From Bremerella volcania (GTDB lineage Bacteria; Planctomycetota; Planctomycetia; Pirellulales; Pirellulaceae), in assembly GCF_007748115.1 (NCBI RefSeq), contig NZ_CP036289.1, positions 4,154,001 through 4,218,000 of the forward strand: a stretch of DNA of 64,000 bases, in the 5' to 3' direction. This document shows positions 1 through 64,000 of the stretch, piece after piece. Each line of letters starts with the position of its first letter. Positions within the stretch are counted from its first letter, which is position 1. A program made the position numbers and the translations under genes. Under the pieces are notes generated by a model, which saw only the letters and a program-made list of their open reading frames with translations, was not told the origin of the DNA and did no database searches.

Positions 1-1345
1 GAATTTCCTCCGGCTGGTCGATTCGCAGGACGACTTCAATCGGAATGAGAGGGCCTACGTTTGCTTCCAACCAGTCGTAATCTCGCAAGATGGGCGCATC
101 GGACCAAAACAGATCATGCAGTTGAGCTGACGTCGAGATCTTCCGCACACCAAACATTGAAATTAAAAGGACGACGAGAGAGCCTACGAAGATGGGCCAC
201 TTGGCAAAACTCATGTCTCGCGAAAGCGCATCCCAAACCGGTTGCAGCCGGGAAGCCGACGTGCTTTTGTGATGCCAGGTCGCTGGATCGATGGGAAACT
301 TGTACATCGCGGCGGGTACCCAAATCAGCAAAACGACCGCTGCAGCCAGGATGGATGCCGCCGCATACGCCCCAAAGTTGGTCACTGGACGGATCTGACT
401 GACGGTTAACGACAACATCCCGACCGCCGTCGTTCCGGCTGAAAGCAAGCAAGGAACCAGCGCGGAACGTAGTGCCCACCCGACCGATTCCTTCGCAGAA
501 CGCTCGGCAAGCGACTCTCGATAGTAGTTCATCAAGTGCACGCCTGAGGAAATGCTCAAGACGTACGTCAGGTTCGAGGCAAGCGTGAGCACCGAGTCCA
601 TTTGCTGGCCGCTGAAATACATGATGGCCATGCTGAGTTGCTCGCAGAAGATCGCCAGAACGAAAACGATGATCGTTGCCCTGGCACTGCGAAAACTGAC
701 CGCCATGATGAGAATGCACACGGCGAATGAACCAAGATTCAATGCGGCCAACGAACCTTTGCTGGCCTGATCAATCGCCACGCCGTCCAGCGTGGTACCT
801 GCGACAATGAGATCTTCGCGACTTAGCCCATCAACCTGATTGGCCGCCTCAAGCGCGAATTCAATCGCCGCGGCTCGGTCCTCTTCCCCTTGGGGCGAGA
901 CGACGGCGACAACACACGTCTGCTCCCCATCTTCACCGATCAACAACTGCTTGAGTCGATCTATTGCCAGGCTCTTCGGTAATTCCAGCGGCTCGGAGGT
1001 CAACGATTTCAGGGCATCTGGTCCGGTGATCACCTTACCAAACCAAACAACTTCCTTGCCATCGACTTCCATTGCTGAGCCAATTGCCTGAGCATATTGA
1101 GCGACCCGAGGGTCTTCCAGCGTGCATCCTTTCCAGCTCACCATCAGCAATTCGTCAGTACCGAATCGCTCGTAGAACCATATCAACCGCTGCGTTTCTT
1201 CAAACGTTTCCGGTAACCAGTCTTCGACCCGATTCTTGATGCCGTCCCATGCCCCTTTGGTCCCGATCATGACGATGGGAGTTACGGCCAGAAAGAATAC
1301 CAGGATGAACCAACCGAATCGGTCCTGCCACGAGGATTGGGACAT
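1..1345 (-). CDS. RND/MMPL-family membrane transporter, N-terminal part (runs off the window)
   Basis: The minus strand is open from an ATG at 1345 to the window edge, about 448 codons without a stop. The start MSQSSWQDRFGWFILVFFL gives a first membrane helix, followed by a periplasmic-type domain of roughly 170 residues. A run of hydrophobic helices begins near residue 190 (FAVCILIMAVSF) and includes SISSGVHLMNYYRES, ALVPCLLSAGTTAVGMLSL and AASILAAAVVLLIWVPAAMY. This is the layout of half an RND/MMPL transporter: one helix, a large loop, then a helix bundle with the conserved sterol-sensing-like helix pair. Such proteins export or move lipids and hydrophobic molecules using proton flow. The second half lies outside the window. 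It is divergent from the hydrolase gene, with 141 bases between. Substrate cannot be told. A link to the lipid-like gene cluster nearby is possible but not shown. Confidence 0.8.
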   Translation of the reverse strand, partial: MSQSSWQDRFGWFILVFFLAVTPIVMIGTKGAWDGIKNRVEDWLPETFEETQRLIWFYERFGTDELLMVSWKGCTLEDPRVAQYAQAIGSAMEVDGKEVVWFGKVITGPDALKSLTSEPLELPKSLAIDRLKQLLIGEDGEQTCVVAVVSPQGEEDRAAAIEFALEAANQVDGLSREDLIVAGTTLDGVAIDQASKGSLAALNLGSFAVCILIMAVSFRSARATIIVFVLAIFCEQLSMAIMYFSGQQMDSVLTLASNLTYVLSISSGVHLMNYYRESLAERSAKESVGWALRSALVPCLLSAGTTAVGMLSLTVSQIRPVTNFGAYAAASILAAAVVLLIWVPAAMYKFPIDPATWHHKSTSASRLQPVWDALSRDMSFAKWPIFVGSLVVLLISMFGVRKISTSAQLHDLFWSDAPILRDYDWLEANVGPLIPIEVVLRIDQPEEI

Positions 1346-1486
1346 GAAAAAAAACCAGGTTGCGAATCAATGGGCGACGACTAGCTGCGAAATTCGTCGA
1401 TTGAGAATAACACATGCATCGTGCTTGAAATAGGATGAAATAGGAAGGACTAGCATGGCGAACTCGGCATTTCTCGGGAACAATTC

Positions 1487-2320
1487 ATGATTCAAGTCGG
1501 AAAATGGCAAATCGACATCGTCTCTGGCGGACGCTTTTTACACGATGGAGGCGTGCTTTTTGGGATTGTCCCCAAGTCGATCTGGCAGACCGTCCAGCCA
1601 GCCGATTCGCAGAACCTGGTTCCCTTGGCGATGAACTGCGTCCTGGCCCGAAGCGACTCACACTGCGTACTTATTGACACCGGGCATGGTTCCAAGCTTT
1701 CGCCTCTGGATCGGAAATCGCACGGACTTTTGCCTGGTTGGCCGCTGCTCGACGAGCTTGCCGGGCTGGGTGTCACGCCCCAGCAGGTCGACCATGTCGT
1801 CCTCAGTCACTTGCACTGGGATCATAGCGGGGGAGCAACCTCCAAGGTGAATGGTTCGATTCAATCCACATTTCCCTCCGCCCAGTACGTCGTTAATCGA
1901 CAAGAGTGGGCTGACGCTACCTCGGGACAAGTTGAGAGATCCGGCGGCTACATGCCGGCGGATTTCCTACCGCTCGACGAGTCAGGACAGCTACGGTTAG
2001 TGGATCACCTGGAAGAGGTCGTGCCGGGTATCCAGGTCTTACAGACCGGAGGGCATACCCTGGGGCATCAAGCCGTGCTCGTTGAGTCCAAAGGAAACGG
2101 CCTGATCTACCTCGGAGACATCGGTCCCACGTCTCACCACATCAGAAAACTGTGGTGCACATCATACGACCTTGATCTGATTCGCACGCGAGAGGTCAAA
2201 AAGCAACTATTTGACTTCGCCGCTCAGAACTCTTATCGCGTTGTATGGAATCATGATGTTGATGTGCCCGTGAGCCGGATTGCCGTGCATCCGAAACGTG
2301 AATATCTGGTTGAGATTTAG
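1487..2320 (+). CDS. Metallo-beta-lactamase-fold hydrolase
   Basis: The 277-residue protein carries the metal-binding signature HLHWDHSGG (His108, His110, Asp112, His113). A second metal His lies in GGHTLGH near residue 200, then the bridging Asp in YLGDIG and a final His in the C-terminal HPKREYL. This pattern fits the group of cytoplasmic zinc hydrolases that includes N-acyl-homoserine lactonases and YtnP-like lactonases; no signal peptide is present. The family hydrolyses lactones, thioesters or phosphoesters, so the substrate is open. The start at 1487 begins MIQVGKWQIDIVSGG, a typical N-terminus for the group. It sits alone between the divergent transporter and the 467-base gap before the megasynthase. 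It could act on a lactone or thioester from the neighbouring cluster, but the gap argues for its own transcript. Confidence 0.85.
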   Translation: MIQVGKWQIDIVSGGRFLHDGGVLFGIVPKSIWQTVQPADSQNLVPLAMNCVLARSDSHCVLIDTGHGSKLSPLDRKSHGLLPGWPLLDELAGLGVTPQQVDHVVLSHLHWDHSGGATSKVNGSIQSTFPSAQYVVNRQEWADATSGQVERSGGYMPADFLPLDESGQLRLVDHLEEVVPGIQVLQTGGHTLGHQAVLVESKGNGLIYLGDIGPTSHHIRKLWCTSYDLDLIRTREVKKQLFDFAAQNSYRVVWNHDVDVPVSRIAVHPKREYLVEI

Positions 2321-2641
2321 ATTTTCCCAGATCGCAAGTAAAAACTTGGTATGCCCTTATCCAAGCACGCAAACAAACGTGTGACGCTCGATATTCGCGG
2401 TACGGAACATTACCCCCCAGTTTTCGCGTTTTTGAGGAATCGTACCCCACATAACCAAGAAGGATTTCCACCAAATCTCTTTTATTTCAGACACTTGCTG
2501 AGCCTACCCCCCATGATTTTCCATGGGAAAACCCCCGGTGTTTATTGCCTTCTTTACCCATTCTGTGTAATTATAGAGCTTCGTTGATCCTGCCTTTAGC
2601 GATGTAGCTAGCAAGTCCTACCCAATCGTTAATATTTGCTT

Positions 2642-2661
2642 AGTTCCAGCAGCTTGGAACT
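2642..2661. promoter_or_regulatory. Candidate operator dyad upstream of the megasynthase gene
   Basis: Perfect 7-base inverted arms AGTTCCA and TGGAACT are separated by six bases. The dyad ends about 125 bases before the chosen start of the megasynthase. Size and spacing fit a site for a dimeric regulator; no regulator gene is present nearby. Weak evidence on its own. Confidence 0.3.
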
Positions 2662-2673
2662 GCAGCGATCGGG

Positions 2674-2683
2674 TGTGTACACA
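2674..2683. promoter_or_regulatory. Palindrome TGTGTACACA upstream of the megasynthase gene
   Basis: A perfect 10-base palindrome directly followed by ATGTGCAC, about 105 bases before the start codon and 12 bases after the first dyad. The pair could form a composite regulatory site. A short palindrome can occur by chance. Confidence 0.25.
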
Positions 2684-2787
2684 TGTGCACGCATCAGGCA
2701 GACACGACACGGATGGAGTAAATCAATGTTCCATTGCGCTATGACCGAACGAAAGGAGGTGTCACGGTCGGCCTTCAGGATTTTTCG

Positions 2788-5700
2788 ATGTCAATCACGA
2801 CCGATCGAACCGATGTTCCGGTAGCGATTGTTGGTATGGCTTGCCGGCTTCCGGGCGCGGCAAATCTAGAGCAGTACTGGCAACTTATTTCTCAGGGCAA
2901 GTCCGCAGTTGGCGAGGTACCGCCGGATCGACTGAATCGAGAAATCTATTACCATCCCGAAAAGGGAACTCGGGGCAAAACATACTCCACCAAGGCTGCT
3001 CTCCTAACCGATCGTACGTTCAACCGTCAGCGTTGCCCGCTTCCGCAATCGCTGATCGAGTCGGTCGATAACACGCATCTACTTATGACGGAGGTCGCTG
3101 CCGAGGCCTTTCGGCACGCAGGCTACGATCCGTTTCAACTGCCCAATCGAAACGTTTCCGTCTTTATCGGTCACGCTCAGGGAAGCTCTCGGCTGGGAGA
3201 GTTAACGTTCCAGACCTACCTGGATGATGCGATTGCCCTGCTGGAACAAACGCCAGGCTTCCAGGAACTGCCGCTTGAAATGCGCCAAGCCGCCGAGCGG
3301 GAATTGCTGGCCGAACTGAATCAGCAGTTGCCGCCGGGTCCTGACTCCACACGCTTTCTGAATTGCAACATGGTTGCCGGGACCGTCGCCAAGGCTTTCG
3401 GCCTCGATGGTAGCTGGCTGGCATTGAACTCGGCATGTGCGTCTTCGCTTCACGCGATGCTGATGGGTGCCCGGGCCCTGCAGCGTGGTCGTGCCGACGC
3501 CGTGGTTGTGGGTGGAGCCTCCGACTGCAAATCAGACTCGCTGGTACTCTTTTCCAACGCGCAAACCTTGACGAAGGATGACAGCCGTCCGTTCGATGCC
3601 AATGCCGACGGTCTGATCATGTCGGAAGGGTACGTCGCATTGGTCATGAAGACGCTCGACCGAGCTATTGCCGACGGTGACCCGATCCAGGCAGTCGTCC
3701 GCGGGCTGGGTGTAGCCACCGACGGACGCGGCAAAAGCCTCTGGGCACCGCGGAAGGAAGGCCAAATGCGAGCGATGCGTCGTGCTTATCGCAGCGGTGC
3801 AGATGCTTCGCGTTTGCAATATCAGGAGTGCCACGCGACCGCGACCCAGGTTGGTGATGCCACCGAACTGGAAACGCTGCGCGAAGTGCTTCAGCCCCAA
3901 TTCGCACCGGGGAAGAAGATTCCGATTACCAGTGCCAAAGCCAACATTGGGCACTCGCTCGAAGCTGCTGGCATCGCGGGGATGATCAAGACGATCTTGT
4001 GCATGCAGCACAAGCAGTTCCCCGCCGCAATCAACATTCAGCAGTTGAATCCGAAAGTACCGTGGGACGATTCTCCATTCTTCGTACCGATGAAACCCGC
4101 TGTTTGGGAAGCCCCGGAAGATGGCGGCCCACGCTGTGCCGGCGTCAATGCGTTTGGCATCGGCGGACTGAACATGCATGTCGTGATCGATGAATACGTC
4201 GGCCAGACGACCGAACAGATTTGCGGACCAAGTAAACCTGCTGTGGAATCGGCCGAGGATCGAGCCATCGCCGTCGTCGGCATGGGGTGTATCGTTCCAG
4301 GTGCTGATGAACTCGACCAACTCTGGAACCTCGTTCAATCAGGCACCGATCCCAAGAGCCAGCCACCTGCTGATCGCTGGTCCGAACAGTCACGCGAGCG
4401 AGCAAACCGGGAAGGTTATTCTCCGCTGGGGGGCTTCATCGAAAAGTACGAGTACGATTGGCGTAAACATCGCGTCCCTCCCAAACAAGTCCAGGAAGCG
4501 GATCCGCTTCAGTTCATGTTTCTCGATGCCAGCGAGAAGGCCTTGGCCGATGCCGGCTACGATCGCGACTCCATCCCGAAAGAACTCGCAGGCGTCGTCG
4601 TCTGTACTGAATTCGGTGGCGATTTTTCTGATCAACTCGAGATGGGACTTCGAATTCCCGAAATGCAGGCCATCCTTGCGCGGCGGCTGGCCGAAAAGGG
4701 ATTGCCGCCTGAGCAAATCAGTACCATCAACGAGAACTTCAGCAAGCACCTGTTGAAGAAGTGGCCAGCGCTAGTTGATGAAACTGGCAGCTTTACCAGC
4801 AGTACGTTGGCTTCGCGGATTAGTAAAACGCTTGACCTCAAAGGGGGAGCCGTCGCTATCGACAGTGGCGCCACCAGTGGCATGTCCGGCATCGCCTTGT
4901 GCATCGACTCATTGCTCTCCGGCGACAACGACATGATGATTTGCGCCGCTGGTCAACGACGCATGGGCCCTACCATTTACGATGGTCTCAAAGCGGCTGG
5001 CTTGCTCAGCACAGATGGCCAAGCGAAAGACTTGTGGGACGCCGAATTCAGTGGCATTGTCCCAAGTGAAGGGGTTGCAGTCGTCGTACTGAAGCGTCTT
5101 GCCGATGCCCGTCGGGACGGGGACAAGATTCGCGCGGTTATTCGAGGTCTTGGCGTCGGCACGCATGACAACCCGGCTGAAGCCATGCGTTTGGCTGTTG
5201 AGCGATCCTCGGTGATGGCGGGCATCGACCCATCAGAAGTCGAATTCGTCGATCTAGAAACAGACGAGAGCCGTGAAGTTTGCTCGTCATCCTTGGCGAT
5301 GCTTGCTCATTCTCACGTCGAGGGAACACGGCAGCATCCGCTCAATCTCGCATCGACCACCGCCCAGTTCGGCCAAATGGGTGGCGGCGGTCCGATGCTG
5401 GCATTGGTTAAAGCCGCACTCGAGTCGCAAAAACAGGAAGTCGCACAAGGGATCGGTGTTCGGAAAGGAACGGGCCCGAACCTGGAATCCGTGCTTCGCG
5501 GAAACACCAAGCTGAGCCAACGAGGCCTCGGTGGTGTCGCCAACTGGGCCAAGGGTCAGGCTTTCTATCTATTGCTGGACAACGGTTCGCACGTTACGCC
5601 CAAGCCAGAAGCCGCGACTCCTGTCGTTGATCAGGCACCAGTAAATTCTGAGGCGAAGATCATCCGGCTTGGTGCGACCAGCCACCAACAATTGCTTGAG

Positions 5701-8700
5701 CGTCTTAGCGATGCCGTGAGCCGCGCCGAGTCGATCTGGAATGGTCCGTCTTCCGAGAAGTTCAACCCTGGTGATGCGTTTCGACTGGCGATCGTTGCGG
5801 ATAGCCTCGCTAGTTTTTCCAAGAAGCTCGTGATGGCGTCAAGCCAAATGGGGAATGCCTCGGCTCAGCAGGTTCTGGAACAACAAGGCATCTTCTATCG
5901 TCAGCGGCCACAAACACCACCTCGCGTTGCATTCGTGTTTCCGGGGCAAGGTTCGCAATACGAAGGAATGCTGAAGGAACTAGTCGCCGTCTCGCCAGAA
6001 GCAGCGAAGACCGTCGCCGAAGCGGACGCGGCCATGCAGCGTCAGGGATTCCCGACGTTTTCGCAGTTGGCCTGGGAAGTTCCCACCCAACTTGGCAAGG
6101 ACGTGTTTCAAACGCAGATCGCCATGCTGCTGGCCGACCTGACGTGCCTGGCAACGCTCAAGCAACAAGGGATTACACCTGATTTGGTTCTAGGACACAG
6201 TTACGGAGAATTTCCCGCACTGTACGCCGCTGGCGTTTGGAACCTGGACGATGTCATTCGCATGACGAAAGCTCGCTGCGATGGCATTCTGGCAACTTCC
6301 AAGAACGATGCCGGACTCTTGGCAACGACTGCCGCTCCTGACGAGATCAAGCGGCTCATTGCCGATTGCGGTTGCCAGGCCTACCTGGCCAACTTCAATG
6401 CTCCCGACCAGACCGTGATCGGCGGAAAGCTGGTCGCTCTGCAACAGTTGGCAACGGCGCTTAAAGCAAAATCCTACCCAGCTCGTATTTTGGCGGTACC
6501 GGCGGCGTTCCATACGCCCCTCATGGCAGGCTCCAGCCGGCTCTTGCAACAAGCGTTGGAAACCGCGTCACTTGCTCCTCCTTCGACTCCATTTGTCAGC
6601 ACGGTCGACAATCAACAAATCACCGATGTCGAACGCATCAAGCGAAATCTGGGGATTCAATTAACGACCCCTGTTAAATACGTCCCCTTGATTGAGCAGC
6701 TTGATCAAGAAGCTCCCACTGTGTTCGTTGAAGTCGGCCCTCAACAGACGCTGACCAAATTGAACCGAAAGATCTTGTCGGCCGAGGCCAACGTCATCGC
6801 TGTCGACAATCCCAAGCGAGGGGCCTTGGAGTCCCTACTGGGCGTTCAAGCACTGCTTGATTGCCTCGGCGTGGGGGAGGCTTCGGCCCAGCCCAAACCT
6901 TTCAAACCAAACTTTGTTTCTGAAACTTCTACAGCACCGCAGCGTGCTGCGAAATCCGCGTTAACACCTTCCCACGAGATGAACCTGATGGACGATATTC
7001 CGCACTTTGATGCGACCGAACGTCGAAGAGCAAAGATGCGAGGAGCTTCGGATCGCCCGGTAGCTGCCGCACCGCAGGCACAACCTGCCCCTCCGGCAAC
7101 TCCGCCTCAGCCTGTTGCTCCGCCGCCAGTCAGCCCGCCCAAGGTATCGACGCCGACTCAACCGGCCCCTACTAAGCCGCTCCCACCAATTACACCGCCA
7201 TCAGTCCCTGCGGCTCCGCAGCCGGTTGTTCCACCAGCCACGCCGTCGATGAACGGTTCGGGGAACCACTATACCAATGGCTCGGCGAACGGTTCGGCCA
7301 ACGGCGCAGCCGCCAAGTCCGCTCCAAAGTCCAACGCGGTGGATCTCGAAAAGTTCCTCGTGAACTTCGTCGTCGAGCAGACCGGCTATCCACCGGAAGT
7401 GGTCGACCTCGACGCCGACCTGGAAGCTGACCTGGGTATCGACAGCATTAAGAAGGCTCAGCTCTTCGGCGAGTTGCAGGAATACTTCGAGATCAGTACC
7501 TCAGCCACTGAGTTGTCGCTTGATGACTTCCCAACCCTACGGCACGTCGTCGACTTTCTGTCAGCCAATGGGGACGCAGCCAGTACGCCGGCAGCCGCCG
7601 CCCCACAGCCAGTTGCCGCGCCTCCGGTTCCGGCTCCAGCTCCGCAGCCAATTGCTCCTCCGGTAGCTGCACCAGCACCCCCAGCCGTCTCCCCGGAACC
7701 AGCGGCTCCGACAAACTCCACGAGCCCAGCCGAACTGGAAGCATTCCTGGTAAACTTCGTCGTCGAGCAAACGGGCTATCCGCCGGAAGTGGTCGACCTC
7801 GACGCCGACCTGGAAGCTGACCTGGGTATCGACAGCATCAAGAAGGCTCAGCTGTTCGGCGAGTTGCAGGAATACTTTGAAATCAGTACCTCGGCCACCG
7901 AGTTGTCGCTCGATGATTTCCCGACGCTGCGTCACGTTGTCGACTTCCTGTCGGCCAACGGACAGGCTTCGAGTTCCGCAGCGGCCTCTCCTGCCCCAGC
8001 CGCTATGGCCGCACCAATTCCGCCGCCACCGCCGGAACCTTCTCCCCCCATACCAGCACCTTTAACCAATGGTGCCACAAACGGATCAACCACCCCGGCG
8101 TCGGAATCTTCCGCCAACCCAGCCGAGTTGGAATCGTTCCTGGTAAACTTCGTCGTCGAGCAGACGGGCTACCCGCCGGAAGTGGTCGACCTCGACGCCG
8201 ACCTGGAAGCTGACCTGGGTATCGACAGCATCAAGAAGGCTCAGCTGTTCGGCGAGTTGCAGGAATACTTCGAGATCAGTACCTCGGCTACCGAGTTGTC
8301 GCTCGACGATTTCCCAACGCTCAGGCACGTGCTCGACTTCCTGTCGGCAAACGGCCAACAAGTCTCCGCGAACTCCAACGCCAACGAGGCATCGTCTTTT
8401 TCCCCGGCCGCTCCGGCGCCGGCCAGGGAAACTAAAACCATCGCGCCGGCCGTAGCTGCTCCTTCCACGGAAGTTGAAGCTACGGACATTACTGATAATG
8501 AGTCGAACGAGGGCACTTCGTCCCTGCAAACGGTCGCTGGTACCCCCTATGAAATGGGCTATACCCACGGCAGCGTGTTCCGTAGCGTTATCCGTCGAAC
8601 TTTGCAAACATATGCTGAGTATGTAGGTGAATCGGTCGACGAGTTGCCGGGATCGCGTCGCTGTCAGCAAGCCTATCAGTTGCTTTCTCCAGACCAACTG

Positions 8701-11700
8701 GATGAACTGCAAGGAATTGCGGATGCGGTCGAAGTTCCTCTGACTAATTTACTAGTTCATCACTTCGTCACGGCGGAACTCCTGTCTCAATCCGAACAGG
8801 TTGCTGCCGAAGGAGGTGATGAATCGGGCATGACGCATGCCGCCAGGATCCTATCCGAAGCAACCGGACCTCTACGGGAAACCATTCGTCTGGCGACGTT
8901 CCTGCGACAGCCGTTGGAAGGCATCCCTCACGTCGGCGTTACCGCCATTGGTACGGTTTATTGCGTGGGTGGGATGAACCGCGATGGTCTTGCCGCTACG
9001 GCAACCGGCGATCCCAATTTGTTCGAAATCCTGGGTACATCACCATCCCTCGAAGAGGCCATCGACACGACATCTTCGCTAGGAAGTCACCCGTATGGAA
9101 ACGTAACTCTCAGCGAGCCAAGGACGCAGCGCCTCGCGACGCTTGAACTTGCCCCGCAAGGTGTTCAGATTGCCAGTGACGGTCCCGTTGCGCGGCAGCG
9201 TCAACCAGAATTGGTTGCTGTCTCCACTGTTTCGTCTCTCTCGATGACCGATTCCAATTGGAGTGATGAAAAGCCAAGTCAACTGGTCGAACAAGATAAC
9301 CAGGACGCATTGGTCATCACCTTCGATTTCGCCGCGGAAACGCTTTCGGTAAAGCATCGCCTTGGTCAATCAGAGGCAGTCCCATACAATCTTGCCGCAT
9401 TGAAAGCGACGCCTGAGCCGAGATTGCGAAGTCAGAGAACCGTCGCCCGTCTCCCCCTCACGCCACCAAATGTCACGGCCCGCTTCGAGATGGAGATGCG
9501 TGATGCACCGTTGTCGGCTTCAGCGGTAGCGCGCATGACTTGGCATGGGGCCGCTATCGTATTGGGCTCGGGACAAATGGCCGATGCTCTCCTCGCGAAG
9601 CTGAGAGATAGCGGTGTCGTCGTCCATCACGTCGCAGATGCGATGAACCTGGATGCAGCCGTTTCGCAAGTGGAAGCAATCTGCGAAGCGGGGCCCGCAC
9701 CTCACCTGTTTATCACCACGGGGCGAGATGGCCATTCATCCGTCGCGATGGCCGACCAGGCGAAGTGGGAGTCGCAGCAACGATCAAGCATGGAGACGCC
9801 GCTATTCGTCTGCCAGAAGTGGCTGGCGATCGCCGACAAGCAAGGCTGGTTACCCCAAGCTACCGCGGTTGCCACGACCTCGCTCGGTGGCGACTTTGGC
9901 TTTAACTCGGGTTCAATCGGTGCTCATAGTGGAGCATTGACCGGGCTGATGAAAGCCATTTTCATCGAGTACACGGTAATGCGTGGCGGCCAAGGCCCCC
10001 GCGTGAAAGCATTCGATACTTGCGCAAGCGATTGCCCAGTTCAAGTTACCGAAAACATCTTCCGCGAACTGGCCTCCGGAAACCTCGACTACGAGGTCTC
10101 ATGGTCAGGCGGTTCGCGGCGTGTTCCGTTTGCCGTCGATATCGCCGCAGAGAGCGTCGCTGCCGACTCGAGTCTTCCTCATGGTGCCTGGGTAGTTACC
10201 GGTGGTGCACGTGGCATTACCGCTGCTTGCGCCTTGGAACTAGGCAAACGATATGGTTTGCGACTTCATCTGCTGGGAAGCAGCCCCCTTCCAGAAATCG
10301 ACCCAAGCTGGCGGTCCCTGGATGACGAAGGACTGAAGAAGCTCAAAGCAGAGACAATGATCGCTGCCCGCAAGGCTGGACAACCGGCTCCTCAAGCATG
10401 GGAACGGGTGCAGAAGAGTCTCGAGATTGATCGTTCACTGCGAGCGTTTAACGAAGCCGGCGTTTCGGCGACATACCATGTTTGCGATGTTTCCAGCCGC
10501 GATTCGCTTGCCAACGTGCTTGAGCACATTCGTCGTACCGATGGGGCAATCACCGGAATCTTGCACGGCGCCGGCATTGATAAATCGTGTCGCTTTGAAA
10601 AGAAAAAACTCGACGTCGTCCATGCCACGATCGGCATCAAAGCTGGCGGCTTGGTTCACCTGGCGGCTCTTACGCGTAAGGATCCGATTCGTCATGTGAT
10701 CGGATTCGGTTCGATCGCCGGCCGCCTGGGTAGCTTCGGTCAGGCTGATTACTGCCAGGCCAGCGATCTTCTATGCAAGTTGTTGGGTGCCTACCGTCGC
10801 CAGCGCCCTTGGGTTCGTGCCGTGGGCTTCCACTGGCATGGCTGGGACGAAGTCGGCATGGCGGCTCGTCCGGAAACGCAAAGCGTTTTGCAGGAAAAGA
10901 GTGACTTGACTCTCATGCCATTGGCCGAGGGACTGGGACACTTCATACGCGAAATCGAAGCCGACACGCCACGAAGCGAGATTCTGATCACCGAACGTCG
11001 TCACTGGAAGCGTTTCGCCGATGGCCTCGGTCAGTTGGCAGAAAGCAAACGCGACAATCCAGCCCAAGAGGTAGCACCTTCGCTCCCATCAACCGAGCCG
11101 CTAGGTCCTGCCGATGCATCGGTCGAGCTACGTACGCAGCGCTGCGAGCTGAAACTGATCGAAGCTCCTCTGGCTGACGGCAGTCCGGCGACTCCAACTT
11201 TCCGAACTCCGGTATGGATTGTGGGAGAGAACGCGGATGCTGTTGCGCTGGAGGCTAAATTGGCCGGACTCGGCGCCGAGGTGTATCGCTTTGGTGTTCG
11301 CGAAGACCTCGATGCCCAGTTGGCCGAGTTGGAAGGGTTGCATCCCGATCGTCCCGCGGGTCACTTATTCCTCCTCTCGACTCGCGATGCGGTGCAGGGG
11401 GATATGCTCTCGGCCGAAGCGATCGAGAAGCGGAGGCATGATGGGATCATCGCTCCGTTCTTTATCGCCCAAGCCTGGTACAAACGGCTGATCAAGTCGC
11501 CGGAGTACGGTCCTGGCACACTTGTCGCGGCGACGAGTCTTGGTGGTGACTTTGGCTTCGAGTCAACCGTTTCGCTGCCTGATGGCGGTGGCATGGCTGG
11601 CTTCGTCAAATCGCTGCATATCGAAGACTCACGGCGAGAAGAGCGTGCCGCACGCTGCAAAGTGATTGATACTCCTGCCAACGAGACGCCACAAACCGTT

Positions 11701-13587
11701 GCCGACGCTCTGCTTCGCGAAGCGGCATCGGATCGCCCTGAAGTCGAAGTGAGCTGGGTCGCTGGCAAACGGTGCGTCGTCCGCCCGATTCAGGTTGATC
11801 TTCCCTTGGGGCCAATTGCCAACATTCCCCAGGGTGGCGTGTGGGTAGTGACGGGCGGTGCACGAGGCATCACGGCAATTGCAGCAAGAGAACTTGCTCG
11901 ACGCTATGGCTGGAAACTCCATCTCTTCGGCAAGAGTCCGCCACCGATCGAAAACGCCCCATGGCGTAATTTCGACGAGGAGCAACTCAAGACCTACAAG
12001 ACCCAGATTACCCGTCAGGCGGTCGCCGATGGGCAATCCCCCGGGGCGGCCTGGGACCGAGTCTTGAAGGACTGCGAGATCTTCAACAATCTGCAAAAGT
12101 TTGCTGAAGCAGGTATCCAGGCAACTTACCATCAGTGTGACGTTACCAGCCGAGAAGAACTTGCGGCCGCACTAGATAAGGTCCGGGCTACCGACGGCCC
12201 GGTGACAGGGCTCATGCATGGTGCCGGGCTCATCGAGCCAGGTCGATTTGAGCATAAGCGGCGTGGCTTCGTCGAGAAGCTCGTCCGCACGAAGTTCGAC
12301 GGACTCATGCACCTGCTGGCACTCACCAAAAATGATCCTCTGACGCACTGCATCGGCTTCGGTTCGATCAGCGGTCGGTTCGGTGGTAACGGACTCAGCG
12401 ACTACGCCGCCGGGAACGACTCGATGTCGAAGGCCCTCGACTGGCATCGCAAAGCCCGCCCAGATTGCACCACTTTGTGCATTCATTGGGAATCTTGGGA
12501 AGGAGCCGGGATTGCGACTCTGTCCCGTTTTGCCTGGGGTCCGCGCAGCGTCATGAAGATGAAATACATGCTGCCGGAAGAAGGCGTTCGCCGGCTGGAA
12601 GAAGAAATGGCCGGTGGCGGAAAGAAAGCCGAAACGCTCTACACGTTTGGCGATTTCTATCCGATGTTCTACCCCGAAGAGCAATACCCGCTTGGGGAAT
12701 TTCAACCACGTTCGGGTGAAGAAGCCAGCGACGTTCCACTGATCGAGTCGACCCGTCGCGAAGGCAATGAGTTAATTGGAGACGTTCCACTCGACCCGAC
12801 GGCGGATCCATTCCTGATCCAACATCGCCTGCGTGGCAAACCCATCATGCCGGTTGTGGCAACTCTGGAAGCCCTGCGTGAAGCGGCTGCCCTTGCCAGT
12901 GGTAAGACCGTGGTAGCTTTCCGTGACGTCGACATGGTGGACGGCCTCGTCTTCCATACCGATTGTCCGCAAACGGCCCAGGCCCGCGGAGAAGTGATCG
13001 ACGATCAACTGGTTCAGTGCCGCTGGACGTGCGACTTCCGCAACCGTACCGGGGGGCTGATTCAAAAGGATCGACTTTACCTGGAAGCCAAAGCCGTCGT
13101 GGCCGACGAACCTTCCACGCCGACAACAACCCTACCCACGTTTCCAAGTGAGTGGCACGCGGTTCAGTACCCGGAAGACAGCGCCATTTATCATGGCCAA
13201 CCTTTCCGCTGCTTGAAAGCGATTAGCTGTGAAGCGGCCAGTGGTTGGGGACACATTTTGGCGCAACCTTTGGTTGATTTGACCGGCGAGTCGAAGCGTG
13301 ACGGCTGGATCATTCCTTCGTGTGTTCTCGATTCGGCTCTTTACGCTTGCGGATGCCACCTGTATCTGCATGGCGAGGGAGCGGTTTCTCTGCCACGCAA
13401 AATCGAATTGCTTGAACTGGGACGCGTTCCTCAAGATGGCGAGAACTGCTACGTCCATTTCACTTGTCGCAACATCGCCGAAAAGTCCGCGTTGTACGAC
13501 ATGGTTGTCGTCGGGCAGGATGGCACCGTCATCCTGAAAGCATCTGGCTACGAGAAGGTGATTCTCATGCGAGGGGAGGTCAAATGA
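2788..13587 (+). CDS. Iterative type I PKS / PUFA-synthase-like megasynthase (KS-KS'-AT-ACP3-C45-like-KR-KR-DH)
   Basis: Builds an acyl chain by repeated decarboxylative condensation. Length 3599 residues from ATG 2788; the KS fold begins at VPVAIVGMACRLPG, so the upstream TTG at 2734 is not needed. Domains: KS about 11-465 with Cys217 (SACASS) and both catalytic His (ECHATA, NIGHSLEAAG); KS-like about 493-935 in which the Cys position is Ala695 (DSGATSG) and both His are lost, so an inactive chain-length-factor-like partner; AT about 1047-1355 with Ser1138 (GHSYGE) and AAFHTP; Pro/Ala linker; three ACPs (about 1518-1856) each with LGIDSIKKA; a C45-like domain about 1913-2201; two KR units with pseudo-KR halves (cores about 2465-2695 and 3017-3251); DH about 3328-3595 with His3346 (HRLRGKPIMP) and Asp3515. 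No ER or thioesterase. KR1 has Ser in place of the catalytic Asn. Heads a tight operon; overlaps the next gene by ATGA. Confidence 0.93.
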   Translation: MSITTDRTDVPVAIVGMACRLPGAANLEQYWQLISQGKSAVGEVPPDRLNREIYYHPEKGTRGKTYSTKAALLTDRTFNRQRCPLPQSLIESVDNTHLLMTEVAAEAFRHAGYDPFQLPNRNVSVFIGHAQGSSRLGELTFQTYLDDAIALLEQTPGFQELPLEMRQAAERELLAELNQQLPPGPDSTRFLNCNMVAGTVAKAFGLDGSWLALNSACASSLHAMLMGARALQRGRADAVVVGGASDCKSDSLVLFSNAQTLTKDDSRPFDANADGLIMSEGYVALVMKTLDRAIADGDPIQAVVRGLGVATDGRGKSLWAPRKEGQMRAMRRAYRSGADASRLQYQECHATATQVGDATELETLREVLQPQFAPGKKIPITSAKANIGHSLEAAGIAGMIKTILCMQHKQFPAAINIQQLNPKVPWDDSPFFVPMKPAVWEAPEDGGPRCAGVNAFGIGGLNMHVVIDEYVGQTTEQICGPSKPAVESAEDRAIAVVGMGCIVPGADELDQLWNLVQSGTDPKSQPPADRWSEQSRERANREGYSPLGGFIEKYEYDWRKHRVPPKQVQEADPLQFMFLDASEKALADAGYDRDSIPKELAGVVVCTEFGGDFSDQLEMGLRIPEMQAILARRLAEKGLPPEQISTINENFSKHLLKKWPALVDETGSFTSSTLASRISKTLDLKGGAVAIDSGATSGMSGIALCIDSLLSGDNDMMICAAGQRRMGPTIYDGLKAAGLLSTDGQAKDLWDAEFSGIVPSEGVAVVVLKRLADARRDGDKIRAVIRGLGVGTHDNPAEAMRLAVERSSVMAGIDPSEVEFVDLETDESREVCSSSLAMLAHSHVEGTRQHPLNLASTTAQFGQMGGGGPMLALVKAALESQKQEVAQGIGVRKGTGPNLESVLRGNTKLSQRGLGGVANWAKGQAFYLLLDNGSHVTPKPEAATPVVDQAPVNSEAKIIRLGATSHQQLLERLSDAVSRAESIWNGPSSEKFNPGDAFRLAIVADSLASFSKKLVMASSQMGNASAQQVLEQQGIFYRQRPQTPPRVAFVFPGQGSQYEGMLKELVAVSPEAAKTVAEADAAMQRQGFPTFSQLAWEVPTQLGKDVFQTQIAMLLADLTCLATLKQQGITPDLVLGHSYGEFPALYAAGVWNLDDVIRMTKARCDGILATSKNDAGLLATTAAPDEIKRLIADCGCQAYLANFNAPDQTVIGGKLVALQQLATALKAKSYPARILAVPAAFHTPLMAGSSRLLQQALETASLAPPSTPFVSTVDNQQITDVERIKRNLGIQLTTPVKYVPLIEQLDQEAPTVFVEVGPQQTLTKLNRKILSAEANVIAVDNPKRGALESLLGVQALLDCLGVGEASAQPKPFKPNFVSETSTAPQRAAKSALTPSHEMNLMDDIPHFDATERRRAKMRGASDRPVAAAPQAQPAPPATPPQPVAPPPVSPPKVSTPTQPAPTKPLPPITPPSVPAAPQPVVPPATPSMNGSGNHYTNGSANGSANGAAAKSAPKSNAVDLEKFLVNFVVEQTGYPPEVVDLDADLEADLGIDSIKKAQLFGELQEYFEISTSATELSLDDFPTLRHVVDFLSANGDAASTPAAAAPQPVAAPPVPAPAPQPIAPPVAAPAPPAVSPEPAAPTNSTSPAELEAFLVNFVVEQTGYPPEVVDLDADLEADLGIDSIKKAQLFGELQEYFEISTSATELSLDDFPTLRHVVDFLSANGQASSSAAASPAPAAMAAPIPPPPPEPSPPIPAPLTNGATNGSTTPASESSANPAELESFLVNFVVEQTGYPPEVVDLDADLEADLGIDSIKKAQLFGELQEYFEISTSATELSLDDFPTLRHVLDFLSANGQQVSANSNANEASSFSPAAPAPARETKTIAPAVAAPSTEVEATDITDNESNEGTSSLQTVAGTPYEMGYTHGSVFRSVIRRTLQTYAEYVGESVDELPGSRRCQQAYQLLSPDQLDELQGIADAVEVPLTNLLVHHFVTAELLSQSEQVAAEGGDESGMTHAARILSEATGPLRETIRLATFLRQPLEGIPHVGVTAIGTVYCVGGMNRDGLAATATGDPNLFEILGTSPSLEEAIDTTSSLGSHPYGNVTLSEPRTQRLATLELAPQGVQIASDGPVARQRQPELVAVSTVSSLSMTDSNWSDEKPSQLVEQDNQDALVITFDFAAETLSVKHRLGQSEAVPYNLAALKATPEPRLRSQRTVARLPLTPPNVTARFEMEMRDAPLSASAVARMTWHGAAIVLGSGQMADALLAKLRDSGVVVHHVADAMNLDAAVSQVEAICEAGPAPHLFITTGRDGHSSVAMADQAKWESQQRSSMETPLFVCQKWLAIADKQGWLPQATAVATTSLGGDFGFNSGSIGAHSGALTGLMKAIFIEYTVMRGGQGPRVKAFDTCASDCPVQVTENIFRELASGNLDYEVSWSGGSRRVPFAVDIAAESVAADSSLPHGAWVVTGGARGITAACALELGKRYGLRLHLLGSSPLPEIDPSWRSLDDEGLKKLKAETMIAARKAGQPAPQAWERVQKSLEIDRSLRAFNEAGVSATYHVCDVSSRDSLANVLEHIRRTDGAITGILHGAGIDKSCRFEKKKLDVVHATIGIKAGGLVHLAALTRKDPIRHVIGFGSIAGRLGSFGQADYCQASDLLCKLLGAYRRQRPWVRAVGFHWHGWDEVGMAARPETQSVLQEKSDLTLMPLAEGLGHFIREIEADTPRSEILITERRHWKRFADGLGQLAESKRDNPAQEVAPSLPSTEPLGPADASVELRTQRCELKLIEAPLADGSPATPTFRTPVWIVGENADAVALEAKLAGLGAEVYRFGVREDLDAQLAELEGLHPDRPAGHLFLLSTRDAVQGDMLSAEAIEKRRHDGIIAPFFIAQAWYKRLIKSPEYGPGTLVAATSLGGDFGFESTVSLPDGGGMAGFVKSLHIEDSRREERAARCKVIDTPANETPQTVADALLREAASDRPEVEVSWVAGKRCVVRPIQVDLPLGPIANIPQGGVWVVTGGARGITAIAARELARRYGWKLHLFGKSPPPIENAPWRNFDEEQLKTYKTQITRQAVADGQSPGAAWDRVLKDCEIFNNLQKFAEAGIQATYHQCDVTSREELAAALDKVRATDGPVTGLMHGAGLIEPGRFEHKRRGFVEKLVRTKFDGLMHLLALTKNDPLTHCIGFGSISGRFGGNGLSDYAAGNDSMSKALDWHRKARPDCTTLCIHWESWEGAGIATLSRFAWGPRSVMKMKYMLPEEGVRRLEEEMAGGGKKAETLYTFGDFYPMFYPEEQYPLGEFQPRSGEEASDVPLIESTRREGNELIGDVPLDPTADPFLIQHRLRGKPIMPVVATLEALREAAALASGKTVVAFRDVDMVDGLVFHTDCPQTAQARGEVIDDQLVQCRWTCDFRNRTGGLIQKDRLYLEAKAVVADEPSTPTTTLPTFPSEWHAVQYPEDSAIYHGQPFRCLKAISCEAASGWGHILAQPLVDLTGESKRDGWIIPSCVLDSALYACGCHLYLHGEGAVSLPRKIELLELGRVPQDGENCYVHFTCRNIAEKSALYDMVVVGQDGTVILKASGYEKVILMRGEVK
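7339..8355 (+). repeat. Three tandem near-identical ACP-coding repeats
   Basis: About 230 bases are repeated three times (7339-7572, 7732-7962, 8125-8355), with phosphopantetheine serines coded at 7444, 7834 and 8227, so the period is 390 and 393 bases. The ACP segments are almost the same at the DNA level, and the stretch around the DSL-like motif is base-for-base the same in all three. The Pro/Ala/Asn-rich linkers between them differ. This indicates recent duplication or gene conversion. Tandem ACPs are a hallmark of PUFA-type synthases, where more copies raise output. Confidence 0.95.
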
Positions 13588-14267
13588 TTTCCACCTACCC
13601 ACGCATTGTTCGCTACGTTTCGAATTCCGAGAAGTTGGGCATTCTCCCAGCACAATCCTGGTTGACCGACCTGGAATTGTCGGAGCTTTCCTATTGGAAA
13701 GACTCGTCACGACGAAACCAGTGGCTGGCCGGGCGTTGGCTCGCCAAGCGTCTTGTTACTCGCTCGTTGAATGTGGACCTACTGCGTGAAGTGGAGATCT
13801 TATCCCGAGGTAAAGACGGCCTTGGAAAGAGTCCAACGATTACCGTTGGCGGAATCAGCATTTCATGCCGTCTTTCGATTTCGCACAGCAATCAGGCGAT
13901 TCTGGTTGGAATGACTAGTAGCGATGCGAGGATTGGCGTCGATGTGGCCTCGGGAGTCCCCCTGACGCCCGGCTTTCGATCCCGCTGGTTTAACGACAAG
14001 GAAGTGAAGTGGATTGAAACCAACACTCCAATTCGCTTGCCGGTTGCCTGGGCGTTGAAGGAATCGATCTTCAAGGCTTGCGGCAACGAGCGCAAGTGGG
14101 ACCCTCGGTCGGTCGAGCTTGTTGCGATCGATAAGAATCGTGTCCATAGCCGTATTCATGGCGTCGATGTCGCTCCGCTTACGATGTGGGTCCGTACCAC
14201 AAGGTCCGGGGCCGCAACCGCGGTCTGGAGCGACACGGCAAACCAGGAGGTGACGCTATGTTCTTAA
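13584..14267 (+). CDS. Sfp-type 4'-phosphopantetheinyl transferase
   Basis: Transfers the phosphopantetheine arm from CoA to carrier-protein serines, here presumably the three ACPs of the megasynthase. The 227-residue protein has the family motifs LSISHSNQAILVG, IGVDVAS (Asp120) and WALKESIFKACG (Glu160). In most Sfp enzymes the first acidic motif is D-x-E; here the second position is Ala122, so one metal ligand seems to be missing. The start ATG 13584 overlaps the previous stop (ATGA) and follows a strong ribosome site GAGGGGAGGT at 13571-13580. The stop lies 10 bases inside the next gene, so translation is probably coupled. A housekeeping AcpS is coded separately at 50579, which supports a dedicated role for this one. 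Confidence 0.88.
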   Translation: MISTYPRIVRYVSNSEKLGILPAQSWLTDLELSELSYWKDSSRRNQWLAGRWLAKRLVTRSLNVDLLREVEILSRGKDGLGKSPTITVGGISISCRLSISHSNQAILVGMTSSDARIGVDVASGVPLTPGFRSRWFNDKEVKWIETNTPIRLPVAWALKESIFKACGNERKWDPRSVELVAIDKNRVHSRIHGVDVAPLTMWVRTTRSGAATAVWSDTANQEVTLCS

Positions 14268-15421
14268 GCACTGAGCACCATCCACAGATCCTGTCGCGCG
14301 ACTGCTACACCAGCGAAGAAGTCTTGCAGAAAGAAATCGACTCCGTTCTTCTTCCCGCTTGGCATGCAGTTGCCCTCAAGAGTGAGCTTCCTAAAAACGG
14401 AAGCTACGTTACGTTCGAGATGTATGGTCGTCCGCTTATTCTTTGGCGATACGACGACCAATTCCACTGTTTCTTGAATGTTTGCTCACACCGCTACTCG
14501 AAACTGCGTAGCGATGCGTGTGGCACCTGTGAACGTCTTCGTTGTCAATATCACGGTTGGCAATTCGACGAGACCGGCAATGTTCGCAAAATCCCCGATG
14601 CCAAGTCGTTTCGCCCGCTGAAGCAGGGCATGCTGGGCCTAAAGAAGTATCGCCTGGAAACTTGCGGAGAGTTGATCTTCATCAACCTTGTCGATGAGGG
14701 TCCTTCGCTACGGGAATTCCTGGGCGAGATGTACTCGACGTACCAGGAGTGGTTTTCTCCTGACATGCATACGGCAATCATCCTCAATCGACCGATTCAA
14801 GCAAATTGGAAGTGCCTGGTCGAGAACGCCCTGGAAAGCTATCACACGACCGAGGTCCACCCCAAGACATTTGGCGAGTCCCCTTCCGAGGAGGACTGCG
14901 AACATCAATTGGAAGACTGGGGAAGCGTCCTCAAAGTCGACTTTAGCCAGGAAAAGTCTTTTCGAGCATCGCTCGACAAGTTTGGCCATTGGCTCGTCGG
15001 TCACCAGCGAACCCCAGTGTATCGCCACGTTGCCCACTATCCGAACGTCATGATCGCCCACCTTTCGCTTTACCGCTGGGTGGAATGCGTGATTCCAGTA
15101 TCGCCTGGTAGTTCGACCTCGATCGTCCGCCTGATGTGCCACGTCGGGCAGAAAGGGCAACTACGGCGGCTCTGGAATCGCTACCTGATTAGCCGCTGGG
15201 CCAAAGACTTCTTGTGCCAAGTGGGTGAGGAAGATGCCCAGGTCATGACACAAGTCCAGCACGGACTAAGCTCCATCGACCAGCCCTTGGGTGGCCTGAT
15301 TTCAACGCGCGAAGAACGCGTATATCACTTTCAGCATTACGTCGACCGCGCCGTGAACGACCGACGCGGCGAGCCTGCACGAGACACTATTCCGATTCAC
15401 TATAAAGGTAAGACTTCATGA
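14258..15421 (+). CDS. Rieske [2Fe-2S] aromatic-ring-hydroxylase-type oxygenase
   Basis: Oxygenase alpha-subunit-like protein of 387 residues. The Rieske centre is Cys76-x-His78 and Cys96-x2-His99 (CSH and CQYH, 17 residues between). The mononuclear iron site is ENALESYHTTEVH with His196 and His201. Family members hydroxylate, demethylate or desaturate substrates with O2 and electrons from a separate reductase; none is coded next to it, so a general reductase would be needed. The start 14258 is set by AACCAGGAGG at 14241-14250 and overlaps the phosphopantetheinyl transferase by 10 bases; the longer frame upstream lies inside that gene. It overlaps the next gene by ATGA. In the cluster it probably tailors the acyl chain or an amine; choline-monooxygenase-like chemistry is one option. 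Substrate unknown. Confidence 0.9.
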   Translation: MFLSTEHHPQILSRDCYTSEEVLQKEIDSVLLPAWHAVALKSELPKNGSYVTFEMYGRPLILWRYDDQFHCFLNVCSHRYSKLRSDACGTCERLRCQYHGWQFDETGNVRKIPDAKSFRPLKQGMLGLKKYRLETCGELIFINLVDEGPSLREFLGEMYSTYQEWFSPDMHTAIILNRPIQANWKCLVENALESYHTTEVHPKTFGESPSEEDCEHQLEDWGSVLKVDFSQEKSFRASLDKFGHWLVGHQRTPVYRHVAHYPNVMIAHLSLYRWVECVIPVSPGSSTSIVRLMCHVGQKGQLRRLWNRYLISRWAKDFLCQVGEEDAQVMTQVQHGLSSIDQPLGGLISTREERVYHFQHYVDRAVNDRRGEPARDTIPIHYKGKTS

Positions 15422-16182
15422 TTGATTTGACCGGAAAAATGGCACTTGTCACCGGTAGTTCGCGAGGCATGGGCCGTGCTTGTGCGCTTCGCCTGGCGGA
15501 AGCAGGGGCGGATGTCATTGTGAACTACGTGACCTCCCGATCCGCTGCCATGGAAACGGCCAAGGAAATTCGCGCGATGGGTCGTCGATCGTTCGTCGTG
15601 AAGGCCGACGTCAGCCAAAAGGATGATGTCGAATCGATGATGGAATACATCGGCGAACATATCCAGCAATTGGACATCATCGTCAGCAACGCAGCCACGG
15701 GTGGATTCCGCCCCCTGCTTGCCGCGAATGAAAAGCATTTCGAGAACACGTACCACACGAACGTGCTAGCCATGCTGTACCTGGTTCAAGCCGGCATGCC
15801 ACTTTTGGAAAAGAGTAAGGGCCGCGCGAAGGTGATTGGCATCAGCAGCCATGGCAGTGACATGGCCTTGCCATGGTACGGCTTGATCGGAAGCTCGAAG
15901 GCCGCTTTGGAAAGCCTGGCGCGTCACCTGACTCTCGAAGTCGGCGACAAAGGAGTCAACGTTAACATCGTCAAGTCCGGTCTCGTCGAAACCGATTCGA
16001 CGAAGCGGCTTCCCGGCGCGGATCAGATGTTCGCCCACCGCAAGGACAAGACGATGATGGGAGATCGCATGCTTTCCATCGAAGACATCGCTAACGCGGT
16101 GATCTTCCTGGCGTCTCCTCTTTCCGACTTGGTTCAAGGAGAAACGCTGGTCGTCGATGGCGGCGCGGCGGTTCACGTTTAA
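15418..16182 (+). CDS. FabL-like enoyl-ACP reductase (short-chain dehydrogenase)
   Basis: A 254-residue SDR with the nucleotide site TGSSRGMGRA (12-21) and the segment SNAATGGFRPL, which resembles FabL. The catalytic pair is Tyr154 and Lys161 with six residues between (YGLIGSSK). Ordinary ketoreductases have Y-x3-K, while enoyl-ACP reductases of the FabI/FabL type have Y-x6-K. It should therefore reduce the trans-2 double bond of an enoyl thioester with NADPH. This fills a gap, since the megasynthase has KR and DH but no ER domain. Start overlaps the oxygenase stop by ATGA. 21 bases separate it from the next gene. A role as a ketoreductase or a plain FabL of primary metabolism cannot be excluded, but location argues for a trans-acting ER. 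Confidence 0.82.
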   Translation: MIDLTGKMALVTGSSRGMGRACALRLAEAGADVIVNYVTSRSAAMETAKEIRAMGRRSFVVKADVSQKDDVESMMEYIGEHIQQLDIIVSNAATGGFRPLLAANEKHFENTYHTNVLAMLYLVQAGMPLLEKSKGRAKVIGISSHGSDMALPWYGLIGSSKAALESLARHLTLEVGDKGVNVNIVKSGLVETDSTKRLPGADQMFAHRKDKTMMGDRMLSIEDIANAVIFLASPLSDLVQGETLVVDGGAAVHV

Positions 16183-16203
16183 GCAGGCAAAGTATAGGCA
16201 ACT

Positions 16204-17694
16204 ATGAAGTATCACCTGTTAACTGGCGGCACAGGCTTACTCGGCCGCTACCTACTTCGCGACCTGACGTTGGCGGATATTCCGCTGGCGGTCATCGTGC
16301 GCCCCTCGCGAATTGAATCCGCGTTGGGTCGCATTGAGACGGCCATGACCTACTGGGAAAGGGAACTGGGACACGCACTGGTGCGGCCCATCGTCCTGGA
16401 GGGCGACATCACGCAGCCGATGTGTGGCCTGTCCCCTGAAGATCAACGGTGGGTTCAGGAATACTGCGATACCGCCGTTCACTCAGCGGCCTCGCTGACC
16501 TTCTATGCGGAAGAAGACGACGGGGAACCGTGGCGCAGCAACATCCATGGCACCCGAAACATGCTCGAACTCTGCCGCAAGACGGGCATTCGCAAATTCC
16601 ATCACGTCTCGACCGCGTACGTTTGTGGTCAGCGACGGGAAGTCATTCGCGAAGATGAGTTGGATGTCGGCCAACTTCCCAGCAACGACTACGAAGCAAG
16701 CAAGATTACGGCGGAAAAGGAGGTTCGTGCCGCAGGCTTCGATACGTTAACGGTTCATCGACCGTCCATCATTGTAGGAGACTCCCAAACGGGCTTTACC
16801 ACTTCATACCACGGCTTTTACACGCCGCTTCGCCTGGTGCATACGCTGGTTACGACCTTGCCATGGGATGTGATTGCCCAGGGAGACTGGCTAGGTACGC
16901 TGGCACTCTCAGGCGACGAACGAAAGAACCTGGTTCCCGTCGATTGGGTTTCGGCTGCGATGACCGAAGTGATCGCTCGTGAAGATCTTCATGGCGAGAC
17001 CTATCACTTCACCAATCCCAAGGCAGCGACGGTCGCAGACATGCTGGCATCGATGGGAGAAGCGGTTCTTGATTTGGCCAAGCATGAAGCAGCGGATCAA
17101 TCGAAGCTCTCGGAAGACGCGGAAAAGATGATGCAGTCGTTCCGCGATCAGATGAAGGTCTATCAGTCCTATTGGAGTGATGACCCAACCTTCGATAGTA
17201 CGCGCACGGAAACGTGTTTGCCTCACCTGCCCTGTCCCCAGGTTGATCAGTCACTGATGGACCTGTTGGTGAAGTACGCCATCGACAAGAACTTCGGTTG
17301 GCCGCGGGAAACGCCAGTCAGCCGCAAGTTCCCCATTGCCGAAGAGCTGGCCCCCTGGATGAGTCCCAGCGATTCGTCGGACAACTCCGATGATCGACGT
17401 TACGTCAGCCTGCGTATTAGCGGAAACGGCGGTGGCCAGTGGCACATGATTTTGGATCACGGCCGTCTGGTGGGCGTAGGATCTGGCCTGAAAAACGGAG
17501 ACAGCTCAACCTGCTATCTCAACTCCGATACATTCCATCGCCTCACCCGCGGTCAGCTTAGTTGGGAAGCCGCACTGCAATCAGGACGATTGTTCACAGC
17601 TGGAAATGCTACCAGTTCCGAAGAAATCGCCCGATGTTTCCAAGAGTTCTCGACCGCCACCAAGGCCGAGAGTCCTTCCAGTTTCATCCAATAA
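16204..17694 (+). CDS. Thioester-reductase-type SDR fused to an SCP2 sterol-carrier domain
   Basis: The 496-residue protein starts with the NAD(P) motif LLTGGTGLLGRYLL, then HSAASLTFY, HVSTAYVCG and the catalytic YEASK of extended SDRs of the NAD_binding_4 family (fatty acyl-CoA/thioester reductases). These release an acyl chain from a carrier protein or CoA as aldehyde or alcohol. From about residue 395 to 490 the sequence (ISGNGGGQWHMILDHGRLVG, then SDTFHRLTRGQLSWEAALQSG) matches the SCP2 lipid-binding fold, which would hold a long acyl chain. Joining a reductase to an SCP2 domain in one protein is uncommon. The megasynthase has no thioesterase, so this is the best candidate for release. 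The next gene is an aminotransferase, which would accept an aldehyde. Confidence 0.85.
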   Translation: MKYHLLTGGTGLLGRYLLRDLTLADIPLAVIVRPSRIESALGRIETAMTYWERELGHALVRPIVLEGDITQPMCGLSPEDQRWVQEYCDTAVHSAASLTFYAEEDDGEPWRSNIHGTRNMLELCRKTGIRKFHHVSTAYVCGQRREVIREDELDVGQLPSNDYEASKITAEKEVRAAGFDTLTVHRPSIIVGDSQTGFTTSYHGFYTPLRLVHTLVTTLPWDVIAQGDWLGTLALSGDERKNLVPVDWVSAAMTEVIAREDLHGETYHFTNPKAATVADMLASMGEAVLDLAKHEAADQSKLSEDAEKMMQSFRDQMKVYQSYWSDDPTFDSTRTETCLPHLPCPQVDQSLMDLLVKYAIDKNFGWPRETPVSRKFPIAEELAPWMSPSDSSDNSDDRRYVSLRISGNGGGQWHMILDHGRLVGVGSGLKNGDSSTCYLNSDTFHRLTRGQLSWEAALQSGRLFTAGNATSSEEIARCFQEFSTATKAESPSSFIQ

Positions 17695-17743
17695 ATACAA
17701 GACACGATCGACAACATCGTCAGCGAATCACAGGGGTTTTATT

Positions 17744-19096
17744 ATGTCCGGTACTGTTTCCAAGTTTGAAGCCGCCAATTGCACCGTAAGCTCGCAGGTC
17801 CTCGACCGCGCCAAAAAAAGCTTGGCTGGTGGCGACAGCAGCACTATGCGGGTTCTGCCTTACCACATTCCACTAGTTGCCGACCGTGCCCAAGGGTGCC
17901 GACTATGGGATGTTGACGGTAACGAATACATCGACCTCAACATGTCGTACGGCCCTTTGCTATTAGGTCACCGCCCCAAGGCCGTGATCGAAGCGGTCTA
18001 TCGCCAAATCTCGGAGCAAGGCAGCCAACTCGGCTTCCCAACGGAAGTCACGATGCGTGTGGCTGAAAAGATCAAGAAGCTCTTCCCGAGCATCGAGCTA
18101 CTTCGTTTCGCCAATTCAGGAACCGAAGCATGTGCTTCCGCCGTACGTCTCGCCAAGACGTATACCGGCCGGAACAAGCTGATCATGTTTGAAGGCCATT
18201 ACCACGGTTGGAGCGAAGCAGTATTTACCAAGTACCATGCTCCCCTGGATGAGCTTCCCGAGAAAGGCTACGGTCAGGCCATTCCCGGCACTTCCGGCAT
18301 GGGGGATAGCATTAAGGACGTTATCACGGTTCAGTGGAACGACCTGGATGCTCTGGAACGAGCCCTAGCCGAACACGGCGACGAAGTGTGCGCGGTAATG
18401 ATGGAACCCATTTCAGGCAACGCCGGTTTGCTGATGCCCAAGGATGGTTACCTGGCAACGGTCCGGGAAATGGCCCACGATTGTGGTGCTTTGCTCATCT
18501 TCGATGAAGTTATCACCGGCATGCGAGTCTCGCCGGGTGGTGCCCAAGAGCATTACCTGGTCAGCCCTGACATCACCGTCATGTCCAAGGCGATGGGTGG
18601 TGGTTACCCGGTCAGCGCGTTTGGTGCCTCGGCCGAGATGATGCAGTGCATCGTGAAAGGCCCACTGTTCCATGGCGGCGTCTTCTCTGGAAATGCGATT
18701 GTGATGTCGGCCGCGGAAGCCGTCCTCGATACGGTCCTGGCAGACAAAGAGGGCATTTACGGTCACTTGAATGCCGTTTCCGACCAGCTCGCCAATGGCG
18801 TGAAGGACATCTACTCGCGTCTGAACATTCCGGCTCAGGTCAATCACCTGGGTCCGCTGATGGCAGCCATGATTACGAAGGAAGAGACGGAAGGTCTCTA
18901 CAACTATCGCGATGTTCGTCGTCACGCCGACTTTGATCGCTACATTCAGTTCCAACACTGGATGCAACAGCGTGGCGTCTATTTCCACCCCAACGAGTTC
19001 GAACCGATGTTCCTGTCCATCGCTCATTCGTCGCGTGACATCGACGAAGTCCTCGAGCGTTGGGAAGAAGGTGCACGCCAATGCCTGGTACGTTAA
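17744..19096 (+). CDS. Class III aminotransferase, glutamate-1-semialdehyde aminomutase (HemL) family
   Basis: A 450-residue PLP enzyme with NSGTEACASAVRLAK, FDEVITGMRVSPGG and the PLP lysine in MSKAMGGGYP. The Asp-Glu pair before the Lys and the overall layout fit the HemL subgroup. In lipopeptide pathways such as iturin and mycosubtilin, related aminotransferase domains put an amino group on a beta-keto acyl chain, so a similar role is reasonable here; transamination of an aldehyde from the reductase is the other. The start ATG 17744 comes 49 bases after the previous gene, behind ACAGGGG at 17730-17735. The upstream extension of the frame overlaps the reductase and is rejected. Its 3' end overlaps the ligase by 16 bases. 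It is unlikely to be the haem pathway enzyme, given the operon. Confidence 0.88.
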   Translation: MSGTVSKFEAANCTVSSQVLDRAKKSLAGGDSSTMRVLPYHIPLVADRAQGCRLWDVDGNEYIDLNMSYGPLLLGHRPKAVIEAVYRQISEQGSQLGFPTEVTMRVAEKIKKLFPSIELLRFANSGTEACASAVRLAKTYTGRNKLIMFEGHYHGWSEAVFTKYHAPLDELPEKGYGQAIPGTSGMGDSIKDVITVQWNDLDALERALAEHGDEVCAVMMEPISGNAGLLMPKDGYLATVREMAHDCGALLIFDEVITGMRVSPGGAQEHYLVSPDITVMSKAMGGGYPVSAFGASAEMMQCIVKGPLFHGGVFSGNAIVMSAAEAVLDTVLADKEGIYGHLNAVSDQLANGVKDIYSRLNIPAQVNHLGPLMAAMITKEETEGLYNYRDVRRHADFDRYIQFQHWMQQRGVYFHPNEFEPMFLSIAHSSRDIDEVLERWEEGARQCLVR

Positions 19097-20562
19097 CGCC
19101 AAAATCAGTATGGAGCCCCACTCCCATACTAAAGGCAGCAGAGAGCTATCGCGGTAAGATCTTTGACATAGATTCTGGCCGCAGTGTCTCTTCCGATCAA
19201 TTTCAACGCCTGCGACAACAACTCACTCAAACCCTGAAGCAGAAAGGCATCGCTGCTGGCGATCGTGTTCTGGTCACGATCGCTAATGGACCGATATTCC
19301 CGATCGCACTCACGGCTTTGCTCGAGTGCGAAGCTTCTCCCCTGTTGGTGCACGTGATGACGCCCCCTGCCGAGTTGGCTCGCTATGCCCAACGATTCGG
19401 CGTGAAGTGGCTCATCTCTTCAGGCGGTGACGAACAAGCCGAGTCGGTTCTCGAACGACATGGCATGATCTTCGCTGGCGATGACTGGAGCCTCTTGTTG
19501 GGACGTTTTCCCGAACCGACCAGCATTCCAGGTCCCGAGCTACGCGGAGTGCCCCTCCATCCCACGTCTGGATCGACGGGACTACCCAAGATTGCGCTTC
19601 GTCCGGGTTTTCCAGCGATGGAAGAAGCCCGTCATTACACGGCAACAATGGCCATCTGTGAAGATGATTGCATGATGGCTATTCCGCCGATGAGCCATGC
19701 CTATGGCTACGGCGTGACGACCATGGTGCCCCTGCTGACTGGGGCGAGTATCGTCACCACGGCAAAGTTCAGCGTCAAGCAACTGGCACGCGTCTTACGT
19801 GAGTTCCCCGTAACCGTACTGCCGATGGTTCCTGCTCACATCGATATCCTCCTCTTCGGCGGTGGCATCGATTTCGGACGCCTACGATGGCTGCTGACCG
19901 CGGGCTCGATGATGCCAAAACGGTCGGCCGTGCAATTCCGCAAAAAGACTGGCGTAACAGTTTGTCCCTTGTACGGCACCACGGAAACAGGGGGCATCTC
20001 AGTTGCGACGATTGCGGATGGCCAAGATGTTGATGGACGCGTCGGACCACCGATGGACGGTGTCGAAGTCCGCGTACACCCCCCCGCCAATGCCGACGAA
20101 CTTGGGCTTGAACCCGGCGTAGGCAAGCTACACGTGAAGAGTTCTTCCATGATGACTGGATATCTTTCCGATACCGGTGAAGTGCTCACACCATGGGACG
20201 AAGATGGCTTCTTCGAGACGGGCGATCTATCGAAGGTGGTGGAAGACGGTGTGATTCATCTTCGCGGTCGCACCGGCGAAATGATCAATGTCCTGGGGCT
20301 GAAGGTCGTACCATGCGAGGTCGAAGAGGTCATCGCGGCGATGCCTGGCGTTCGTGAAGTCAAAGTCTATGCCGGGCAGCTAAAGTCCAAGGGAGAGATC
20401 GTCAAAGCCGCGGTAGCCGTCGATGACGGAGTCGATGAGGCCGCCTTGAAGGCCTATTGCGATGAACATCTTGTTTATTACAAGCGTCCGCGAGACTTTG
20501 CGATTGTCGACAAGCTACCCCGAAACCCCGCAGGCAAGATTCAAGTGAAAGAGCTTCCTTGA
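19081..20562 (+). CDS. AMP-forming acyl-CoA/acyl-ACP ligase
   Basis: A 493-residue ANL-family adenylating enzyme. The nucleotide loop is HPTSGSTGLPK; further signatures are YGTTETGG, GDLSKVVEDG (the Asp that binds ribose), RTGEMINVLGLKV (hinge) and the C-terminal catalytic Lys in PRNPAGKIQ. It activates a carboxylic acid as acyl-AMP and passes it to CoA or a phosphopantetheine arm. The start is placed at ATG 19081, inside the last codons of the aminotransferase, with GAAGAAGG about 10 bases ahead. It could load a starter unit on the megasynthase or activate the acid that the downstream condensation-like enzyme joins to the amine. Substrate cannot be read from the sequence. Confidence 0.88.
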   Translation: MPGTLTPKSVWSPTPILKAAESYRGKIFDIDSGRSVSSDQFQRLRQQLTQTLKQKGIAAGDRVLVTIANGPIFPIALTALLECEASPLLVHVMTPPAELARYAQRFGVKWLISSGGDEQAESVLERHGMIFAGDDWSLLLGRFPEPTSIPGPELRGVPLHPTSGSTGLPKIALRPGFPAMEEARHYTATMAICEDDCMMAIPPMSHAYGYGVTTMVPLLTGASIVTTAKFSVKQLARVLREFPVTVLPMVPAHIDILLFGGGIDFGRLRWLLTAGSMMPKRSAVQFRKKTGVTVCPLYGTTETGGISVATIADGQDVDGRVGPPMDGVEVRVHPPANADELGLEPGVGKLHVKSSSMMTGYLSDTGEVLTPWDEDGFFETGDLSKVVEDGVIHLRGRTGEMINVLGLKVVPCEVEEVIAAMPGVREVKVYAGQLKSKGEIVKAAVAVDDGVDEAALKAYCDEHLVYYKRPRDFAIVDKLPRNPAGKIQVKELP

Positions 20563-20588
20563 TCGCTTAGCACCCGCAGGATATCCAT

Positions 20589-21983
20589 ATGTCACAGCTT
20601 GCCATGCAGCCCAATTCCGAAACCAAGTCTCAGTTGGCCAAGCTGTTTCCCTTGCCTCTTTCACCAGTCGAAGCGTTCATGCTGGCCGACGGACGCTCGC
20701 AGTACCCTATGATGTGTGACATCGAAGTCCATGTCCAAGGGACCATCGAACGCGGGCCATTTGAGGAAGCCCTCGCGTTTGCCATTCAACGGGCCCCTTT
20801 CTTTCAAAGCATTGTCGAGAAAGACAAGAAACGCGGTTTAGTCTGGCAGCTGACCAATCGCATGCCAGAAGTCGAATGGGATGAATTCGGCGTTCCCTGT
20901 TTGAATGGTTACGACTCGCTTGTCGATCTCTTTCAAGAGTTGGGGCTCCGCATTTTCGTTCGATCGGGAAGCGATAGATCCTCGTTTCTTCTACATTTTC
21001 ATCATGCCACTTCTGATGGCGTCGGTTCGATCGCGTTTGTCGAAGATTTGTTGACGGCCTACCACAATGCGACCCCTGGCACGAAATTCGTTAAGCCCAG
21101 AAAGTGGGAACCTGAGCGTTTACTCAACCGCTGCAATTCCTCGTTAGACAACCCAGGCTGGAGACGAGGCCTGTACGACGTCTATTGCGGCATTTACGGG
21201 GCCAGCAACTTTTTCCTGCAACGCCCCCTGCCGATGACCGCCAAGCACTCGTCCCTGGCAGACGACGCGACGCGACAACAGAACGGACACATCACCAAGG
21301 CGGTCAGTTCGGAAGCCACATTGGCCATGCGCAAATGGACCTCCGCTGAGAAGGTCACGGTTAATGACGTTTTGCTACGCGACTTGTTCGTTACGCTTCA
21401 TGACTGGATGTCGGACCAAGGCATCGATATTGGCTCGCGTCACCTGAGAATCCTCATGCCGCAAAGCCTGCGAGGAAGAGGTGACGGAGCGATGCCAACC
21501 ACGAACGACATCGGCTTCGCGTTTATGGCACGCCGTGGCGATCTCATTCGCACACCCGATGACCTGTTAAGATCACTCGCGCCGGAGACGGCGGCCATTC
21601 GCAAAGACAATCTCTCCCGCCATTTCATCGGTGGCCTTGCCGCGGTGCAATCCCTGGGGCTCCTTCCATGGATGCTCAATGGATCGTCCTGTTTTTCGAC
21701 GGCCGTACTTACAAACTTCGGCAACTCGTGGCGACGATTTCAAGCGAAACTTCCTCCAGCCGAGGGTGGCCTCACCGCGGGCAATCTCGTGTACGATGGC
21801 CTTACCGGAACGCCACCTTGCCGCCCCAATACGGCAGCGGCATTCTGCGTCTGCACTTCGGCGGATCAAATCTTCGTCAGTCTGAAGCATGATCCGTTTC
21901 ATTACACGCTGGATGAATCTCACGAACTGCTCTCGCGCTATATCGACCAGATTACCAGCAGCGCCGTCGGTCCTTCCGCCTAA
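20589..21983 (+). CDS. Condensation-domain-like acyltransferase (CoA-dependent acyltransferase superfamily)
   Basis: 464 residues. The catalytic motif HHxxxDG is present as HHATSDG (His138-Gly144), in the usual place about 135 residues from the start. N-terminal PLSPVEAFMLADG and the later TAVLTNFGNSW segment fit the superfamily that holds NRPS condensation domains, PapA5 and wax-ester synthase-like proteins. These enzymes join an acyl thioester to an amine or alcohol. There is no carrier domain in the same protein. Position after an aminotransferase and an acyl ligase suggests it makes an amide (or ester) from the aminated chain. It begins 26 bases after the ligase, with GCAGGATAT ahead of the ATG. 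No membrane segment is evident. Confidence 0.8.
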   Translation: MSQLAMQPNSETKSQLAKLFPLPLSPVEAFMLADGRSQYPMMCDIEVHVQGTIERGPFEEALAFAIQRAPFFQSIVEKDKKRGLVWQLTNRMPEVEWDEFGVPCLNGYDSLVDLFQELGLRIFVRSGSDRSSFLLHFHHATSDGVGSIAFVEDLLTAYHNATPGTKFVKPRKWEPERLLNRCNSSLDNPGWRRGLYDVYCGIYGASNFFLQRPLPMTAKHSSLADDATRQQNGHITKAVSSEATLAMRKWTSAEKVTVNDVLLRDLFVTLHDWMSDQGIDIGSRHLRILMPQSLRGRGDGAMPTTNDIGFAFMARRGDLIRTPDDLLRSLAPETAAIRKDNLSRHFIGGLAAVQSLGLLPWMLNGSSCFSTAVLTNFGNSWRRFQAKLPPAEGGLTAGNLVYDGLTGTPPCRPNTAAAFCVCTSADQIFVSLKHDPFHYTLDESHELLSRYIDQITSSAVGPSA

Positions 21984-22054
21984 GCGCTATTTTGGCCTAT
22001 CATAAGGGTTTCCATGGAAACTCGTTAATTCTCAAAGCCAATTGCGACGGATAC

Positions 22055-25000
22055 ATGCGCCCTGAGTTCTGGATTGATGTTGGAGGAACGTTCACAGATT
22101 GCCTGCTTCACTTAACAGGTCAAGCGACTCGCCGAAAAAAGGTCCTTAGTTCCGGCAAAATGCAAGGAACCATTGGCAAGGGAAGTACCCGTCATTCCAT
22201 CTTCGATCCGATTCGGTGCGAAGATCCTCCCGGCATATGGCGCGGGTATCACCTCGAGCTGTTTGACCACCGTGGCCAATGGATTGAGTCGCAGTTAGTT
22301 TCGGAGTTTGACCCTGCCAGCGGTCAGTTAATGCTCTCAGGTCCGCTCGCCGAGATGCCGCAACCGGGAAATGTCTACCAACTGACGGGGCACGAAGAAG
22401 CACCTCTGCTATCCATTCGGTACTTGCTCGGGCTATCCCTAAGTGATCCCACTCCTGCGGTGAATATTCGCCTGGGAACAACGCGCGGCACGAATGCCCT
22501 ACTGACACGGACCGGCGCCGACGTCGGCCTGGTCATTACCGAAGGCTTCGCCGACATTCTAGAAATCGGTTCACAAAGTCGCCCGCATCTTTTCAACTTG
22601 GACATCAAGAAGCCAAGTTCGCTCGTATCGAGAATCGTCGAAGTGAAAGAACGACTCGATGCTCAAGGCAGCACCCTTGTTTCAATCGATGAGGTCGACC
22701 TCCAAGAAAAGCTGACTAGTCTTTACGCGTCCGGCATACGCAGCGTGGCGATTTGCTTCCTACACGCTTACCGCGAACCCAAGCACGAGAGAATCGCGGC
22801 AAAGATTGCAAGCGAAGTCGGATTCACGGATGTCAGCGTTTCCCACTTGGCCGCTCCGCTGATTAAGATCGTTTCGCGCGGGGACACCACGGTAGTGGAC
22901 GCCTACCTCAACCCAATTCTCAGGGACTACGTCCGGCAAATTCAATCGAAGCTAGATCCGAGCAGCCAGATTCGCTTGTTAACTTCCGCCGGGAGCTTGG
23001 TCGCTGCGGAATCTTTCTCGGGCAAGGACAGCATTCTTTCCGGGCCGGCCGGTGGCGTTGTGGGGTTTGCAGCGGCTGCGAGAGCCGTTGGATTCAACAA
23101 AGCCATTGGCTTCGATATGGGAGGGACCAGTACGGATGTTTCCCGCTTCGATGGCACCTACGAACGCCAATTCGAAACAGAAAAGGCAGGCGTGCGAATC
23201 GTCGCGCCCATGATGGCAATCGAAACGGTCGCAGCGGGTGGCGGCTCGATCTGCGCATTTGATGGCGTGAAATTGGTGGTTGGCCCACGGAGCGCCGGTG
23301 CTGACCCCGGTCCGGCGTGCTATGGCCGAGGCGGTCCTTTAACGGTTACTGATATCAACTATGCCCTCGGCAAGTTACAAGCAGCCCGGCTTCCCTTTCC
23401 GCTCGATGCCGAAGCGGTTGATCGACGATTGGCGGAAGTCTGCCAACAGGTTGAAGTAGCAACCGGTCATAAGCGAACGCCACTGGAACTAGCTGCTGGT
23501 TTCCTACAGATTGCCAATGCCAACATCGCCGAAGCGATTCGCACGATCTCGGTCGCCAAAGGCTATGATCCGCGATCCTACCTGCTCGTCCCCTTCGGTG
23601 GAGCGGCCGGCCAACATGCTTGTGCCGTCGCAGAAATCCTTGAGGCTCGACAACTTTTGTTTCACCCCAACGCCGGCATCCTTAGCGCTGTGGGCATCGG
23701 TGCAGCGGAGACATCCCGGTTCGCAACCCAACCCTTCTACCTGGCTTTCGAGGAGGCATCCCCAGAGCTGGAATCTTCACTTGAGGCATTAAAACAGACC
23801 GCAAATACCCAGCTTCATGAAGAAGACGTCGACGAGAATTCGATTACCTATCAGAAGCAGATCGAATTAAGGTATCGAGGGCTTGAAGCTTCGCTGACGA
23901 TTGAGGCAGACCCCCTCGACAGCCTTGAGCAACGCTACCACGCGGAGCATCGCCGCCGCTACGGTTATGATCGTACCGAACACCCGATCGAGGTCGTCGC
24001 GGCCCGTGTCGAAGCGATCAGCCACGGCACTACCGACTCGGTTCTCAGCGAGCCTCGCCCTTCGTACGAACCAGAGGCAGTCAAGGTCGTTCCTCTTGTG
24101 TTCCAAGGAGATCAAGTCGACACCAAGGTTTACGACCGAGACCAACTGCGGCCAGGGGCAAAGATAGTCGGACCTTCGCTCATAGCCGAGCCGTTGGCGA
24201 CGACCGTCATCGACCCAGGCTGGGAAGCGGAAATGCTAAGTGCAGGTGAACTGCTGGCGCGGCGAGTTGCTCGTCAAAACGAGTCAGACGATCAGGGCTC
24301 CTTAGATTCACTCAACATTCCCGACCCGATCCTGCTCGAGATCCTCAACAATCAATTCGCGGCCATTGCCGAGCAAATGGGCGTTGCCCTGCAAAACACA
24401 TCCGTCAGCGTAAACGTGAAGGAACGTCTTGATTTTAGTTGTGCGTTATTCACTTCTGCTGGCGACTTGATCGCGAACGCACCTCACATACCGGTTCACC
24501 TAGGTGCGATGGCGGAAACGGTCAAAGCAACGATTGCATATCACCCGAACATGAGAAGTGGCGATGTGTTCGTTACCAACGATCCGTACCATGGCGGTTC
24601 CCATCTGCCAGACGTTACGGTGATTACGCCAATGTTCGTCCGTGATTCCGATGTCCGGCCCACTTTTTTCGCCGCCAGCAGGGCACACCACGCTGAGATC
24701 GGAGGTATTGCCGCCGGCTCGATGCCATCTGGGTCGCTGAACCTGGCAGAAGAAGGCGTCCTGATCGAAAATTTCCGGTTGATCGAGGCAGGCACTCCAC
24801 ACTGGGAAGAACTGGAAAAGATTCTCACCGAGGCACCATTTCCCTCTCGCAAAGTTTCCGACAACCTGGCTGACATTGCCGCCCAGATCGCCGCGAATCA
24901 TCACGGGATCGAAGACCTCAAACGGATGGTGCATCAAAACTCGTTAGATACCGTGGTGGCCTATGCAAAGCATATTCAGGCGGCCGCCTCCCGAAAAACA

Positions 25001-25876
25001 CGTGCGGCACTCGCGAAGATCCCACCAGGGCGTTACGAGTTCATCGACCACCTGGATGATGGCTCTCCTCTGTGCGTTGCCATCGACCTGCAGGGAGAAA
25101 CCGCAACGATCGACTTCTCTGGCACCGGGCCTGTGCTACCCGGCAATCTCAACGCGAATCGAGCGATTGTAACGGCGGCGGTCATGTACTGCTTGCGGTG
25201 CCTACTCAGTGAAGACATTCCCTTGAATCAAGGCGTGCTCGAACCGGTCGAGATCATTCTTCCTGAATGTTTCCTGAATCCACCGAAGCAACCAACACCA
25301 GAAATGTGCGCAGCTGTCGCCGGCGGTAACGTGGAGACGTCGCAGCGGATCGTGGATGTCCTCTTGGGAGCGCTCGGCATGGCAGCCGCCAGCCAAGGAA
25401 CCATGAACAACTTGACCTTTGGAGACGCGACGTTCGGTTACTACGAAACGATCTGTGGAGGATCCGGGGCGACGAAAAATGCTCCCGGTGCATCTGCCGT
25501 TCATACCCATATGACCAACACGCGACTCACGGATGCTGAAGTCTTTGAGCTACGCTTCCCGGCGAGAATTCGACGGTTCGCCGTACGCCGGGGCTCAGGC
25601 GGAGGCGGTTACCATCGCGGTGGTGATGGGATTATTCGTGAAATAGAATTCTTACGACCGCTTGAGGTCTCACTTCTCACTCAGCGCCGCGGCCCCTATC
25701 CACCGTACGGTCTGAATGGAGGGCGGCCTGGGATGTGTGGCGAAAATTTGATTCAACGCAAGAACGAGGTAGAAACTCATTTACCCAATACGACCAGTCT
25801 GTCGGTAAATACAGGAGACATCCTCATCGTGAGGACGCCTGGCGGCGGCGGATTCGGGAAACCAGAAACGGAATAA
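22055..25876 (+). CDS. Fused hydantoinase A/B, 5-oxoprolinase-like ATP-dependent hydrolase
   Basis: About 1273 residues joining HyuA and HyuB parts. The A part has the ATPase motifs [25 protein letters not shown] and [13 protein letters not shown], plus [18 protein letters not shown]. The B part begins near residue 755 and shows [14 protein letters not shown] and [10 protein letters not shown]. Fused proteins of this size open lactam or imide rings (5-oxoproline, hydantoins) with ATP. The start is set at ATG 22055 because the family begins right before the VGGTFTD loop; the frame is open to 21992 but those residues are not family-like. It follows the condensation-like gene by 71 bases on the same strand. 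It may open a lactam in the cluster product or recycle pyroglutamate and belong to the operon only by position. Confidence 0.88.
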
Positions 25877-26174
25877 CCATCTATGGCCTATTCTTTGCCT
25901 ACCCTGCGCAGCTTCCTGATCACCATCCGCTCAAGATGATCGCGCACTTACCAACGCTTGCCGTACCTAGGGAAACCGTAATGACCGCGTTGCTTGCTTG
26001 AAAGTTAGGTGAATCACCTACGAACTCCAAGAGGCAAATGCCGGGCCGTAAGCAGGACCAATTCTCAATTCAATAGGATCGGCTGGCCTCCTCTCCACTT
26101 TGAACCGCCAATATGGCATTGGTATGCGATGTGCACCTCTATGATTTAGCTTGCACTCACATAAGGAGTTTGCC
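25877..26174. promoter_or_regulatory. Gap between the biosynthetic block and the cupin gene
   Basis: 298 bases with no gene. It holds a perfect 15-base palindrome (26006-26020), a smaller dyad CCAAT-N5-ATTGG (26108-26122) and the ribosome site AAGGAG of the cupin gene. No terminator with a T-run is visible behind the hydantoinase gene, so where the long transcript stops is unclear. Confidence 0.4.
26006..26020. promoter_or_regulatory. Perfect 15-base palindrome TAGGTGAATCACCTA
   Basis: Seven-base arms TAGGTGA and TCACCTA around a single A, 155 bases before the cupin start and 130 bases after the hydantoinase stop. No T-run follows, so an operator is more likely than a terminator. Function is inferred only from symmetry and place. 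Confidence 0.35.
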
Positions 26175-26630
26175 ATGTCTACCTCATCTACGAACTTTGC
26201 CATTGCTGACTTACCTGGTCTCGGCGAAAAAACACCCATATTTGAACTGCCCTCGGATGCGCTCGCGCAGGTAAAAGCAGAGGCGCGATACCTACCGCTG
26301 AGGGAAAGCGAACATATTGGAACCCATGCTTCCGCTGGCGAAGTATTGATTTTCTGCGTTGCAGGTAAGCTCGACGCGAAAGTTCATCAACATCACCACG
26401 TGCTTGAACCCAATCAACTATTGCACGTTCCGGCTGGATGCCCCTTCCGACTCGAAGCACGAGTCGATAGTGCCGTTTTGGTAACTTCACTGGCTGCCAA
26501 ATCAAACCTGAGCAACGGAACAATTGCAAGTCATTCATCGTCGGTTCACCGAGATGACGAGGTTCAGGAAGCATTGGAAGAATCTTTTCCAGCGAGTGAT
26601 CCCCCGAGTTACAACTCGACGATTACTTAG
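26175..26630 (+). CDS. Small cupin-domain protein with a C-terminal ESFPASDPPS motif
   Basis: 151 residues from ATG 26175, which follows a good ribosome site AAGGAG (26163-26168); the in-frame ATG at 26151 lies before that site. Residues about 45-105 (THASAGEVLIFCVAGKLDA, HQHHHVLEPNQLLHVPAG) form a single cupin barrel like those that limit or sense small molecules. The end of the protein, EALEESFPASDPPS, is a short motif I recall at the C-terminus of many small bacterial proteins of unknown role; here it is joined to a cupin. No signal peptide. It lies 50 bases before the oxidoreductase and probably shares its transcript, as a terminator follows that gene. Function unknown. Confidence 0.8.
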   Translation: MSTSSTNFAIADLPGLGEKTPIFELPSDALAQVKAEARYLPLRESEHIGTHASAGEVLIFCVAGKLDAKVHQHHHVLEPNQLLHVPAGCPFRLEARVDSAVLVTSLAAKSNLSNGTIASHSSSVHRDDEVQEALEESFPASDPPSYNSTIT

Positions 26631-26680
26631 TGACCCAAAACGTTGCCCTGGACTAAACGTAACGACCAAGGAGAATTCTA

Positions 26681-27706
26681 GTGGCCACAGCAGAAGCAGA
26701 TCCTGAAGTTCATACCGACGTGATGCAGGCGGTCGTCCTCGATCAGTACGGCGGCGAAGAGAATCTGAAGATCAAGAGCGTTCCCCGCCCAAAGATTACC
26801 GCCGATCAAGTACTAATCCGCGTTCACGCTGCCAGCGTCAACCCAATTGACTGGAAGGTTCGTCAGGGCATGCTCAAGTGGATCCTTCCGGAACAGCTAC
26901 CGGCTGTCCTCGGCTTTGACGTCGCCGGAGAGATAGCGGAAGTCGGTTATAGCGCCAAACAACAGGGCTGGAATACCGGTGATCACGTGATGGCGTTTTC
27001 CGATAAGACGTTCGGTGGCGGTTACGCCGAATATGTTGCCGTCGACTCAAAAGTGATCGTTGCCAAGCCAGAGAAGTGCTCCTTCGAAGAAGCCGCCGCC
27101 ATTCCGCTGGCTGCGACCACGGCTTGGAAAGCATTGGTCAAGCTCGGCCAACTTCATGCAGGGGACGACGTTCTTATCAATGGTGCCTCCGGTGGGGTCG
27201 GGTCGTTCGCAGTTCAAATCGCCAAGGCATTAGGCGCCAAAGTGACCGCCGTGTGTAGTTCCGACAATCACGCATTGGTTCGTGATTTAGGCGCGGACGA
27301 AACCATTGACTACCACGCAACCCAGTTCACCCAAATTGCTCGAACATTTGATATCGTGTTCGATGCCGTGAGCAAATCGTCGTTCCACGAATGCCGGCGA
27401 ATCTTGAAGCCAGAGGGGCACTATATTGCCACTTTGCCTTCCGTGGAAAGCGTGGGCATGTCGTTGATCTCGAAATTTCAGAAGCAGTCGTGCCATGTCG
27501 TTTTGGCTCGACCTGATGGAGATATCCTAAAGTCGCTGGCTGCCTTGGTGAATGAGGGGAAACTACGCACGGTATTGGACACGGTTTTTCCACTCAATGA
27601 AGTTGCCGCGGCACACCGTAAGAGCGAAGGGGGGCACGTCGTCGGCAAGATCGTACTGCATGTTCTGAAAGACATACCAGACGAACGACCGCATTCAGAA
27701 CAATAG
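26681..27706 (+). CDS. NADPH-dependent quinone oxidoreductase-like protein (zinc-free MDR family)
   Basis: 341 residues, starting at GTG 26681 behind AAGGAG (26669-26674). Motifs: SVNPIDWKVRQG, VLGFDVAGEIAEVG, AAAIPLAATTAWKAL and the nucleotide loop NGASGGVGSFAVQIAK. The Cys and His ligands of zinc alcohol dehydrogenases are absent, as expected for the quinone oxidoreductase branch. Such enzymes reduce quinones or reactive enals with NADPH. Cotranscription with the cupin is likely, and a strong terminator ends the unit at 27727-27764. Substrate not known. Confidence 0.88.
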   Translation: MATAEADPEVHTDVMQAVVLDQYGGEENLKIKSVPRPKITADQVLIRVHAASVNPIDWKVRQGMLKWILPEQLPAVLGFDVAGEIAEVGYSAKQQGWNTGDHVMAFSDKTFGGGYAEYVAVDSKVIVAKPEKCSFEEAAAIPLAATTAWKALVKLGQLHAGDDVLINGASGGVGSFAVQIAKALGAKVTAVCSSDNHALVRDLGADETIDYHATQFTQIARTFDIVFDAVSKSSFHECRRILKPEGHYIATLPSVESVGMSLISKFQKQSCHVVLARPDGDILKSLAALVNEGKLRTVLDTVFPLNEVAAAHRKSEGGHVVGKIVLHVLKDIPDERPHSEQ

Positions 27707-27726
27707 CACCTTCGGTTCTGCCCCTC

Positions 27727-27764
27727 GCAGTGAAGACCTCCCCCCGGGTCTTCGCTGCTTTTTT
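27727..27764 (+). terminator. Rho-independent terminator after the oxidoreductase
   Basis: Twelve-base arms GCAGTGAAGACC and GGTCTTCGCTGC, paired except for one G-T position, with an eight-base C-rich loop and a run of six T. It lies 21 bases after the stop codon. Confidence 0.9.
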
Positions 27765-27959
27765 ATGCGCGGATCGCTAATTCCGTTACCTGTAATCTTT
27801 GCTGCTTTTCCGAAAAATGCCGTGTGCCGTGCGGAAATTTGACCTCATGATGCACCCTATCCCGGTGCGAGAAGTCGCGTTTCGGGTTAACATTTGACCT
27901 TTGGAGCATCGCGACGTTTCGTCGATGCTCGGTCAAGACCGACGATGGAGAGTGCAGGA

Positions 27960-28454
27960 ATGTCCCAACCAAACCAACCGCTGGTTGGCGTAATCATGGG
28001 CAGCAAGTCCGATTGGGAAACGATGCGGAATGCCTGTGAGATTTTAGAATCATTTGACGTCCCCTACGAGAAACGGGTCGTCTCTGCGCACCGTACACCT
28101 GCGTGGATGAATGAATATGCCACGACGGCACAAAGTCGCGGGATCAAGATCATTATCGCTGGAGCAGGCGGGGCGGCTCACCTGCCAGGCATGGTCGCCT
28201 CGCAGACGACTCTTCCAGTCTTGGGTGTACCTGTAAAAAGTCGTGCTCTCAATGGCCTAGACTCGCTGCTTTCGATCGTCCAGATGCCCGGCGGCATTCC
28301 TGTCGGCACGCTTGCGATTGGTGATGCGGGTGCTAAGAATGCTGGCCTCTTGGCGGTACGGATATTGGCAACGACTGATTCCGATCTCCAGAAGCGGCTC
28401 GCCAAGTTTCAGGAAGAACAAACGCAGAAAGTTCTCGAGGATTCCCAACTGTGA
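27960..28454 (+). CDS. purE: N5-carboxyaminoimidazole ribonucleotide mutase PurE
   Basis: Converts N5-CAIR to CAIR in purine synthesis. The 164-residue protein shows [32 protein letters not shown] and LPVLGVP, the complete class I PurE active site. The start is ATG 27960 because the family begins a few residues before the MGSKSDW loop; in-frame ATGs at 27945 and upstream would add unlike residues. It overlaps purK by GTGA and the two act in sequence. Confidence 0.96.
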
Positions 28455-29587
28455 CAAAGACCATCCTTCCCGGTGGAACCCTCGGAGTTCTTGGCAGTGG
28501 ACAACTTGGTCGAATGTTCGCCATTGCCGCACGTCGCATGGGCTACCGCGTTCACGTTCTTTCTCCGGAAACGGACACGCCGACAGGGCAAGTCGCTGAC
28601 GTAGAGATCACCGCCAGCTATGACGACTTGGACGCAGTTGCCCGCTTCGCCGAGCAGGTCGATGTCGTCACGTTCGAGTTTGAAAACGTTCCCCTGGCAA
28701 CTGTCGATGTGGTAAACCAGAAGGTGCCCGTCCGACCAGCCGGACGCGTCCTGCATACGACGCAGCATCGACTTCGCGAAAAGACGTTTCTGCGTGACCA
28801 TGGCTTTCCGGTCGCTAACTTCCACGCCATTGGCGAAGCTGCCGATCTCGATGCGGTTCCCGATCAACTCCTACCAGGCGTACTCAAGACAGCTGCCTGG
28901 GGGTACGACGGAAAAGGGCAAGTCAAAGTTGCCAATCGCGACGAACTGAATACCGCATGGAAAGACGAACTCAAGCAGGAAGCTATCCTCGAGCAACTCG
29001 TCCCCTTCGAGAAGGAGTTCTCAGTGGTTGCTGCCCGGGGAATGGATGGATACGTCGAGTGCTTTACGCCAATCGAAAACATCCATGTGAATCACATCTT
29101 GGATGTCTCGGTCTCACCCGGCCGACTTTCCGAGAAAGCAACGGCCGAGGCGATGGAGATCGCTAAGGCAGTTTTGACCGAGCTAGATGTGGTAGGCGTA
29201 CTGTGTGTTGAGTTCTTTCTGGCTCCTGGCGATACCTTGCTGATCAACGAGCTTGCCCCACGTCCGCACAACTCAGGCCACCTGACGATTGATGCCCACG
29301 TTACCTGTCAGTTCGAGCAACAAATTCGTACGATCTGTGGTCTTCCGTTGGGTTCTACTCGGCAACTGCGACCAGCTGCGATGATCAATCTGCTGGGAAA
29401 CGTCTGGGAACCAGGTCCACCCGATTGGGCAGCCGCGTGTTCTAATCCAGACGTCAAGTTGCACCTTTATGGCAAGCACGAACCACGAATAGGCCGAAAG
29501 ATGGGGCACATGACCGTTACGGCGGAATCAGTCGATGCGGCTATTGAGTCTGCCTATGCCGCCAAATCCCGCCTCATAGGCAAGTGA
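28451..29587 (+). CDS. purK: N5-carboxyaminoimidazole ribonucleotide synthase PurK
   Basis: ATP-grasp enzyme that carboxylates AIR with bicarbonate and ATP, making the substrate for PurE. 378 residues. It begins [17 protein letters not shown], then [20 protein letters not shown] (ATP-grasp loop) and [17 protein letters not shown]. Starts with GTG 28451, inside the purE stop codon (GTGA), so the two genes are translated together. Length and motifs are normal for the family. Confidence 0.96.
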
Positions 29588-29719
29588 CAGCTTCTCCAGT
29601 TTGCGCCGAGCCTGCATCCTAACAGTCAACTGCTGCAGTGGGGATTCAGACTGAATTCGCACTGCTGAGCGACCGAAGATGTTACCTAGATACAAACTTC
29701 GGCCTTTTGAGACTTTGTG

Positions 29720-30559
29720 ATGCGCATCGAGACTCAACCTTCGTCTACGCTTACCCGCCAGCAAAAGCAGGATGCCGCAGGCGAGCAGCTTCAAAATCTC
29801 TTCAATGAAATCCTGACCGCGGCTGGCCAGCCTGGTTACGCTTCGGCAGAAAAATACGAGTCTGAGAATTCGATCCAGGACGACATCCGGCAAGACTGGG
29901 ACGATTGGTTCTCTGTGGCTAATACCGGCAACTATTCGACTGAAGTCGATGCCCAAGCCCTTCCAGGCAACTACGGCGATTTGCTTGTTCGTACCTACAA
30001 CGAAGGGGGTTACGCCGACCCGCAAGGTTTTCTGAAGAGCCTGTCCGAAGATGAATTGGCTACGGTGCAACATGTGAACCGCCTGGCCGATCCGATCAAC
30101 GTGGATGACCTGACCCCGGAAGCCGCACTAAACCTGTTGATCCCACGACCGGCACAAATCGACCTGAATTACGATGGCTTAACTCAGGTTGGGGAAGGTT
30201 ACATGATTCGCTTCCCTGATAGCCGTACACCAGAAGCGGTAGTCAATGCCTGGAACGAGACGACCGCCGACATGGACCCGATGGAAAAGAGCTTCTACGA
30301 ACTGCAGATGAAGCTTCCCACGCTGCTGGCCAACATTCATGTCGATGACCAAGGACGCTACGTCAGCCATACCGAGCCTGGCGATCCGAATTGGGTTAAT
30401 CCGCAGGCCGATTCCAACTACTCGTACACCGGCCTGACCGAGCAAATGCTCGACTACCTGGACTATTTCCAGTACCAGATCCCAAAAGACCAATACGAGC
30501 AACAGCGGGCCTTCTACTCGGCTCTGAAGCAAAGCCTGCAAGAACATGGGGCTCGCTGA
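29720..30559 (+). CDS. Hypothetical protein, acidic, no known domain
   Basis: 279 residues; not recognised. The protein has no signal peptide or membrane segment. The composition is acidic and rich in Tyr, Gln and Asn, and the second half holds SYTGLTEQMLDYLDYFQYQIP. The N-terminus MRIETQPSSTLTRQQKQDA resembles proteins of planctomycetes that handle cell-surface or flagellar assembly only in tone, so no role is claimed. Start is ATG 29720 or the GTG directly before it at 29717; no strong ribosome site is seen. It lies 132 bases after purK and converges with the isomerase-like gene 25 bases away. Codon use matches its neighbours, so it is a real gene. Confidence 0.7.
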   Translation: MRIETQPSSTLTRQQKQDAAGEQLQNLFNEILTAAGQPGYASAEKYESENSIQDDIRQDWDDWFSVANTGNYSTEVDAQALPGNYGDLLVRTYNEGGYADPQGFLKSLSEDELATVQHVNRLADPINVDDLTPEAALNLLIPRPAQIDLNYDGLTQVGEGYMIRFPDSRTPEAVVNAWNETTADMDPMEKSFYELQMKLPTLLANIHVDDQGRYVSHTEPGDPNWVNPQADSNYSYTGLTEQMLDYLDYFQYQIPKDQYEQQRAFYSALKQSLQEHGAR

Positions 30560-30584
30560 CGAACCCCATCAAAGCGACATGATC

Positions 30585-31511
30585 TTAAACGTCGCACAAT
30601 GCGACGCCGTGCCGCAGCGAGGCAAGCTTATCGTCCCAGGTTGGGATGTATTCCTGGACGACATAGCCATCGTAGTCCGATTCGGCAACGGCTTTGATGA
30701 TGGCGGTATAGTTCATCTCTTGTGTTTCATCCAGTTCGCCTCGACCTGGATTGCCAGCCGTGTGAATGTGCCCGATGTAGGGCAGGCTTTGGCGAAAACG
30801 TCGAATGACGTCGCCATTCATCACTTGCACGTGGTAGAAATCGAACAGAAGCTTCATCTTGGGTGAATCGACCTGTTTGATCATGTCCAGGCAATGATCG
30901 ACATCGTCGCCGAAGTAGCCCGGGTGCCCCTTCATGGGGTGCGAATCATCTCGACTGTTGAGATGCTCGAGTACAAGCTGAACGTTGTTTTCTTCGGCGT
31001 AGGGAATAACCGACTTCCAAAAGTCGACGCAGTTCTTGGTGCCTTGCTCGAATCCGATTCCCTTTTCGCTCATCCCGGTGAATGTGATCACGCTAGGGCA
31101 GTTCCATTTCACGGCGGTATCGATCGCTCCCTTGAGTTTCTCGGTACACATCGCGTGATTGTCGGGATTGACCGGACCATCTTTGAAGCCGTGTCCGGAG
31201 CACAGCGAAACCTTCAAGCCGTGCTCTTTCATCAGTGGGTACCAGTTGACGTCCAGACCTTCCATTGCCTGGAGCCCCATCTTTGCGCACGCGGGAATGA
31301 AGGTTTCCATAGGCATCGGATTGAAACACCAGGCCATCACCGACTGTTTGATGTTCCTTCCCGTTGCTTTGAAGTCTTCCGCCGGTACTTTGGTTTCCGT
31401 GGAAGGCCCAGCGGCCTGGACGGTTGACGCCATGACCAATCCAGCCACGGAGGTACCAACGGCCGACTTGATCAGATCACGGCGAGATAGGCGAGTTTTG
31501 TCTTGAGGCAT
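30585..31511 (-). CDS. Tat-exported hydroxypyruvate isomerase-like TIM-barrel protein
   Basis: 308 residues. The N-terminus has a twin-arginine signal (SRRDLIKSAVGTSVAGLVMA, ending VQAAG), so the protein should be folded in the cytoplasm and exported. The mature part is an AP-endonuclease-2/xylose-isomerase-type barrel: VLEHLNSRDD, LLFDFYHVQVMNGD and GHIHTAGNPGRGELD carry the expected Glu, Asp, His and Glu metal ligands. It resembles hydroxypyruvate isomerase (Hyi) in the last motif. Exported sugar isomerase/epimerases are very common in planctomycetes and probably act on sugars from polysaccharides. It is downstream of dcd on the same strand, 34 bases apart. Confidence 0.85.
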   Translation of the reverse strand: MPQDKTRLSRRDLIKSAVGTSVAGLVMASTVQAAGPSTETKVPAEDFKATGRNIKQSVMAWCFNPMPMETFIPACAKMGLQAMEGLDVNWYPLMKEHGLKVSLCSGHGFKDGPVNPDNHAMCTEKLKGAIDTAVKWNCPSVITFTGMSEKGIGFEQGTKNCVDFWKSVIPYAEENNVQLVLEHLNSRDDSHPMKGHPGYFGDDVDHCLDMIKQVDSPKMKLLFDFYHVQVMNGDVIRRFRQSLPYIGHIHTAGNPGRGELDETQEMNYTAIIKAVAESDYDGYVVQEYIPTWDDKLASLRHGVALCDV

Positions 31512-31545
31512 GGCAGTGCTCTCGCTTGATTATTGGAGGGGAAGC

Positions 31546-32118
31546 TTAGGAGTTATCAAAGGGAAAGGCCAACTGCGATTCATCCGGTGGCTGGGCCCCG
31601 GGATTCAATTCCTTGAACAGCAGGCTGGGCTGAATTCCATGATTGTTCTGGTACTTGTCACTGACGTATTCGGTAATGTCGCCGGTGATCTCATGATAGA
31701 AGATCTGGCAAATAGGCACGTTCGGATAAATCCGAATCGGCTGAACGGCGAACATCTCTAAGGTCCAAAAACCCTTGAACCCCACATCGCCAAAGCCGGC
31801 GGTGACATGCACGAAAAGCCCAAGTCGCCCGATCGAACTACGACCTTCGATCATGGGGACAAAACCGTGCGTTTCGGTCATCTCATTGGTCCGCGCCAAA
31901 TACAGTTGATTTGGATTCAGCACGTAACCTTCTTCCGGTATTGTAATTCGCCGGATCCGGTGAGGCTGGCGCATATCGAGGATAAGTTCCTCGTAAGTCA
32001 TCAATTCTTCATTGAGCGTCAGATTGTAACTATTGGGATTTAAACGACTTTCGTCATAAGGCTCGATAAAGATCTTGCTGCCGAGATGTTTCCGAATCTC
32101 GTTACCGGAAAGAATCAT
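31546..32118 (-). CDS. dcd: dCTP deaminase
   Basis: Deaminates dCTP to dUTP, feeding dTMP synthesis. 190 residues. The active-site segment EGRSSIGRLGLFVHVTAGFG followed by GFKGFWTLE is diagnostic, with the catalytic Glu in GFWTLE. The N-terminus MILSGNEIRKHL and the LNPNSYNLTL segment are also typical. A dUTPase activity in the same protein, known in some relatives, cannot be decided by eye. It sits between nth and the isomerase-like gene on the same strand. Confidence 0.94.
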   Translation of the reverse strand: MILSGNEIRKHLGSKIFIEPYDESRLNPNSYNLTLNEELMTYEELILDMRQPHRIRRITIPEEGYVLNPNQLYLARTNEMTETHGFVPMIEGRSSIGRLGLFVHVTAGFGDVGFKGFWTLEMFAVQPIRIYPNVPICQIFYHEITGDITEYVSDKYQNNHGIQPSLLFKELNPGAQPPDESQLAFPFDNS

Positions 32119-32306
32119 GGATGGGCCTTGGGTTGTCCGCCACGGTCGTCATGAGCCGCGTAAGCGAAAAGTCCTGGATGATGCCGAAGTGCTGATTATA
32201 GAGGGATCTCACGAAATTAAAACGGACTTCTTTCCTTGAGAAGAGAATCCGTGATAGGCCTTAACGCCCCCTTTTCCCCTCGACTGAGGCCCTGTTTCCG
32301 GCGGAT

Positions 32307-32975
32307 TTACTTTACGCCAATCTGTGGACAGAACTTCAGGAAATGGCATCCTTCGCACTTGGGCTTTCTGGCCGCACAGACTGCCCGGCCGTGGTGGATC
32401 AGCCGATGCGAGAAATCGATCCACTCTTTCTTGGGGACGACCTCCATCAGCTCGCGTTCGACCTTGACTGCGTCCCCCTTGTCGGCCAGGCCCATCCGCC
32501 AGGTTAACCGGCCGACATGGGTATCGACCACAATGCCAGAAGGAATTCCGAACGCGGTCCCCAGCACGACATTTGCCGTTTTGCGACCGACGCCCGGCAA
32601 GGCAACCAAGGTTGCTAAATCCTGCGGCACCTCACCGTCGAACTCGTCGGCAATCGCCTGGGATGCGGCGTGGATATTCTTGGCCTTGTTCCGGAAGAAC
32701 CCTGTCGTCTTGACCATGTTCTCCAACGTCTTAACCGGTGCCCGCGACATGGTGTCGGCATCGGGATACTTGGCAAACAACTCCTTCGTCACGATGTTGA
32801 CCCGCACATCGGTACACTGAGCCGATAGAATCGTGGCGATCAACAGTTGAAAGGGGGTCTCGTAATTCAACGCGCACTCAGCACCGGCGTAGTCCTTTTT
32901 CAACTGTCGGACGACTCGACGGGCCTGAGCTTTACGCTCTTGGAGGTCTTGGATCATTGGGAGAGAGATTTTCAA
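32307..32975 (-). CDS. nth: Endonuclease III (DNA glycosylase/AP lyase)
   Basis: Removes oxidised pyrimidines from DNA and cuts the strand. 222 residues. The helix-hairpin-helix LPGVGRKTANVVL contains catalytic Lys132, and Asp151 lies in VVDTHVGRL. The [4Fe-4S] ligands are Cys200, Cys207, Cys210 and Cys216 with the standard 6-2-5 spacing. The start at 32975 may be six codons early; Met7 (32957) is an alternative. A copy of a short dispersed repeat lies right before the start codon. Confidence 0.95.
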   Translation of the reverse strand: MKISLPMIQDLQERKAQARRVVRQLKKDYAGAECALNYETPFQLLIATILSAQCTDVRVNIVTKELFAKYPDADTMSRAPVKTLENMVKTTGFFRNKAKNIHAASQAIADEFDGEVPQDLATLVALPGVGRKTANVVLGTAFGIPSGIVVDTHVGRLTWRMGLADKGDAVKVERELMEVVPKKEWIDFSHRLIHHGRAVCAARKPKCEGCHFLKFCPQIGVK

Positions 32976-32977
32976 AT

Positions 32978-33000
32978 GGAAGTGTTCAGTTTTCAGTGGA
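32978..33000 (+). repeat. Dispersed short repeat, copy A
   Basis: Carries AAGTGTTCAGTTTTCAGTG, closely like copies at 34944-34966 (same strand) and 35004-35026 (other strand). It lies between nth and the DUF4129 gene. Confidence 0.5.
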
Positions 33001-33032
33001 AGAGAGGCGAATCGACCACGACAGATGCTCTC

Positions 33033-34925
33033 TCAACCATTTAGTCTCTCCCACAGTTTTCGCAGAATTTCGAGTGTTTCCCTAGGGGCCTTGCCACTGC
33101 CATACGCTACCTGGCCGTACAGATCGGCAGTGGGCCTGACGGTGCTGGCAAGTTCGTGATGCTGCATTTCCAGCATTGAGGCGAATTCCCCAGGGGTTTG
33201 CTCTTCTCGGCGCTGGCTCCCCTGCTCTGCCGCCCAGGCTTCGAGCGCAGCGAAGGAATACCGAACCCACTCTTCCAGCGGTTTCGTTTTCCAACTCGGG
33301 TCGTGAAATGGATTGCGAAAGGCTGAGAACGCAAGCCGAGGCTTCTTTACCGGCTCGGGAGCAGTCTCTTCCTGGGGCTCTTGCTCTTTCTTTCCGCCCA
33401 AGAGACTCGCCCAGAATTCATTCCACGCTTTGACGATATCGTCCCAGAACTTCCACACAAAGAAGGCCACAACCCCTATCACCGCTGCGTAGACCAGTAC
33501 CTTCAGCCAATCTCCCCAAGAAGCCAGCGGGTTGGAAAACGAGGAACCAGGCGACTCAGGAGGTGGTTGATTGGATTGCTCTGGCGATGACTCTTCTGTC
33601 GATTCTTCTTGGGAGCCCTTTTCCTCCGATTCGTTTTGTTTCGCGTCTGACTGCGTTTGATTCTGCTGCGATTGCTCAGACTTCTCGGAAGATTCGTCGC
33701 CTTGTTTCTGTTCTGATTCACCCTCTTGTGACTTCGACTGATCGGAGGACTTCTCCTGAGACTCCGATTCTTTTTTGTCTTCACTTTTACTTTTGTCGTT
33801 GGTTTTGGAGTTCTCGCTTTGTTGCTGATCCGTTTCTTTCGACTCGCCAGGCTTCTTTTTTTCAGCGTTCGGATCGGTTTGGTTGCTGGGGTCTTTTCCG
33901 TCTTTTTTTGTTTCGTTGGACTTTTGTGAATTCTTATCGGTACGCTCTTGGTTGTCAGTCGTCTTTGACCGATCTTGGCGATTGTCTTTGGTGCCGTCTT
34001 TATTCACGGCAACCTGCGATGCTTTTCGTTCTTGCTCGTCCTGGTAGAAGGGTAACTGGGCCAGTTCGTATTCGGCGTTGGGCCGCGGCAAAATCGACAC
34101 CACGATCAGCACCAACGCCACGACACCGAACCCCACCCCAAGCCACGTGCCGGTCATGCTTAACGGCATCATTAAACCTCGCGTCTGCAAGTAACGCCGA
34201 AGGCCTAAGAAGCTTGTCGTCACCAACAGGCATAACGCCGCGAAGACGTAAGCGACCAGCAGAGTAAACAGATACCACTTCTTGTCGGCAACCTGACTGC
34301 CGGCAAGTGCCTGGCCGAAGCCAAAAATGGGAAGCGCTGCCAGCGAGAAGTAGACTACCCATGCACCTGGAGCAAACTTCGTATTCGTGGGATTTACCCA
34401 GGCATCAAGCTTTTGCAGGAAGGTTTTTGGGTCTTGTGAATCTTCTTCCGATTGCCCTGTGACGCCCTGCGTTTCTTCAATGGGTTGGGGAACTTTCTCC
34501 TGGGAATCTTCATCCGGTTGCTCTCGACGAATCCACTGCATAAGCCCCTTTTTCGAAGCATCGACCGAGCCCGCCATCACCGTGCAGTCGTACACCAGGC
34601 GGGTACTCAGCCACCAGATGACCCCCAGCAGGATAGCCGTTAAGATGACCGCCTCGGGAACGAAACGCATCACGGCCGCAAGGACGCAAACACCGAGGAT
34701 TCCTCCGAGCATGACGGCTCTCGCTCCGCCTTCCTCGATCCCGACGCGAGCATTCGCGACGATCCCCAACACGAACATGCACATGATGAAATTGAGCCGC
34801 CAGTCATGGGGGCCGTCATAAAATACCCCCACCGTAAACAGCACCAAACTACCGACCAATACCATGATCAGCGCCGGGGCAACGGCGATAATGGCATAGT
34901 CAAGTTCGGTGAGTCGGGGACGCAT
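33033..34925 (-). CDS. DUF4129 membrane protein with a long charged low-complexity region
   Basis: 630 residues. Residues 1-110 hold four membrane helices, and more follow near 190-290 (LAALPIFGFGQAL, LVAYVFAALCLLV, FGVVALVLIVVSIL). Residues about 300-460 are an extreme low-complexity stretch of Lys, Ser, Glu, Gln, Asn and Asp, probably disordered outside the membrane. One helix (VLVYAAVIGVVAFFVWKFW) follows, and the C-terminal 90 residues (LEEWVRYSFAALEAWAAEQG, TPGEFASML) match DUF4129. That domain usually follows a transglutaminase core in MoxR/DUF58 gene sets; no transglutaminase core is present here. It belongs with the DUF58 and MoxR genes just upstream on this strand. The role is probably in envelope assembly or stress, inferred from context only. 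Confidence 0.85.
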   Translation of the reverse strand: MRPRLTELDYAIIAVAPALIMVLVGSLVLFTVGVFYDGPHDWRLNFIMCMFVLGIVANARVGIEEGGARAVMLGGILGVCVLAAVMRFVPEAVILTAILLGVIWWLSTRLVYDCTVMAGSVDASKKGLMQWIRREQPDEDSQEKVPQPIEETQGVTGQSEEDSQDPKTFLQKLDAWVNPTNTKFAPGAWVVYFSLAALPIFGFGQALAGSQVADKKWYLFTLLVAYVFAALCLLVTTSFLGLRRYLQTRGLMMPLSMTGTWLGVGFGVVALVLIVVSILPRPNAEYELAQLPFYQDEQERKASQVAVNKDGTKDNRQDRSKTTDNQERTDKNSQKSNETKKDGKDPSNQTDPNAEKKKPGESKETDQQQSENSKTNDKSKSEDKKESESQEKSSDQSKSQEGESEQKQGDESSEKSEQSQQNQTQSDAKQNESEEKGSQEESTEESSPEQSNQPPPESPGSSFSNPLASWGDWLKVLVYAAVIGVVAFFVWKFWDDIVKAWNEFWASLLGGKKEQEPQEETAPEPVKKPRLAFSAFRNPFHDPSWKTKPLEEWVRYSFAALEAWAAEQGSQRREEQTPGEFASMLEMQHHELASTVRPTADLYGQVAYGSGKAPRETLEILRKLWERLNG

Positions 34926-34943
34926 GGTAATTGGTTTTCCGTT

Positions 34944-34966
34944 GGAAGTATTCCGTTTTCAGTTCA
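34944..34966 (+). repeat. Dispersed short repeat, copy B
   Basis: GGAAGTATTCCGTTTTCAGT, like copy A with two changes. With copy C it forms an inverted pair in the 110-base gap between the DUF4129 and DUF58 genes. Confidence 0.4.
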
Positions 34967-35003
34967 ACAAGCGAGTGACCGTCGTCATCAAATCTGCCTC
35001 GCC

Positions 35004-35026
35004 GAACACCGAAAACTGAACACTTC
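35004..35026 (-). repeat. Dispersed short repeat, copy C
   Basis: On the minus strand it reads GAAGTGTTCAGTTTTCGGTG, almost the same as copy A. It stands 37 bases from copy B in opposite direction, so transcribed RNA could fold into a stem. Confidence 0.45.
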
Positions 35027-35035
35027 ACACTCCTT

Positions 35036-36352
35036 CTAAAACAACGGGTAAGCCTGTTCCTGGCAGATCTGACTGATGGTGTCCAACGATTTGAGTTGTT
35101 TGGCAAGCATGCGTTCGGCGAGCAGCATTCCGGCGGCCTGGGCGAATTCGTATTCATCCCAGCAATTGACGATCGGTGTTACCGCGTAGCCTCCGCGGAC
35201 CAGGTTACCCAATGCCATCGCGACCTCAGGCGTAACTTTGCTCAGGATCGGAACGACGGTAGCATCGCGTGGCAAGTCACTTTCGATTTCCAGCAGGAGC
35301 GAAGGCAGTGTCAGGCCTTCATTCTTTTCACTTCGGGCCATCATATGCCGGATCTGCTGAAACTGGTGGGCCCCCCGTTTGGTTCGCACCTTCTGGGGGC
35401 TTAAGCGAGGATCGCGATCAATTCGCCCGGCGCTCTTTCTGGCTGCGTCACGTGTGCGGGCATCAAAATCCCAACCTTCATACTTCATCCGCTGCGCCGC
35501 ATCGACGGAATTCGTGAAGATACCCACTTGCTGATCCATCAAATGAACCGAGTTAGCGATCGCCACGGCGCATTTGATTGCTAACTCACTACGAATCGGC
35601 TCATTTTTTTCCGGAAAGCTATCCGGGTGCAAGTCAAGAATAATACTCACACCAGCGATGCAAGTTGCTTCGTATTGTTTGCTATGCAGTTGGCCGGTAC
35701 GAGCCGTTGAGGCCCAATGAATGCGATTGAGAGGATCACCCAACTGATATCGACGAATACCAGCAATGCGCGACGGATCCTCGAACAGCCGTGATTGCAT
35801 CTTGATCTCGCCCAAGGGACGCTTCGAAACGAGATCGAAACCTTCCAGGGGAATAATGGCAGGCTCGACGGTAATGAACTCAGGCTCGGCAATCATCTTG
35901 AACTGCTTGTAGAGGCCGAACACATCTCCCGTTTCGAGTACGGCAGGCCCAATCTGATAGTACCCGCGGCGATTGCATTGAATTCGGTAGGTCAGTAGCT
36001 TGGTCGCACGAGGCCATAGCATCGCCAGGAATATCCGCTTCCCCTCCACTTCCAGCGCCGCTGGCCGCGTGATTACGGCGTGCCGAGGCAAGAGGTCTTC
36101 GACTAGAATCCATGGCATAGGAATGGCCCCGGAGTAGCGCACGGTCAGAGCGACCGTGATGACGTCTCCCTCTTCGGCATCCACCTGACTGACATGTCGA
36201 GTCGCCGAAAGGTGACGCAGCCAATAGCGAACCAGAACCCTGGAACCGAGCATCACCGCTACCAATGCATACATGGCATAGGTCATCAGTCCCAGGCCAA
36301 AAGCAAAGGAAAGAGCGAGCAGGATCGCAGTTCCCAAGACCCAACGCATCAT
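35036..36352 (-). CDS. DUF58 domain protein of the MoxR module
   Basis: 438 residues. Two membrane helices at the start (TAILLALSFAFGLGLMTY, YALVAVMLGS) precede a beta-sandwich-like part and the DUF58 core (about 195-240) with SRLFEDPSRIAGIRRYQLGD and LNRIHWASTARTGQLHSKQYE. DUF58 proteins are related to von Willebrand A-like folds and act with a MoxR ATPase, usually in maturation of enzymes or the cell envelope. The start overlaps the end of the MoxR gene by 4 bases (ATGA on the minus strand), so translation is coupled. The typical MIDAS residues cannot be judged by eye. Confidence 0.9.
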   Translation of the reverse strand: MMRWVLGTAILLALSFAFGLGLMTYAMYALVAVMLGSRVLVRYWLRHLSATRHVSQVDAEEGDVITVALTVRYSGAIPMPWILVEDLLPRHAVITRPAALEVEGKRIFLAMLWPRATKLLTYRIQCNRRGYYQIGPAVLETGDVFGLYKQFKMIAEPEFITVEPAIIPLEGFDLVSKRPLGEIKMQSRLFEDPSRIAGIRRYQLGDPLNRIHWASTARTGQLHSKQYEATCIAGVSIILDLHPDSFPEKNEPIRSELAIKCAVAIANSVHLMDQQVGIFTNSVDAAQRMKYEGWDFDARTRDAARKSAGRIDRDPRLSPQKVRTKRGAHQFQQIRHMMARSEKNEGLTLPSLLLEIESDLPRDATVVPILSKVTPEVAMALGNLVRGGYAVTPIVNCWDEYEFAQAAGMLLAERMLAKQLKSLDTISQICQEQAYPLF

Positions 36353-37299
36353 ACCGTCGCCTCGTCGAGCATCGGGACCGGGACCTCCTGCAAAATGTCG
36401 TCCAGCACGTCTTGAGTTGTCACTTTGCGAAGACGGCTTTCGGGACGAAGGATCAAGCGATGGGCCATCACCGGCGTAAGGACTCGCTTGACGTCATCGG
36501 GAAGAACATAGTTGCGTCCCAAGATTGCCGCCAACGACTGGCTGGTACGAAACAGTGCGAGCGATGCCCGGGGGCTTGCGCCCAGCAAAAGCTGATCATG
36601 CCGCCGGGTCGCGTGGACCAGTTCGACAATGTAACGCTGGACCTTCTCGTGCAATTTGACGCTGCGGCTGGCCTTCTGACAGGCTCGCAGTTCTTCCTTG
36701 GAGACTACCGCCTCAATCGTTTCCAACGGATGCTGCTTTCGCGAAGCCGTGAGCATCTTGAGTTCGTCTTCCAGATTCGGATAGCCCAGACTGAACTTCA
36801 TCAGAAAGCGATCGAGTTGGGCCTCGGGTAGTGGGAAGGTTCCCTCGTGGTCGATTGGATTTTGTGTGGCCAAAACAAGGAACGGCGGCTCGAGTTCGTG
36901 CGTCTCACCATCAATAGTAACGCGTGACTCGGCCATGGCTTCCAACAAAGCGGCCTGAGTACGGGGAGTCGTACGGTTGATTTCGTCGGCCAACAGGATG
37001 TTGGTGAAGACAGGGCCACGGCGGAACTCAAATTCCGAAGTCTTCTGATTGAAGATCGACGTGCCTGTAACGTCACTGGGCAAGAGATCAGGGGTACACT
37101 GCACCCGCTTGAGTGTACAACCGACACTTTTAGCGAGTGCCCTCGCTAGCATCGTTTTCGCGACGCCAGGGACGTCTTCCATGAGAACGTGCCCCTCGGA
37201 AAGCCAGGCGACGAGCGAGAAGACAACTTGCTGTCGTTTCCCGAGAATGACTTTTTCAACATTCCCTAAAATTTTCTTGACCGTTGAGGCGACATCCAT
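36349..37299 (-). CDS. MoxR-family AAA+ ATPase
   Basis: 316 residues. Nucleotide loop EDVPGVAKTML (41-51), Walker B-like LLADEINRTTP, sensor segment FLVLATQNPIDHEGTFPLPE and the arginine/lid part GASPRASLALFRTSQSLA are all standard for MoxR. These ATPases act as chaperones for metal-enzyme or envelope-protein maturation together with VWA/DUF58 partners. First gene of a leftward unit with DUF58 and DUF4129, then possibly nth, dcd and the isomerase. Its upstream gap (37300-37569) is shared with the divergent SHD1 gene. Confidence 0.95.
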   Translation of the reverse strand: MDVASTVKKILGNVEKVILGKRQQVVFSLVAWLSEGHVLMEDVPGVAKTMLARALAKSVGCTLKRVQCTPDLLPSDVTGTSIFNQKTSEFEFRRGPVFTNILLADEINRTTPRTQAALLEAMAESRVTIDGETHELEPPFLVLATQNPIDHEGTFPLPEAQLDRFLMKFSLGYPNLEDELKMLTASRKQHPLETIEAVVSKEELRACQKASRSVKLHEKVQRYIVELVHATRRHDQLLLGASPRASLALFRTSQSLAAILGRNYVLPDDVKRVLTPVMAHRLILRPESRLRKVTTQDVLDDILQEVPVPMLDEATV

Positions 37300-37435
37300 A
37301 GAAGTTAGTTTCTGAGGCGAGTTAAGGCGGTCGATTCGCGAATATCGTTATTATCTAAAGATTTGGGTGAATTGCCCGCGTTAAGATTGGAATTTTCTAA
37401 TTGACGGGCGTACACCACGAAGAATATCATCAAAT

Positions 37436-37449
37436 ACCTCTTCAGAGGT
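37436..37449. promoter_or_regulatory. Dyad ACCTCTTCAGAGGT in the divergent MoxR/SHD1 gap
   Basis: Six-base perfect arms around TC, in a 270-base A/T-rich gap that must carry promoters for both directions. A candidate operator only; nothing else recognisable was found in the gap. Confidence 0.25.
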
Positions 37450-37569
37450 GTAACGAAATCCGTTTCCCAAGCAATTTCGTCATAGCTATCGAAACGATGG
37501 TATAACGAATGATACCTGGGGGAAATGTGCGCGGCATTTACTCCCTTGGCCAGCATCAAAGAGACTCCC

Positions 37570-39165
37570 ATGTTCAGGCAACCAACCGACTTCTGGCGGT
37601 ACAACTGGGCTCTAATCGCAGTCTGCGCAGGGCTTTGCCTTCTTTCCAGCGCGCACGCACGCACCTGGACGACATTGGAGGGGAAAGAGGTCGAAGCTGA
37701 ACTGGTCGAAGTCGTCCAGGATGGTAAAGCCGTAATTCTGGACGTGAAGGGCAATCGATTCACGGTCCCTTTGGAACGACTATCCCCGAAAGATCGGGGG
37801 TACATCCAGGGCCTGCAAGACTCGATGCCAACGCTATCTGATGCCGAGCTACAACGAGAGATCGACGAGGCCGTGTCGGAAGACGAGCGAGGAGACAAAG
37901 ATAACGAAGCCGATCCGGTTCGGCTAAAGGCCAAACGCATTTGGCGTTCCCGCGAAGGGGTTGCGGTGGAAGCCCAGTTTATCCGTATGGTTCAAGGAAC
38001 CATCATTCTGCGTGAAGGGGCCCGCTACCATCGCATTCAGTTCTACGATCTTTCCGTCGACGATCGCCAGTTTCTTGCTGATGCCCATAAAGCCATTGGA
38101 AAAGCAGCGCTGATTCCGCCGGTACGGCCAGACCTTTTGGATGCCGAACCGCAAACGAGCGATGTTCCTTCCTATCGCGATCATCCACCGGTTCCATCTT
38201 CGCCCATGCCTGCCCCGGTGAAGTCTCCCCCAGCACAAACCCAAGTGAATCTTCCTGATAACGGATTTGGTAGTGCCAGCGACAACGTCAAGCTACCACC
38301 AGGCGGCTTTGGCGCCGCTGAGGAAACAACGAAGTTGCCGCCTGGCGGATTCGGAAGCCCCGCCTCAAGCGATTCAGGATCAAACGTAAAGCTGCCACCG
38401 TCCGGCTTCGGAACGCCGTCCTCGTCAAGTCAGGTAGATTCCTCTTCGGATTCGACCGTGAAACTACCTTCCGGCGGATTTGGAAGTGTGGGCAAACCGT
38501 CCGAGGTGACGGAAGATCACGGGTCGTTCAGTTCCGTTCCAACTCCGTCGTCAACCAATTCCGGCAAAGTGGGCGTCCCCTCATCGACCATCACTGATAA
38601 CTCAAGTGCTCAATCGGAAACTTCGGAACGTCCACTTTTTGATGTAGCTTCGGTCCCCAGTCGGTCCAATGGATTCGGCTCGGCGACTCCCGCCGATTCA
38701 TCAGGTTCCCCCCAGTCGCCAGACAACATGGCGCCGACGTCACCAACTTCGACTACCGGCACTCCACCCACGAATGGAGCGAAAACTTCATCTCCAAACA
38801 GCGGATCGAATACACCTTCGGTTTCCGACGAAGATTTCAAAACGCATACCTATACACCCAGTTCCGATTTCTCTCCACTGCAAACCGTTGAAGACCGTGA
38901 ATTCACGACGGCTGACTGGAATCTGCAGATGTTTGGTGTCATGCTACTGGCACTGGGCAGTTTAATGATCGCAGGAGGTTACCTCTGGCTGATCGCCCTG
39001 GCGTTTCTGGAAAGCCTTGAAGTCGGCTTGCGTAGCTTGATCCCAGGGATGGCAATTGTTCAAGGATTTTCCGATACGGAAAAGTCGAGTGTTCCTTTGC
39101 TGGGAATGTTGCTTGGTATCTGCCTCACGTTGGGGGGCTTTGGCCTTTTGATGGGCGTAAGCTAG
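37570..39165 (+). CDS. Secreted/membrane SHD1-domain protein with GFG peptide repeats
   Basis: 531 residues from ATG 37570; the frame is open further upstream but the signal peptide (YNWALIAVCAGLCLLSSAHA) starts shortly after this Met. Two SHD1-like domains follow: RTWTTLEGKEVEAELVEV to about residue 85, and IWRSREGVAVEAQFIRMVQG near 120-175. The middle is a Ser/Pro/Gly-rich linker with repeats of the form KLPPGGFG (at least five GFG units between about 230 and 310). Two membrane helices close the protein (MFGVMLLALGSLMIAGGYLW and a final one). SHD1 is a eukaryote-like domain (yeast Sla1) expanded in planctomycetes, often in secreted proteins; function is unknown there. A paralogue follows directly. 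Confidence 0.85.
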   Translation: MFRQPTDFWRYNWALIAVCAGLCLLSSAHARTWTTLEGKEVEAELVEVVQDGKAVILDVKGNRFTVPLERLSPKDRGYIQGLQDSMPTLSDAELQREIDEAVSEDERGDKDNEADPVRLKAKRIWRSREGVAVEAQFIRMVQGTIILREGARYHRIQFYDLSVDDRQFLADAHKAIGKAALIPPVRPDLLDAEPQTSDVPSYRDHPPVPSSPMPAPVKSPPAQTQVNLPDNGFGSASDNVKLPPGGFGAAEETTKLPPGGFGSPASSDSGSNVKLPPSGFGTPSSSSQVDSSSDSTVKLPSGGFGSVGKPSEVTEDHGSFSSVPTPSSTNSGKVGVPSSTITDNSSAQSETSERPLFDVASVPSRSNGFGSATPADSSGSPQSPDNMAPTSPTSTTGTPPTNGAKTSSPNSGSNTPSVSDEDFKTHTYTPSSDFSPLQTVEDREFTTADWNLQMFGVMLLALGSLMIAGGYLWLIALAFLESLEVGLRSLIPGMAIVQGFSDTEKSSVPLLGMLLGICLTLGGFGLLMGVS

Positions 39166-39318
39166 ACTCAGCCGAAACATTTGTGATTGGCTTTACCTAT
39201 GTGAAGACATATCTTCTCAGGTAGAGTTAATCCAATACGAAGGGTTCATCCTGAATCGCCCCTCGCTCAATCATCCATCCAACTTGTCCATTCATCCCTG
39301 AACCTGGGAGTTTCACCG

Positions 39319-40446
39319 ATGTTGGCCAGCCGACATTTTCTATATGTGCCTTTTCTGATCTGCCTTTTTGTCGTCGTTGCCAATGCGCAAGAAGTTCGTG
39401 AGTGGACGGACGCCAACGGCCGAACTCTGAGCGGAAAATTCCTGGAATTAACGGCGGAGAATAACGTCCGCATTGATTCCAACGGTGAGATCTTCGTGAT
39501 TCCGCTGACTGCCTTTATCGAGGCGGACCAACAATACGCCAAGCAGCAGCAAGCCAACGCCAGCAAACCGATGACGTCGCCGAAGCCCAAGATCGACAAG
39601 AGCGACGAAACGCTTTTCGAGAATCGCAACTGGAGCGACTACAAAGACGAGTCCATTAAGGCCAAATTCGTGCGTATGCACGAGGGTTATGTAATCCTGC
39701 TGCAAGGTGCCAATGCTCAAAAAGTCTCGTTCTACATCCTGAACAAGAAAGACCAGGATTGGCTTCGAGCTCACCTACAAAAGCGGGGCGAAGAGGATCA
39801 AATCATCCCGCGGGAAGAAATGGAATTGGATGATCCGGATGTCCATAAGGAAATGGATCAATACATGGCCCGACGTGCTACGATTCCAGGCACTGGCCAA
39901 TCAGGAAACAACCAGCCTGTCGATTCGCGACCGCCAGCTTACGTTCCTCCAGAGAACGCTCCCTACCAGCCGCCGAGCGAGAACATGAATTCTGGCGGAA
40001 ACCCGACCAGTCCGATGTCATCCAACCCCGGCGCATCCTCCGATCCTAATCAAAATGGGAACGACAATTCCGCGAATATCAACACTCCCGGCAATGGCTT
40101 TGGCGAAGGGATGGTCGCGGCCAATGTACCCAACAATGGCGGTACCGATGCGAATTCTCAAACCGGTGGTGGTGACTCTTCCCCAGGTTTTAGCAATCGT
40201 TTTCGGAACAAGTCCAATGGAGTTCAGCCAGGATACTGCCCCAATTGCCGCATGGAACTTCCCCAAGGTGTCGGTCCTGGGGATCACTGCCCGCGATGTA
40301 ATGTCTTCCTCGAAGAATGGGTCACCCCTGGCACTGGGCCTCCGGTCGACCCTTGGTACGTCCGCTACCCTGTCCTATACATTGTCGGCGGTGCGATCGT
40401 GGTGATCGGAGCGTTGACCTTGCTGTCAAAGAAATTCTACGGCTAA
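39319..40446 (+). CDS. Second SHD1-domain protein with zinc ribbon and C-terminal membrane helix
   Basis: 375 residues. Signal peptide HFLYVPFLICLFVVVANAQ, then SHD1-like EWTDANGRTLSGKFLELT and a second unit WSDYKDESIKAKFVRMHEGY. The middle is a Pro/Asn/Ser-rich linker. Near residue 300 there is a small zinc ribbon (CPNCRMELP and CPRCNVFLEEW), and a membrane helix (VLYIVGGAIVVIGALTLL) ends the protein. It shares the two-SHD1 layout with its neighbour and probably arose by duplication, but the tails differ: GFG repeats with two helices there, ribbon with one helix here. 153 bases separate them; an imperfect hairpin lies between (39194-39223). Role unknown. Confidence 0.83.
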   Translation: MLASRHFLYVPFLICLFVVVANAQEVREWTDANGRTLSGKFLELTAENNVRIDSNGEIFVIPLTAFIEADQQYAKQQQANASKPMTSPKPKIDKSDETLFENRNWSDYKDESIKAKFVRMHEGYVILLQGANAQKVSFYILNKKDQDWLRAHLQKRGEEDQIIPREEMELDDPDVHKEMDQYMARRATIPGTGQSGNNQPVDSRPPAYVPPENAPYQPPSENMNSGGNPTSPMSSNPGASSDPNQNGNDNSANINTPGNGFGEGMVAANVPNNGGTDANSQTGGGDSSPGFSNRFRNKSNGVQPGYCPNCRMELPQGVGPGDHCPRCNVFLEEWVTPGTGPPVDPWYVRYPVLYIVGGAIVVIGALTLLSKKFYG

Positions 40447-40727
40447 AGCAAACTCCAATTTTCGCTATAGAATTCCGAGCATCAGGCACCAATAATTGCT
40501 CAACAAGCCAGGCGATCAGGTTAATCCTTAACGGCTGACGTAACTTGCTTTGCCGTAAGGGGATCCCTGTGCAGAGTCGCTTCTGGGGATTACCATTGAA
40601 ACGTCGGGGGCAGCTTCGGCGTTTTCAGTCTCGCAGGCCCCACTTTCATTTCAATCAAGCCTGAACCTGAGTATTAGGTAAGCTGCGGGATTCGCTCTAT
40701 GACGGGTCCCTTCAGACTCGCAACCGA

Positions 40728-43709
40728 ATGGATTTAGAACGAGAACGAATACGAGCCGATCTCCGTGGTGTCCTCGATGGTGAGATCCGCTGTGATGATA
40801 CGTTCCTGGAACTCTATTCGACCGACGCCAGCCTTTTTCAGGTCAAACCGCTGGCAGTTGTACGTCCCAGGCGCACGTCCGATGTCTCGGCAACGGTTCA
40901 GTATGCGGCCGAAAACCAGATACCCGTTCACGCTCGCGGAGCCGGCACAGGAATGGCCGGCGAATCACTCGGCACCGGTATCGTGCTCGACTTCGCCCAC
41001 TCGATGCGGCGGATCCTGGAAACGGGCGACGACTGGATCCGCGTTCAACCCGGTGTCGTGCTGGCGAACTTGAATCGGCATCTCGCTCAGCGAGACCGCA
41101 TCTTCGGTCCTGATCCAGCGACACGTAGCGTGACGACCCTGGGAAGTGTTATTGCGTTGGACGCCTCAGGCAGTCACTGGCCGCAACACGGATCCGCCCG
41201 AGATCACATCCTGGAACTCCAGGTCGTCCTGGCCAACGGCGAAGTCGTCACGATCAAACCGACGCATCTCGATCGAGTGGCTCATTTGGAATCGCCTGAG
41301 TTGGTGCGGATCACTTCAGGCATTGCCGAATTGATGGAATCGCATGCCGACAAAATTCAAGGCAATTTGCCCAAAACTTTCAACCAAGGTAGTGGGTATC
41401 GACTTTCAGGCGTGGTCGAAAACGAAGTCGTTGACCTGGCAAAGATTCTTGCCGGTTCTGAAGGAAGCCTGGCCTTGATAACACAGGCCAAACTGCGGAC
41501 ATCGCCTCGCTCCAAGTCACGCGGTTTGGTGTTGCTTTTCTTCGAGCGATTGGACAACGCCGCCAAAGCAGCTGTGCAGTTGGGCACCGCTGGGATCAGC
41601 GCCTGCGATTTGCTGGATCGCCGAATCCTGGCAATCGCCCGGGAAACCGATCCACGTTACTCCAACCTGATTCCAGAAAATACCGAAGCCATGCTTCTGG
41701 TTGAATTCTCTGGCGAAACCCAAGCGGATGTTCACGCGGAACTAGAAAAGATCGCGGACCGAATTCGTCGACGTCGCAAGCTGGCATTTCATTCGCTGAT
41801 TACCACAAGCCCAAAAGAAGTCGGTACCTACTGGGAATTGGCTCGTAGAATGACGCCGATCCTCTACCGCTTGAAGGGAAATACGCGTCCTCTTCCGTTC
41901 ATTGAAGACATGACCGTTCCGCCGCATCAACTACCGAACTTCCTGACGAAAGTTCAGGATGTGATGAAGCGGCACGAGACGATCGCGTCAATCTTTGCTC
42001 ATGCGGCTCACGGACATCTTCACGTTCGTCCACTCTTGAACATGGCTGACCGGGACGACCTGGCCAAACTGGAACGCATTGCGGACGAGACCTACGAAGA
42101 GTTGTTCCGGGTGGGCGGCTCACTTAGCGGCGAGTCCGGCGACGGCATCAGCCGCACGCCTTACCTCCCGAGGCAATACGGACCGCTATACGATCTCTTC
42201 GGAAGAATCAAACGCCTTTTCGATCCGGCCGGAATCTTGAATCCGGGAAAGAAAGTCCTTTCATCGACATTCTCTCCCATGGAACTGGTACGGCGTGTCG
42301 AGTTAGTCCCTCAAGTGGAATCAGACAGCGATTCCACGAATTCGACCAAAAAGAAAGACGACGGTACCTCCGAATTTGAGCTTCCCATTCTCACCTGGTC
42401 ACCACAGGAAATGGCAACCGCGGCGCGAAGTTGTCACGGCTGTGGTCGTTGCCGTACGTACGGTGCCGATACGCGGATGTGCCCAGTCTTCCGCTTTGAC
42501 TCTCGCGAAGATGCATCGCCGAGGGCCAAAGCCAACTTGCTGCGTGGCGTTCTTTCCGGTCAGCTTCCGCCGGAAAGCCTGGACTCGGCGGAAACCAAGG
42601 AAATCCTTGACACCTGTTTCCACTGCCACCAATGTCGAATCGATTGTCCATCCAACGTCGACATCCCTAACATCGTTCTCGAAATGCGAGCACGAAACGT
42701 CGATGCCAATGGCCTAACGCAGGATGGATCGCTGCAAGCCAAGATTCATCGCTGGGCCCTCTGGGGTAATCGCTTTCCTCGCATCGCCAACTGGGCCCTG
42801 GGCAATCGTGTTATGCGTTGGTTGATGGAACGCTTTATCGGGCTGGCCAAACAGCGTAAGCTGCCGCGGTTGGCCAATCGCAGCTTCGTAAAGCAAGCCG
42901 CGCGAAGAGGCCTGACGACTGCTACCCGCCGCACTGGTCGTAAAGTACTTTACTTTGTGGATCTTTACGCGAACCTTTTCGATACGCAACTCGCACAAGC
43001 TTTTGTGAACGTGTTAGACCACAATCGCATATCGGTCTACGTTCACCCCAACCAACAGGTCAGCGGGATGCCGTCGATCTCGCAAGGGGCCGTCACGATG
43101 GCGGCACGCTTGGCCCACAAAAACGTGAAAGCGTTAGCCGAGGCCGTTCGCCAAGGCTACACGATCGTCGCAACCGAACCCTCTGCCGTAATGGCGCTGA
43201 CACACGAATACCTCAACCTGCTGGACTCTGATGACGCCAAGATTGTGGCCGAAAATACCCGTGAAGCATGTGAATTCCTGTGGGACCTCCATCACCATGG
43301 CGAGTTAGAACTCGATTTGAAACCCATGAACCTTACCGTTGGATTCCATGTCCCATGTCATCTACGCGCCTTGCACGAGGCTTCGTACGGCCAACGCATT
43401 TTGCAGTTAATTCCTGGTCTTTCAGTGCGCCCCATCGAAAAAGGTTGCTCCGGCATGGCCGGTACGTTTGGCCTGACTCGCAACAATTTCCGCAGCAGCC
43501 TGCGAATTGGCTGGGACTTGATCGTGGCGATGCGGGCCAAGCAAATTCAAATTGGCTCCACGGAATGCAGTGCCTGTAAGATGCAGATCGAGCAGGCCGG
43601 TAACAAGGCCGTTGTTCACCCGATCAAACTTTTAGCGAAGTCGTACGGTGTCCTTGAGCCAGACTCCGACCTGTTCACTCAGTCTCCTCATGATTTGTTT
43701 GTGACATGA
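40728..43709 (+). CDS. FAD-linked dehydrogenase with Fe-S C-terminal half (D-2-hydroxyglutarate/glycolate dehydrogenase type)
   Basis: 993 residues in one chain. The N-terminal half is a PCMH-type FAD domain (RPRRTSDVSATVQYAAEN, HARGAGTGMAGESLG) with an FAD-oxidase C-terminal part (HAAHGHLHVRPLLNM). Then come two ferredoxin-like cysteine sets (CHGCGRCR ... CP and CFHCHQCRIDCP) near residues 565 and 630 and a cysteine-rich domain (HVPCHLRALHE, KGCSGMAGTFG, STECSACKMQIE). This layout matches GlcD-GlcF fusions such as E. coli YdiJ, a D-2-hydroxyglutarate dehydrogenase. It would oxidise a 2-hydroxy acid and pass electrons to the chain. It overlaps moaD by 4 bases (ATGA), an unexpected partner. 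The 281-base upstream gap shows nothing recognisable. Confidence 0.9.
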   Translation: MDLERERIRADLRGVLDGEIRCDDTFLELYSTDASLFQVKPLAVVRPRRTSDVSATVQYAAENQIPVHARGAGTGMAGESLGTGIVLDFAHSMRRILETGDDWIRVQPGVVLANLNRHLAQRDRIFGPDPATRSVTTLGSVIALDASGSHWPQHGSARDHILELQVVLANGEVVTIKPTHLDRVAHLESPELVRITSGIAELMESHADKIQGNLPKTFNQGSGYRLSGVVENEVVDLAKILAGSEGSLALITQAKLRTSPRSKSRGLVLLFFERLDNAAKAAVQLGTAGISACDLLDRRILAIARETDPRYSNLIPENTEAMLLVEFSGETQADVHAELEKIADRIRRRRKLAFHSLITTSPKEVGTYWELARRMTPILYRLKGNTRPLPFIEDMTVPPHQLPNFLTKVQDVMKRHETIASIFAHAAHGHLHVRPLLNMADRDDLAKLERIADETYEELFRVGGSLSGESGDGISRTPYLPRQYGPLYDLFGRIKRLFDPAGILNPGKKVLSSTFSPMELVRRVELVPQVESDSDSTNSTKKKDDGTSEFELPILTWSPQEMATAARSCHGCGRCRTYGADTRMCPVFRFDSREDASPRAKANLLRGVLSGQLPPESLDSAETKEILDTCFHCHQCRIDCPSNVDIPNIVLEMRARNVDANGLTQDGSLQAKIHRWALWGNRFPRIANWALGNRVMRWLMERFIGLAKQRKLPRLANRSFVKQAARRGLTTATRRTGRKVLYFVDLYANLFDTQLAQAFVNVLDHNRISVYVHPNQQVSGMPSISQGAVTMAARLAHKNVKALAEAVRQGYTIVATEPSAVMALTHEYLNLLDSDDAKIVAENTREACEFLWDLHHHGELELDLKPMNLTVGFHVPCHLRALHEASYGQRILQLIPGLSVRPIEKGCSGMAGTFGLTRNNFRSSLRIGWDLIVAMRAKQIQIGSTECSACKMQIEQAGNKAVVHPIKLLAKSYGVLEPDSDLFTQSPHDLFVT

Positions 43710-43951
43710 TCGTACGCGTCAAACTGTTTGCCTTGACCCAAGACCTGGCGGGATGCGAGGAAGTGTCACTTGACCTGGAAGAGCCTGTCACGGTCGGTGC
43801 TATTCGTAAAAACCTGGGTGAATCGGTTGAGGTCTTGCAACCGGTACTCGGCAGCTGCGCATTCGCGGTAAACAATGAGTACGCCCTGGACTCGGTCATG
43901 GTCCAGGAGACCGATGAAGTTGCTTGCTTGCCTCCGGTAAGTGGAGGGTAA
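43706..43951 (+). CDS. moaD: Molybdopterin synthase small subunit MoaD
   Basis: 81 residues with a beta-grasp fold pattern and the required C-terminal Gly-Gly (LPPVSGG), the site that is adenylated and sulfurated. It carries sulfur for molybdopterin formation with MoaE, coded 9 bases downstream. It starts inside the stop codon of the dehydrogenase gene. Confidence 0.93.
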   Translation: MIVRVKLFALTQDLAGCEEVSLDLEEPVTVGAIRKNLGESVEVLQPVLGSCAFAVNNEYALDSVMVQETDEVACLPPVSGG

Positions 43952-43960
43952 CGATCCGCG

Positions 43961-44404
43961 ATGGTTGAACTTACCGAAAAGCCAATTGATGTTCCGGCGA
44001 TCACCGGCACGGTGACTTCGCCCACATCGGGGGCGGTGGTCTTGTTTTTGGGAACCACACGGCAGTTTACCGACGCCAAGGAGACCGTCACGCTGACCTA
44101 CACAGCGTATGCCCCCATGGCAACCAGCGAGATGGAAAAGCTCGAGTCGCAAGCGAAAGCACGTTGGCCCATCGATCAATGCGTTCTCATTCATCGTCTG
44201 GGGGAAGTCCCCATCGGCGAGGCCAGCGTGGCCGTGGCAGTGTCCACACCGCACCGGCGCGATGCCTTCGAAGCTGCCAGTTGGCTGATGGACCGCCTCA
44301 AAGAGCTGGTCCCGGTATGGAAAAAAGAGCATTGGTCAGGTGGATCGACTGACTGGGTTCATCCCGGATTGGTTCAGCGACCGAACGAAAATACGTTACA
44401 ATAG
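43961..44404 (+). CDS. moaE: Molybdopterin synthase large subunit MoaE
   Basis: 147 residues; SGAVVLFLGTTRQF, LTYTAYAPMATSEM, IHRLGEVPIGEASV, HRRDAFEAASWLMD and the catalytic Lys in PVWKKEHW are standard for MoaE. It converts cyclic pyranopterin monophosphate to molybdopterin using MoaD sulfur. The end ...QRPNENTLQ stops 4 bases before the moaA start. Confidence 0.95.
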   Translation: MVELTEKPIDVPAITGTVTSPTSGAVVLFLGTTRQFTDAKETVTLTYTAYAPMATSEMEKLESQAKARWPIDQCVLIHRLGEVPIGEASVAVAVSTPHRRDAFEAASWLMDRLKELVPVWKKEHWSGGSTDWVHPGLVQRPNENTLQ

Positions 44405-44408
44405 TAGT

Positions 44409-45416
44409 ATGTCTATCGAACCGAACACACCACTGATCGATCGCCTGGGACGCGTGCACACAAGCTTGCGCATTAGTGTGACCGATCGCTGCAATATTCG
44501 CTGCTTCTATTGCATGCCGCTAGAGAATGTTCGCTTCAAACCTCGTGACGAATTGCTGACATTTGAAGAGATGACGCGTGTCGTTCGTGTAGCCGCGGAA
44601 CACGGGATCACAAAATTGCGACTTACCGGAGGGGAACCTCTGGTAAGATCGAACCTTGCTCATCTCATTCGGATGCTCAAAGAGGTGCCGGGCATCCAGG
44701 AAATTGCCCTCACCACCAACGGCATCCTTCTGACCGATCAGGCCGCAGACTTAAAGTCAGCGGGTCTTGATCGATTGAATGTCAGTCTCGACGCCATGAG
44801 TGAAGCGATGTTCGAGCGAATCACTCGCCGCCAAGGCGTTCAGAAGGTATTGGACGGAATTGCAGCAGCACAAGCAGTTGGTTTCCGCAATATACGCTTA
44901 AACGCGGTCGCGATTCAGAATCTCACCGAGTGCGAAATTGTGCCGTTGGCGAATTTTGCGCGTGAAAACGATCTCCATTTACGTTTTATTGAATTCATGC
45001 CTTTGGATGCGGATCGAGCTTGGGATAAGAACCAGGTTCTATCCGGACGACAGTTGCGGGAGATTATTTCAAGAGAAGTCGCTCCTTTAAGAGACGTCGA
45101 TCGCCCAGACAAAAGCCAACCGGCAGTCGACTACGACTATGCCGATGGTCGACAACGAATTGGATTTATCAACAGCGTAACCGAGCCGTTTTGTGGAACT
45201 TGCAACCGACTCCGAATTACGGCGGAAGGACAACTGCGAAACTGCCTGTTCGGAACCGAAGAATGGGATGCACGCCAGGTTTTGAGAAACAGCGGAACAG
45301 ACGCCGACTTGTCCGCACGATTGCACGACTGCGTCCAGGCCAAGAAGCCCTCGCACGGAATGGACTCCCCTGAGTTCGTTCCACCAGAGCGAGCCATGTA
45401 CCAAATCGGGGGATAG
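44409..45416 (+). CDS. moaA: GTP 3',8-cyclase MoaA (radical SAM)
   Basis: 335 residues. The SAM cluster motif is Cys28-x3-Cys32-x2-Cys35 (CNIRCFYC); the second cluster ligands lie in CGTCNRLRITAEGQLRNC, and the protein ends with the required Gly-Gly (MYQIGG). It makes the first step from GTP in molybdenum cofactor synthesis with MoaC, which is not in the window. The start ATG 44409 follows AATAGTAGT; the frame upstream lies inside moaE and is rejected. The gene set moaD-moaE-moaA is compact. Confidence 0.95.
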   Translation: MSIEPNTPLIDRLGRVHTSLRISVTDRCNIRCFYCMPLENVRFKPRDELLTFEEMTRVVRVAAEHGITKLRLTGGEPLVRSNLAHLIRMLKEVPGIQEIALTTNGILLTDQAADLKSAGLDRLNVSLDAMSEAMFERITRRQGVQKVLDGIAAAQAVGFRNIRLNAVAIQNLTECEIVPLANFARENDLHLRFIEFMPLDADRAWDKNQVLSGRQLREIISREVAPLRDVDRPDKSQPAVDYDYADGRQRIGFINSVTEPFCGTCNRLRITAEGQLRNCLFGTEEWDARQVLRNSGTDADLSARLHDCVQAKKPSHGMDSPEFVPPERAMYQIGG

Positions 45417-45442
45417 CAATAGACGTTGAATTCTCGGCAGTC

Positions 45443-45481
45443 GCAATCCAGTAACTAAAGATTGCAACTTTCATTGAAAGT
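45443..45481. promoter_or_regulatory. Two adjacent dyads before the cysteine desulfurase-like gene
   Basis: GCAATC (45443-45448) pairs with GATTGC (45460-45465), and next to it stands the perfect 15-base palindrome ACTTTCATTGAAAGT (45467-45481). They lie 83 bases before the start of the class V aminotransferase and 27 bases after moaA. No long T-run follows, so regulation is likelier than termination. Confidence 0.4.
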
Positions 45482-45563
45482 CTAGCGTTAAATACTTCAC
45501 ACTGCCTCCCCAACCTTGCGATGCAATCGGGGAATTAACGGTCAAGAAGGAAACGACATCACG

Positions 45564-46724
45564 GTGGCAAGAGAACGAATCTACCTCGACAATGCGGCAA
45601 CAAGTTGGCCTAAGCCTGCCAGCGTTGTGGAAGCCGTGCAGCACCATATGACCGAGTTGGGGGCGTGTGCCGGCAGAAGTGGCTATCGCGAGGCCAACGA
45701 AGTCGAAAGACTGATCGGGGATACGCGGAAACAAATCGCCTACTTATTCGGTACCCATTCGCAAGAGCACGTCATCTTCGGCTACAACGGCACCGACATG
45801 CTGAACCTGGCCTTGCATGGGTTCTTGCAGCGGGGTGATCACGTCATCACTACCACGGTCGAACACAACTCGATCCTGCGTCCCCTTTCGACCATGAAAA
45901 GAATGCTTGAAATTGAAGTGACTCACGTCGAAGCTGGCGAAGATAGCCGTGTCTCTGTGGATGCGATCGAAAACGCAATCCAAGATAATACGCGTCTTGT
46001 CGCACTCACCCATGTGTCGAACGTGACAGGTGCGATCCAGCCGGTGGAAGAGATTTTCCAGGTCGCTAAGAATCGCGGCGTCCGCATGCTCGTCGATGCG
46101 GCGCAGTCGGCAGGGCATCTTGACCTCAATTTGGGCGAGACACCGGTCGACATGGTGGCTTTTTCCGGACACAAAGGTCTGTTGGGGCCGCTAGGAACCG
46201 GCGCGATGATTCTGCAGCCAGAAGTGGCGGAGTTGTTGCACTCTCAGCGCCAAGGCGGAACCGGCACCAAGAGCGAATCGGACGAGCAGCCCAACGAACT
46301 GCCCGCCAAGTTTGAAAGTGGCAACGCAAATGTCACCGGCATCTTAGGGCTCCGTGCCGGTGTTGAATACATTCGCGAGCAAACGGTCACGGCCCTGCAT
46401 CGTCATACCATGCAAAACGTCAGCCGGCTGATTGAAGGTCTGCAATCGATGCCCCAGGTACGCATCTTGGGACCGCAGAATCTGGAGCATCGTACGGAGG
46501 TCGTTAGCATCCAGGTCGATTCATTCGACCCGCACGAACTTGCGACGGCCCTCGATTCCGCGTTCGGCGTGCAATGCCGAGCAGGACTACACTGTGCCCC
46601 TCTGATGCACCAGCACCTGGGCACTTTGGGCTCGGGCGGTACACTGAGATTCAGCCTGAGTATCTTCACCACGGCTGAACAGATTGATCGCACCCTGGAA
46701 GCAATGCAGGCAATCGTGCGATAG
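45564..46724 (+). CDS. Class V aminotransferase, cysteine desulfurase family
   Basis: 386 residues from GTG 45564, which begins ARERIYLDNAATSWPKP, the conserved family N-terminus; the frame is open to a TTG at 45516 but that part is not family-like. PLP Lys lies in FSGHKGLLGPLGTG. RAGLHCAPLMHQHLGTLGSGG holds the cysteine of the active-site loop. The pattern fits the subgroup of stand-alone cysteine desulfurase-like proteins related to SufS/CsdA. It takes sulfur from cysteine; given its place after moaA and before a cysteine-cluster protein, it may feed MoaD or an Fe-S target. That link is inferred from position. Confidence 0.88.
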   Translation: MARERIYLDNAATSWPKPASVVEAVQHHMTELGACAGRSGYREANEVERLIGDTRKQIAYLFGTHSQEHVIFGYNGTDMLNLALHGFLQRGDHVITTTVEHNSILRPLSTMKRMLEIEVTHVEAGEDSRVSVDAIENAIQDNTRLVALTHVSNVTGAIQPVEEIFQVAKNRGVRMLVDAAQSAGHLDLNLGETPVDMVAFSGHKGLLGPLGTGAMILQPEVAELLHSQRQGGTGTKSESDEQPNELPAKFESGNANVTGILGLRAGVEYIREQTVTALHRHTMQNVSRLIEGLQSMPQVRILGPQNLEHRTEVVSIQVDSFDPHELATALDSAFGVQCRAGLHCAPLMHQHLGTLGSGGTLRFSLSIFTTAEQIDRTLEAMQAIVR

Positions 46725-46786
46725 CAGCTGGGCACATAAGCCGTATGCCGACGGTGCAACACACGGATGGATTTCAAAACATCGCC

Positions 46787-47218
46787 ATGAATAAGAAACC
46801 CGATCAAAGCAAACCTTGGTACCAGGATGGCCTCCAGTTTGAGTGCACCCAGTGCGGCGGATGCTGCACCGGTGGCCCTGGTTACGTTTGGGTGAATGCG
46901 ACCGAAATCCAAGCCATGGCAGACTTTGCAGGCATGACCGTCGAGCAATTCGAGTCGGTCTATGTCCGTGAAGTCGGTTTGCGAAAGAGTTTGAAGGAAT
47001 ACTCAACTGGCGACTGTGTTTTTCTCGATACCGAAAGTAAGGGCTGTACCGTTTATTCGGCAAGGCCCCGACAGTGCCGTACTTGGCCATTCTGGGACTC
47101 AAACATCAAGACGCCGGAAGACTGGCAGGCTACCTGCGATTTCTGTCCCGGCAGCGGTAAGGGGCGTCTCTACAGCCTCGAGGAAATCCAGGACCGAGCG
47201 AGCGAGATCCGGATTTAA
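46787..47218 (+). CDS. YkgJ-family cysteine-cluster protein (putative zinc/Fe-S binding)
   Basis: 143 residues from ATG 46787; an ATG at 46745 in the same frame is an alternative. The family motif CTQCGGCCTGG lies at about 20-30, then DCVFLD, CTVYSARPRQCRTWPFW and CDFCPGSGKG near the end, giving the eight-cysteine set of YkgJ/UPF0153 proteins. Metal binding is likely (zinc or Fe-S); the biochemical role in the family is not settled. It follows the class V aminotransferase by 62 bases on the same strand. Confidence 0.85.
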   Translation: MNKKPDQSKPWYQDGLQFECTQCGGCCTGGPGYVWVNATEIQAMADFAGMTVEQFESVYVREVGLRKSLKEYSTGDCVFLDTESKGCTVYSARPRQCRTWPFWDSNIKTPEDWQATCDFCPGSGKGRLYSLEEIQDRASEIRI

Positions 47219-47555
47219 GGAATTTTCGGGTCCAACTGACCGGTTTGGATTGAAGATTTACCGATTATTCCGTCGATAACGATTGCACGGAGACCGGTAC
47301 GTTCGAACGGCGAGCCTGAAAAGTCTTGTTTTTCGCTTGAAATTGCGGCCTCCGGACCCTTGGATCTTTGAAAATTGGATAGTTCGGAGAAGCCTGAAAA
47401 AGGGCGGAAGTCAAGATGCTGGTATCGCGTTAAATCTGCGCAAGCCCAGAATGAGCTTGACTCTAGTGCTTGTGGCACTTACACTTGGAGCAATTGCTGA
47501 CGGAAGTCTGGAAAACTTACGACAACTCAATTCATCCTCGTGTGGGAGTCGCCTC
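47219..47555 (+). promoter_or_regulatory. 337-base upstream region of the HU-like gene
   Basis: No gene. The frame of the HU-like gene is open through most of this stretch (from 47283) but the residues are unlike any HU N-terminus. A good promoter lies at 47457-47485. No other site recognised. Confidence 0.5.
47457..47485 (+). promoter_or_regulatory. Promoter of the HU-like gene
   Basis: -35 TTGACT (5 of 6 matches) at 47457-47462, 17-base spacer, -10 TACACT (4 of 6) at 47480-47485. Transcription would start near 47492, leaving a 64-base leader before the GTG start at 47556. A start inside the upstream frame at 47283 would not be transcribed from it. Confidence 0.6.
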
Positions 47556-47996
47556 GTGACCAAAAAAGAGATTGTGAAGACGATTTCTGAAGAGATCGGG
47601 CTCACACAACTCAAGACGAAAGAGATCGTCCAGAAGACGTTCGATGCTATCGTAACTACCCTCGTTGAGGATGGTCGCATCGAACTGCGAAACTTTGGCG
47701 TTTTCGAGGTCAAGAAGCGTGCCGCTCGCAAGGCCCGCAATCCGCGAACAGGTGCCAAGGTCGACGTCGACGAAAAGTACGTCGTTACCTTCAAGCCTGG
47801 CAAGGAGATGGAAGAACGGGTGCGACAGTTGGAAGAGAAGGACCGACAGGGCCGACTCGAAGCCGAGCAACAATCGGCACCACCTCAGCAGCAGCCCTAC
47901 TCCCCTCCCCAGTCGAATGACGGGCCCGGTTACCCATCGGCTTATCCCAGCCCGCCCAACCCACCGAGTTCTGGACCCGGTGACTACAGCGGCTGA
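47556..47996 (+). CDS. HU/IHF-like DNA-binding protein with a Pro/Gln-rich tail
   Basis: 146 residues from GTG 47556. Residues 1-90 are a full HU/IHF fold: [40 protein letters not shown], the DNA-arm segment [11 protein letters not shown] and [10 protein letters not shown]. It binds and bends DNA in the nucleoid. The last 50 residues are a charged stretch ([20 protein letters not shown]) and then a disordered Pro/Gln/Ser/Gly tail ending GDYSG, longer than in ordinary HU. Tails of this kind may affect DNA condensation, a notable trait of planctomycetes; that is inference. Confidence 0.88.
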
Positions 47997-48120
47997 GCTG
48001 AGTGGCAGCATACGGTAAGTTAGGTCTCTCCGAACTCTCCAAGATTCAATCCTTGGTCGATGGATAAATGAACGCAAACGGTCAGGATGGCCGCTTCATA
48101 AGTTTCACGGAGGAAATGAG

Positions 48121-48339
48121 ATGCGTAACTTCATCATCGCTTTGCTGCTTGGATTCGCCTTGATGAGCAACACCGGTTGCTTCTTGCCGATTTACTCGGC
48201 CGACCCAAGCGTTCGAACGACCGAATTGATCTACACCTCGGAAAACCTGCGGCACGTTCTGGAAGAATGGCAACGCATCTGGTTCCTCGACCAGCCTAGC
48301 CACTTGGCTCCGTACCGTACCCACGGCGGTATTATCTAA
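48121..48339 (+). CDS. Small secreted protein of 72 residues (GCFLPIYS type)
   Basis: 72 residues behind an excellent ribosome site CACGGAGGAAATGAG directly before ATG 48121. An N-terminal hydrophobic segment (NFIIALLLGFALMSNTGC) gives a signal peptide; the Cys may carry a lipid, although the residues before it (NTGC) are not a standard lipobox. The rest is LPIYS, TSENLRHVLEEW, IWFLDQPSHLAPYRTHGGII. I recall near-identical small proteins in other planctomycetes, so this is probably a conserved lineage-specific gene; a search would settle it. A terminator follows. Function unknown. Confidence 0.82.
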   Translation: MRNFIIALLLGFALMSNTGCFLPIYSADPSVRTTELIYTSENLRHVLEEWQRIWFLDQPSHLAPYRTHGGII

Positions 48340-48375
48340 CGCCGCTCGCACGAAAACTCCGAAACCGTGAAACGA

Positions 48376-48417
48376 GACACCACCGGTCTGCCGCTGCGCA
48401 GGTTGGTGGTGTCTTTT
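48376..48417 (+). terminator. Rho-independent terminator after the small secreted protein
   Basis: Nine-base perfect arms GACACCACC (48376-48384) and GGTGGTGTC (48405-48413), with extra partial pairing inside, followed by TTTTCGTTT. 36 bases after the stop codon. Confidence 0.85.
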
Positions 48418-48532
48418 CGTTTGCGCCATGCCGTTTCGCCCTCGTTGCGAGATCCAATATGCCCCGATACGATTGGCGTAGCTTTCTGCGGTAAAGACCG
48501 CGCCCAATCGATTCCTTCGCCAGCGAAAACGC

Positions 48533-49450
48533 ATGTCTGTTGATCTTGCCGTTCAGTTGGGGCGACTGATGCTCCCCAATCCTGTTTTGGTCGCCTCCGG
48601 TACGTTTGGCTACGCGAAGGAAATGGCTGGCATTGTCGACCTGGCCAGGCTGGGTGGTATCTTGCCGAAGACCATCACCAGCAGCCCGCGTCCAGGTAAT
48701 AAGCCGTGGCGGACGGTCGAAACCACCGGAGGGATGCTTAACAGCATCGGGCTCGATAACGATGGCATCGACTACTTCATTGCCAATCACCTCCCCTACT
48801 TAGGTTCGCTTGGTTCGCCACTGGTCGTAAGTATCGCTGGCAAGACGAAGGAGGACTTCGTCAACATGGCCGCTCAATTGGGGGAGCACGCCCAGGTATC
48901 CGCCATCGAATTGAACATCTCGTGCCCCAATGTCAGTGGGGGCATCGACTTCGGAACCGATCCCGCCACCTGCGAGAAATTAGTAGCAGAAGTCCGGGCC
49001 GCGTGTCCCCATCCGATCATCGCCAAGCTGACCCCTAATGTCACCAGCATCGCTGCGGTTGCCAAAGCGGCCGAGGCGGGCGGGGCTGACGCTGTTTCGG
49101 CAATTAATACCGTTCAAGGGATGGCGATCGACTGGAAACGCAAGAAGCCCATGCTGGGCAACGTGATTGGTGGACTATCCGGTCCGGCCATCAAGCCGAT
49201 CGCCCTGCGATGTGTTTTTCAGATTTCCCAATCAACAAGTGTTCCGATCATTGGTATCGGCGGAATTAGCACCCTGGACGACGTCATGGAATTCCTGGTC
49301 GCTGGAGCAACGGCCGTTCAGATTGGTACGGCGAACTATTTCGATCCGACGCTGTCTAACCGAATAGTCAACAAACTACCTGGGGCAATCAGCACGCTAG
49401 GGGCATCCAGCATGAAGGAAGTCGTCGGGACGCTCCAACTCCCTTCGTAG
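48533..49450 (+). CDS. pyrD: Dihydroorotate dehydrogenase, class 1
   Basis: Oxidises dihydroorotate to orotate in pyrimidine synthesis. 305 residues. [26 protein letters not shown] with the class 1 catalytic Cys, [21 protein letters not shown] and [27 protein letters not shown] (FMN phosphate site) are all present. Class 1B enzymes use a separate PyrK iron-sulfur subunit with NAD; none is in the window, so the subclass is open. It stands alone between the terminator and trpS. Confidence 0.93.
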
Positions 49451-49584
49451 TCTGCTGCGCATTTCACTGCACCCGTCTTATCGGCGGTTCCCTTCTCTTG
49501 CCCCGGGGTGACACTTTCCCCGATTGTTCGTCATAATGACCCGCTGGTTTTGACTTTGTTCCTCCCCGTAATCTGACAAGATCC

Positions 49585-50568
49585 ATGCGTGTTCTTTCCG
49601 GTATTCAGCCGACAGGACGTCCCCACTGGGGCAACTACTTTGGTGCGATTCGGCAGTATATCGATCTGCAAGGCAACGAGCAGTCGTTCTACTTCATCGC
49701 CAATTTGCATGCCCTGACAACGGTCCGTGACCGTGAGAAGCTCGAGCAAGCAACCATCGACATGGCCCTCGATATTCTGGCCCTCGGCTTAGATCCCGAT
49801 CAGGCGACGTTGTTCGTCCAGTCGGATGTGCCTGAAATCAGCGAGCTGTGCTGGATCCTCATGACCGGCACCGGCATGGGCCTTTTGAAACGTTGCGTCA
49901 GTTATAAGGACAAAAAGGACAACGGACTTAAAGCAGACGCGGGGCTCTTTACATACCCTGTTTTGCAAGCGGCCGACATCCTGGGCTACGACTCCGACAT
50001 TGTCCCGGTCGGGCAAGACCAGGTCCAGCACATCGAGGTCACTCGCGACATTGCACAAAGCTTTAATCATCAGTTCGGCGAAGTCTTCGTGCTGCCTAAG
50101 CCAAAAGTGCTGGACGCCTCGGCCAAGGTCCCTGGCACCGATGGCGAGAAGATGTCCAAGAGCTATGGCAACACAATCGAATTGTTCGAGCCACCCAAGC
50201 AGGCTCGCAAGAAGATCATGCGGATCGTGACGGACTCGCGCCCGATGGAAGATCCCAAAGATCCAGAGACTGATCACCTTTATCAGTTGTACTCGCTGTT
50301 TGCCGAACCAGAACCGCTGCAGGAAATGGCCGACCTTTACCGCAAAGGTGGCTTCGGCTATGGGCATGTGAAGAAGGCGTTGGCCGATGCCGCGGAATCA
50401 TATTTTGCTGAAGCGCACCAGCGCCGCGCTGAGTTGGTTGCCAATCCGGCTAGCTTGAAAGAGATTCTGGGGGATGGTGCCCAGGTCGCGCGAAAGAAGG
50501 CCCGCGAAGTCCTCACCCGGGCACAAGAGGCTTCCGGTATTTCCAGCTGGCACGCAAAACTGAAGTAG
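49585..50568 (+). CDS. trpS: Tryptophanyl-tRNA synthetase
   Basis: Charges tRNA-Trp. 327 residues, class I synthetase: the HIGH-like motif is PHWGNYFGA near residue 13, and the KMSKS motif is [10 protein letters not shown] near 192. [12 protein letters not shown] at the start and the [13 protein letters not shown]-like segment [12 protein letters not shown] are typical. It is followed by acpS 10 bases later. Confidence 0.96.
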
Positions 50569-50578
50569 GCAGGCGACT

Positions 50579-50995
50579 ATGTCCATGGAAATCATCGGAA
50601 TCGGAACCGACATTATCGAGTGCCTGCGGATCGCTCAAATGATCGAGCGCCACGGCGAGATGTTCATCAACCGCGTCTACACACAGCACGAAATCGAATA
50701 CTGCAGCGAACGCAAAGCAGCTACGCAGCACTACGCTGGTCGCTGGGCCGCTAAGGAAGCGGTACTCAAAGCCATCGGCACCGGCTGGATCAAAGGGATC
50801 ACCTGGCGCGATGTGGAAGTTGCCAATCAATTTGGCGGCAAGCCGATCATTCACCTCTATGGCGGAGCATTGGATTCCGCCAAACGACGCGGGATCGAAG
50901 AAGTTCAGATCAGCATCAGTCACTGCCGCACGCATGCCGTCGCCTATGCGTTAGCCTTAGGGGACACGTCTCAGCTGAGCAATCCCCGGCCCTAA
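50579..50995 (+). CDS. acpS: Holo-[acyl-carrier-protein] synthase AcpS
   Basis: 138 residues. IGIGTDIIE holds the metal-binding Asp11, and RWAAKEAVLKAIG the Glu. EVQISISHCRTHAVAYALA closes the fold. It loads phosphopantetheine on the fatty acid ACP. It is the housekeeping partner to the Sfp-type enzyme at 13584. ATG 50579 follows AGTAGGCAGGCG. Confidence 0.95.
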   Translation: MSMEIIGIGTDIIECLRIAQMIERHGEMFINRVYTQHEIEYCSERKAATQHYAGRWAAKEAVLKAIGTGWIKGITWRDVEVANQFGGKPIIHLYGGALDSAKRRGIEEVQISISHCRTHAVAYALALGDTSQLSNPRP

Positions 50996-51036
50996 ACGCT
51001 CAAGAGAAATCTCGTAGAACCAGTTGCACTATACTG

Positions 51037-51061
51037 AACGTTTGTATACATTGCAAGCGTT
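51037..51061. promoter_or_regulatory. Imperfect dyad before the DinB gene
   Basis: AACGTTTG and CAAGCGTT pair at 7 of 8 positions around a centre containing TGTATACA. TTGCAC (51024-51029) and TATACA (51045-51050) could be weak -35/-10 elements with a short 15-base spacer, overlapping the dyad. Low certainty. Confidence 0.25.
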
Positions 51062-51115
51062 CTGGGGGCAGGAACTCGTTTTATTAGATTCACTCTTGAA
51101 TTAGGGACGACTGCT

Positions 51116-51622
51116 ATGAGCCTCAGTCAAATTGTCTTTGCCGATTTTGACCAAGAGATCGCCAACACACGTAAAACGCTGGAGCGTGTGCCTGACGATA
51201 AATGGGATTGGAAAATCCACGAAAAGTCGAACACGATCGGCTGGGTCGCTGGCCACCTGGCCGAAATCCCTGGTTGGACCGCATCGACGTGGAATCATGA
51301 CCAATTGGATATGAATCCTCCAGATGGTCCTGGTTACCAGCCACCGCTGCTAAACAGTCACGCCGATGCCTTGGCACTTTTCGACAAGAACGTGGCCTCC
51401 GCGAAAGCTGCAATCGCAAACATCACTGAAGAAGACTTGAGTAAACCTTGGTCACTGCTTGATGGTGGGAATGTTCTGTTCACTATGCCCAAACTCGCTG
51501 TAATGCGGACATTTGTCATCAATCACCTCGTGCATCATCGTGCAATTCTCACGGTTTATTTCCGCGTCAACGATGTACCTGTCCCCGCCTTGTACGGACC
51601 GTCGGGTGACGAGTCGATGTAA
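51116..51622 (+). CDS. DinB-family protein
   Basis: 168 residues of a four-helix DinB fold: WDWKIHEKSNTIGWVAGHLAEIPGW gives one metal His, and VINHLVHHRAIL the pair spaced by four. Such proteins bind zinc or nickel and include thiol-dependent transferases (bacillithiol, mycothiol); the actual role here is not known. It stands alone and ends in a strong inverted repeat shared with the convergent exporter gene. Confidence 0.88.
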   Translation: MSLSQIVFADFDQEIANTRKTLERVPDDKWDWKIHEKSNTIGWVAGHLAEIPGWTASTWNHDQLDMNPPDGPGYQPPLLNSHADALALFDKNVASAKAAIANITEEDLSKPWSLLDGGNVLFTMPKLAVMRTFVINHLVHHRAILTVYFRVNDVPVPALYGPSGDESM

Positions 51623-51642
51623 GCAGGAAGCATGACTTGCTG

Positions 51643-51690
51643 GCGATCAGGCGTCCTTCGTCCTCTGTGACGCCTGATCGCTCTGCTTTT
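51643..51690 (+). terminator. Terminator between the convergent DinB and exporter genes
   Basis: Perfect 13-base arms GCGATCAGGCGTC (51643-51655) and GACGCCTGATCGC (51669-51681) with a 13-base loop, then TCTGCTTTT on the plus strand. The T-run favours stopping plus-strand transcripts. Confidence 0.85.
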
Positions 51691-53893
51691 AGAGTCGCTT
51701 CTGGAATCTCATTACGCTTCCTGAAAGAACGGCAAGTCCACAAAGGGTTAATCCTAATACTGACGGAATCAAATCCCAAAAGTCGGCGGCCCGCAATACG
51801 ATGCCGCGAAGTATTTCAATGAAGTAGGTTACGGGAATCGCAAACGTAATCACGTAAATAGGTAGCGGCATTTCACTTCGCGGAAACATGAATCCGGACA
51901 ACAAGACCGATGGCAGCATGATGATGAACGCAAACTGGACGGCTTCAAGCTGCGTTGTGGCTACCGTGGAGACAAACAATCCAAGCCCTAGCGAGCAAAC
52001 CATGAATAACATGGACAGTGCAAGCAAAAGCAAGATGCTACCGTTCACGGGGACGCCAAAAGCGTAAATCATCACCGACAAAACGATCAAAAGTTCGACA
52101 AAGCCAATCATCGCGTAGGGAAAAAGCTTTCCCAAAAGTAGCCCCATTCGGCCGACTGGCGTGACGAAGAGTTGTTCGAGTGTTCCATGTTCGCGTTCTC
52201 GCACGATCGCGAATGACGTCAGAAACAGGGTTACCAGTTGCAATATGATCCCAATCAACCCCGGTACAAAAAAGTGGGCACTGTCGAGATCCGGGTTGTA
52301 GAGCAGTCTCGTACGCGTATCAATCGGCAGGGCAATCTCTCCATTTTCATCACGAGCCGGGGCAACACTGAGGGTTTCAGCAACACTCTTGGCCCTTCCC
52401 ATCGAAAGGTTCAGCCCGAGTAGTTGAGCGGTGCTTTGTGCCGTAGTGGCAACCTGCGAATCGCTTCCGTCGATCAGCACTTGAAGTTGAACCTGCTCTC
52501 CTCTGAGCAATTGATCCGAGAAGTTCGGAGGGATCTTTAATCCGACCTTTGCCCGTCCTGACGTAAGGGCACGATGAAACGACTCCGAATCATAAACGCG
52601 CTGCTCGAGTTGAAACTTTCGCGTATTGAGAAATGCCGCTACAACCTCGCGGGCATGCTGTCGACCATCGAGATCCAATACGACCATGGGGATGTTTTCG
52701 ATTTCCGTATCGATGGCATATCCGAAGATGATGGTCTGCATTACTGGAACCACCAACATAAAAAACAGAGTGATCGGTTGTCGGCGGATATGAAAGAACT
52801 CTTTCATCAGAATTGCCCAGAGCCCAAACAGGGTTTTGCCAGGCTTGCGCTTCGCAACCGATTTGGGCATAGAAGTTGGGCCAACCTGGGCTTCACCTGG
52901 TTCATCCGATAACTCTTCGGCGATCTCCTCTTTTAACTCGTCCGCTCCTTCTTTTTCAGCATTGGCTGTCAGCGTAACAAAGACGTCTTCCAGCGAAGGG
53001 GATATTGGACGCAGTTCAACTTCTTGATCGGACAGCCCAAGATGCTCTTTCAATTTTTCAGGCGAAACGCTTTCGTCAATCAGCACATGTAACGTCTCGC
53101 CGAAGAGGGTAGCGTCACGAACGCCTTGTTGCTGGCGCAGCATAGAAAGTTGCTCGGTCGCGCGGGGAACTCTCACTTCATATCTTTTGGTGCCTTCAGG
53201 CGTGATCTGAGGTAACGCTTTCAACTCGCCCGGCTTCCCCAGGACCAGCAGTCGAGACATATAGAGATAACCCACGTCCGTGCAGCGTTCCGCCTCGTCC
53301 ATGTAATGTGTCGTGACCACCAGAGTAACGCCGCGGCCAGATAGTTCAAACAGTAGGTCCCACAAATGCCGTCGTGCCACCGGATCGATCCCAGCCGTTG
53401 GCTCGTCGAGGAACAACAGGTCCGGTTCATGAATCAAGGAACAAGCCAGTGCCAAGCGTTGTTTCCAACCTCCTGAAAGTGTTCCAGCCAATTGGTTCAC
53501 AAAGTCGTTAATGCCGGTCAAATCCATGACCGCTTTCTTGCGTTGTTCGAGCCGCTCGGAACTTAGCCCATAGATGCGGCCGTAGAATTCCAGATTTTCT
53601 CGAACCGTCAGGTCGGCGTACAAGCTGAAGTGCTGGGACATGTATCCGACACGCGGCTTGATGCTTTCCGAATCAACGTAGGCATCTTTGCCGAGGACAG
53701 TAGCCCCGCCATCGCTAGGCGGCAGAATCCCCAGCAACATGCGAATAATTGTCGACTTACCGCTGCCATTGGGGCCTAATAGCCCGAAGATCGCTCCTCT
53801 CTTGACCGCGAAGCTGACATTCCGAACCGCGGTAAAGTCGCCAAATCGTCGCGTCAAATCCCGAACCTCGATGACCACATCACTGTCGTTCAT
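51689..53893 (-). CDS. ABC exporter, ATPase fused to ABC-2 permease
   Basis: 734 residues. The ATPase (about 1-310) has GPNGSGKST (40-48), LSGGWKQR, LLFLDEPTAGIDP and the switch His in VVTTHYMDE. A charged linker leads to the permease from about 355, with six membrane helices (PITLFFMLVVPVMQTIIFGY and five near the end) and a large external loop. This matches the YbhF/YbhS-type exporter group, in fused form. With the HlyD-like adaptor coded before it (4-base overlap) it would move drugs or lipids out of the cell, perhaps through an outer-membrane channel that is not coded here. The cluster product is a possible cargo; nothing proves it. Confidence 0.92.
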   Translation of the reverse strand: MNDSDVVIEVRDLTRRFGDFTAVRNVSFAVKRGAIFGLLGPNGSGKSTIIRMLLGILPPSDGGATVLGKDAYVDSESIKPRVGYMSQHFSLYADLTVRENLEFYGRIYGLSSERLEQRKKAVMDLTGINDFVNQLAGTLSGGWKQRLALACSLIHEPDLLFLDEPTAGIDPVARRHLWDLLFELSGRGVTLVVTTHYMDEAERCTDVGYLYMSRLLVLGKPGELKALPQITPEGTKRYEVRVPRATEQLSMLRQQQGVRDATLFGETLHVLIDESVSPEKLKEHLGLSDQEVELRPISPSLEDVFVTLTANAEKEGADELKEEIAEELSDEPGEAQVGPTSMPKSVAKRKPGKTLFGLWAILMKEFFHIRRQPITLFFMLVVPVMQTIIFGYAIDTEIENIPMVVLDLDGRQHAREVVAAFLNTRKFQLEQRVYDSESFHRALTSGRAKVGLKIPPNFSDQLLRGEQVQLQVLIDGSDSQVATTAQSTAQLLGLNLSMGRAKSVAETLSVAPARDENGEIALPIDTRTRLLYNPDLDSAHFFVPGLIGIILQLVTLFLTSFAIVREREHGTLEQLFVTPVGRMGLLLGKLFPYAMIGFVELLIVLSVMIYAFGVPVNGSILLLLALSMLFMVCSLGLGLFVSTVATTQLEAVQFAFIIMLPSVLLSGFMFPRSEMPLPIYVITFAIPVTYFIEILRGIVLRAADFWDLIPSVLGLTLCGLAVLSGSVMRFQKRL

Positions 53894-55026
53894 GGAGTTT
53901 CCTCAACGGGATCAAGCGATACGTTGACCGTCATTCCAGGACGAAGCCGTCCGACCTTTTCATTCAGTTCCACTTTCGTGCGAAAGACGAGTTTCGAGCG
54001 GTCCTCCAGCGTTTGCACATTGCTAGGTGTGAACTCAGCCTGTCGCGAGACAAAGACGACCTCGCCGACGTACTCCTCTTCAGGTAATCCATCGACGGTC
54101 ACACGCAATTTTTCGCCAACTTCAATCGCGTGTCGATTCTGTGGGACGTAGCAACGTACCCAAAGATTCTCTTGATCGAGCACCGAGAGCACCGGCGCAC
54201 TGGCGCCAACGAGATCACCAGGCTGAAGATCGAGCGCCTCGACAAATCCATTAACGGAACTAGTGATCTGTAATTCTCTCTTTTGCTCACGAATCACTTC
54301 GACCGATGCCTGGGCTGCATCGCGAGCGGCTTTTGCCGCGGCAACATCTTCGGCACGTGATCCATTCTTCATCAGCTCCCAGGCAGCTTTCGCCTCGGCA
54401 AGTCGACCTTCCGCCTCACGAATCTCTTCTTCACGCGTCCCTGCTTTAAGCAAATCGAGTTCCTGGCGACGAACCGCAACCTCCGCGTTCGCGGCTTCTA
54501 ACTCCTTGGTGGCAGAATCGAACTCCTCGCGAGAAATGGTGTTCTTCTCAAAAAGTTCATTACGACGAGCAAAGTTCTGTTTTGCGAGTACCAATGCCGC
54601 GTCGGCGACTTCTACTCGTCCGCGAGCCGCTTGGATCTCTTGCTCGCGCGGACCTGCTTTCAGTTTGTCGAGGTGGGCCTGGGCTTGCAGGGAGCGTGCT
54701 TCAGCCTGGGCGATTTCCTCAACGCGAAAACCGGCCTTCAAACGCTGATAGTCGGCCTCTCGCTGAGCCAGTAATTCGACAGCCTCTTGCTCTCGTTGAA
54801 GAAGATCAAAAGGTTCGAGCTCAATCAGAAGCTGCCCTTTCGCGACAGGATCTCCCTCTTCCACGAGCACGGACTTCACGCGGCCACCAACGCGAGAACC
54901 AATTCTTATCTCGTCGGCCTCCAGAAAACCTGAGACCATATTGGGCTCAGGCACCAACTTGCTGTACGCGACCAATCCGCCCAGAACGATAATCACCAAA
55001 CCAATTACCAGGAAACGGTATATCAT
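53890..55026 (-). CDS. HlyD-like membrane-fusion protein of the ABC exporter
   Basis: 378 residues with an N-terminal membrane anchor (FLVIGLVIIVLGGLVAYS), a lipoyl-like half (VGGRVKSVLVEEGDPVAKGQLLIEL), a long coiled coil and the closing half (LQITSSVNGFVEALDLQPGDLVG). The coiled coil is built from four units of a repeat like LKAGxREEEIxxAEa at about 95, 130, 200 and 225. It links the inner-membrane exporter to an outer-membrane channel. Overlaps the exporter gene by 4 bases, so the two are coupled. Confidence 0.93.
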   Translation of the reverse strand: MIYRFLVIGLVIIVLGGLVAYSKLVPEPNMVSGFLEADEIRIGSRVGGRVKSVLVEEGDPVAKGQLLIELEPFDLLQREQEAVELLAQREADYQRLKAGFRVEEIAQAEARSLQAQAHLDKLKAGPREQEIQAARGRVEVADAALVLAKQNFARRNELFEKNTISREEFDSATKELEAANAEVAVRRQELDLLKAGTREEEIREAEGRLAEAKAAWELMKNGSRAEDVAAAKAARDAAQASVEVIREQKRELQITSSVNGFVEALDLQPGDLVGASAPVLSVLDQENLWVRCYVPQNRHAIEVGEKLRVTVDGLPEEEYVGEVVFVSRQAEFTPSNVQTLEDRSKLVFRTKVELNEKVGRLRPGMTVNVSLDPVEETP

Positions 55027-55132
55027 CGATGCCGATCTTTTATGCGTAGAAAGTGAACTCGTACAGAACGCCAGGCTTTGCCTACCATTCTACCGAGTCC
55101 CACACGACGGTCACACAGGCACCATACTTACG

Positions 55133-56557
55133 CTAAGGGGCGATCTTTGTCTCTCTCCCTCCCAGTACGATCATCGGCTGCCATTTTTCCTTGGTTGCTG
55201 TCCCATGACGCAGCATATTGCCGGTAATCTGGCAATCTTCCAGATTCTTCAACAAGAGGCCGGCATTGTCGCAATCTAGCACCGTGCAGCCGGTCATGTG
55301 GAACCGTCGGCAAGCATCCAGCATGATTCCGGCTTCCGTACGACGTGTTTCATGGACATGTAATCCGGTAATCGTCCCACCATTACAATTGCGAAACAGA
55401 ACCGCATTGTCACACGTGTCCTCATCGCGATACGGCGGATTCCTGGCCAGAACATTAGGGCCAACCACGACATTCATGCTGTCTTCGACGCGAAGATTGA
55501 ACTTGTAACCGCTGGAAATCGTGTTTCCGTTGATGATCACATCGCGGGCCTGCTGGATGTCGATATTCGTTTCGACATCGCTCAAGATATTGTTGGCGAT
55601 GGTCACCAGTCCCCAACAACGTTCACCCTCTGGGTTGGCGCCGATAAAACGCACGTTGGCTGAACCTGGTCCGCCAGAATGCTGGATCGTACAGCCTGTT
55701 ATCGCAACTTCGGCCGTTCCATACTTGGATCCGTCACTGTCGATCAAAACATTCTGAACGTTCGCTTCCAGGTCACATCCACTGATGTGAATATTTCGCA
55801 CATTGCCCCCCTTCGAGACAAACCCACCGCCATCGTTGTAGCTGACATGGCACGCCGAAAGATTGATTTGATGCAGGTCCACATTGTCGAGAAACACGCC
55901 GACGCCGTGGTTTTCGTAGAGGTGACAGTCGGAAAGAATGACATTGCGGTTCCGCTCGACCAGGTGAATCGCATGGCGGGTATGGCGAATGATGACGCGA
56001 GAGATCGTCAACTGCATGGTTCGCACCGCCTCGATTCCGTCGGCCTCGTCGTGAGTGCCGATGATTTCGATTCCATCGACTAGTGGCATGCGCTCTTTTT
56101 GCCACACATTTGACTTGACGGTCTTAGGGGACGCCGTCCCCTGGTGCGTTCCCACGAATCGAATGGCCGGCCCGGGCCCGGTCATCATGATGCGGGCCGT
56201 TCCATCGCCAACAATCGACGTTACTCCGACTTTGTCGAGGTCCACGACCAGCGGCTTGGAAATCCGATACGTTCCTCGCGGCAAGCGAATCGCAGTTGAG
56301 CCTGCGTTGATTGCGTTTTGGATGGCTTCGGTATCATCACTGACGCCATCGCCACCGGCACCGAACGCTCGAACGGTCGTATCGACGTCTACCATGGTCA
56401 GCGGGATTGGTTCCGGCTCATCCGCGTTCGCCAAGCTCACGCTCATTACGATGATGGCCAGCAACATTGGGCGCAGGCCAGTCGTTTGACTGCGTGAGCA
56501 AGCTCTGTGCTTAAAATTGCGGTTCATGCGGTCTCTCAGAAACTGGTCGAGCGACAT
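55133..56557 (-). CDS. Secreted right-handed beta-helix protein (pectate-lyase-like fold)
   Basis: About 474 residues from the ATG at 56557, behind AGAGGGG; the frame is open to 56761 but that part overlaps the divergent promoter. A later ATG at 56527 is also possible. The N-terminus holds LRPMLLAIIVMSVSLANADE, a signal peptide. The start of the mature part, RAFGAGGDGVSDDTEAIQNA, is the Pectate_lyase_3-type opening, followed by LPRGTYRI and many parallel coils with stacked Asn (ISRVIIRHTRHAIHLVERN, VILSDCHLYENHGVGVFL, DVIINGNTI). Such proteins cut or bind acidic polysaccharides; catalytic residues cannot be named. Fits a planctomycete that uses algal sugars. Confidence 0.83.
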   Translation of the reverse strand: MSLDQFLRDRMNRNFKHRACSRSQTTGLRPMLLAIIVMSVSLANADEPEPIPLTMVDVDTTVRAFGAGGDGVSDDTEAIQNAINAGSTAIRLPRGTYRISKPLVVDLDKVGVTSIVGDGTARIMMTGPGPAIRFVGTHQGTASPKTVKSNVWQKERMPLVDGIEIIGTHDEADGIEAVRTMQLTISRVIIRHTRHAIHLVERNRNVILSDCHLYENHGVGVFLDNVDLHQINLSACHVSYNDGGGFVSKGGNVRNIHISGCDLEANVQNVLIDSDGSKYGTAEVAITGCTIQHSGGPGSANVRFIGANPEGERCWGLVTIANNILSDVETNIDIQQARDVIINGNTISSGYKFNLRVEDSMNVVVGPNVLARNPPYRDEDTCDNAVLFRNCNGGTITGLHVHETRRTEAGIMLDACRRFHMTGCTVLDCDNAGLLLKNLEDCQITGNMLRHGTATKEKWQPMIVLGGRETKIAP

Positions 56558-56764
56558 CACGTTACCCCTCTTGTGAACGGTTATTGTTGCGCCCTGTGAC
56601 GCCAAACGTCTAAAAACATACCACGAGACATCATATTTCTCAATTTTTTGTTCCGCAAACGCTTTCAGAGCCAAAAGAATGTTTGCGTCAGCGCGGGCGA
56701 AGTGGCATATTGACATCGCATCCCTCCTTCCAACAATTCGGTATCCTCGACCGGAGATCACACT
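56558..56764. promoter_or_regulatory. Divergent promoter region between beta-helix and ceramidase-fusion genes
   Basis: 207 bases; must hold promoters for both directions. The ribosome site GGAG of the plus-strand gene lies at its right end. No further motif could be identified. Confidence 0.4.
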
Positions 56765-59700
56765 ATGCGACTTCGTGGTTGCGTTGCTTTCGCACTGCTC
56801 TTCCTATTGGTGTTTCCACTTGCGCTTCAAGCCGAACTACAAGTCGGTGCCGCTTCGGTCGACATCACTCCGCAATCCTTTCCGGTCTTGATCAACGGCG
56901 GCTTTTATTCTCGTCAAGGGGAACCCAAGGATATTCATGCCAGGGCGATCGTCATGGACGATGGCGAAACGCGGATCGCCATCGTCGTTACCGATAGTTG
57001 CATGCTGCCGAAGGACCTGGTTGACAGCGCCAAGCAACTCGCCGCCCAGCGGGCAAAGATTCGGCCTGATCATATGCTCATCTCGGCAACCCATACGCAT
57101 ACGGCACCATCCTCGATGGGTGCCCTGGGAACGGATGCCGATCCGACCTACGTCCCTTACCTTCGAATCAAGTTGGCGGAAGCGATCTTGGAAGCCGAAA
57201 AGAACCTGCAGCCTGCCCAGGTAGGCTGGGGTTCGACAGACGCCAACGAGTTCACCGCCTTGCGAAGATGGATCCTGCGTCCTGGCCAAGAGCGAGAAGA
57301 CCCCTTCGGCGAAAAGACCGTCCGCGCGAGCATGCACACGGCCAAAAACAACCTTGAGAACGTCACCGGAGAGTCTGGCCCCGAAGACCCCGAGTTGTCG
57401 GTTATTTCATTTCAATCGCTGGAAGGTGAGCCAATCGCCTTGCTGGCCAATTTTTCGATGCACTACTTCAGTGGCGGCGGCGCGGCCGACTACTTTGGTG
57501 CTTATTGCGAGAAACTCGAAGAAGCTTTGGGGAACAACGGTAAGGACGGGCCGAATTTCGTTGCGGTGATGTCTCATGGCTGCAGCGGCGATATCTGGCG
57601 CGTCGATTACCGGACCGGCACCAACCAAACCTTTGATGGCTTCGTCGACGGAATGGTCGCGAAGACCCAGTACGCCTTGGAAGGGATCGAGTACCAACGC
57701 GATGCACCTTTAGCGATGGCTGAAACCCGAATGCGTTTGAACTACCGGGTTCCCAGCGCCGAGCGTCTCGAATGGGCCAAGGGGATCGTCGCCGAGATGG
57801 GAGATCGAGGCCCCAAAACGCCAGCGGAAGTTTATGCCCGCGAGCAAATCATTCTGGATGAACGGCAATCAACGGAGATCGTGCTCCAGGCCCTGCGAAT
57901 TGGCTCGATTGCGATTGCGACCACTCCCAACGAGACATACGCACTGACTGGCCTCAAGCTCAAACGCCGTAGTCCCCTGCCACAGACGATGGTGATCGAA
58001 CTTGCCAACGGTGGCGATGGTTACATACCTCCGCCAGAGCAACATATCCTCGGAGGCTACAACACGTGGGCGGCTCGTTCCGCAGGTCTGGAAACAACCG
58101 CCGAGCCTAAGATTGTCGAGGCCGACCTGGAACTACTGGAAAAGGTCGTAGGAAAAGCTCGCCGTGAGTCCCTTCCCCCGGACAGCAAGATGGCGGCATC
58201 GATTCGGATGCTGAAACCCATTCGCTATTTCCCATTGCACGACATGGAAGGACCCACTGCCCGCGATTTCTCTCCCAATGCGAAACCGGCATCCATCGAG
58301 GACGGAGTCGTCTTCTTTTTGGAGGGCGCCGATGGGCCGGCTCTGGCGACAGATTCCGAGTTGAATCGTGCTGCACATTTCGCCAATGGTCGGATCATTG
58401 CCGACATTCCTGAGATCGGAGATTCATTCACGATCAGTCAGTGGATCTGGAACGGCCTCGACCTGAAGGCCCGGCCGATCGCAGGCTGGTTTCTATCCCA
58501 TGGCGTGACACTTGGAATCGCTGGTCAGGGGGATCACGCAGGAAAACTCATTCTGGAAACATCGGATTCTAAGTTTTCGTACGGCAAAACGCCCATCGAA
58601 CGTTGGACCTGGGCGAACGTCGTATTGGTTCGCTCCGGCGAGACTCTACGCGTTTACCTGAACGGAAAATTGGAAATCGAATCCCAGGCCGGCTCCGTTT
58701 CAGGGTCGGATCAGGTTTACATCGGCGGACATGCCAACAACACCAGTAACTGGGAAGGCCGCCTGGATGAAGTTGCGATTTTTGATCGAACCCTATCCCC
58801 AGAAGAAATCTCCACCCTCGCGGACGATGGTCGAGCCACACCCAGTGACACAACCGCCAAGCTCAGCGAGGAAGACAAAACCAAAGGCGGACGCCACTGG
58901 GTAGACGAGGCGACACCGCTACCCAAGTCAGCCGCGGAGCAATTGAAGACATTCCAAGTCGAGCCCGGTTTCCGCCTGGAACTGGTCGCCGCGGAACCGC
59001 TGGTAATGGACCCCGTTGCGGTCGCATTCGACGCCCAAGGGCGAATGTTCGTCGCGGAATACGGCGACTACCCCATCGGCCCATCCGAAGAAGGAGCACC
59101 ACCACTATCTCGAATCGTGCTTCTAGAAGATACGAACGACGACGGCCAGATGGATAAGCGAACCGTCTTTGCCGACAAGCTGAACTTCTGCCATAGTTTG
59201 ATGCCGCTTCAGGGGGGGATCTTAGCGTGTGCTCAAACCGAATTGATCCTCCTCAAGGACCAGAATGGCGACAACGTCGCAGACTCGCGGGAAGTGCTCT
59301 TTCGCGGCTTTCAACCAGCACATCCTCAGATGCAAGTCGGCTGTCCACGCTGGGGTTTGGACAATCGCATCTACTTCAACTACGGAGTAGGAAAGATTCT
59401 AGGCCCAGGCCAGCAGGAACCCACGACGATTGGTCGTACGGAATTCTGGATTAATCCGCTCACCTATGAATTTGGTTCCGCCAGTGGAACAGGCCAATAT
59501 GGCAATACGTTTACGGCCTGGGGAGACCGGCTGTTCAGTACCAATCGCAATCCCATCATCGCCACCACGATGTCGACCGAAGAAGCGGCCCGCAATCGTT
59601 ACGCCCCGCTTCATCGCGTTCAATATGACGTCGCTCCGTCTGGCGGCGACTCGAAGGTATTCCCCCTGGTGGCCATGAAAAGCAACTGGCTTTCGCACGC

Positions 59701-61690
59701 CGGAACCCACACATCGGCCTGTGGCACTACGGCCTATGTTGGCGATGGCCTAGGTCCAGCCATGGAAAACAGCGTTCTGGCCTGCGAACCGATTGGACAC
59801 CTCGTTACCAGAGCGATCGTCAAGCGTGACGGAGCCAAGCTTTCATCGCAGCGTGCCCGAGAAGATGCGGACTTCATTGCGTCGACCGATACATGGTTTC
59901 GTCCCGCGAGCCTGGCCAACGGACCTGATGGGATGTTGTACCTGGCTGACATGTATCGACTTTGGGTCGAGCATCCTAAATTCCTTCCACCGGAAATCGC
60001 GGCCCAACTCGACTGGCGAGCTGGTGACGACCGCGGACGAATCTGGCGAATTGTGCCGGATAACACGGCTTCTCAGGCGAGCTACAAGCTCCCGAAAACG
60101 ACCACGGGACTTGTCCAGATGCTCGAAGACGCCAATGGCTGGCGGCGGCGCACGGCTCAGCAGCTTCTTGTCGAAGAGCAGGATACGGACGCAACCGATG
60201 CCCTGATCGCATTGGCCAGCAGTTCAAAATCGCCTCTGGCACGCCTCCACGCATTGTGGACCTTGGAAGGATTGAACCAGCTTGACGATGGAACCATTGG
60301 CAAGGCGCTCCATGACGAACACAGCGAGGTCCGTGCAGCTGCGATTCGTCTCGCCTCGCGCCATTGGGACGAACGACCAGAGACCTTAAAAAGTGTCTTC
60401 ACGATGACAGATGACCCCTCACCTTGGGTCCGCTATCAACTTGCTCTGGCCATGGGCTTGACCAGTGACCCTCGCAAGGTTGATGTTCTTAGTGCGTTGA
60501 TATCTCACGACGGAAAAGACCCCACGTTTGCAGACGCGATCGTCGCCGCTTCTCAAGAGTGCGCCGCTTCGGTTCTCGCCAACAGCAATAGCAAAAACGC
60601 CAGTGATCTCAGTTATCGGTTGGCGAAAATAGTGGGAGCCAAATCCAACGAAGTTGAAACGGAAACGACTTTCAAAGTAGCCCTGCAGCAAGACGATTCC
60701 CATCACCAGATAGCGGTGCTCCGAGGACTCGCGGACGGAATGGCCCAAGGGAAACGCTTCGAGGCTATCGTTTCCCGTGTCCCCAACGGCAAGCACGATC
60801 TCACGCAGAAGCTTCTAGATTGGGCTCAAGCAGAGAACCAATCACCACAGATGCGTAGCGATGCCATCGGGCTGCTTCGTTTCTCATCGCTTGCCGAAGA
60901 CGAGTTCTTTGCCAACCTATGTTCGTCGCGTGAACCACCATTGGTACAGCAGGCCGCCGTTACCGCACTCGCTGGTTCGCTCACCAGTGCTCGAGAAACT
61001 TTGCTTGCAGACCTCTGGCCAGAACTAGAACCATCCACCAAGCAGACGGCGCTTTCACTTTTATTGAAGACAACACGCGGAGTCGAATTCATCCTTACCG
61101 GCCTTCAGAAAGGAACCGTAAGTACGACCTCCTTGAGTCTTGACCAACAGTCACTACTCCAAAAACATCGTGATGATTCCATCCGCAAACGCGCCGAGCA
61201 ATTGCTGGGGCGCGTAGCAAGTAGCGACCGAACCGCTGTTCTTCAGAAGTACGAATCGGCTACGCGGACGATCGGCAGTCCTTTGGCTGGACGCGAGGTT
61301 TTCTTGAAGCAGTGCGCGAAGTGCCATGTACCAGGGGAAGCCGGACAGACAAGTGTCGGCCCCGATCTTGCCGATTCCTCTAATCGACCACCGGAAGCCA
61401 TCTTGTTCGACATACTCAATCCCAGTGGAAAGGTCGAACCGAAGTATGCTGCCAGCCAAATCCTGACTGTCGATGGTCAGACTTACAGTGGAATCGTCAT
61501 GTATCAGTCTCCGCAGGCCATCCTATTGCAACTGGCTGATGGCAAGACGCAGGAGATCCCACGAAGTGAGATTGAACTTTTCCACACAAGCGATCAATCG
61601 CTTATGCCCGAGGGCCTGGAAAAGGAGATTTCCCTGGAACATATGGCCAACTTGCTCGAGTTTTTGAAATCTCCCTTGCCGAAGAAATAA
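56765..61690 (+). CDS. Secreted ceramidase-like / LamG / PVC dehydrogenase / HEAT / cytochrome c fusion protein
   Basis: 1641 residues with signal peptide GCVAFALLFLLVFPLALQAE. Residues about 25-470 resemble neutral ceramidase (NGGFYSRQGEPKDIHARAI, MLISATHTHTAPSSMG with metal His). About 510-690 is a LamG sandwich (DSFTISQWIWNGLDLKARP, WTWANVVLVRSGETLRVYLN). About 735-1110 is the PVC membrane-bound-dehydrogenase beta-propeller (LVAAEPLVMDPVAVAFDAQG, RIVLLEDTNDDG). Then HEAT-like repeats to about 1480, and a heme domain with CAKCH at Cys1517 plus the closing DILNPSGKVEPKYAASQ of the planctomycete heme-binding domain. Such proteins are thought to be periplasmic oxidoreductases acting on sugars; the ceramidase-like head is an unusual extra. 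Start ATG 56765 follows a GGAG site. It converges with the dehydrogenase gene, three bases apart. Confidence 0.92.
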   Translation: MRLRGCVAFALLFLLVFPLALQAELQVGAASVDITPQSFPVLINGGFYSRQGEPKDIHARAIVMDDGETRIAIVVTDSCMLPKDLVDSAKQLAAQRAKIRPDHMLISATHTHTAPSSMGALGTDADPTYVPYLRIKLAEAILEAEKNLQPAQVGWGSTDANEFTALRRWILRPGQEREDPFGEKTVRASMHTAKNNLENVTGESGPEDPELSVISFQSLEGEPIALLANFSMHYFSGGGAADYFGAYCEKLEEALGNNGKDGPNFVAVMSHGCSGDIWRVDYRTGTNQTFDGFVDGMVAKTQYALEGIEYQRDAPLAMAETRMRLNYRVPSAERLEWAKGIVAEMGDRGPKTPAEVYAREQIILDERQSTEIVLQALRIGSIAIATTPNETYALTGLKLKRRSPLPQTMVIELANGGDGYIPPPEQHILGGYNTWAARSAGLETTAEPKIVEADLELLEKVVGKARRESLPPDSKMAASIRMLKPIRYFPLHDMEGPTARDFSPNAKPASIEDGVVFFLEGADGPALATDSELNRAAHFANGRIIADIPEIGDSFTISQWIWNGLDLKARPIAGWFLSHGVTLGIAGQGDHAGKLILETSDSKFSYGKTPIERWTWANVVLVRSGETLRVYLNGKLEIESQAGSVSGSDQVYIGGHANNTSNWEGRLDEVAIFDRTLSPEEISTLADDGRATPSDTTAKLSEEDKTKGGRHWVDEATPLPKSAAEQLKTFQVEPGFRLELVAAEPLVMDPVAVAFDAQGRMFVAEYGDYPIGPSEEGAPPLSRIVLLEDTNDDGQMDKRTVFADKLNFCHSLMPLQGGILACAQTELILLKDQNGDNVADSREVLFRGFQPAHPQMQVGCPRWGLDNRIYFNYGVGKILGPGQQEPTTIGRTEFWINPLTYEFGSASGTGQYGNTFTAWGDRLFSTNRNPIIATTMSTEEAARNRYAPLHRVQYDVAPSGGDSKVFPLVAMKSNWLSHAGTHTSACGTTAYVGDGLGPAMENSVLACEPIGHLVTRAIVKRDGAKLSSQRAREDADFIASTDTWFRPASLANGPDGMLYLADMYRLWVEHPKFLPPEIAAQLDWRAGDDRGRIWRIVPDNTASQASYKLPKTTTGLVQMLEDANGWRRRTAQQLLVEEQDTDATDALIALASSSKSPLARLHALWTLEGLNQLDDGTIGKALHDEHSEVRAAAIRLASRHWDERPETLKSVFTMTDDPSPWVRYQLALAMGLTSDPRKVDVLSALISHDGKDPTFADAIVAASQECAASVLANSNSKNASDLSYRLAKIVGAKSNEVETETTFKVALQQDDSHHQIAVLRGLADGMAQGKRFEAIVSRVPNGKHDLTQKLLDWAQAENQSPQMRSDAIGLLRFSSLAEDEFFANLCSSREPPLVQQAAVTALAGSLTSARETLLADLWPELEPSTKQTALSLLLKTTRGVEFILTGLQKGTVSTTSLSLDQQSLLQKHRDDSIRKRAEQLLGRVASSDRTAVLQKYESATRTIGSPLAGREVFLKQCAKCHVPGEAGQTSVGPDLADSSNRPPEAILFDILNPSGKVEPKYAASQILTVDGQTYSGIVMYQSPQAILLQLADGKTQEIPRSEIELFHTSDQSLMPEGLEKEISLEHMANLLEFLKSPLPKK

Positions 61691-61693
61691 CGG

Positions 61694-62797
61694 CTAATCC
61701 CAGTGAACGATCACCTTCAGGCTGTCCGGGTCTGCGGCCCGGGCAATGGCTGCCTGAATATCGTCGCTGCCAAATCGCTCGGTATCATTCGTCATCAAGT
61801 CGATTTTCGGCAGCCGTCCTTCCGCAAGAAACTCGTGAGCCAGTCGAATGCCACGCATGCTCGAGCCGTGTGTGGCCTGGTAACACTGCAAGCGGTAGTG
61901 GATGTCGTTATTCAAGTCGACTTCGTAGGCCAGTCGCGGCTTGCCGCTCGCCCCCTTAACGCCAGCATGGGCGTCCATTACCGTTCCGTAGCCCATCAGC
62001 TTGGGAGCAAGTTCGTAGGCGGCCGCGACCGGAGCGTTCACCATCACGAAGTGCGGTTCGTTGAACGGCTGACATTCTTTATAGACGTTTTCGACAACGT
62101 TCTCGTCCCAACGAATCCCGACAACGTTATCTGCGCCGAAATCTCGCATCACCCGTTCGAGCCGCTCCTGTCCTCGGTTGATCATGATGATTTTTCGAGC
62201 ATTCATTGCCTGGGCACATTGCAAAGCGTATGTGCTTTGCGAGCCAGCCCCGATCAAAACCACGATCCGATTCTCGATGCAGTGGTTAACGCGCGTCATC
62301 CCTTCCAAGCAACACGCGAGCGGCTCCAACTGACAGGCATGGGAAGGATTGAAGTCTTTGGGGAACTTGACAATCGGACCATACTTCACGAACCAATCTG
62401 GCAGCACCGCATGCGAACGGGCAAAGCCGTCGAACTCGTGGCCAGTCGCCCAGGTATTAGGGCAACTAGTCCAATCGCCGGTTCCGTTTTCGCCGCAGTA
62501 AATGCACTCGGCATCGCCACAAGGAATATCGCAGCCCAGACCAACCAGGTCGCCCGGTTCAAATTGCGAAACTCCTTCCCCAACTTCATCCACGACACAA
62601 GCCGCTTCGTGAAGCAGAATCGCAGGCCACTTTTTAATCCGCGGCAGTCCCTGCTTGTAAATCACTACGTCGGACTGACAAACCGAAGTCGTCACGGTGC
62701 GAAGACGAATCTCGCCAGGGCCTGGGGCTGCGATCTCCTGAGAAGTCGTCGTGAACGTTCCGCCGGGCTGATCGAGATATTGAACTTGAGCATTCAT
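61694..62797 (-). CDS. Zinc-type alcohol dehydrogenase-like protein (MDR family)
   Basis: 367 residues. The catalytic-zinc region TTSVCQSDVVIYKQG and LLHEAACVVDEVGEG, and the structural-zinc cysteines in CGDAECIYCGENGTGDWTSC, are present. The nucleotide loop is degenerate (VVLIGAGSQSTYALQCAQAM) rather than GxGxxG. Follows the sorbitol-dehydrogenase-like gene on the same strand, 22 bases apart, so they are cotranscribed. It probably oxidises a sugar or polyol. Substrate not known. Confidence 0.85.
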   Translation of the reverse strand: MNAQVQYLDQPGGTFTTTSQEIAAPGPGEIRLRTVTTSVCQSDVVIYKQGLPRIKKWPAILLHEAACVVDEVGEGVSQFEPGDLVGLGCDIPCGDAECIYCGENGTGDWTSCPNTWATGHEFDGFARSHAVLPDWFVKYGPIVKFPKDFNPSHACQLEPLACCLEGMTRVNHCIENRIVVLIGAGSQSTYALQCAQAMNARKIIMINRGQERLERVMRDFGADNVVGIRWDENVVENVYKECQPFNEPHFVMVNAPVAAAYELAPKLMGYGTVMDAHAGVKGASGKPRLAYEVDLNNDIHYRLQCYQATHGSSMRGIRLAHEFLAEGRLPKIDLMTNDTERFGSDDIQAAIARAADPDSLKVIVHWD

Positions 62798-62819
62798 GGT
62801 ATTTGCGTGCTATTGGGGG

Positions 62820-63896
62820 CTACTTTGCTTGGGGATGAATGAGGACCTTGGTGAAGAACTCGGACTGCTTGTGCATCATTTCTAGTGCAGCAATTCCTTC
62901 GCCCAAGGGAACACGATGTGTGATGAGCGGCTTGAGATTGAGTATTCCGCTGCTCATCGCGGCGAGGACCGTTCGCCAGTCGTCATCATCGCTGTAGACG
63001 CTGAAGTCGGAGTTCCACACACCGAGCATGTCGATCTCGCGGCGCATTGCCTGGGATATAAGTGGCGCCGGCAAAGTAACATCCGCTGCCGGATTTCCCA
63101 GCAGAATCACTCGGCCTGATCGACGGACGACTTCAATCGTCGCCAACATGGTTGGCGGGACACCAGCCGCTTCGATTGCCACATGAACGCCGTGACCGTT
63201 CGTGTGCTGCTTGACGACGTCGTTCACGTTGCCGTCGCGGCTATCGAACGTATGCTCGAAGCCAAGCTTCCTGGCGATTTCCAGCTTCTCTGGCTGAATG
63301 TCGAATAGCAGGATGGGACCTGCTCCCGATGCTTTCAACCACTGGGCGACCATCAAGCCGATGGGCCCGAGGCCAAACACGGCAACCGAGTCCCCCAAGC
63401 GAACATTGGCCCGGCGCACCGCGTGCAGGGCAACGGCCGCTGGTTCAGTCATCGCGGCTTCCTCTAACGAGACGTTATCTGGCACCCGAATCAGGTTTCG
63501 CTCAGGAGCGATCACAAATTCCGTGAAACCGCCATCGCTACGCGATCCCAGGTAATCGTAGCCGTCTGACTGGGCATACTTCCCTTGTTCGCAAGCAGCG
63601 TGATCATCTCGCCAAAGCAGAGGAAACACGGCCACACGATCCCCAGGCTGAAAGTTCTGAACGCCATCTCCGCAGGCTTCGACAGTACCGGCGAACTCAT
63701 GACCGCAGATGGTGGGAAAACTATAGGTCCCCTTCGAGAAACAGCGTGGGATATCCGATCCACAAACGCCGCAGAAACCAATTCGCACGCGTACTTTGCC
63801 AGGCTCGACCTCGGGAACCGGCACTTCTTCGTACCGCAGGTCGCCCACGGCATGCAGGACGATGGCTTCCATCTTCTTGTCTTCAGTTGTACTCAT
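62820..63896 (-). CDS. Sorbitol / galactitol-1-phosphate dehydrogenase-like protein
   Basis: 358 residues of the zinc MDR family. Catalytic zinc ligands are in GFCGVCGSDIPR and ICGHEFAGTVEACG, and the NAD loop is VAVFGLGPIGLMVAQWLKASG. The structural-zinc cysteine set is incomplete here (the loop after WRDDHAACEQGKYAQ has only one Cys), as in some GutB-type polyol dehydrogenases. It oxidises a polyol or sugar phosphate to a ketose. It starts the leftward pair of dehydrogenases. Confidence 0.88.
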   Translation of the reverse strand: MSTTEDKKMEAIVLHAVGDLRYEEVPVPEVEPGKVRVRIGFCGVCGSDIPRCFSKGTYSFPTICGHEFAGTVEACGDGVQNFQPGDRVAVFPLLWRDDHAACEQGKYAQSDGYDYLGSRSDGGFTEFVIAPERNLIRVPDNVSLEEAAMTEPAAVALHAVRRANVRLGDSVAVFGLGPIGLMVAQWLKASGAGPILLFDIQPEKLEIARKLGFEHTFDSRDGNVNDVVKQHTNGHGVHVAIEAAGVPPTMLATIEVVRRSGRVILLGNPAADVTLPAPLISQAMRREIDMLGVWNSDFSVYSDDDDWRTVLAAMSSGILNLKPLITHRVPLGEGIAALEMMHKQSEFFTKVLIHPQAK

Positions 63897-63955
63897 ATCG
63901 TTTCACATGTAGGCAGATGGTTTGCTGGTTTCGAGAACCGTCGGAGCAAGAGGCA

Positions 63956-64000
63956 TTACACAGTGGCAAGTTCTGGCTTCTTGCGAGCCGCCAGGCCTTC
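63956..64000 (-). CDS. C-terminal tail of a further leftward gene (window edge)
   Basis: On the minus strand the last 45 bases read as 14 codons (EGLAARKKPELATV) and a stop. It would be the gene before the polyol dehydrogenase, 59 bases from it. Too short to identify. Confidence 0.35.
   Translation of the reverse strand, partial: EGLAARKKPELATV

Follow-up and report, generated by a model that had tools for sequence, protein, structure and literature searches.

A conserved block of about ten genes in Bremerella volcania with a possible role in making and exporting an amino-capped fatty alcohol

We describe some ten genes of Bremerella volcania that form an uncharacterised set, located in a window of 64,000 nucleotides (the whole stretch of DNA that was analysed). 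Our favoured reading, to which we give somewhat less than an even chance, is that these genes direct the formation of a fatty alcohol, its capping by an activated amino acid and its subsequent export. The lipids and natural products of planctomycetes are poorly known. The cluster is conserved in at least two genera, one of them with Blastopirellula marina DSM 3645, and is thus testable in culture. The preliminary description of this DNA knew of no pathway with the same gene set, and we likewise found no described cluster with the exact set in the open-licence PMC literature searched.

Extent and borders of the gene block

The genes are listed below in window coordinates, some of the start codons being our own choice.

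1..1345, continuing about 928 bases left of the window, minus strand: MMPL/RND-type exporter, 757 aa, start-codon end inside the window (Pfam MMPL, 5.6e-23); inside the inserted block
1487..2320, plus strand: MBL, metallo-beta-lactamase-fold hydrolase (Pfam Lactamase_B, 4.2e-17)
2788..13587, plus strand: PKS, PfaA-like iterative megasynthase, 3599 aa (TIGR02813, 919.7 bits, cut-off 1010.1)
13584..14267, plus strand: 4'-phosphopantetheinyl transferase, PPTase (ACPS, 1.8e-09; KExxFK motif)
14258..15421, plus strand: Rieske-type non-haem iron oxygenase, a lineage-specific addition
15418..16182, plus strand: FabL-type SDR, likely a trans-acting enoyl reductase (best NCBIfam model FabL, 265.5 bits, cut-off 328; Yx6K)
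16204..17694, plus strand: thioester reductase, TR, with a possible SCP2-like tail
17744..19096, plus strand: class-III PLP aminotransferase of a PctV-like family, AMT
19081..20562, plus strand: acyl/aryl-AMP ligase coupled to AMT, ACL
20589..21983, plus strand: free-standing condensation-fold acyltransferase, CAT (HHxxxDG intact)
22055..25876, plus strand: fused HyuAB (hydantoinase), not a cluster member

The preliminary description had proposed a block of nine genes. The same-strand arrangement with overlaps or short gaps is confirmed for the genes within 2788..25876, and the eight named genes from PKS to CAT (window 2788-21983) indeed form one real cluster. A search for the same gene set in other genomes, as had been suggested, returned these eight together with the exporter and MBL, i.e. 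all ten genes, in 8/8 genomes chosen by close CAT match, including Blastopirellula marina DSM 3645. Gene order is the same in 8/8 genomes whose CAT shares 59% identity or more; the arrangement is thus more than chance.

In three same-genus genomes the site is empty, a 366-aa left gene being followed directly by HyuAB, and it is this site which the exporter-to-CAT block occupies in the window. Given such a clean empty site in three genomes, the true block also includes the MMPL-type exporter and the MBL hydrolase. The divergent exporter and the hydrolase, both at the left end, had been missed previously. HyuAB, a fused gene, was found in 9/9 relatives tested, including the three same-genus genomes without the cluster, and in four sister-genus genomes it lies 350-490 kb off (3) or on another contig (1). 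Its presence in cluster-free genomes and its distant position in the sister genus rule it out as a cluster gene. It is instead a backbone gene of the family which adjoins the insertion, so that both the right end at 25876 and the count of nine fall; the cluster ends with CAT at 21983. A promoter and terminator scan of the CAT-HyuAB gap gave signals at chance level.

Architecture of the megasynthase and its partners

The PKS has the domain order KS, KS without Cys (CLF-like), AT, three ACPs, a degenerate C45-like domain, KR, KR and DH, with the following positions.

2809..4218, plus strand: KS1, Cys-His-His present
4222..5667, plus strand: KS2, CLF-like; a residue other than Cys at the Cys position in 17/17 aligned sequences
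5926..6780, plus strand: malonyl-type acyltransferase domain (GHSYG)
7327..8357, plus strand: three tandem ACP domains; 248-nt repeat units, 85-92% identical to the reference copy
8539..9183, plus strand: degenerate C45-type acyltransferase-like domain (NF040521, 1e-14, 54.6 bits, under the cut-off of 85)
10183..10857, plus strand: catalytic half of KR1, approximate; YxxxS in place of YxxxN
11836..12501, plus strand: KR2 catalytic half
12769..13554, plus strand: PKS-type dehydratase domain (PKS_DH_N, 2.1e-07; PS-DH, 2.8e-05; motifs)

Several traits of Pfa-type synthases are found in this protein, i.e. several tandem ACPs in a single chain and KS, AT and KR together with a CLF; the PfaA family cut-off is missed (TIGR02813, 919.7 versus 1010.1 bits). 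Neither FabA-like dehydratases of the PfaC type nor a PfaD-type enoyl reductase are among the Pfam matches of the cluster genes, and the PKS-type DH and the FabL-type SDR stand in their place. The Gly-Cys nucleophile of the C45-like domain is lost in the window, its eight relatives, G052 and G446, and kept in G574, G612, G582 and G012. Among the literature matches listed, no relevant paper on C45 domains inside synthases was found.

The Yx6K catalytic spacing, which we take to be a mark of FabL, is present in 16/16 sequences of the FabL-type SDR. The TR had been described as a fusion with SCP2; hereby, the TR part stands, whereas the tail matches the presumably SCP2-like Alkyl_sulf_C model only weakly (E = 0.0057, under cut-off). 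In a predicted model (pTM 0.62) the strand/helix order of this tail is compatible with SCP2.

Distribution across loci

The locus table comprises 31 loci after removal of G508, whose contig ends inside the PKS, of L120 and L127 as duplicates of G093 and G013, and of the PctV-like L132. The genome survey gave a count of at least 14/392, which is a lower bound because four candidates were scored per genome. TR is present in 16/16 loci with AMT and PKS, and MBL in 15/15 of those covering the MBL side. The exporter is over threshold in 13/15 of those covering its side (the window, eight relatives, G243, G038, G046 and G811), the negatives being G013, with a 25% match only, and L125. Seven loci hold the PKS without AMT (G052, G012, G446, G632, G582, G574 and G612); there, ACL and MBL are absent as well in 7/7 and the exporter is found in 0/7, the SDR is present in 7/7 and TR in 5/7, being absent beside the PKS in G574 and G612. 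MBL was not seen in L121, L122, L126, L130, L131 and L124. These absences of exporter and MBL rule out that AMT, ACL, MBL and exporter occur strictly all-or-none. The stretches of G811 and L125, both with AMT and PKS, lack CAT; in G012, G052 and a second G923 locus, TR is accompanied by CAT and AMT is absent. The Rieske oxygenase was found in 10/31 loci, all from the genus of the window, its near relatives or the sister genus.

As far as sequence can tell, this pattern is best read as that of a secondary-lipid cluster whose parts evolve separately, the chain part also occurring without AMT, ACL, MBL and exporter. A split into chain part, make-and-activate pair, swappable transferase and exporter yields sharp predictions for mass spectrometry.

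Aminotransferase, ligase and acyltransferase

The best PDB match of AMT is 4zm3 (344.5 bits), an entry named only Aminotransferase, which we take to be PctV, the 3-aminobenzoate synthase. Glutamate-semialdehyde aminomutases in the PDB reach 301 bits or less, and the mycosubtilin MycA domain, compared by bit score only, reaches 170.6 bits with a match from residue 42 only. AMT is 42% identical to PctV and 36% to the genome's own HemL. In a tree containing none of MycA, MxcL, Zmn12 and GntE, and midpoint-rooted for drawing only, a 100/99 branch separates 19 AMT rows, PctV and L132 from 17 HemL-type rows. MxcG, sought to place the aldehyde aminotransferase MxcL in this tree, was over cut-off in 0/247 Myxococcota genomes. 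AMT misses the HemL family cut-off (369.7 versus 527.3 bits); it is ruled out as the genome's HemL, which is a separate gene scoring 622.6 bits. Arg36 and Ser33, whose role in the small-acid site we assume from GSAM, are kept in AMT. At about 42% identity, however, AMT need not share the substrate of PctV.

AMT and ACL are adjacent and on the same strand in 24/24 AMT loci, eight of which hold no PKS in the stretch examined. Next after the pair come, in L122, a carrier-protein/thioesterase gene and a lipid-A-type acyltransferase, in L121 a lipid-A-type acyltransferase and in L126 a GNAT; thus, the make-and-activate pair is constant and the transferase varies. This pair offers a ready means of probing other bacteria for amino-capped lipids. 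Full independence of AMT-ACL from the chain part is only partly borne out. Of the eight planctomycete or other genomes behind the PKS-free AMT loci, five have a good TR match elsewhere (G892, G922, G923, G924 and G926), so that AMT may still depend on TR. A PKS is present elsewhere in G923, G924 and G926. Most AMT genomes checked carry a TR of the cluster's kind somewhere; none was found in G925 and G928 (Bauldia), which possess AMT-ACL and whose assemblies may be incomplete. The nearest solved relatives of ACL are malonyl-CoA, 4-coumarate-CoA and 4-chlorobenzoate-CoA ligases, a kinship that does not fix its acid.

Structural matches of the predicted CAT model (pLDDT 69.9) are condensation domains, SgcC5 and PapA5, the best Foldseek match being 8f7f (E 2.9e-16), and HHxxxDG is found in 12/12 sequences. 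SgcC5 is an ester-forming enzyme that uses amino acids bound to a carrier (PMC4425429). None of the cluster genes codes for a separate carrier protein to hold the amino acid. MBL matches the YtnP lactonase with 170.3 bits, under the cut-off of 425, and has the HxHxDH motif in 9/9 sequences.

Proposed pathway and alternatives

To the observed gene content, borders, conservation, motifs and folds we add a pathway for which we infer every substrate, the order of steps, the product and all activities. Once activated by the PPTase, the PKS, including its CLF and tandem ACPs, would build a long chain, which the FabL-type SDR would saturate in trans and TR would free as the aldehyde and, probably, the alcohol. 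The PctV-like AMT would supply a small carboxylic acid with an amino group, which may be 3-aminobenzoate derived from 3-dehydroshikimate, and the adjoining ACL would activate this acid on CoA or ACP. CAT would then join chain and amino acid, most simply as a fatty-alcohol ester, and the MMPL exporter would move the product to the cell envelope. The lactonase-like MBL may clear wrong thioesters, and the Rieske enzyme could act in a late hydroxylation confined to the window's genus and the sister genus. Of the pathway outlined in the preliminary description, the long acyl chain, reductive release and joining by a condensation fold are supported, whereas the hydantoinase has no part in it.

A bolder version, which we regard as unlikely, would see a new class of envelope lipids, in which a long PfaA-type fatty alcohol bears 3-aminobenzoate or a close aminoaryl cap from the shikimate pathway, provided by the PctV-like AMT, the paired ACL, CAT and a dedicated MMPL pump; AMT-ACL of other planctomycetes would decorate other lipids with the help of lipid-A-type or GNAT acyltransferases.

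The main rival to the capped fatty alcohol is amination of the aldehyde, the first of two routes left open previously. Here, AMT would convert the aldehyde from TR to a primary alkylamine, ACL would activate a second acid and CAT would make an N-acyl alkylamine. Such a route has a precedent in the zeamine pathway model, which, in the excerpt of PMC3547906, includes TR, class-III transamination of an aldehyde, amide formation by a free condensation domain and Pfa-like genes nearby. The presence of TR in 16/16 loci with AMT and PKS, and of good TR matches elsewhere in five of nine further genomes searched, is also in line with it. However, AMT is tied to ACL in 24/24 loci and to TR in fewer, AMT-ACL occurs without TR in the two possibly incomplete Bauldia assemblies, the PctV-like small-acid site is kept, and TR and CAT occur without AMT at three loci (G012, G052 and a second one of G923). 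We consider this route rather unlikely.

It appears quite improbable that the AMT-ACL amino acid is loaded on the synthase as a starter unit and extended to an amino(aryl)-ended chain with alcohol release. The product of PctV is the starter in pactamycin, and we modelled this alternative on pactamycin-type or beta-amino-acid-primed pathways; 3-aminobenzoate-primed synthases are not named among the literature matches listed. ACL has no carrier of its own and the synthase has three ACPs, but the synthase runs without AMT-ACL in seven loci, AMT-ACL is found with other transferases in L121, L122 and L126, and the synthase has an acyltransferase domain of the malonyl type, a separate loading domain not being seen. 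Least probable is the second earlier route, in which AMT would aminate a beta-keto thioester on the synthase ACP, with release by TR or CAT: class-III aminotransferases embedded in PKS/NRPS such as MycA act in this way (excerpt of PMC3870968, which also reports 40% identity between a GSAM and a PKS domain from Burkholderia), but AMT is free-standing, is also paired with ACL in places where a PKS was not found, and has bit scores (344.5 to 4zm3, 170.6 to MycA) which, with ACL instead of TR as its constant partner, weaken the iturin-type analogy drawn initially.

Comparison with known systems

The following likenesses are drawn from excerpts of the cited papers. Zeamine and fabclavine clusters share a Pfa-like synthase, a free SDR, a free TR, a class-III (GSAM-related) aminotransferase and a free condensation domain (PMC3547906). 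There, however, the aminotransferase forms a fusion with a PfaD-type enoyl reductase and the partner comes from full NRPS modules (PMC3547906), whereas in the window AMT is free and paired with ACL, with neither PfaD nor an NRPS module among the cluster genes. Type R of the secondary-lipid synthases of Shulse and Allen (PMC3098273) likewise has one large protein with KS, MAT, CLF, 3-6 ACPs and KR and a PPTase gene after it, but in the order KS-MAT-CLF-ACP-KR compared to KS-CLF-AT-ACP3-C45-like-KR-KR-DH here, and relative to it the window adds reductase, aminotransferase, ligase and CAT.

PctV of pactamycin (PMC5879953) is a family neighbour of AMT on a supported common branch (42% identity), yet differs in pathway context, and the reaction of AMT is putative. 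In mycobacterial PDIM (PMC1238737), synthesis of a polyketide lipid with esterification is coupled to MmpL export, and CAT has PapA5 among its structural matches; the synthases are modular and the head group is another one, and we do not claim whole-cluster homology. Finally, the heterocyst glycolipid (hgl) islands combine a Pfa-like synthase, TR and PPTase to give long-chain alcohols, with a glycosyl head group and ABC export where the window has the AMT-ACL pair and an MMPL-type exporter (PMC11804610).

Borders and gene content of the cluster

The preliminary description had listed nine genes for an amino- or amido-lipid, from the megasynthase to a hydantoinase; one of these has to be dropped and two have to be added, and the remainder stands. 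The genes concerned lie within a complete genome of 6.5 Mb:

1-1345 and beyond the window, - strand: MMPL-type exporter
1487-2320, + strand: metallo-beta-lactamase-fold hydrolase (MBL)
2788-13587, + strand: PfaA-like megasynthase (PKS)
13584-14267, + strand: phosphopantetheinyl transferase (PPTase)
14258-15421, + strand: Rieske oxygenase
15418-16182, + strand: FabL-type reductase (SDR)
16204-17694, + strand: thioester reductase (TR)
17744-19096, + strand: class-III aminotransferase (AMT)
19081-20562, + strand: acyl-AMP ligase (ACL)
20589-21983, + strand: condensation-fold acyltransferase (CAT)
22055-25876, + strand: hydantoinase (HyuAB)

The genes described before share a strand and overlap or lie a short distance apart, and family searches bear out their kinds for all nine, from the PfaA-like synthase, PPTase, Rieske oxygenase and FabL-like SDR to the thioester reductase, class-III aminotransferase, acyl-AMP ligase, condensation-like protein and HyuAB. 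The SCP2 tail ascribed to TR is weak (E = 0.0057; predicted model pTM 0.62).

An order-wide search of 296 genomes returned CAT matches at 59-90% identity in eight genomes beyond the window's own, four of the same genus and four of the sister genus (to which the Blastopirellula marina DSM 3645 record belongs, its locus L120 duplicating that of genome G093). The ten-gene order exporter - MBL - PKS - PPTase - Rieske - SDR - TR - AMT - ACL - CAT is preserved in 8/8 of them, HyuAB being no part of it. HyuAB is present in 9/9 genomes queried, including the same-genus genomes G101, G152 and G188, in which a class search of 397 genomes found no AMT. In these three, a left-hand gene (own coordinates -2065 to -938) is directly followed by HyuAB, cupin, alcohol dehydrogenase, purE and purK, and the exporter-to-CAT block of the window occupies exactly the junction of left-hand gene and HyuAB; the cluster therefore begins to the left of the megasynthase, at which its start had been placed. 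The sister-genus genomes have HyuAB about 488 kb (G093), 460 kb (G078) or 350 kb (G097) away from the cluster, or on a different contig (G015). Since the empty-site genomes keep HyuAB and the sister genus has it far from the cluster, HyuAB is a mere neighbour, and its assignment as a cluster gene falls.

This is a real, conserved, uncharacterised secondary-lipid cluster. Searches of open-licence PMC papers turned up no account of a cluster with this gene set; planctomycete genome papers, in the portions available, make no more than general mention of hglE-type or type I PKS clusters (PMC13190842, PMC8303584, PMC10817699).

Distribution of the genes among 31 loci

Presence was called by bit-score thresholds on stretches of limited length. 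PKS occurs in 23/31 rows, TR in 21 and CAT in 16 of these 23, and the Rieske gene in only 10/31. All 16 rows with PKS and AMT carry ACL and TR, and 14 carry CAT (not G811, L125). MBL is found in 15/15 such rows covering its side (L119 begins inside PKS), and the exporter in 13/15 (not G013, L125). Seven PKS rows are without AMT (G052, G012, G446, G632, G582, G574, G612), and ACL, MBL and exporter are also absent from all seven. PPTase was undetected in G038, G046, G012 and G446; the G811 and L125 stretches stop short of its position. TR is missing from G574 and G612, whose synthase loci (L083-L086) have none nearby; in G574, the gene after SDR begins as a GH3-type adenylate-forming enzyme.

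Megasynthase and FabL-type reductase

The domains of the megasynthase follow the order KS, a second KS (KS2), AT, ACP (three copies), C45-like, KR (two copies) and DH; the protein is PfaA-like, yet below the PfaA family cut-off. The Cys position of KS2 is Ala in the window and non-Cys in 17/17 aligned sequences. Between ACPs and KR lies a domain resembling C45-type autoproteolytic acyltransferases (8539-9183), whose Gly-Cys pair the window clade has lost, as have G052 and G446. G574, G612, G582 and G012 retain it; the synthases of these four might self-cleave into two. Ten sequences, i.e. the window clade and G052, have a tandem pair of complete KR domains (10183-12501 in the window); G012, G446, G632, G574, G612 and G582 have a single KR. 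SDR is the best-conserved tailoring enzyme (60-99% identity across 22 loci over threshold or aligned). Its Yx6K spacing, that of FabL, is present in 16/16 and suggests an enoyl reduction in trans. At locus L246 (G923:C44), a related synthase is encoded in two pieces that flank an AMP-ligase-like gene, and TR, PPTase and SDR adjoin.

Role of the aminotransferase and ligase

AMT occurs without PKS within the stretch in eight rows (L121, L122, L123, L124, L126, L129, L130, L131). ACL adjoins it in all eight (in L131 at 33% identity, below the bit threshold), and in 24/24 cases across the whole set. Genome-wide searches returned a good PKS match for L122 (G923), L123 (G924) and L129 (G926), a weak one only for L130 (G927), and none at E 1e-30 for L124 (G892), L121 (G922), L126 (G925) and L131 (G928), many assemblies being metagenome bins in which absence is soft. 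With the same reservation, TR was not found in G925 and G928; it is present in G892, G922, G923, G924 and G926 and weak in G927. In G922 it adjoins an exporter with 42.5% identity to that of the window. CAT is present in G892, G923, G924, G925 and G926. The eight rows are thus only partly devoid of the chain part (PKS, SDR and usually TR). Because 14 of the 15 genomes in which the class search (397 genomes) found AMT have PKS, AMT-ACL in planctomycetes mostly go with this chain part, not always adjoining it.

After the pair, L121 has a lipid-A-type acyltransferase and L126 a GNAT; in the planctomycete bin of L122, a carrier-domain (GGDSL) and thioesterase gene comes next and then a lipid-A-type acyltransferase, the whole operon (9842-15051) being reminiscent of the AlmEFG logic of lipid A aminoacylation. 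As the pair stays together while the transferase varies, its role reads best as make, activate and transfer: AMT would make an amino-bearing acid, ACL would activate it, and a transferase, in the window putatively CAT, would pass it on. The predicted fold of CAT (pLDDT 69.9) matches NRPS condensation domains, CmnI, SgcC5 and PapA5; SgcC5 is cited as ester-forming from carrier-bound amino acids (PMC4425429).

The best solved-structure matches of AMT are 4zm3/4zm4 (344.5/343.4 bits), which we take to be PctV, followed by GSAMs (at most 301) and MycA (170.6). In a tree of 38 rows, rooted at the midpoint for drawing only and built without MycA, MxcL, Zmn12 and GntE, 19 AMT rows, PctV and L132 (an actinobacterial PctV relative, 59% to PctV) split from 17 HemL-type rows with support 100/99. 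At nine positions AMT agrees with PctV on residues that HemL seldom has. Head-group supply is the more likely role of AMT, rather than chain amination.

Amination of an aldehyde followed by amide formation, one of two routes proposed before, is a possible but rather unlikely alternative: the zeamine study gives a precedent beside a Pfa-like synthase, in which an aldehyde can be aminated and amidated with TR, a free condensation domain and a class-III aminotransferase (PMC3547906). Use of the AMT-ACL product as starter unit appears improbable, and the other proposed route, a MycA-like amination of the chain, more improbable still. Beyond planctomycetes, AMT-ACL pairs occur in a Hydrogenedentota bin (L130) and in a Bauldia bin (L131), the latter with a methyltransferase before the pair and an FMO-like gene after it.
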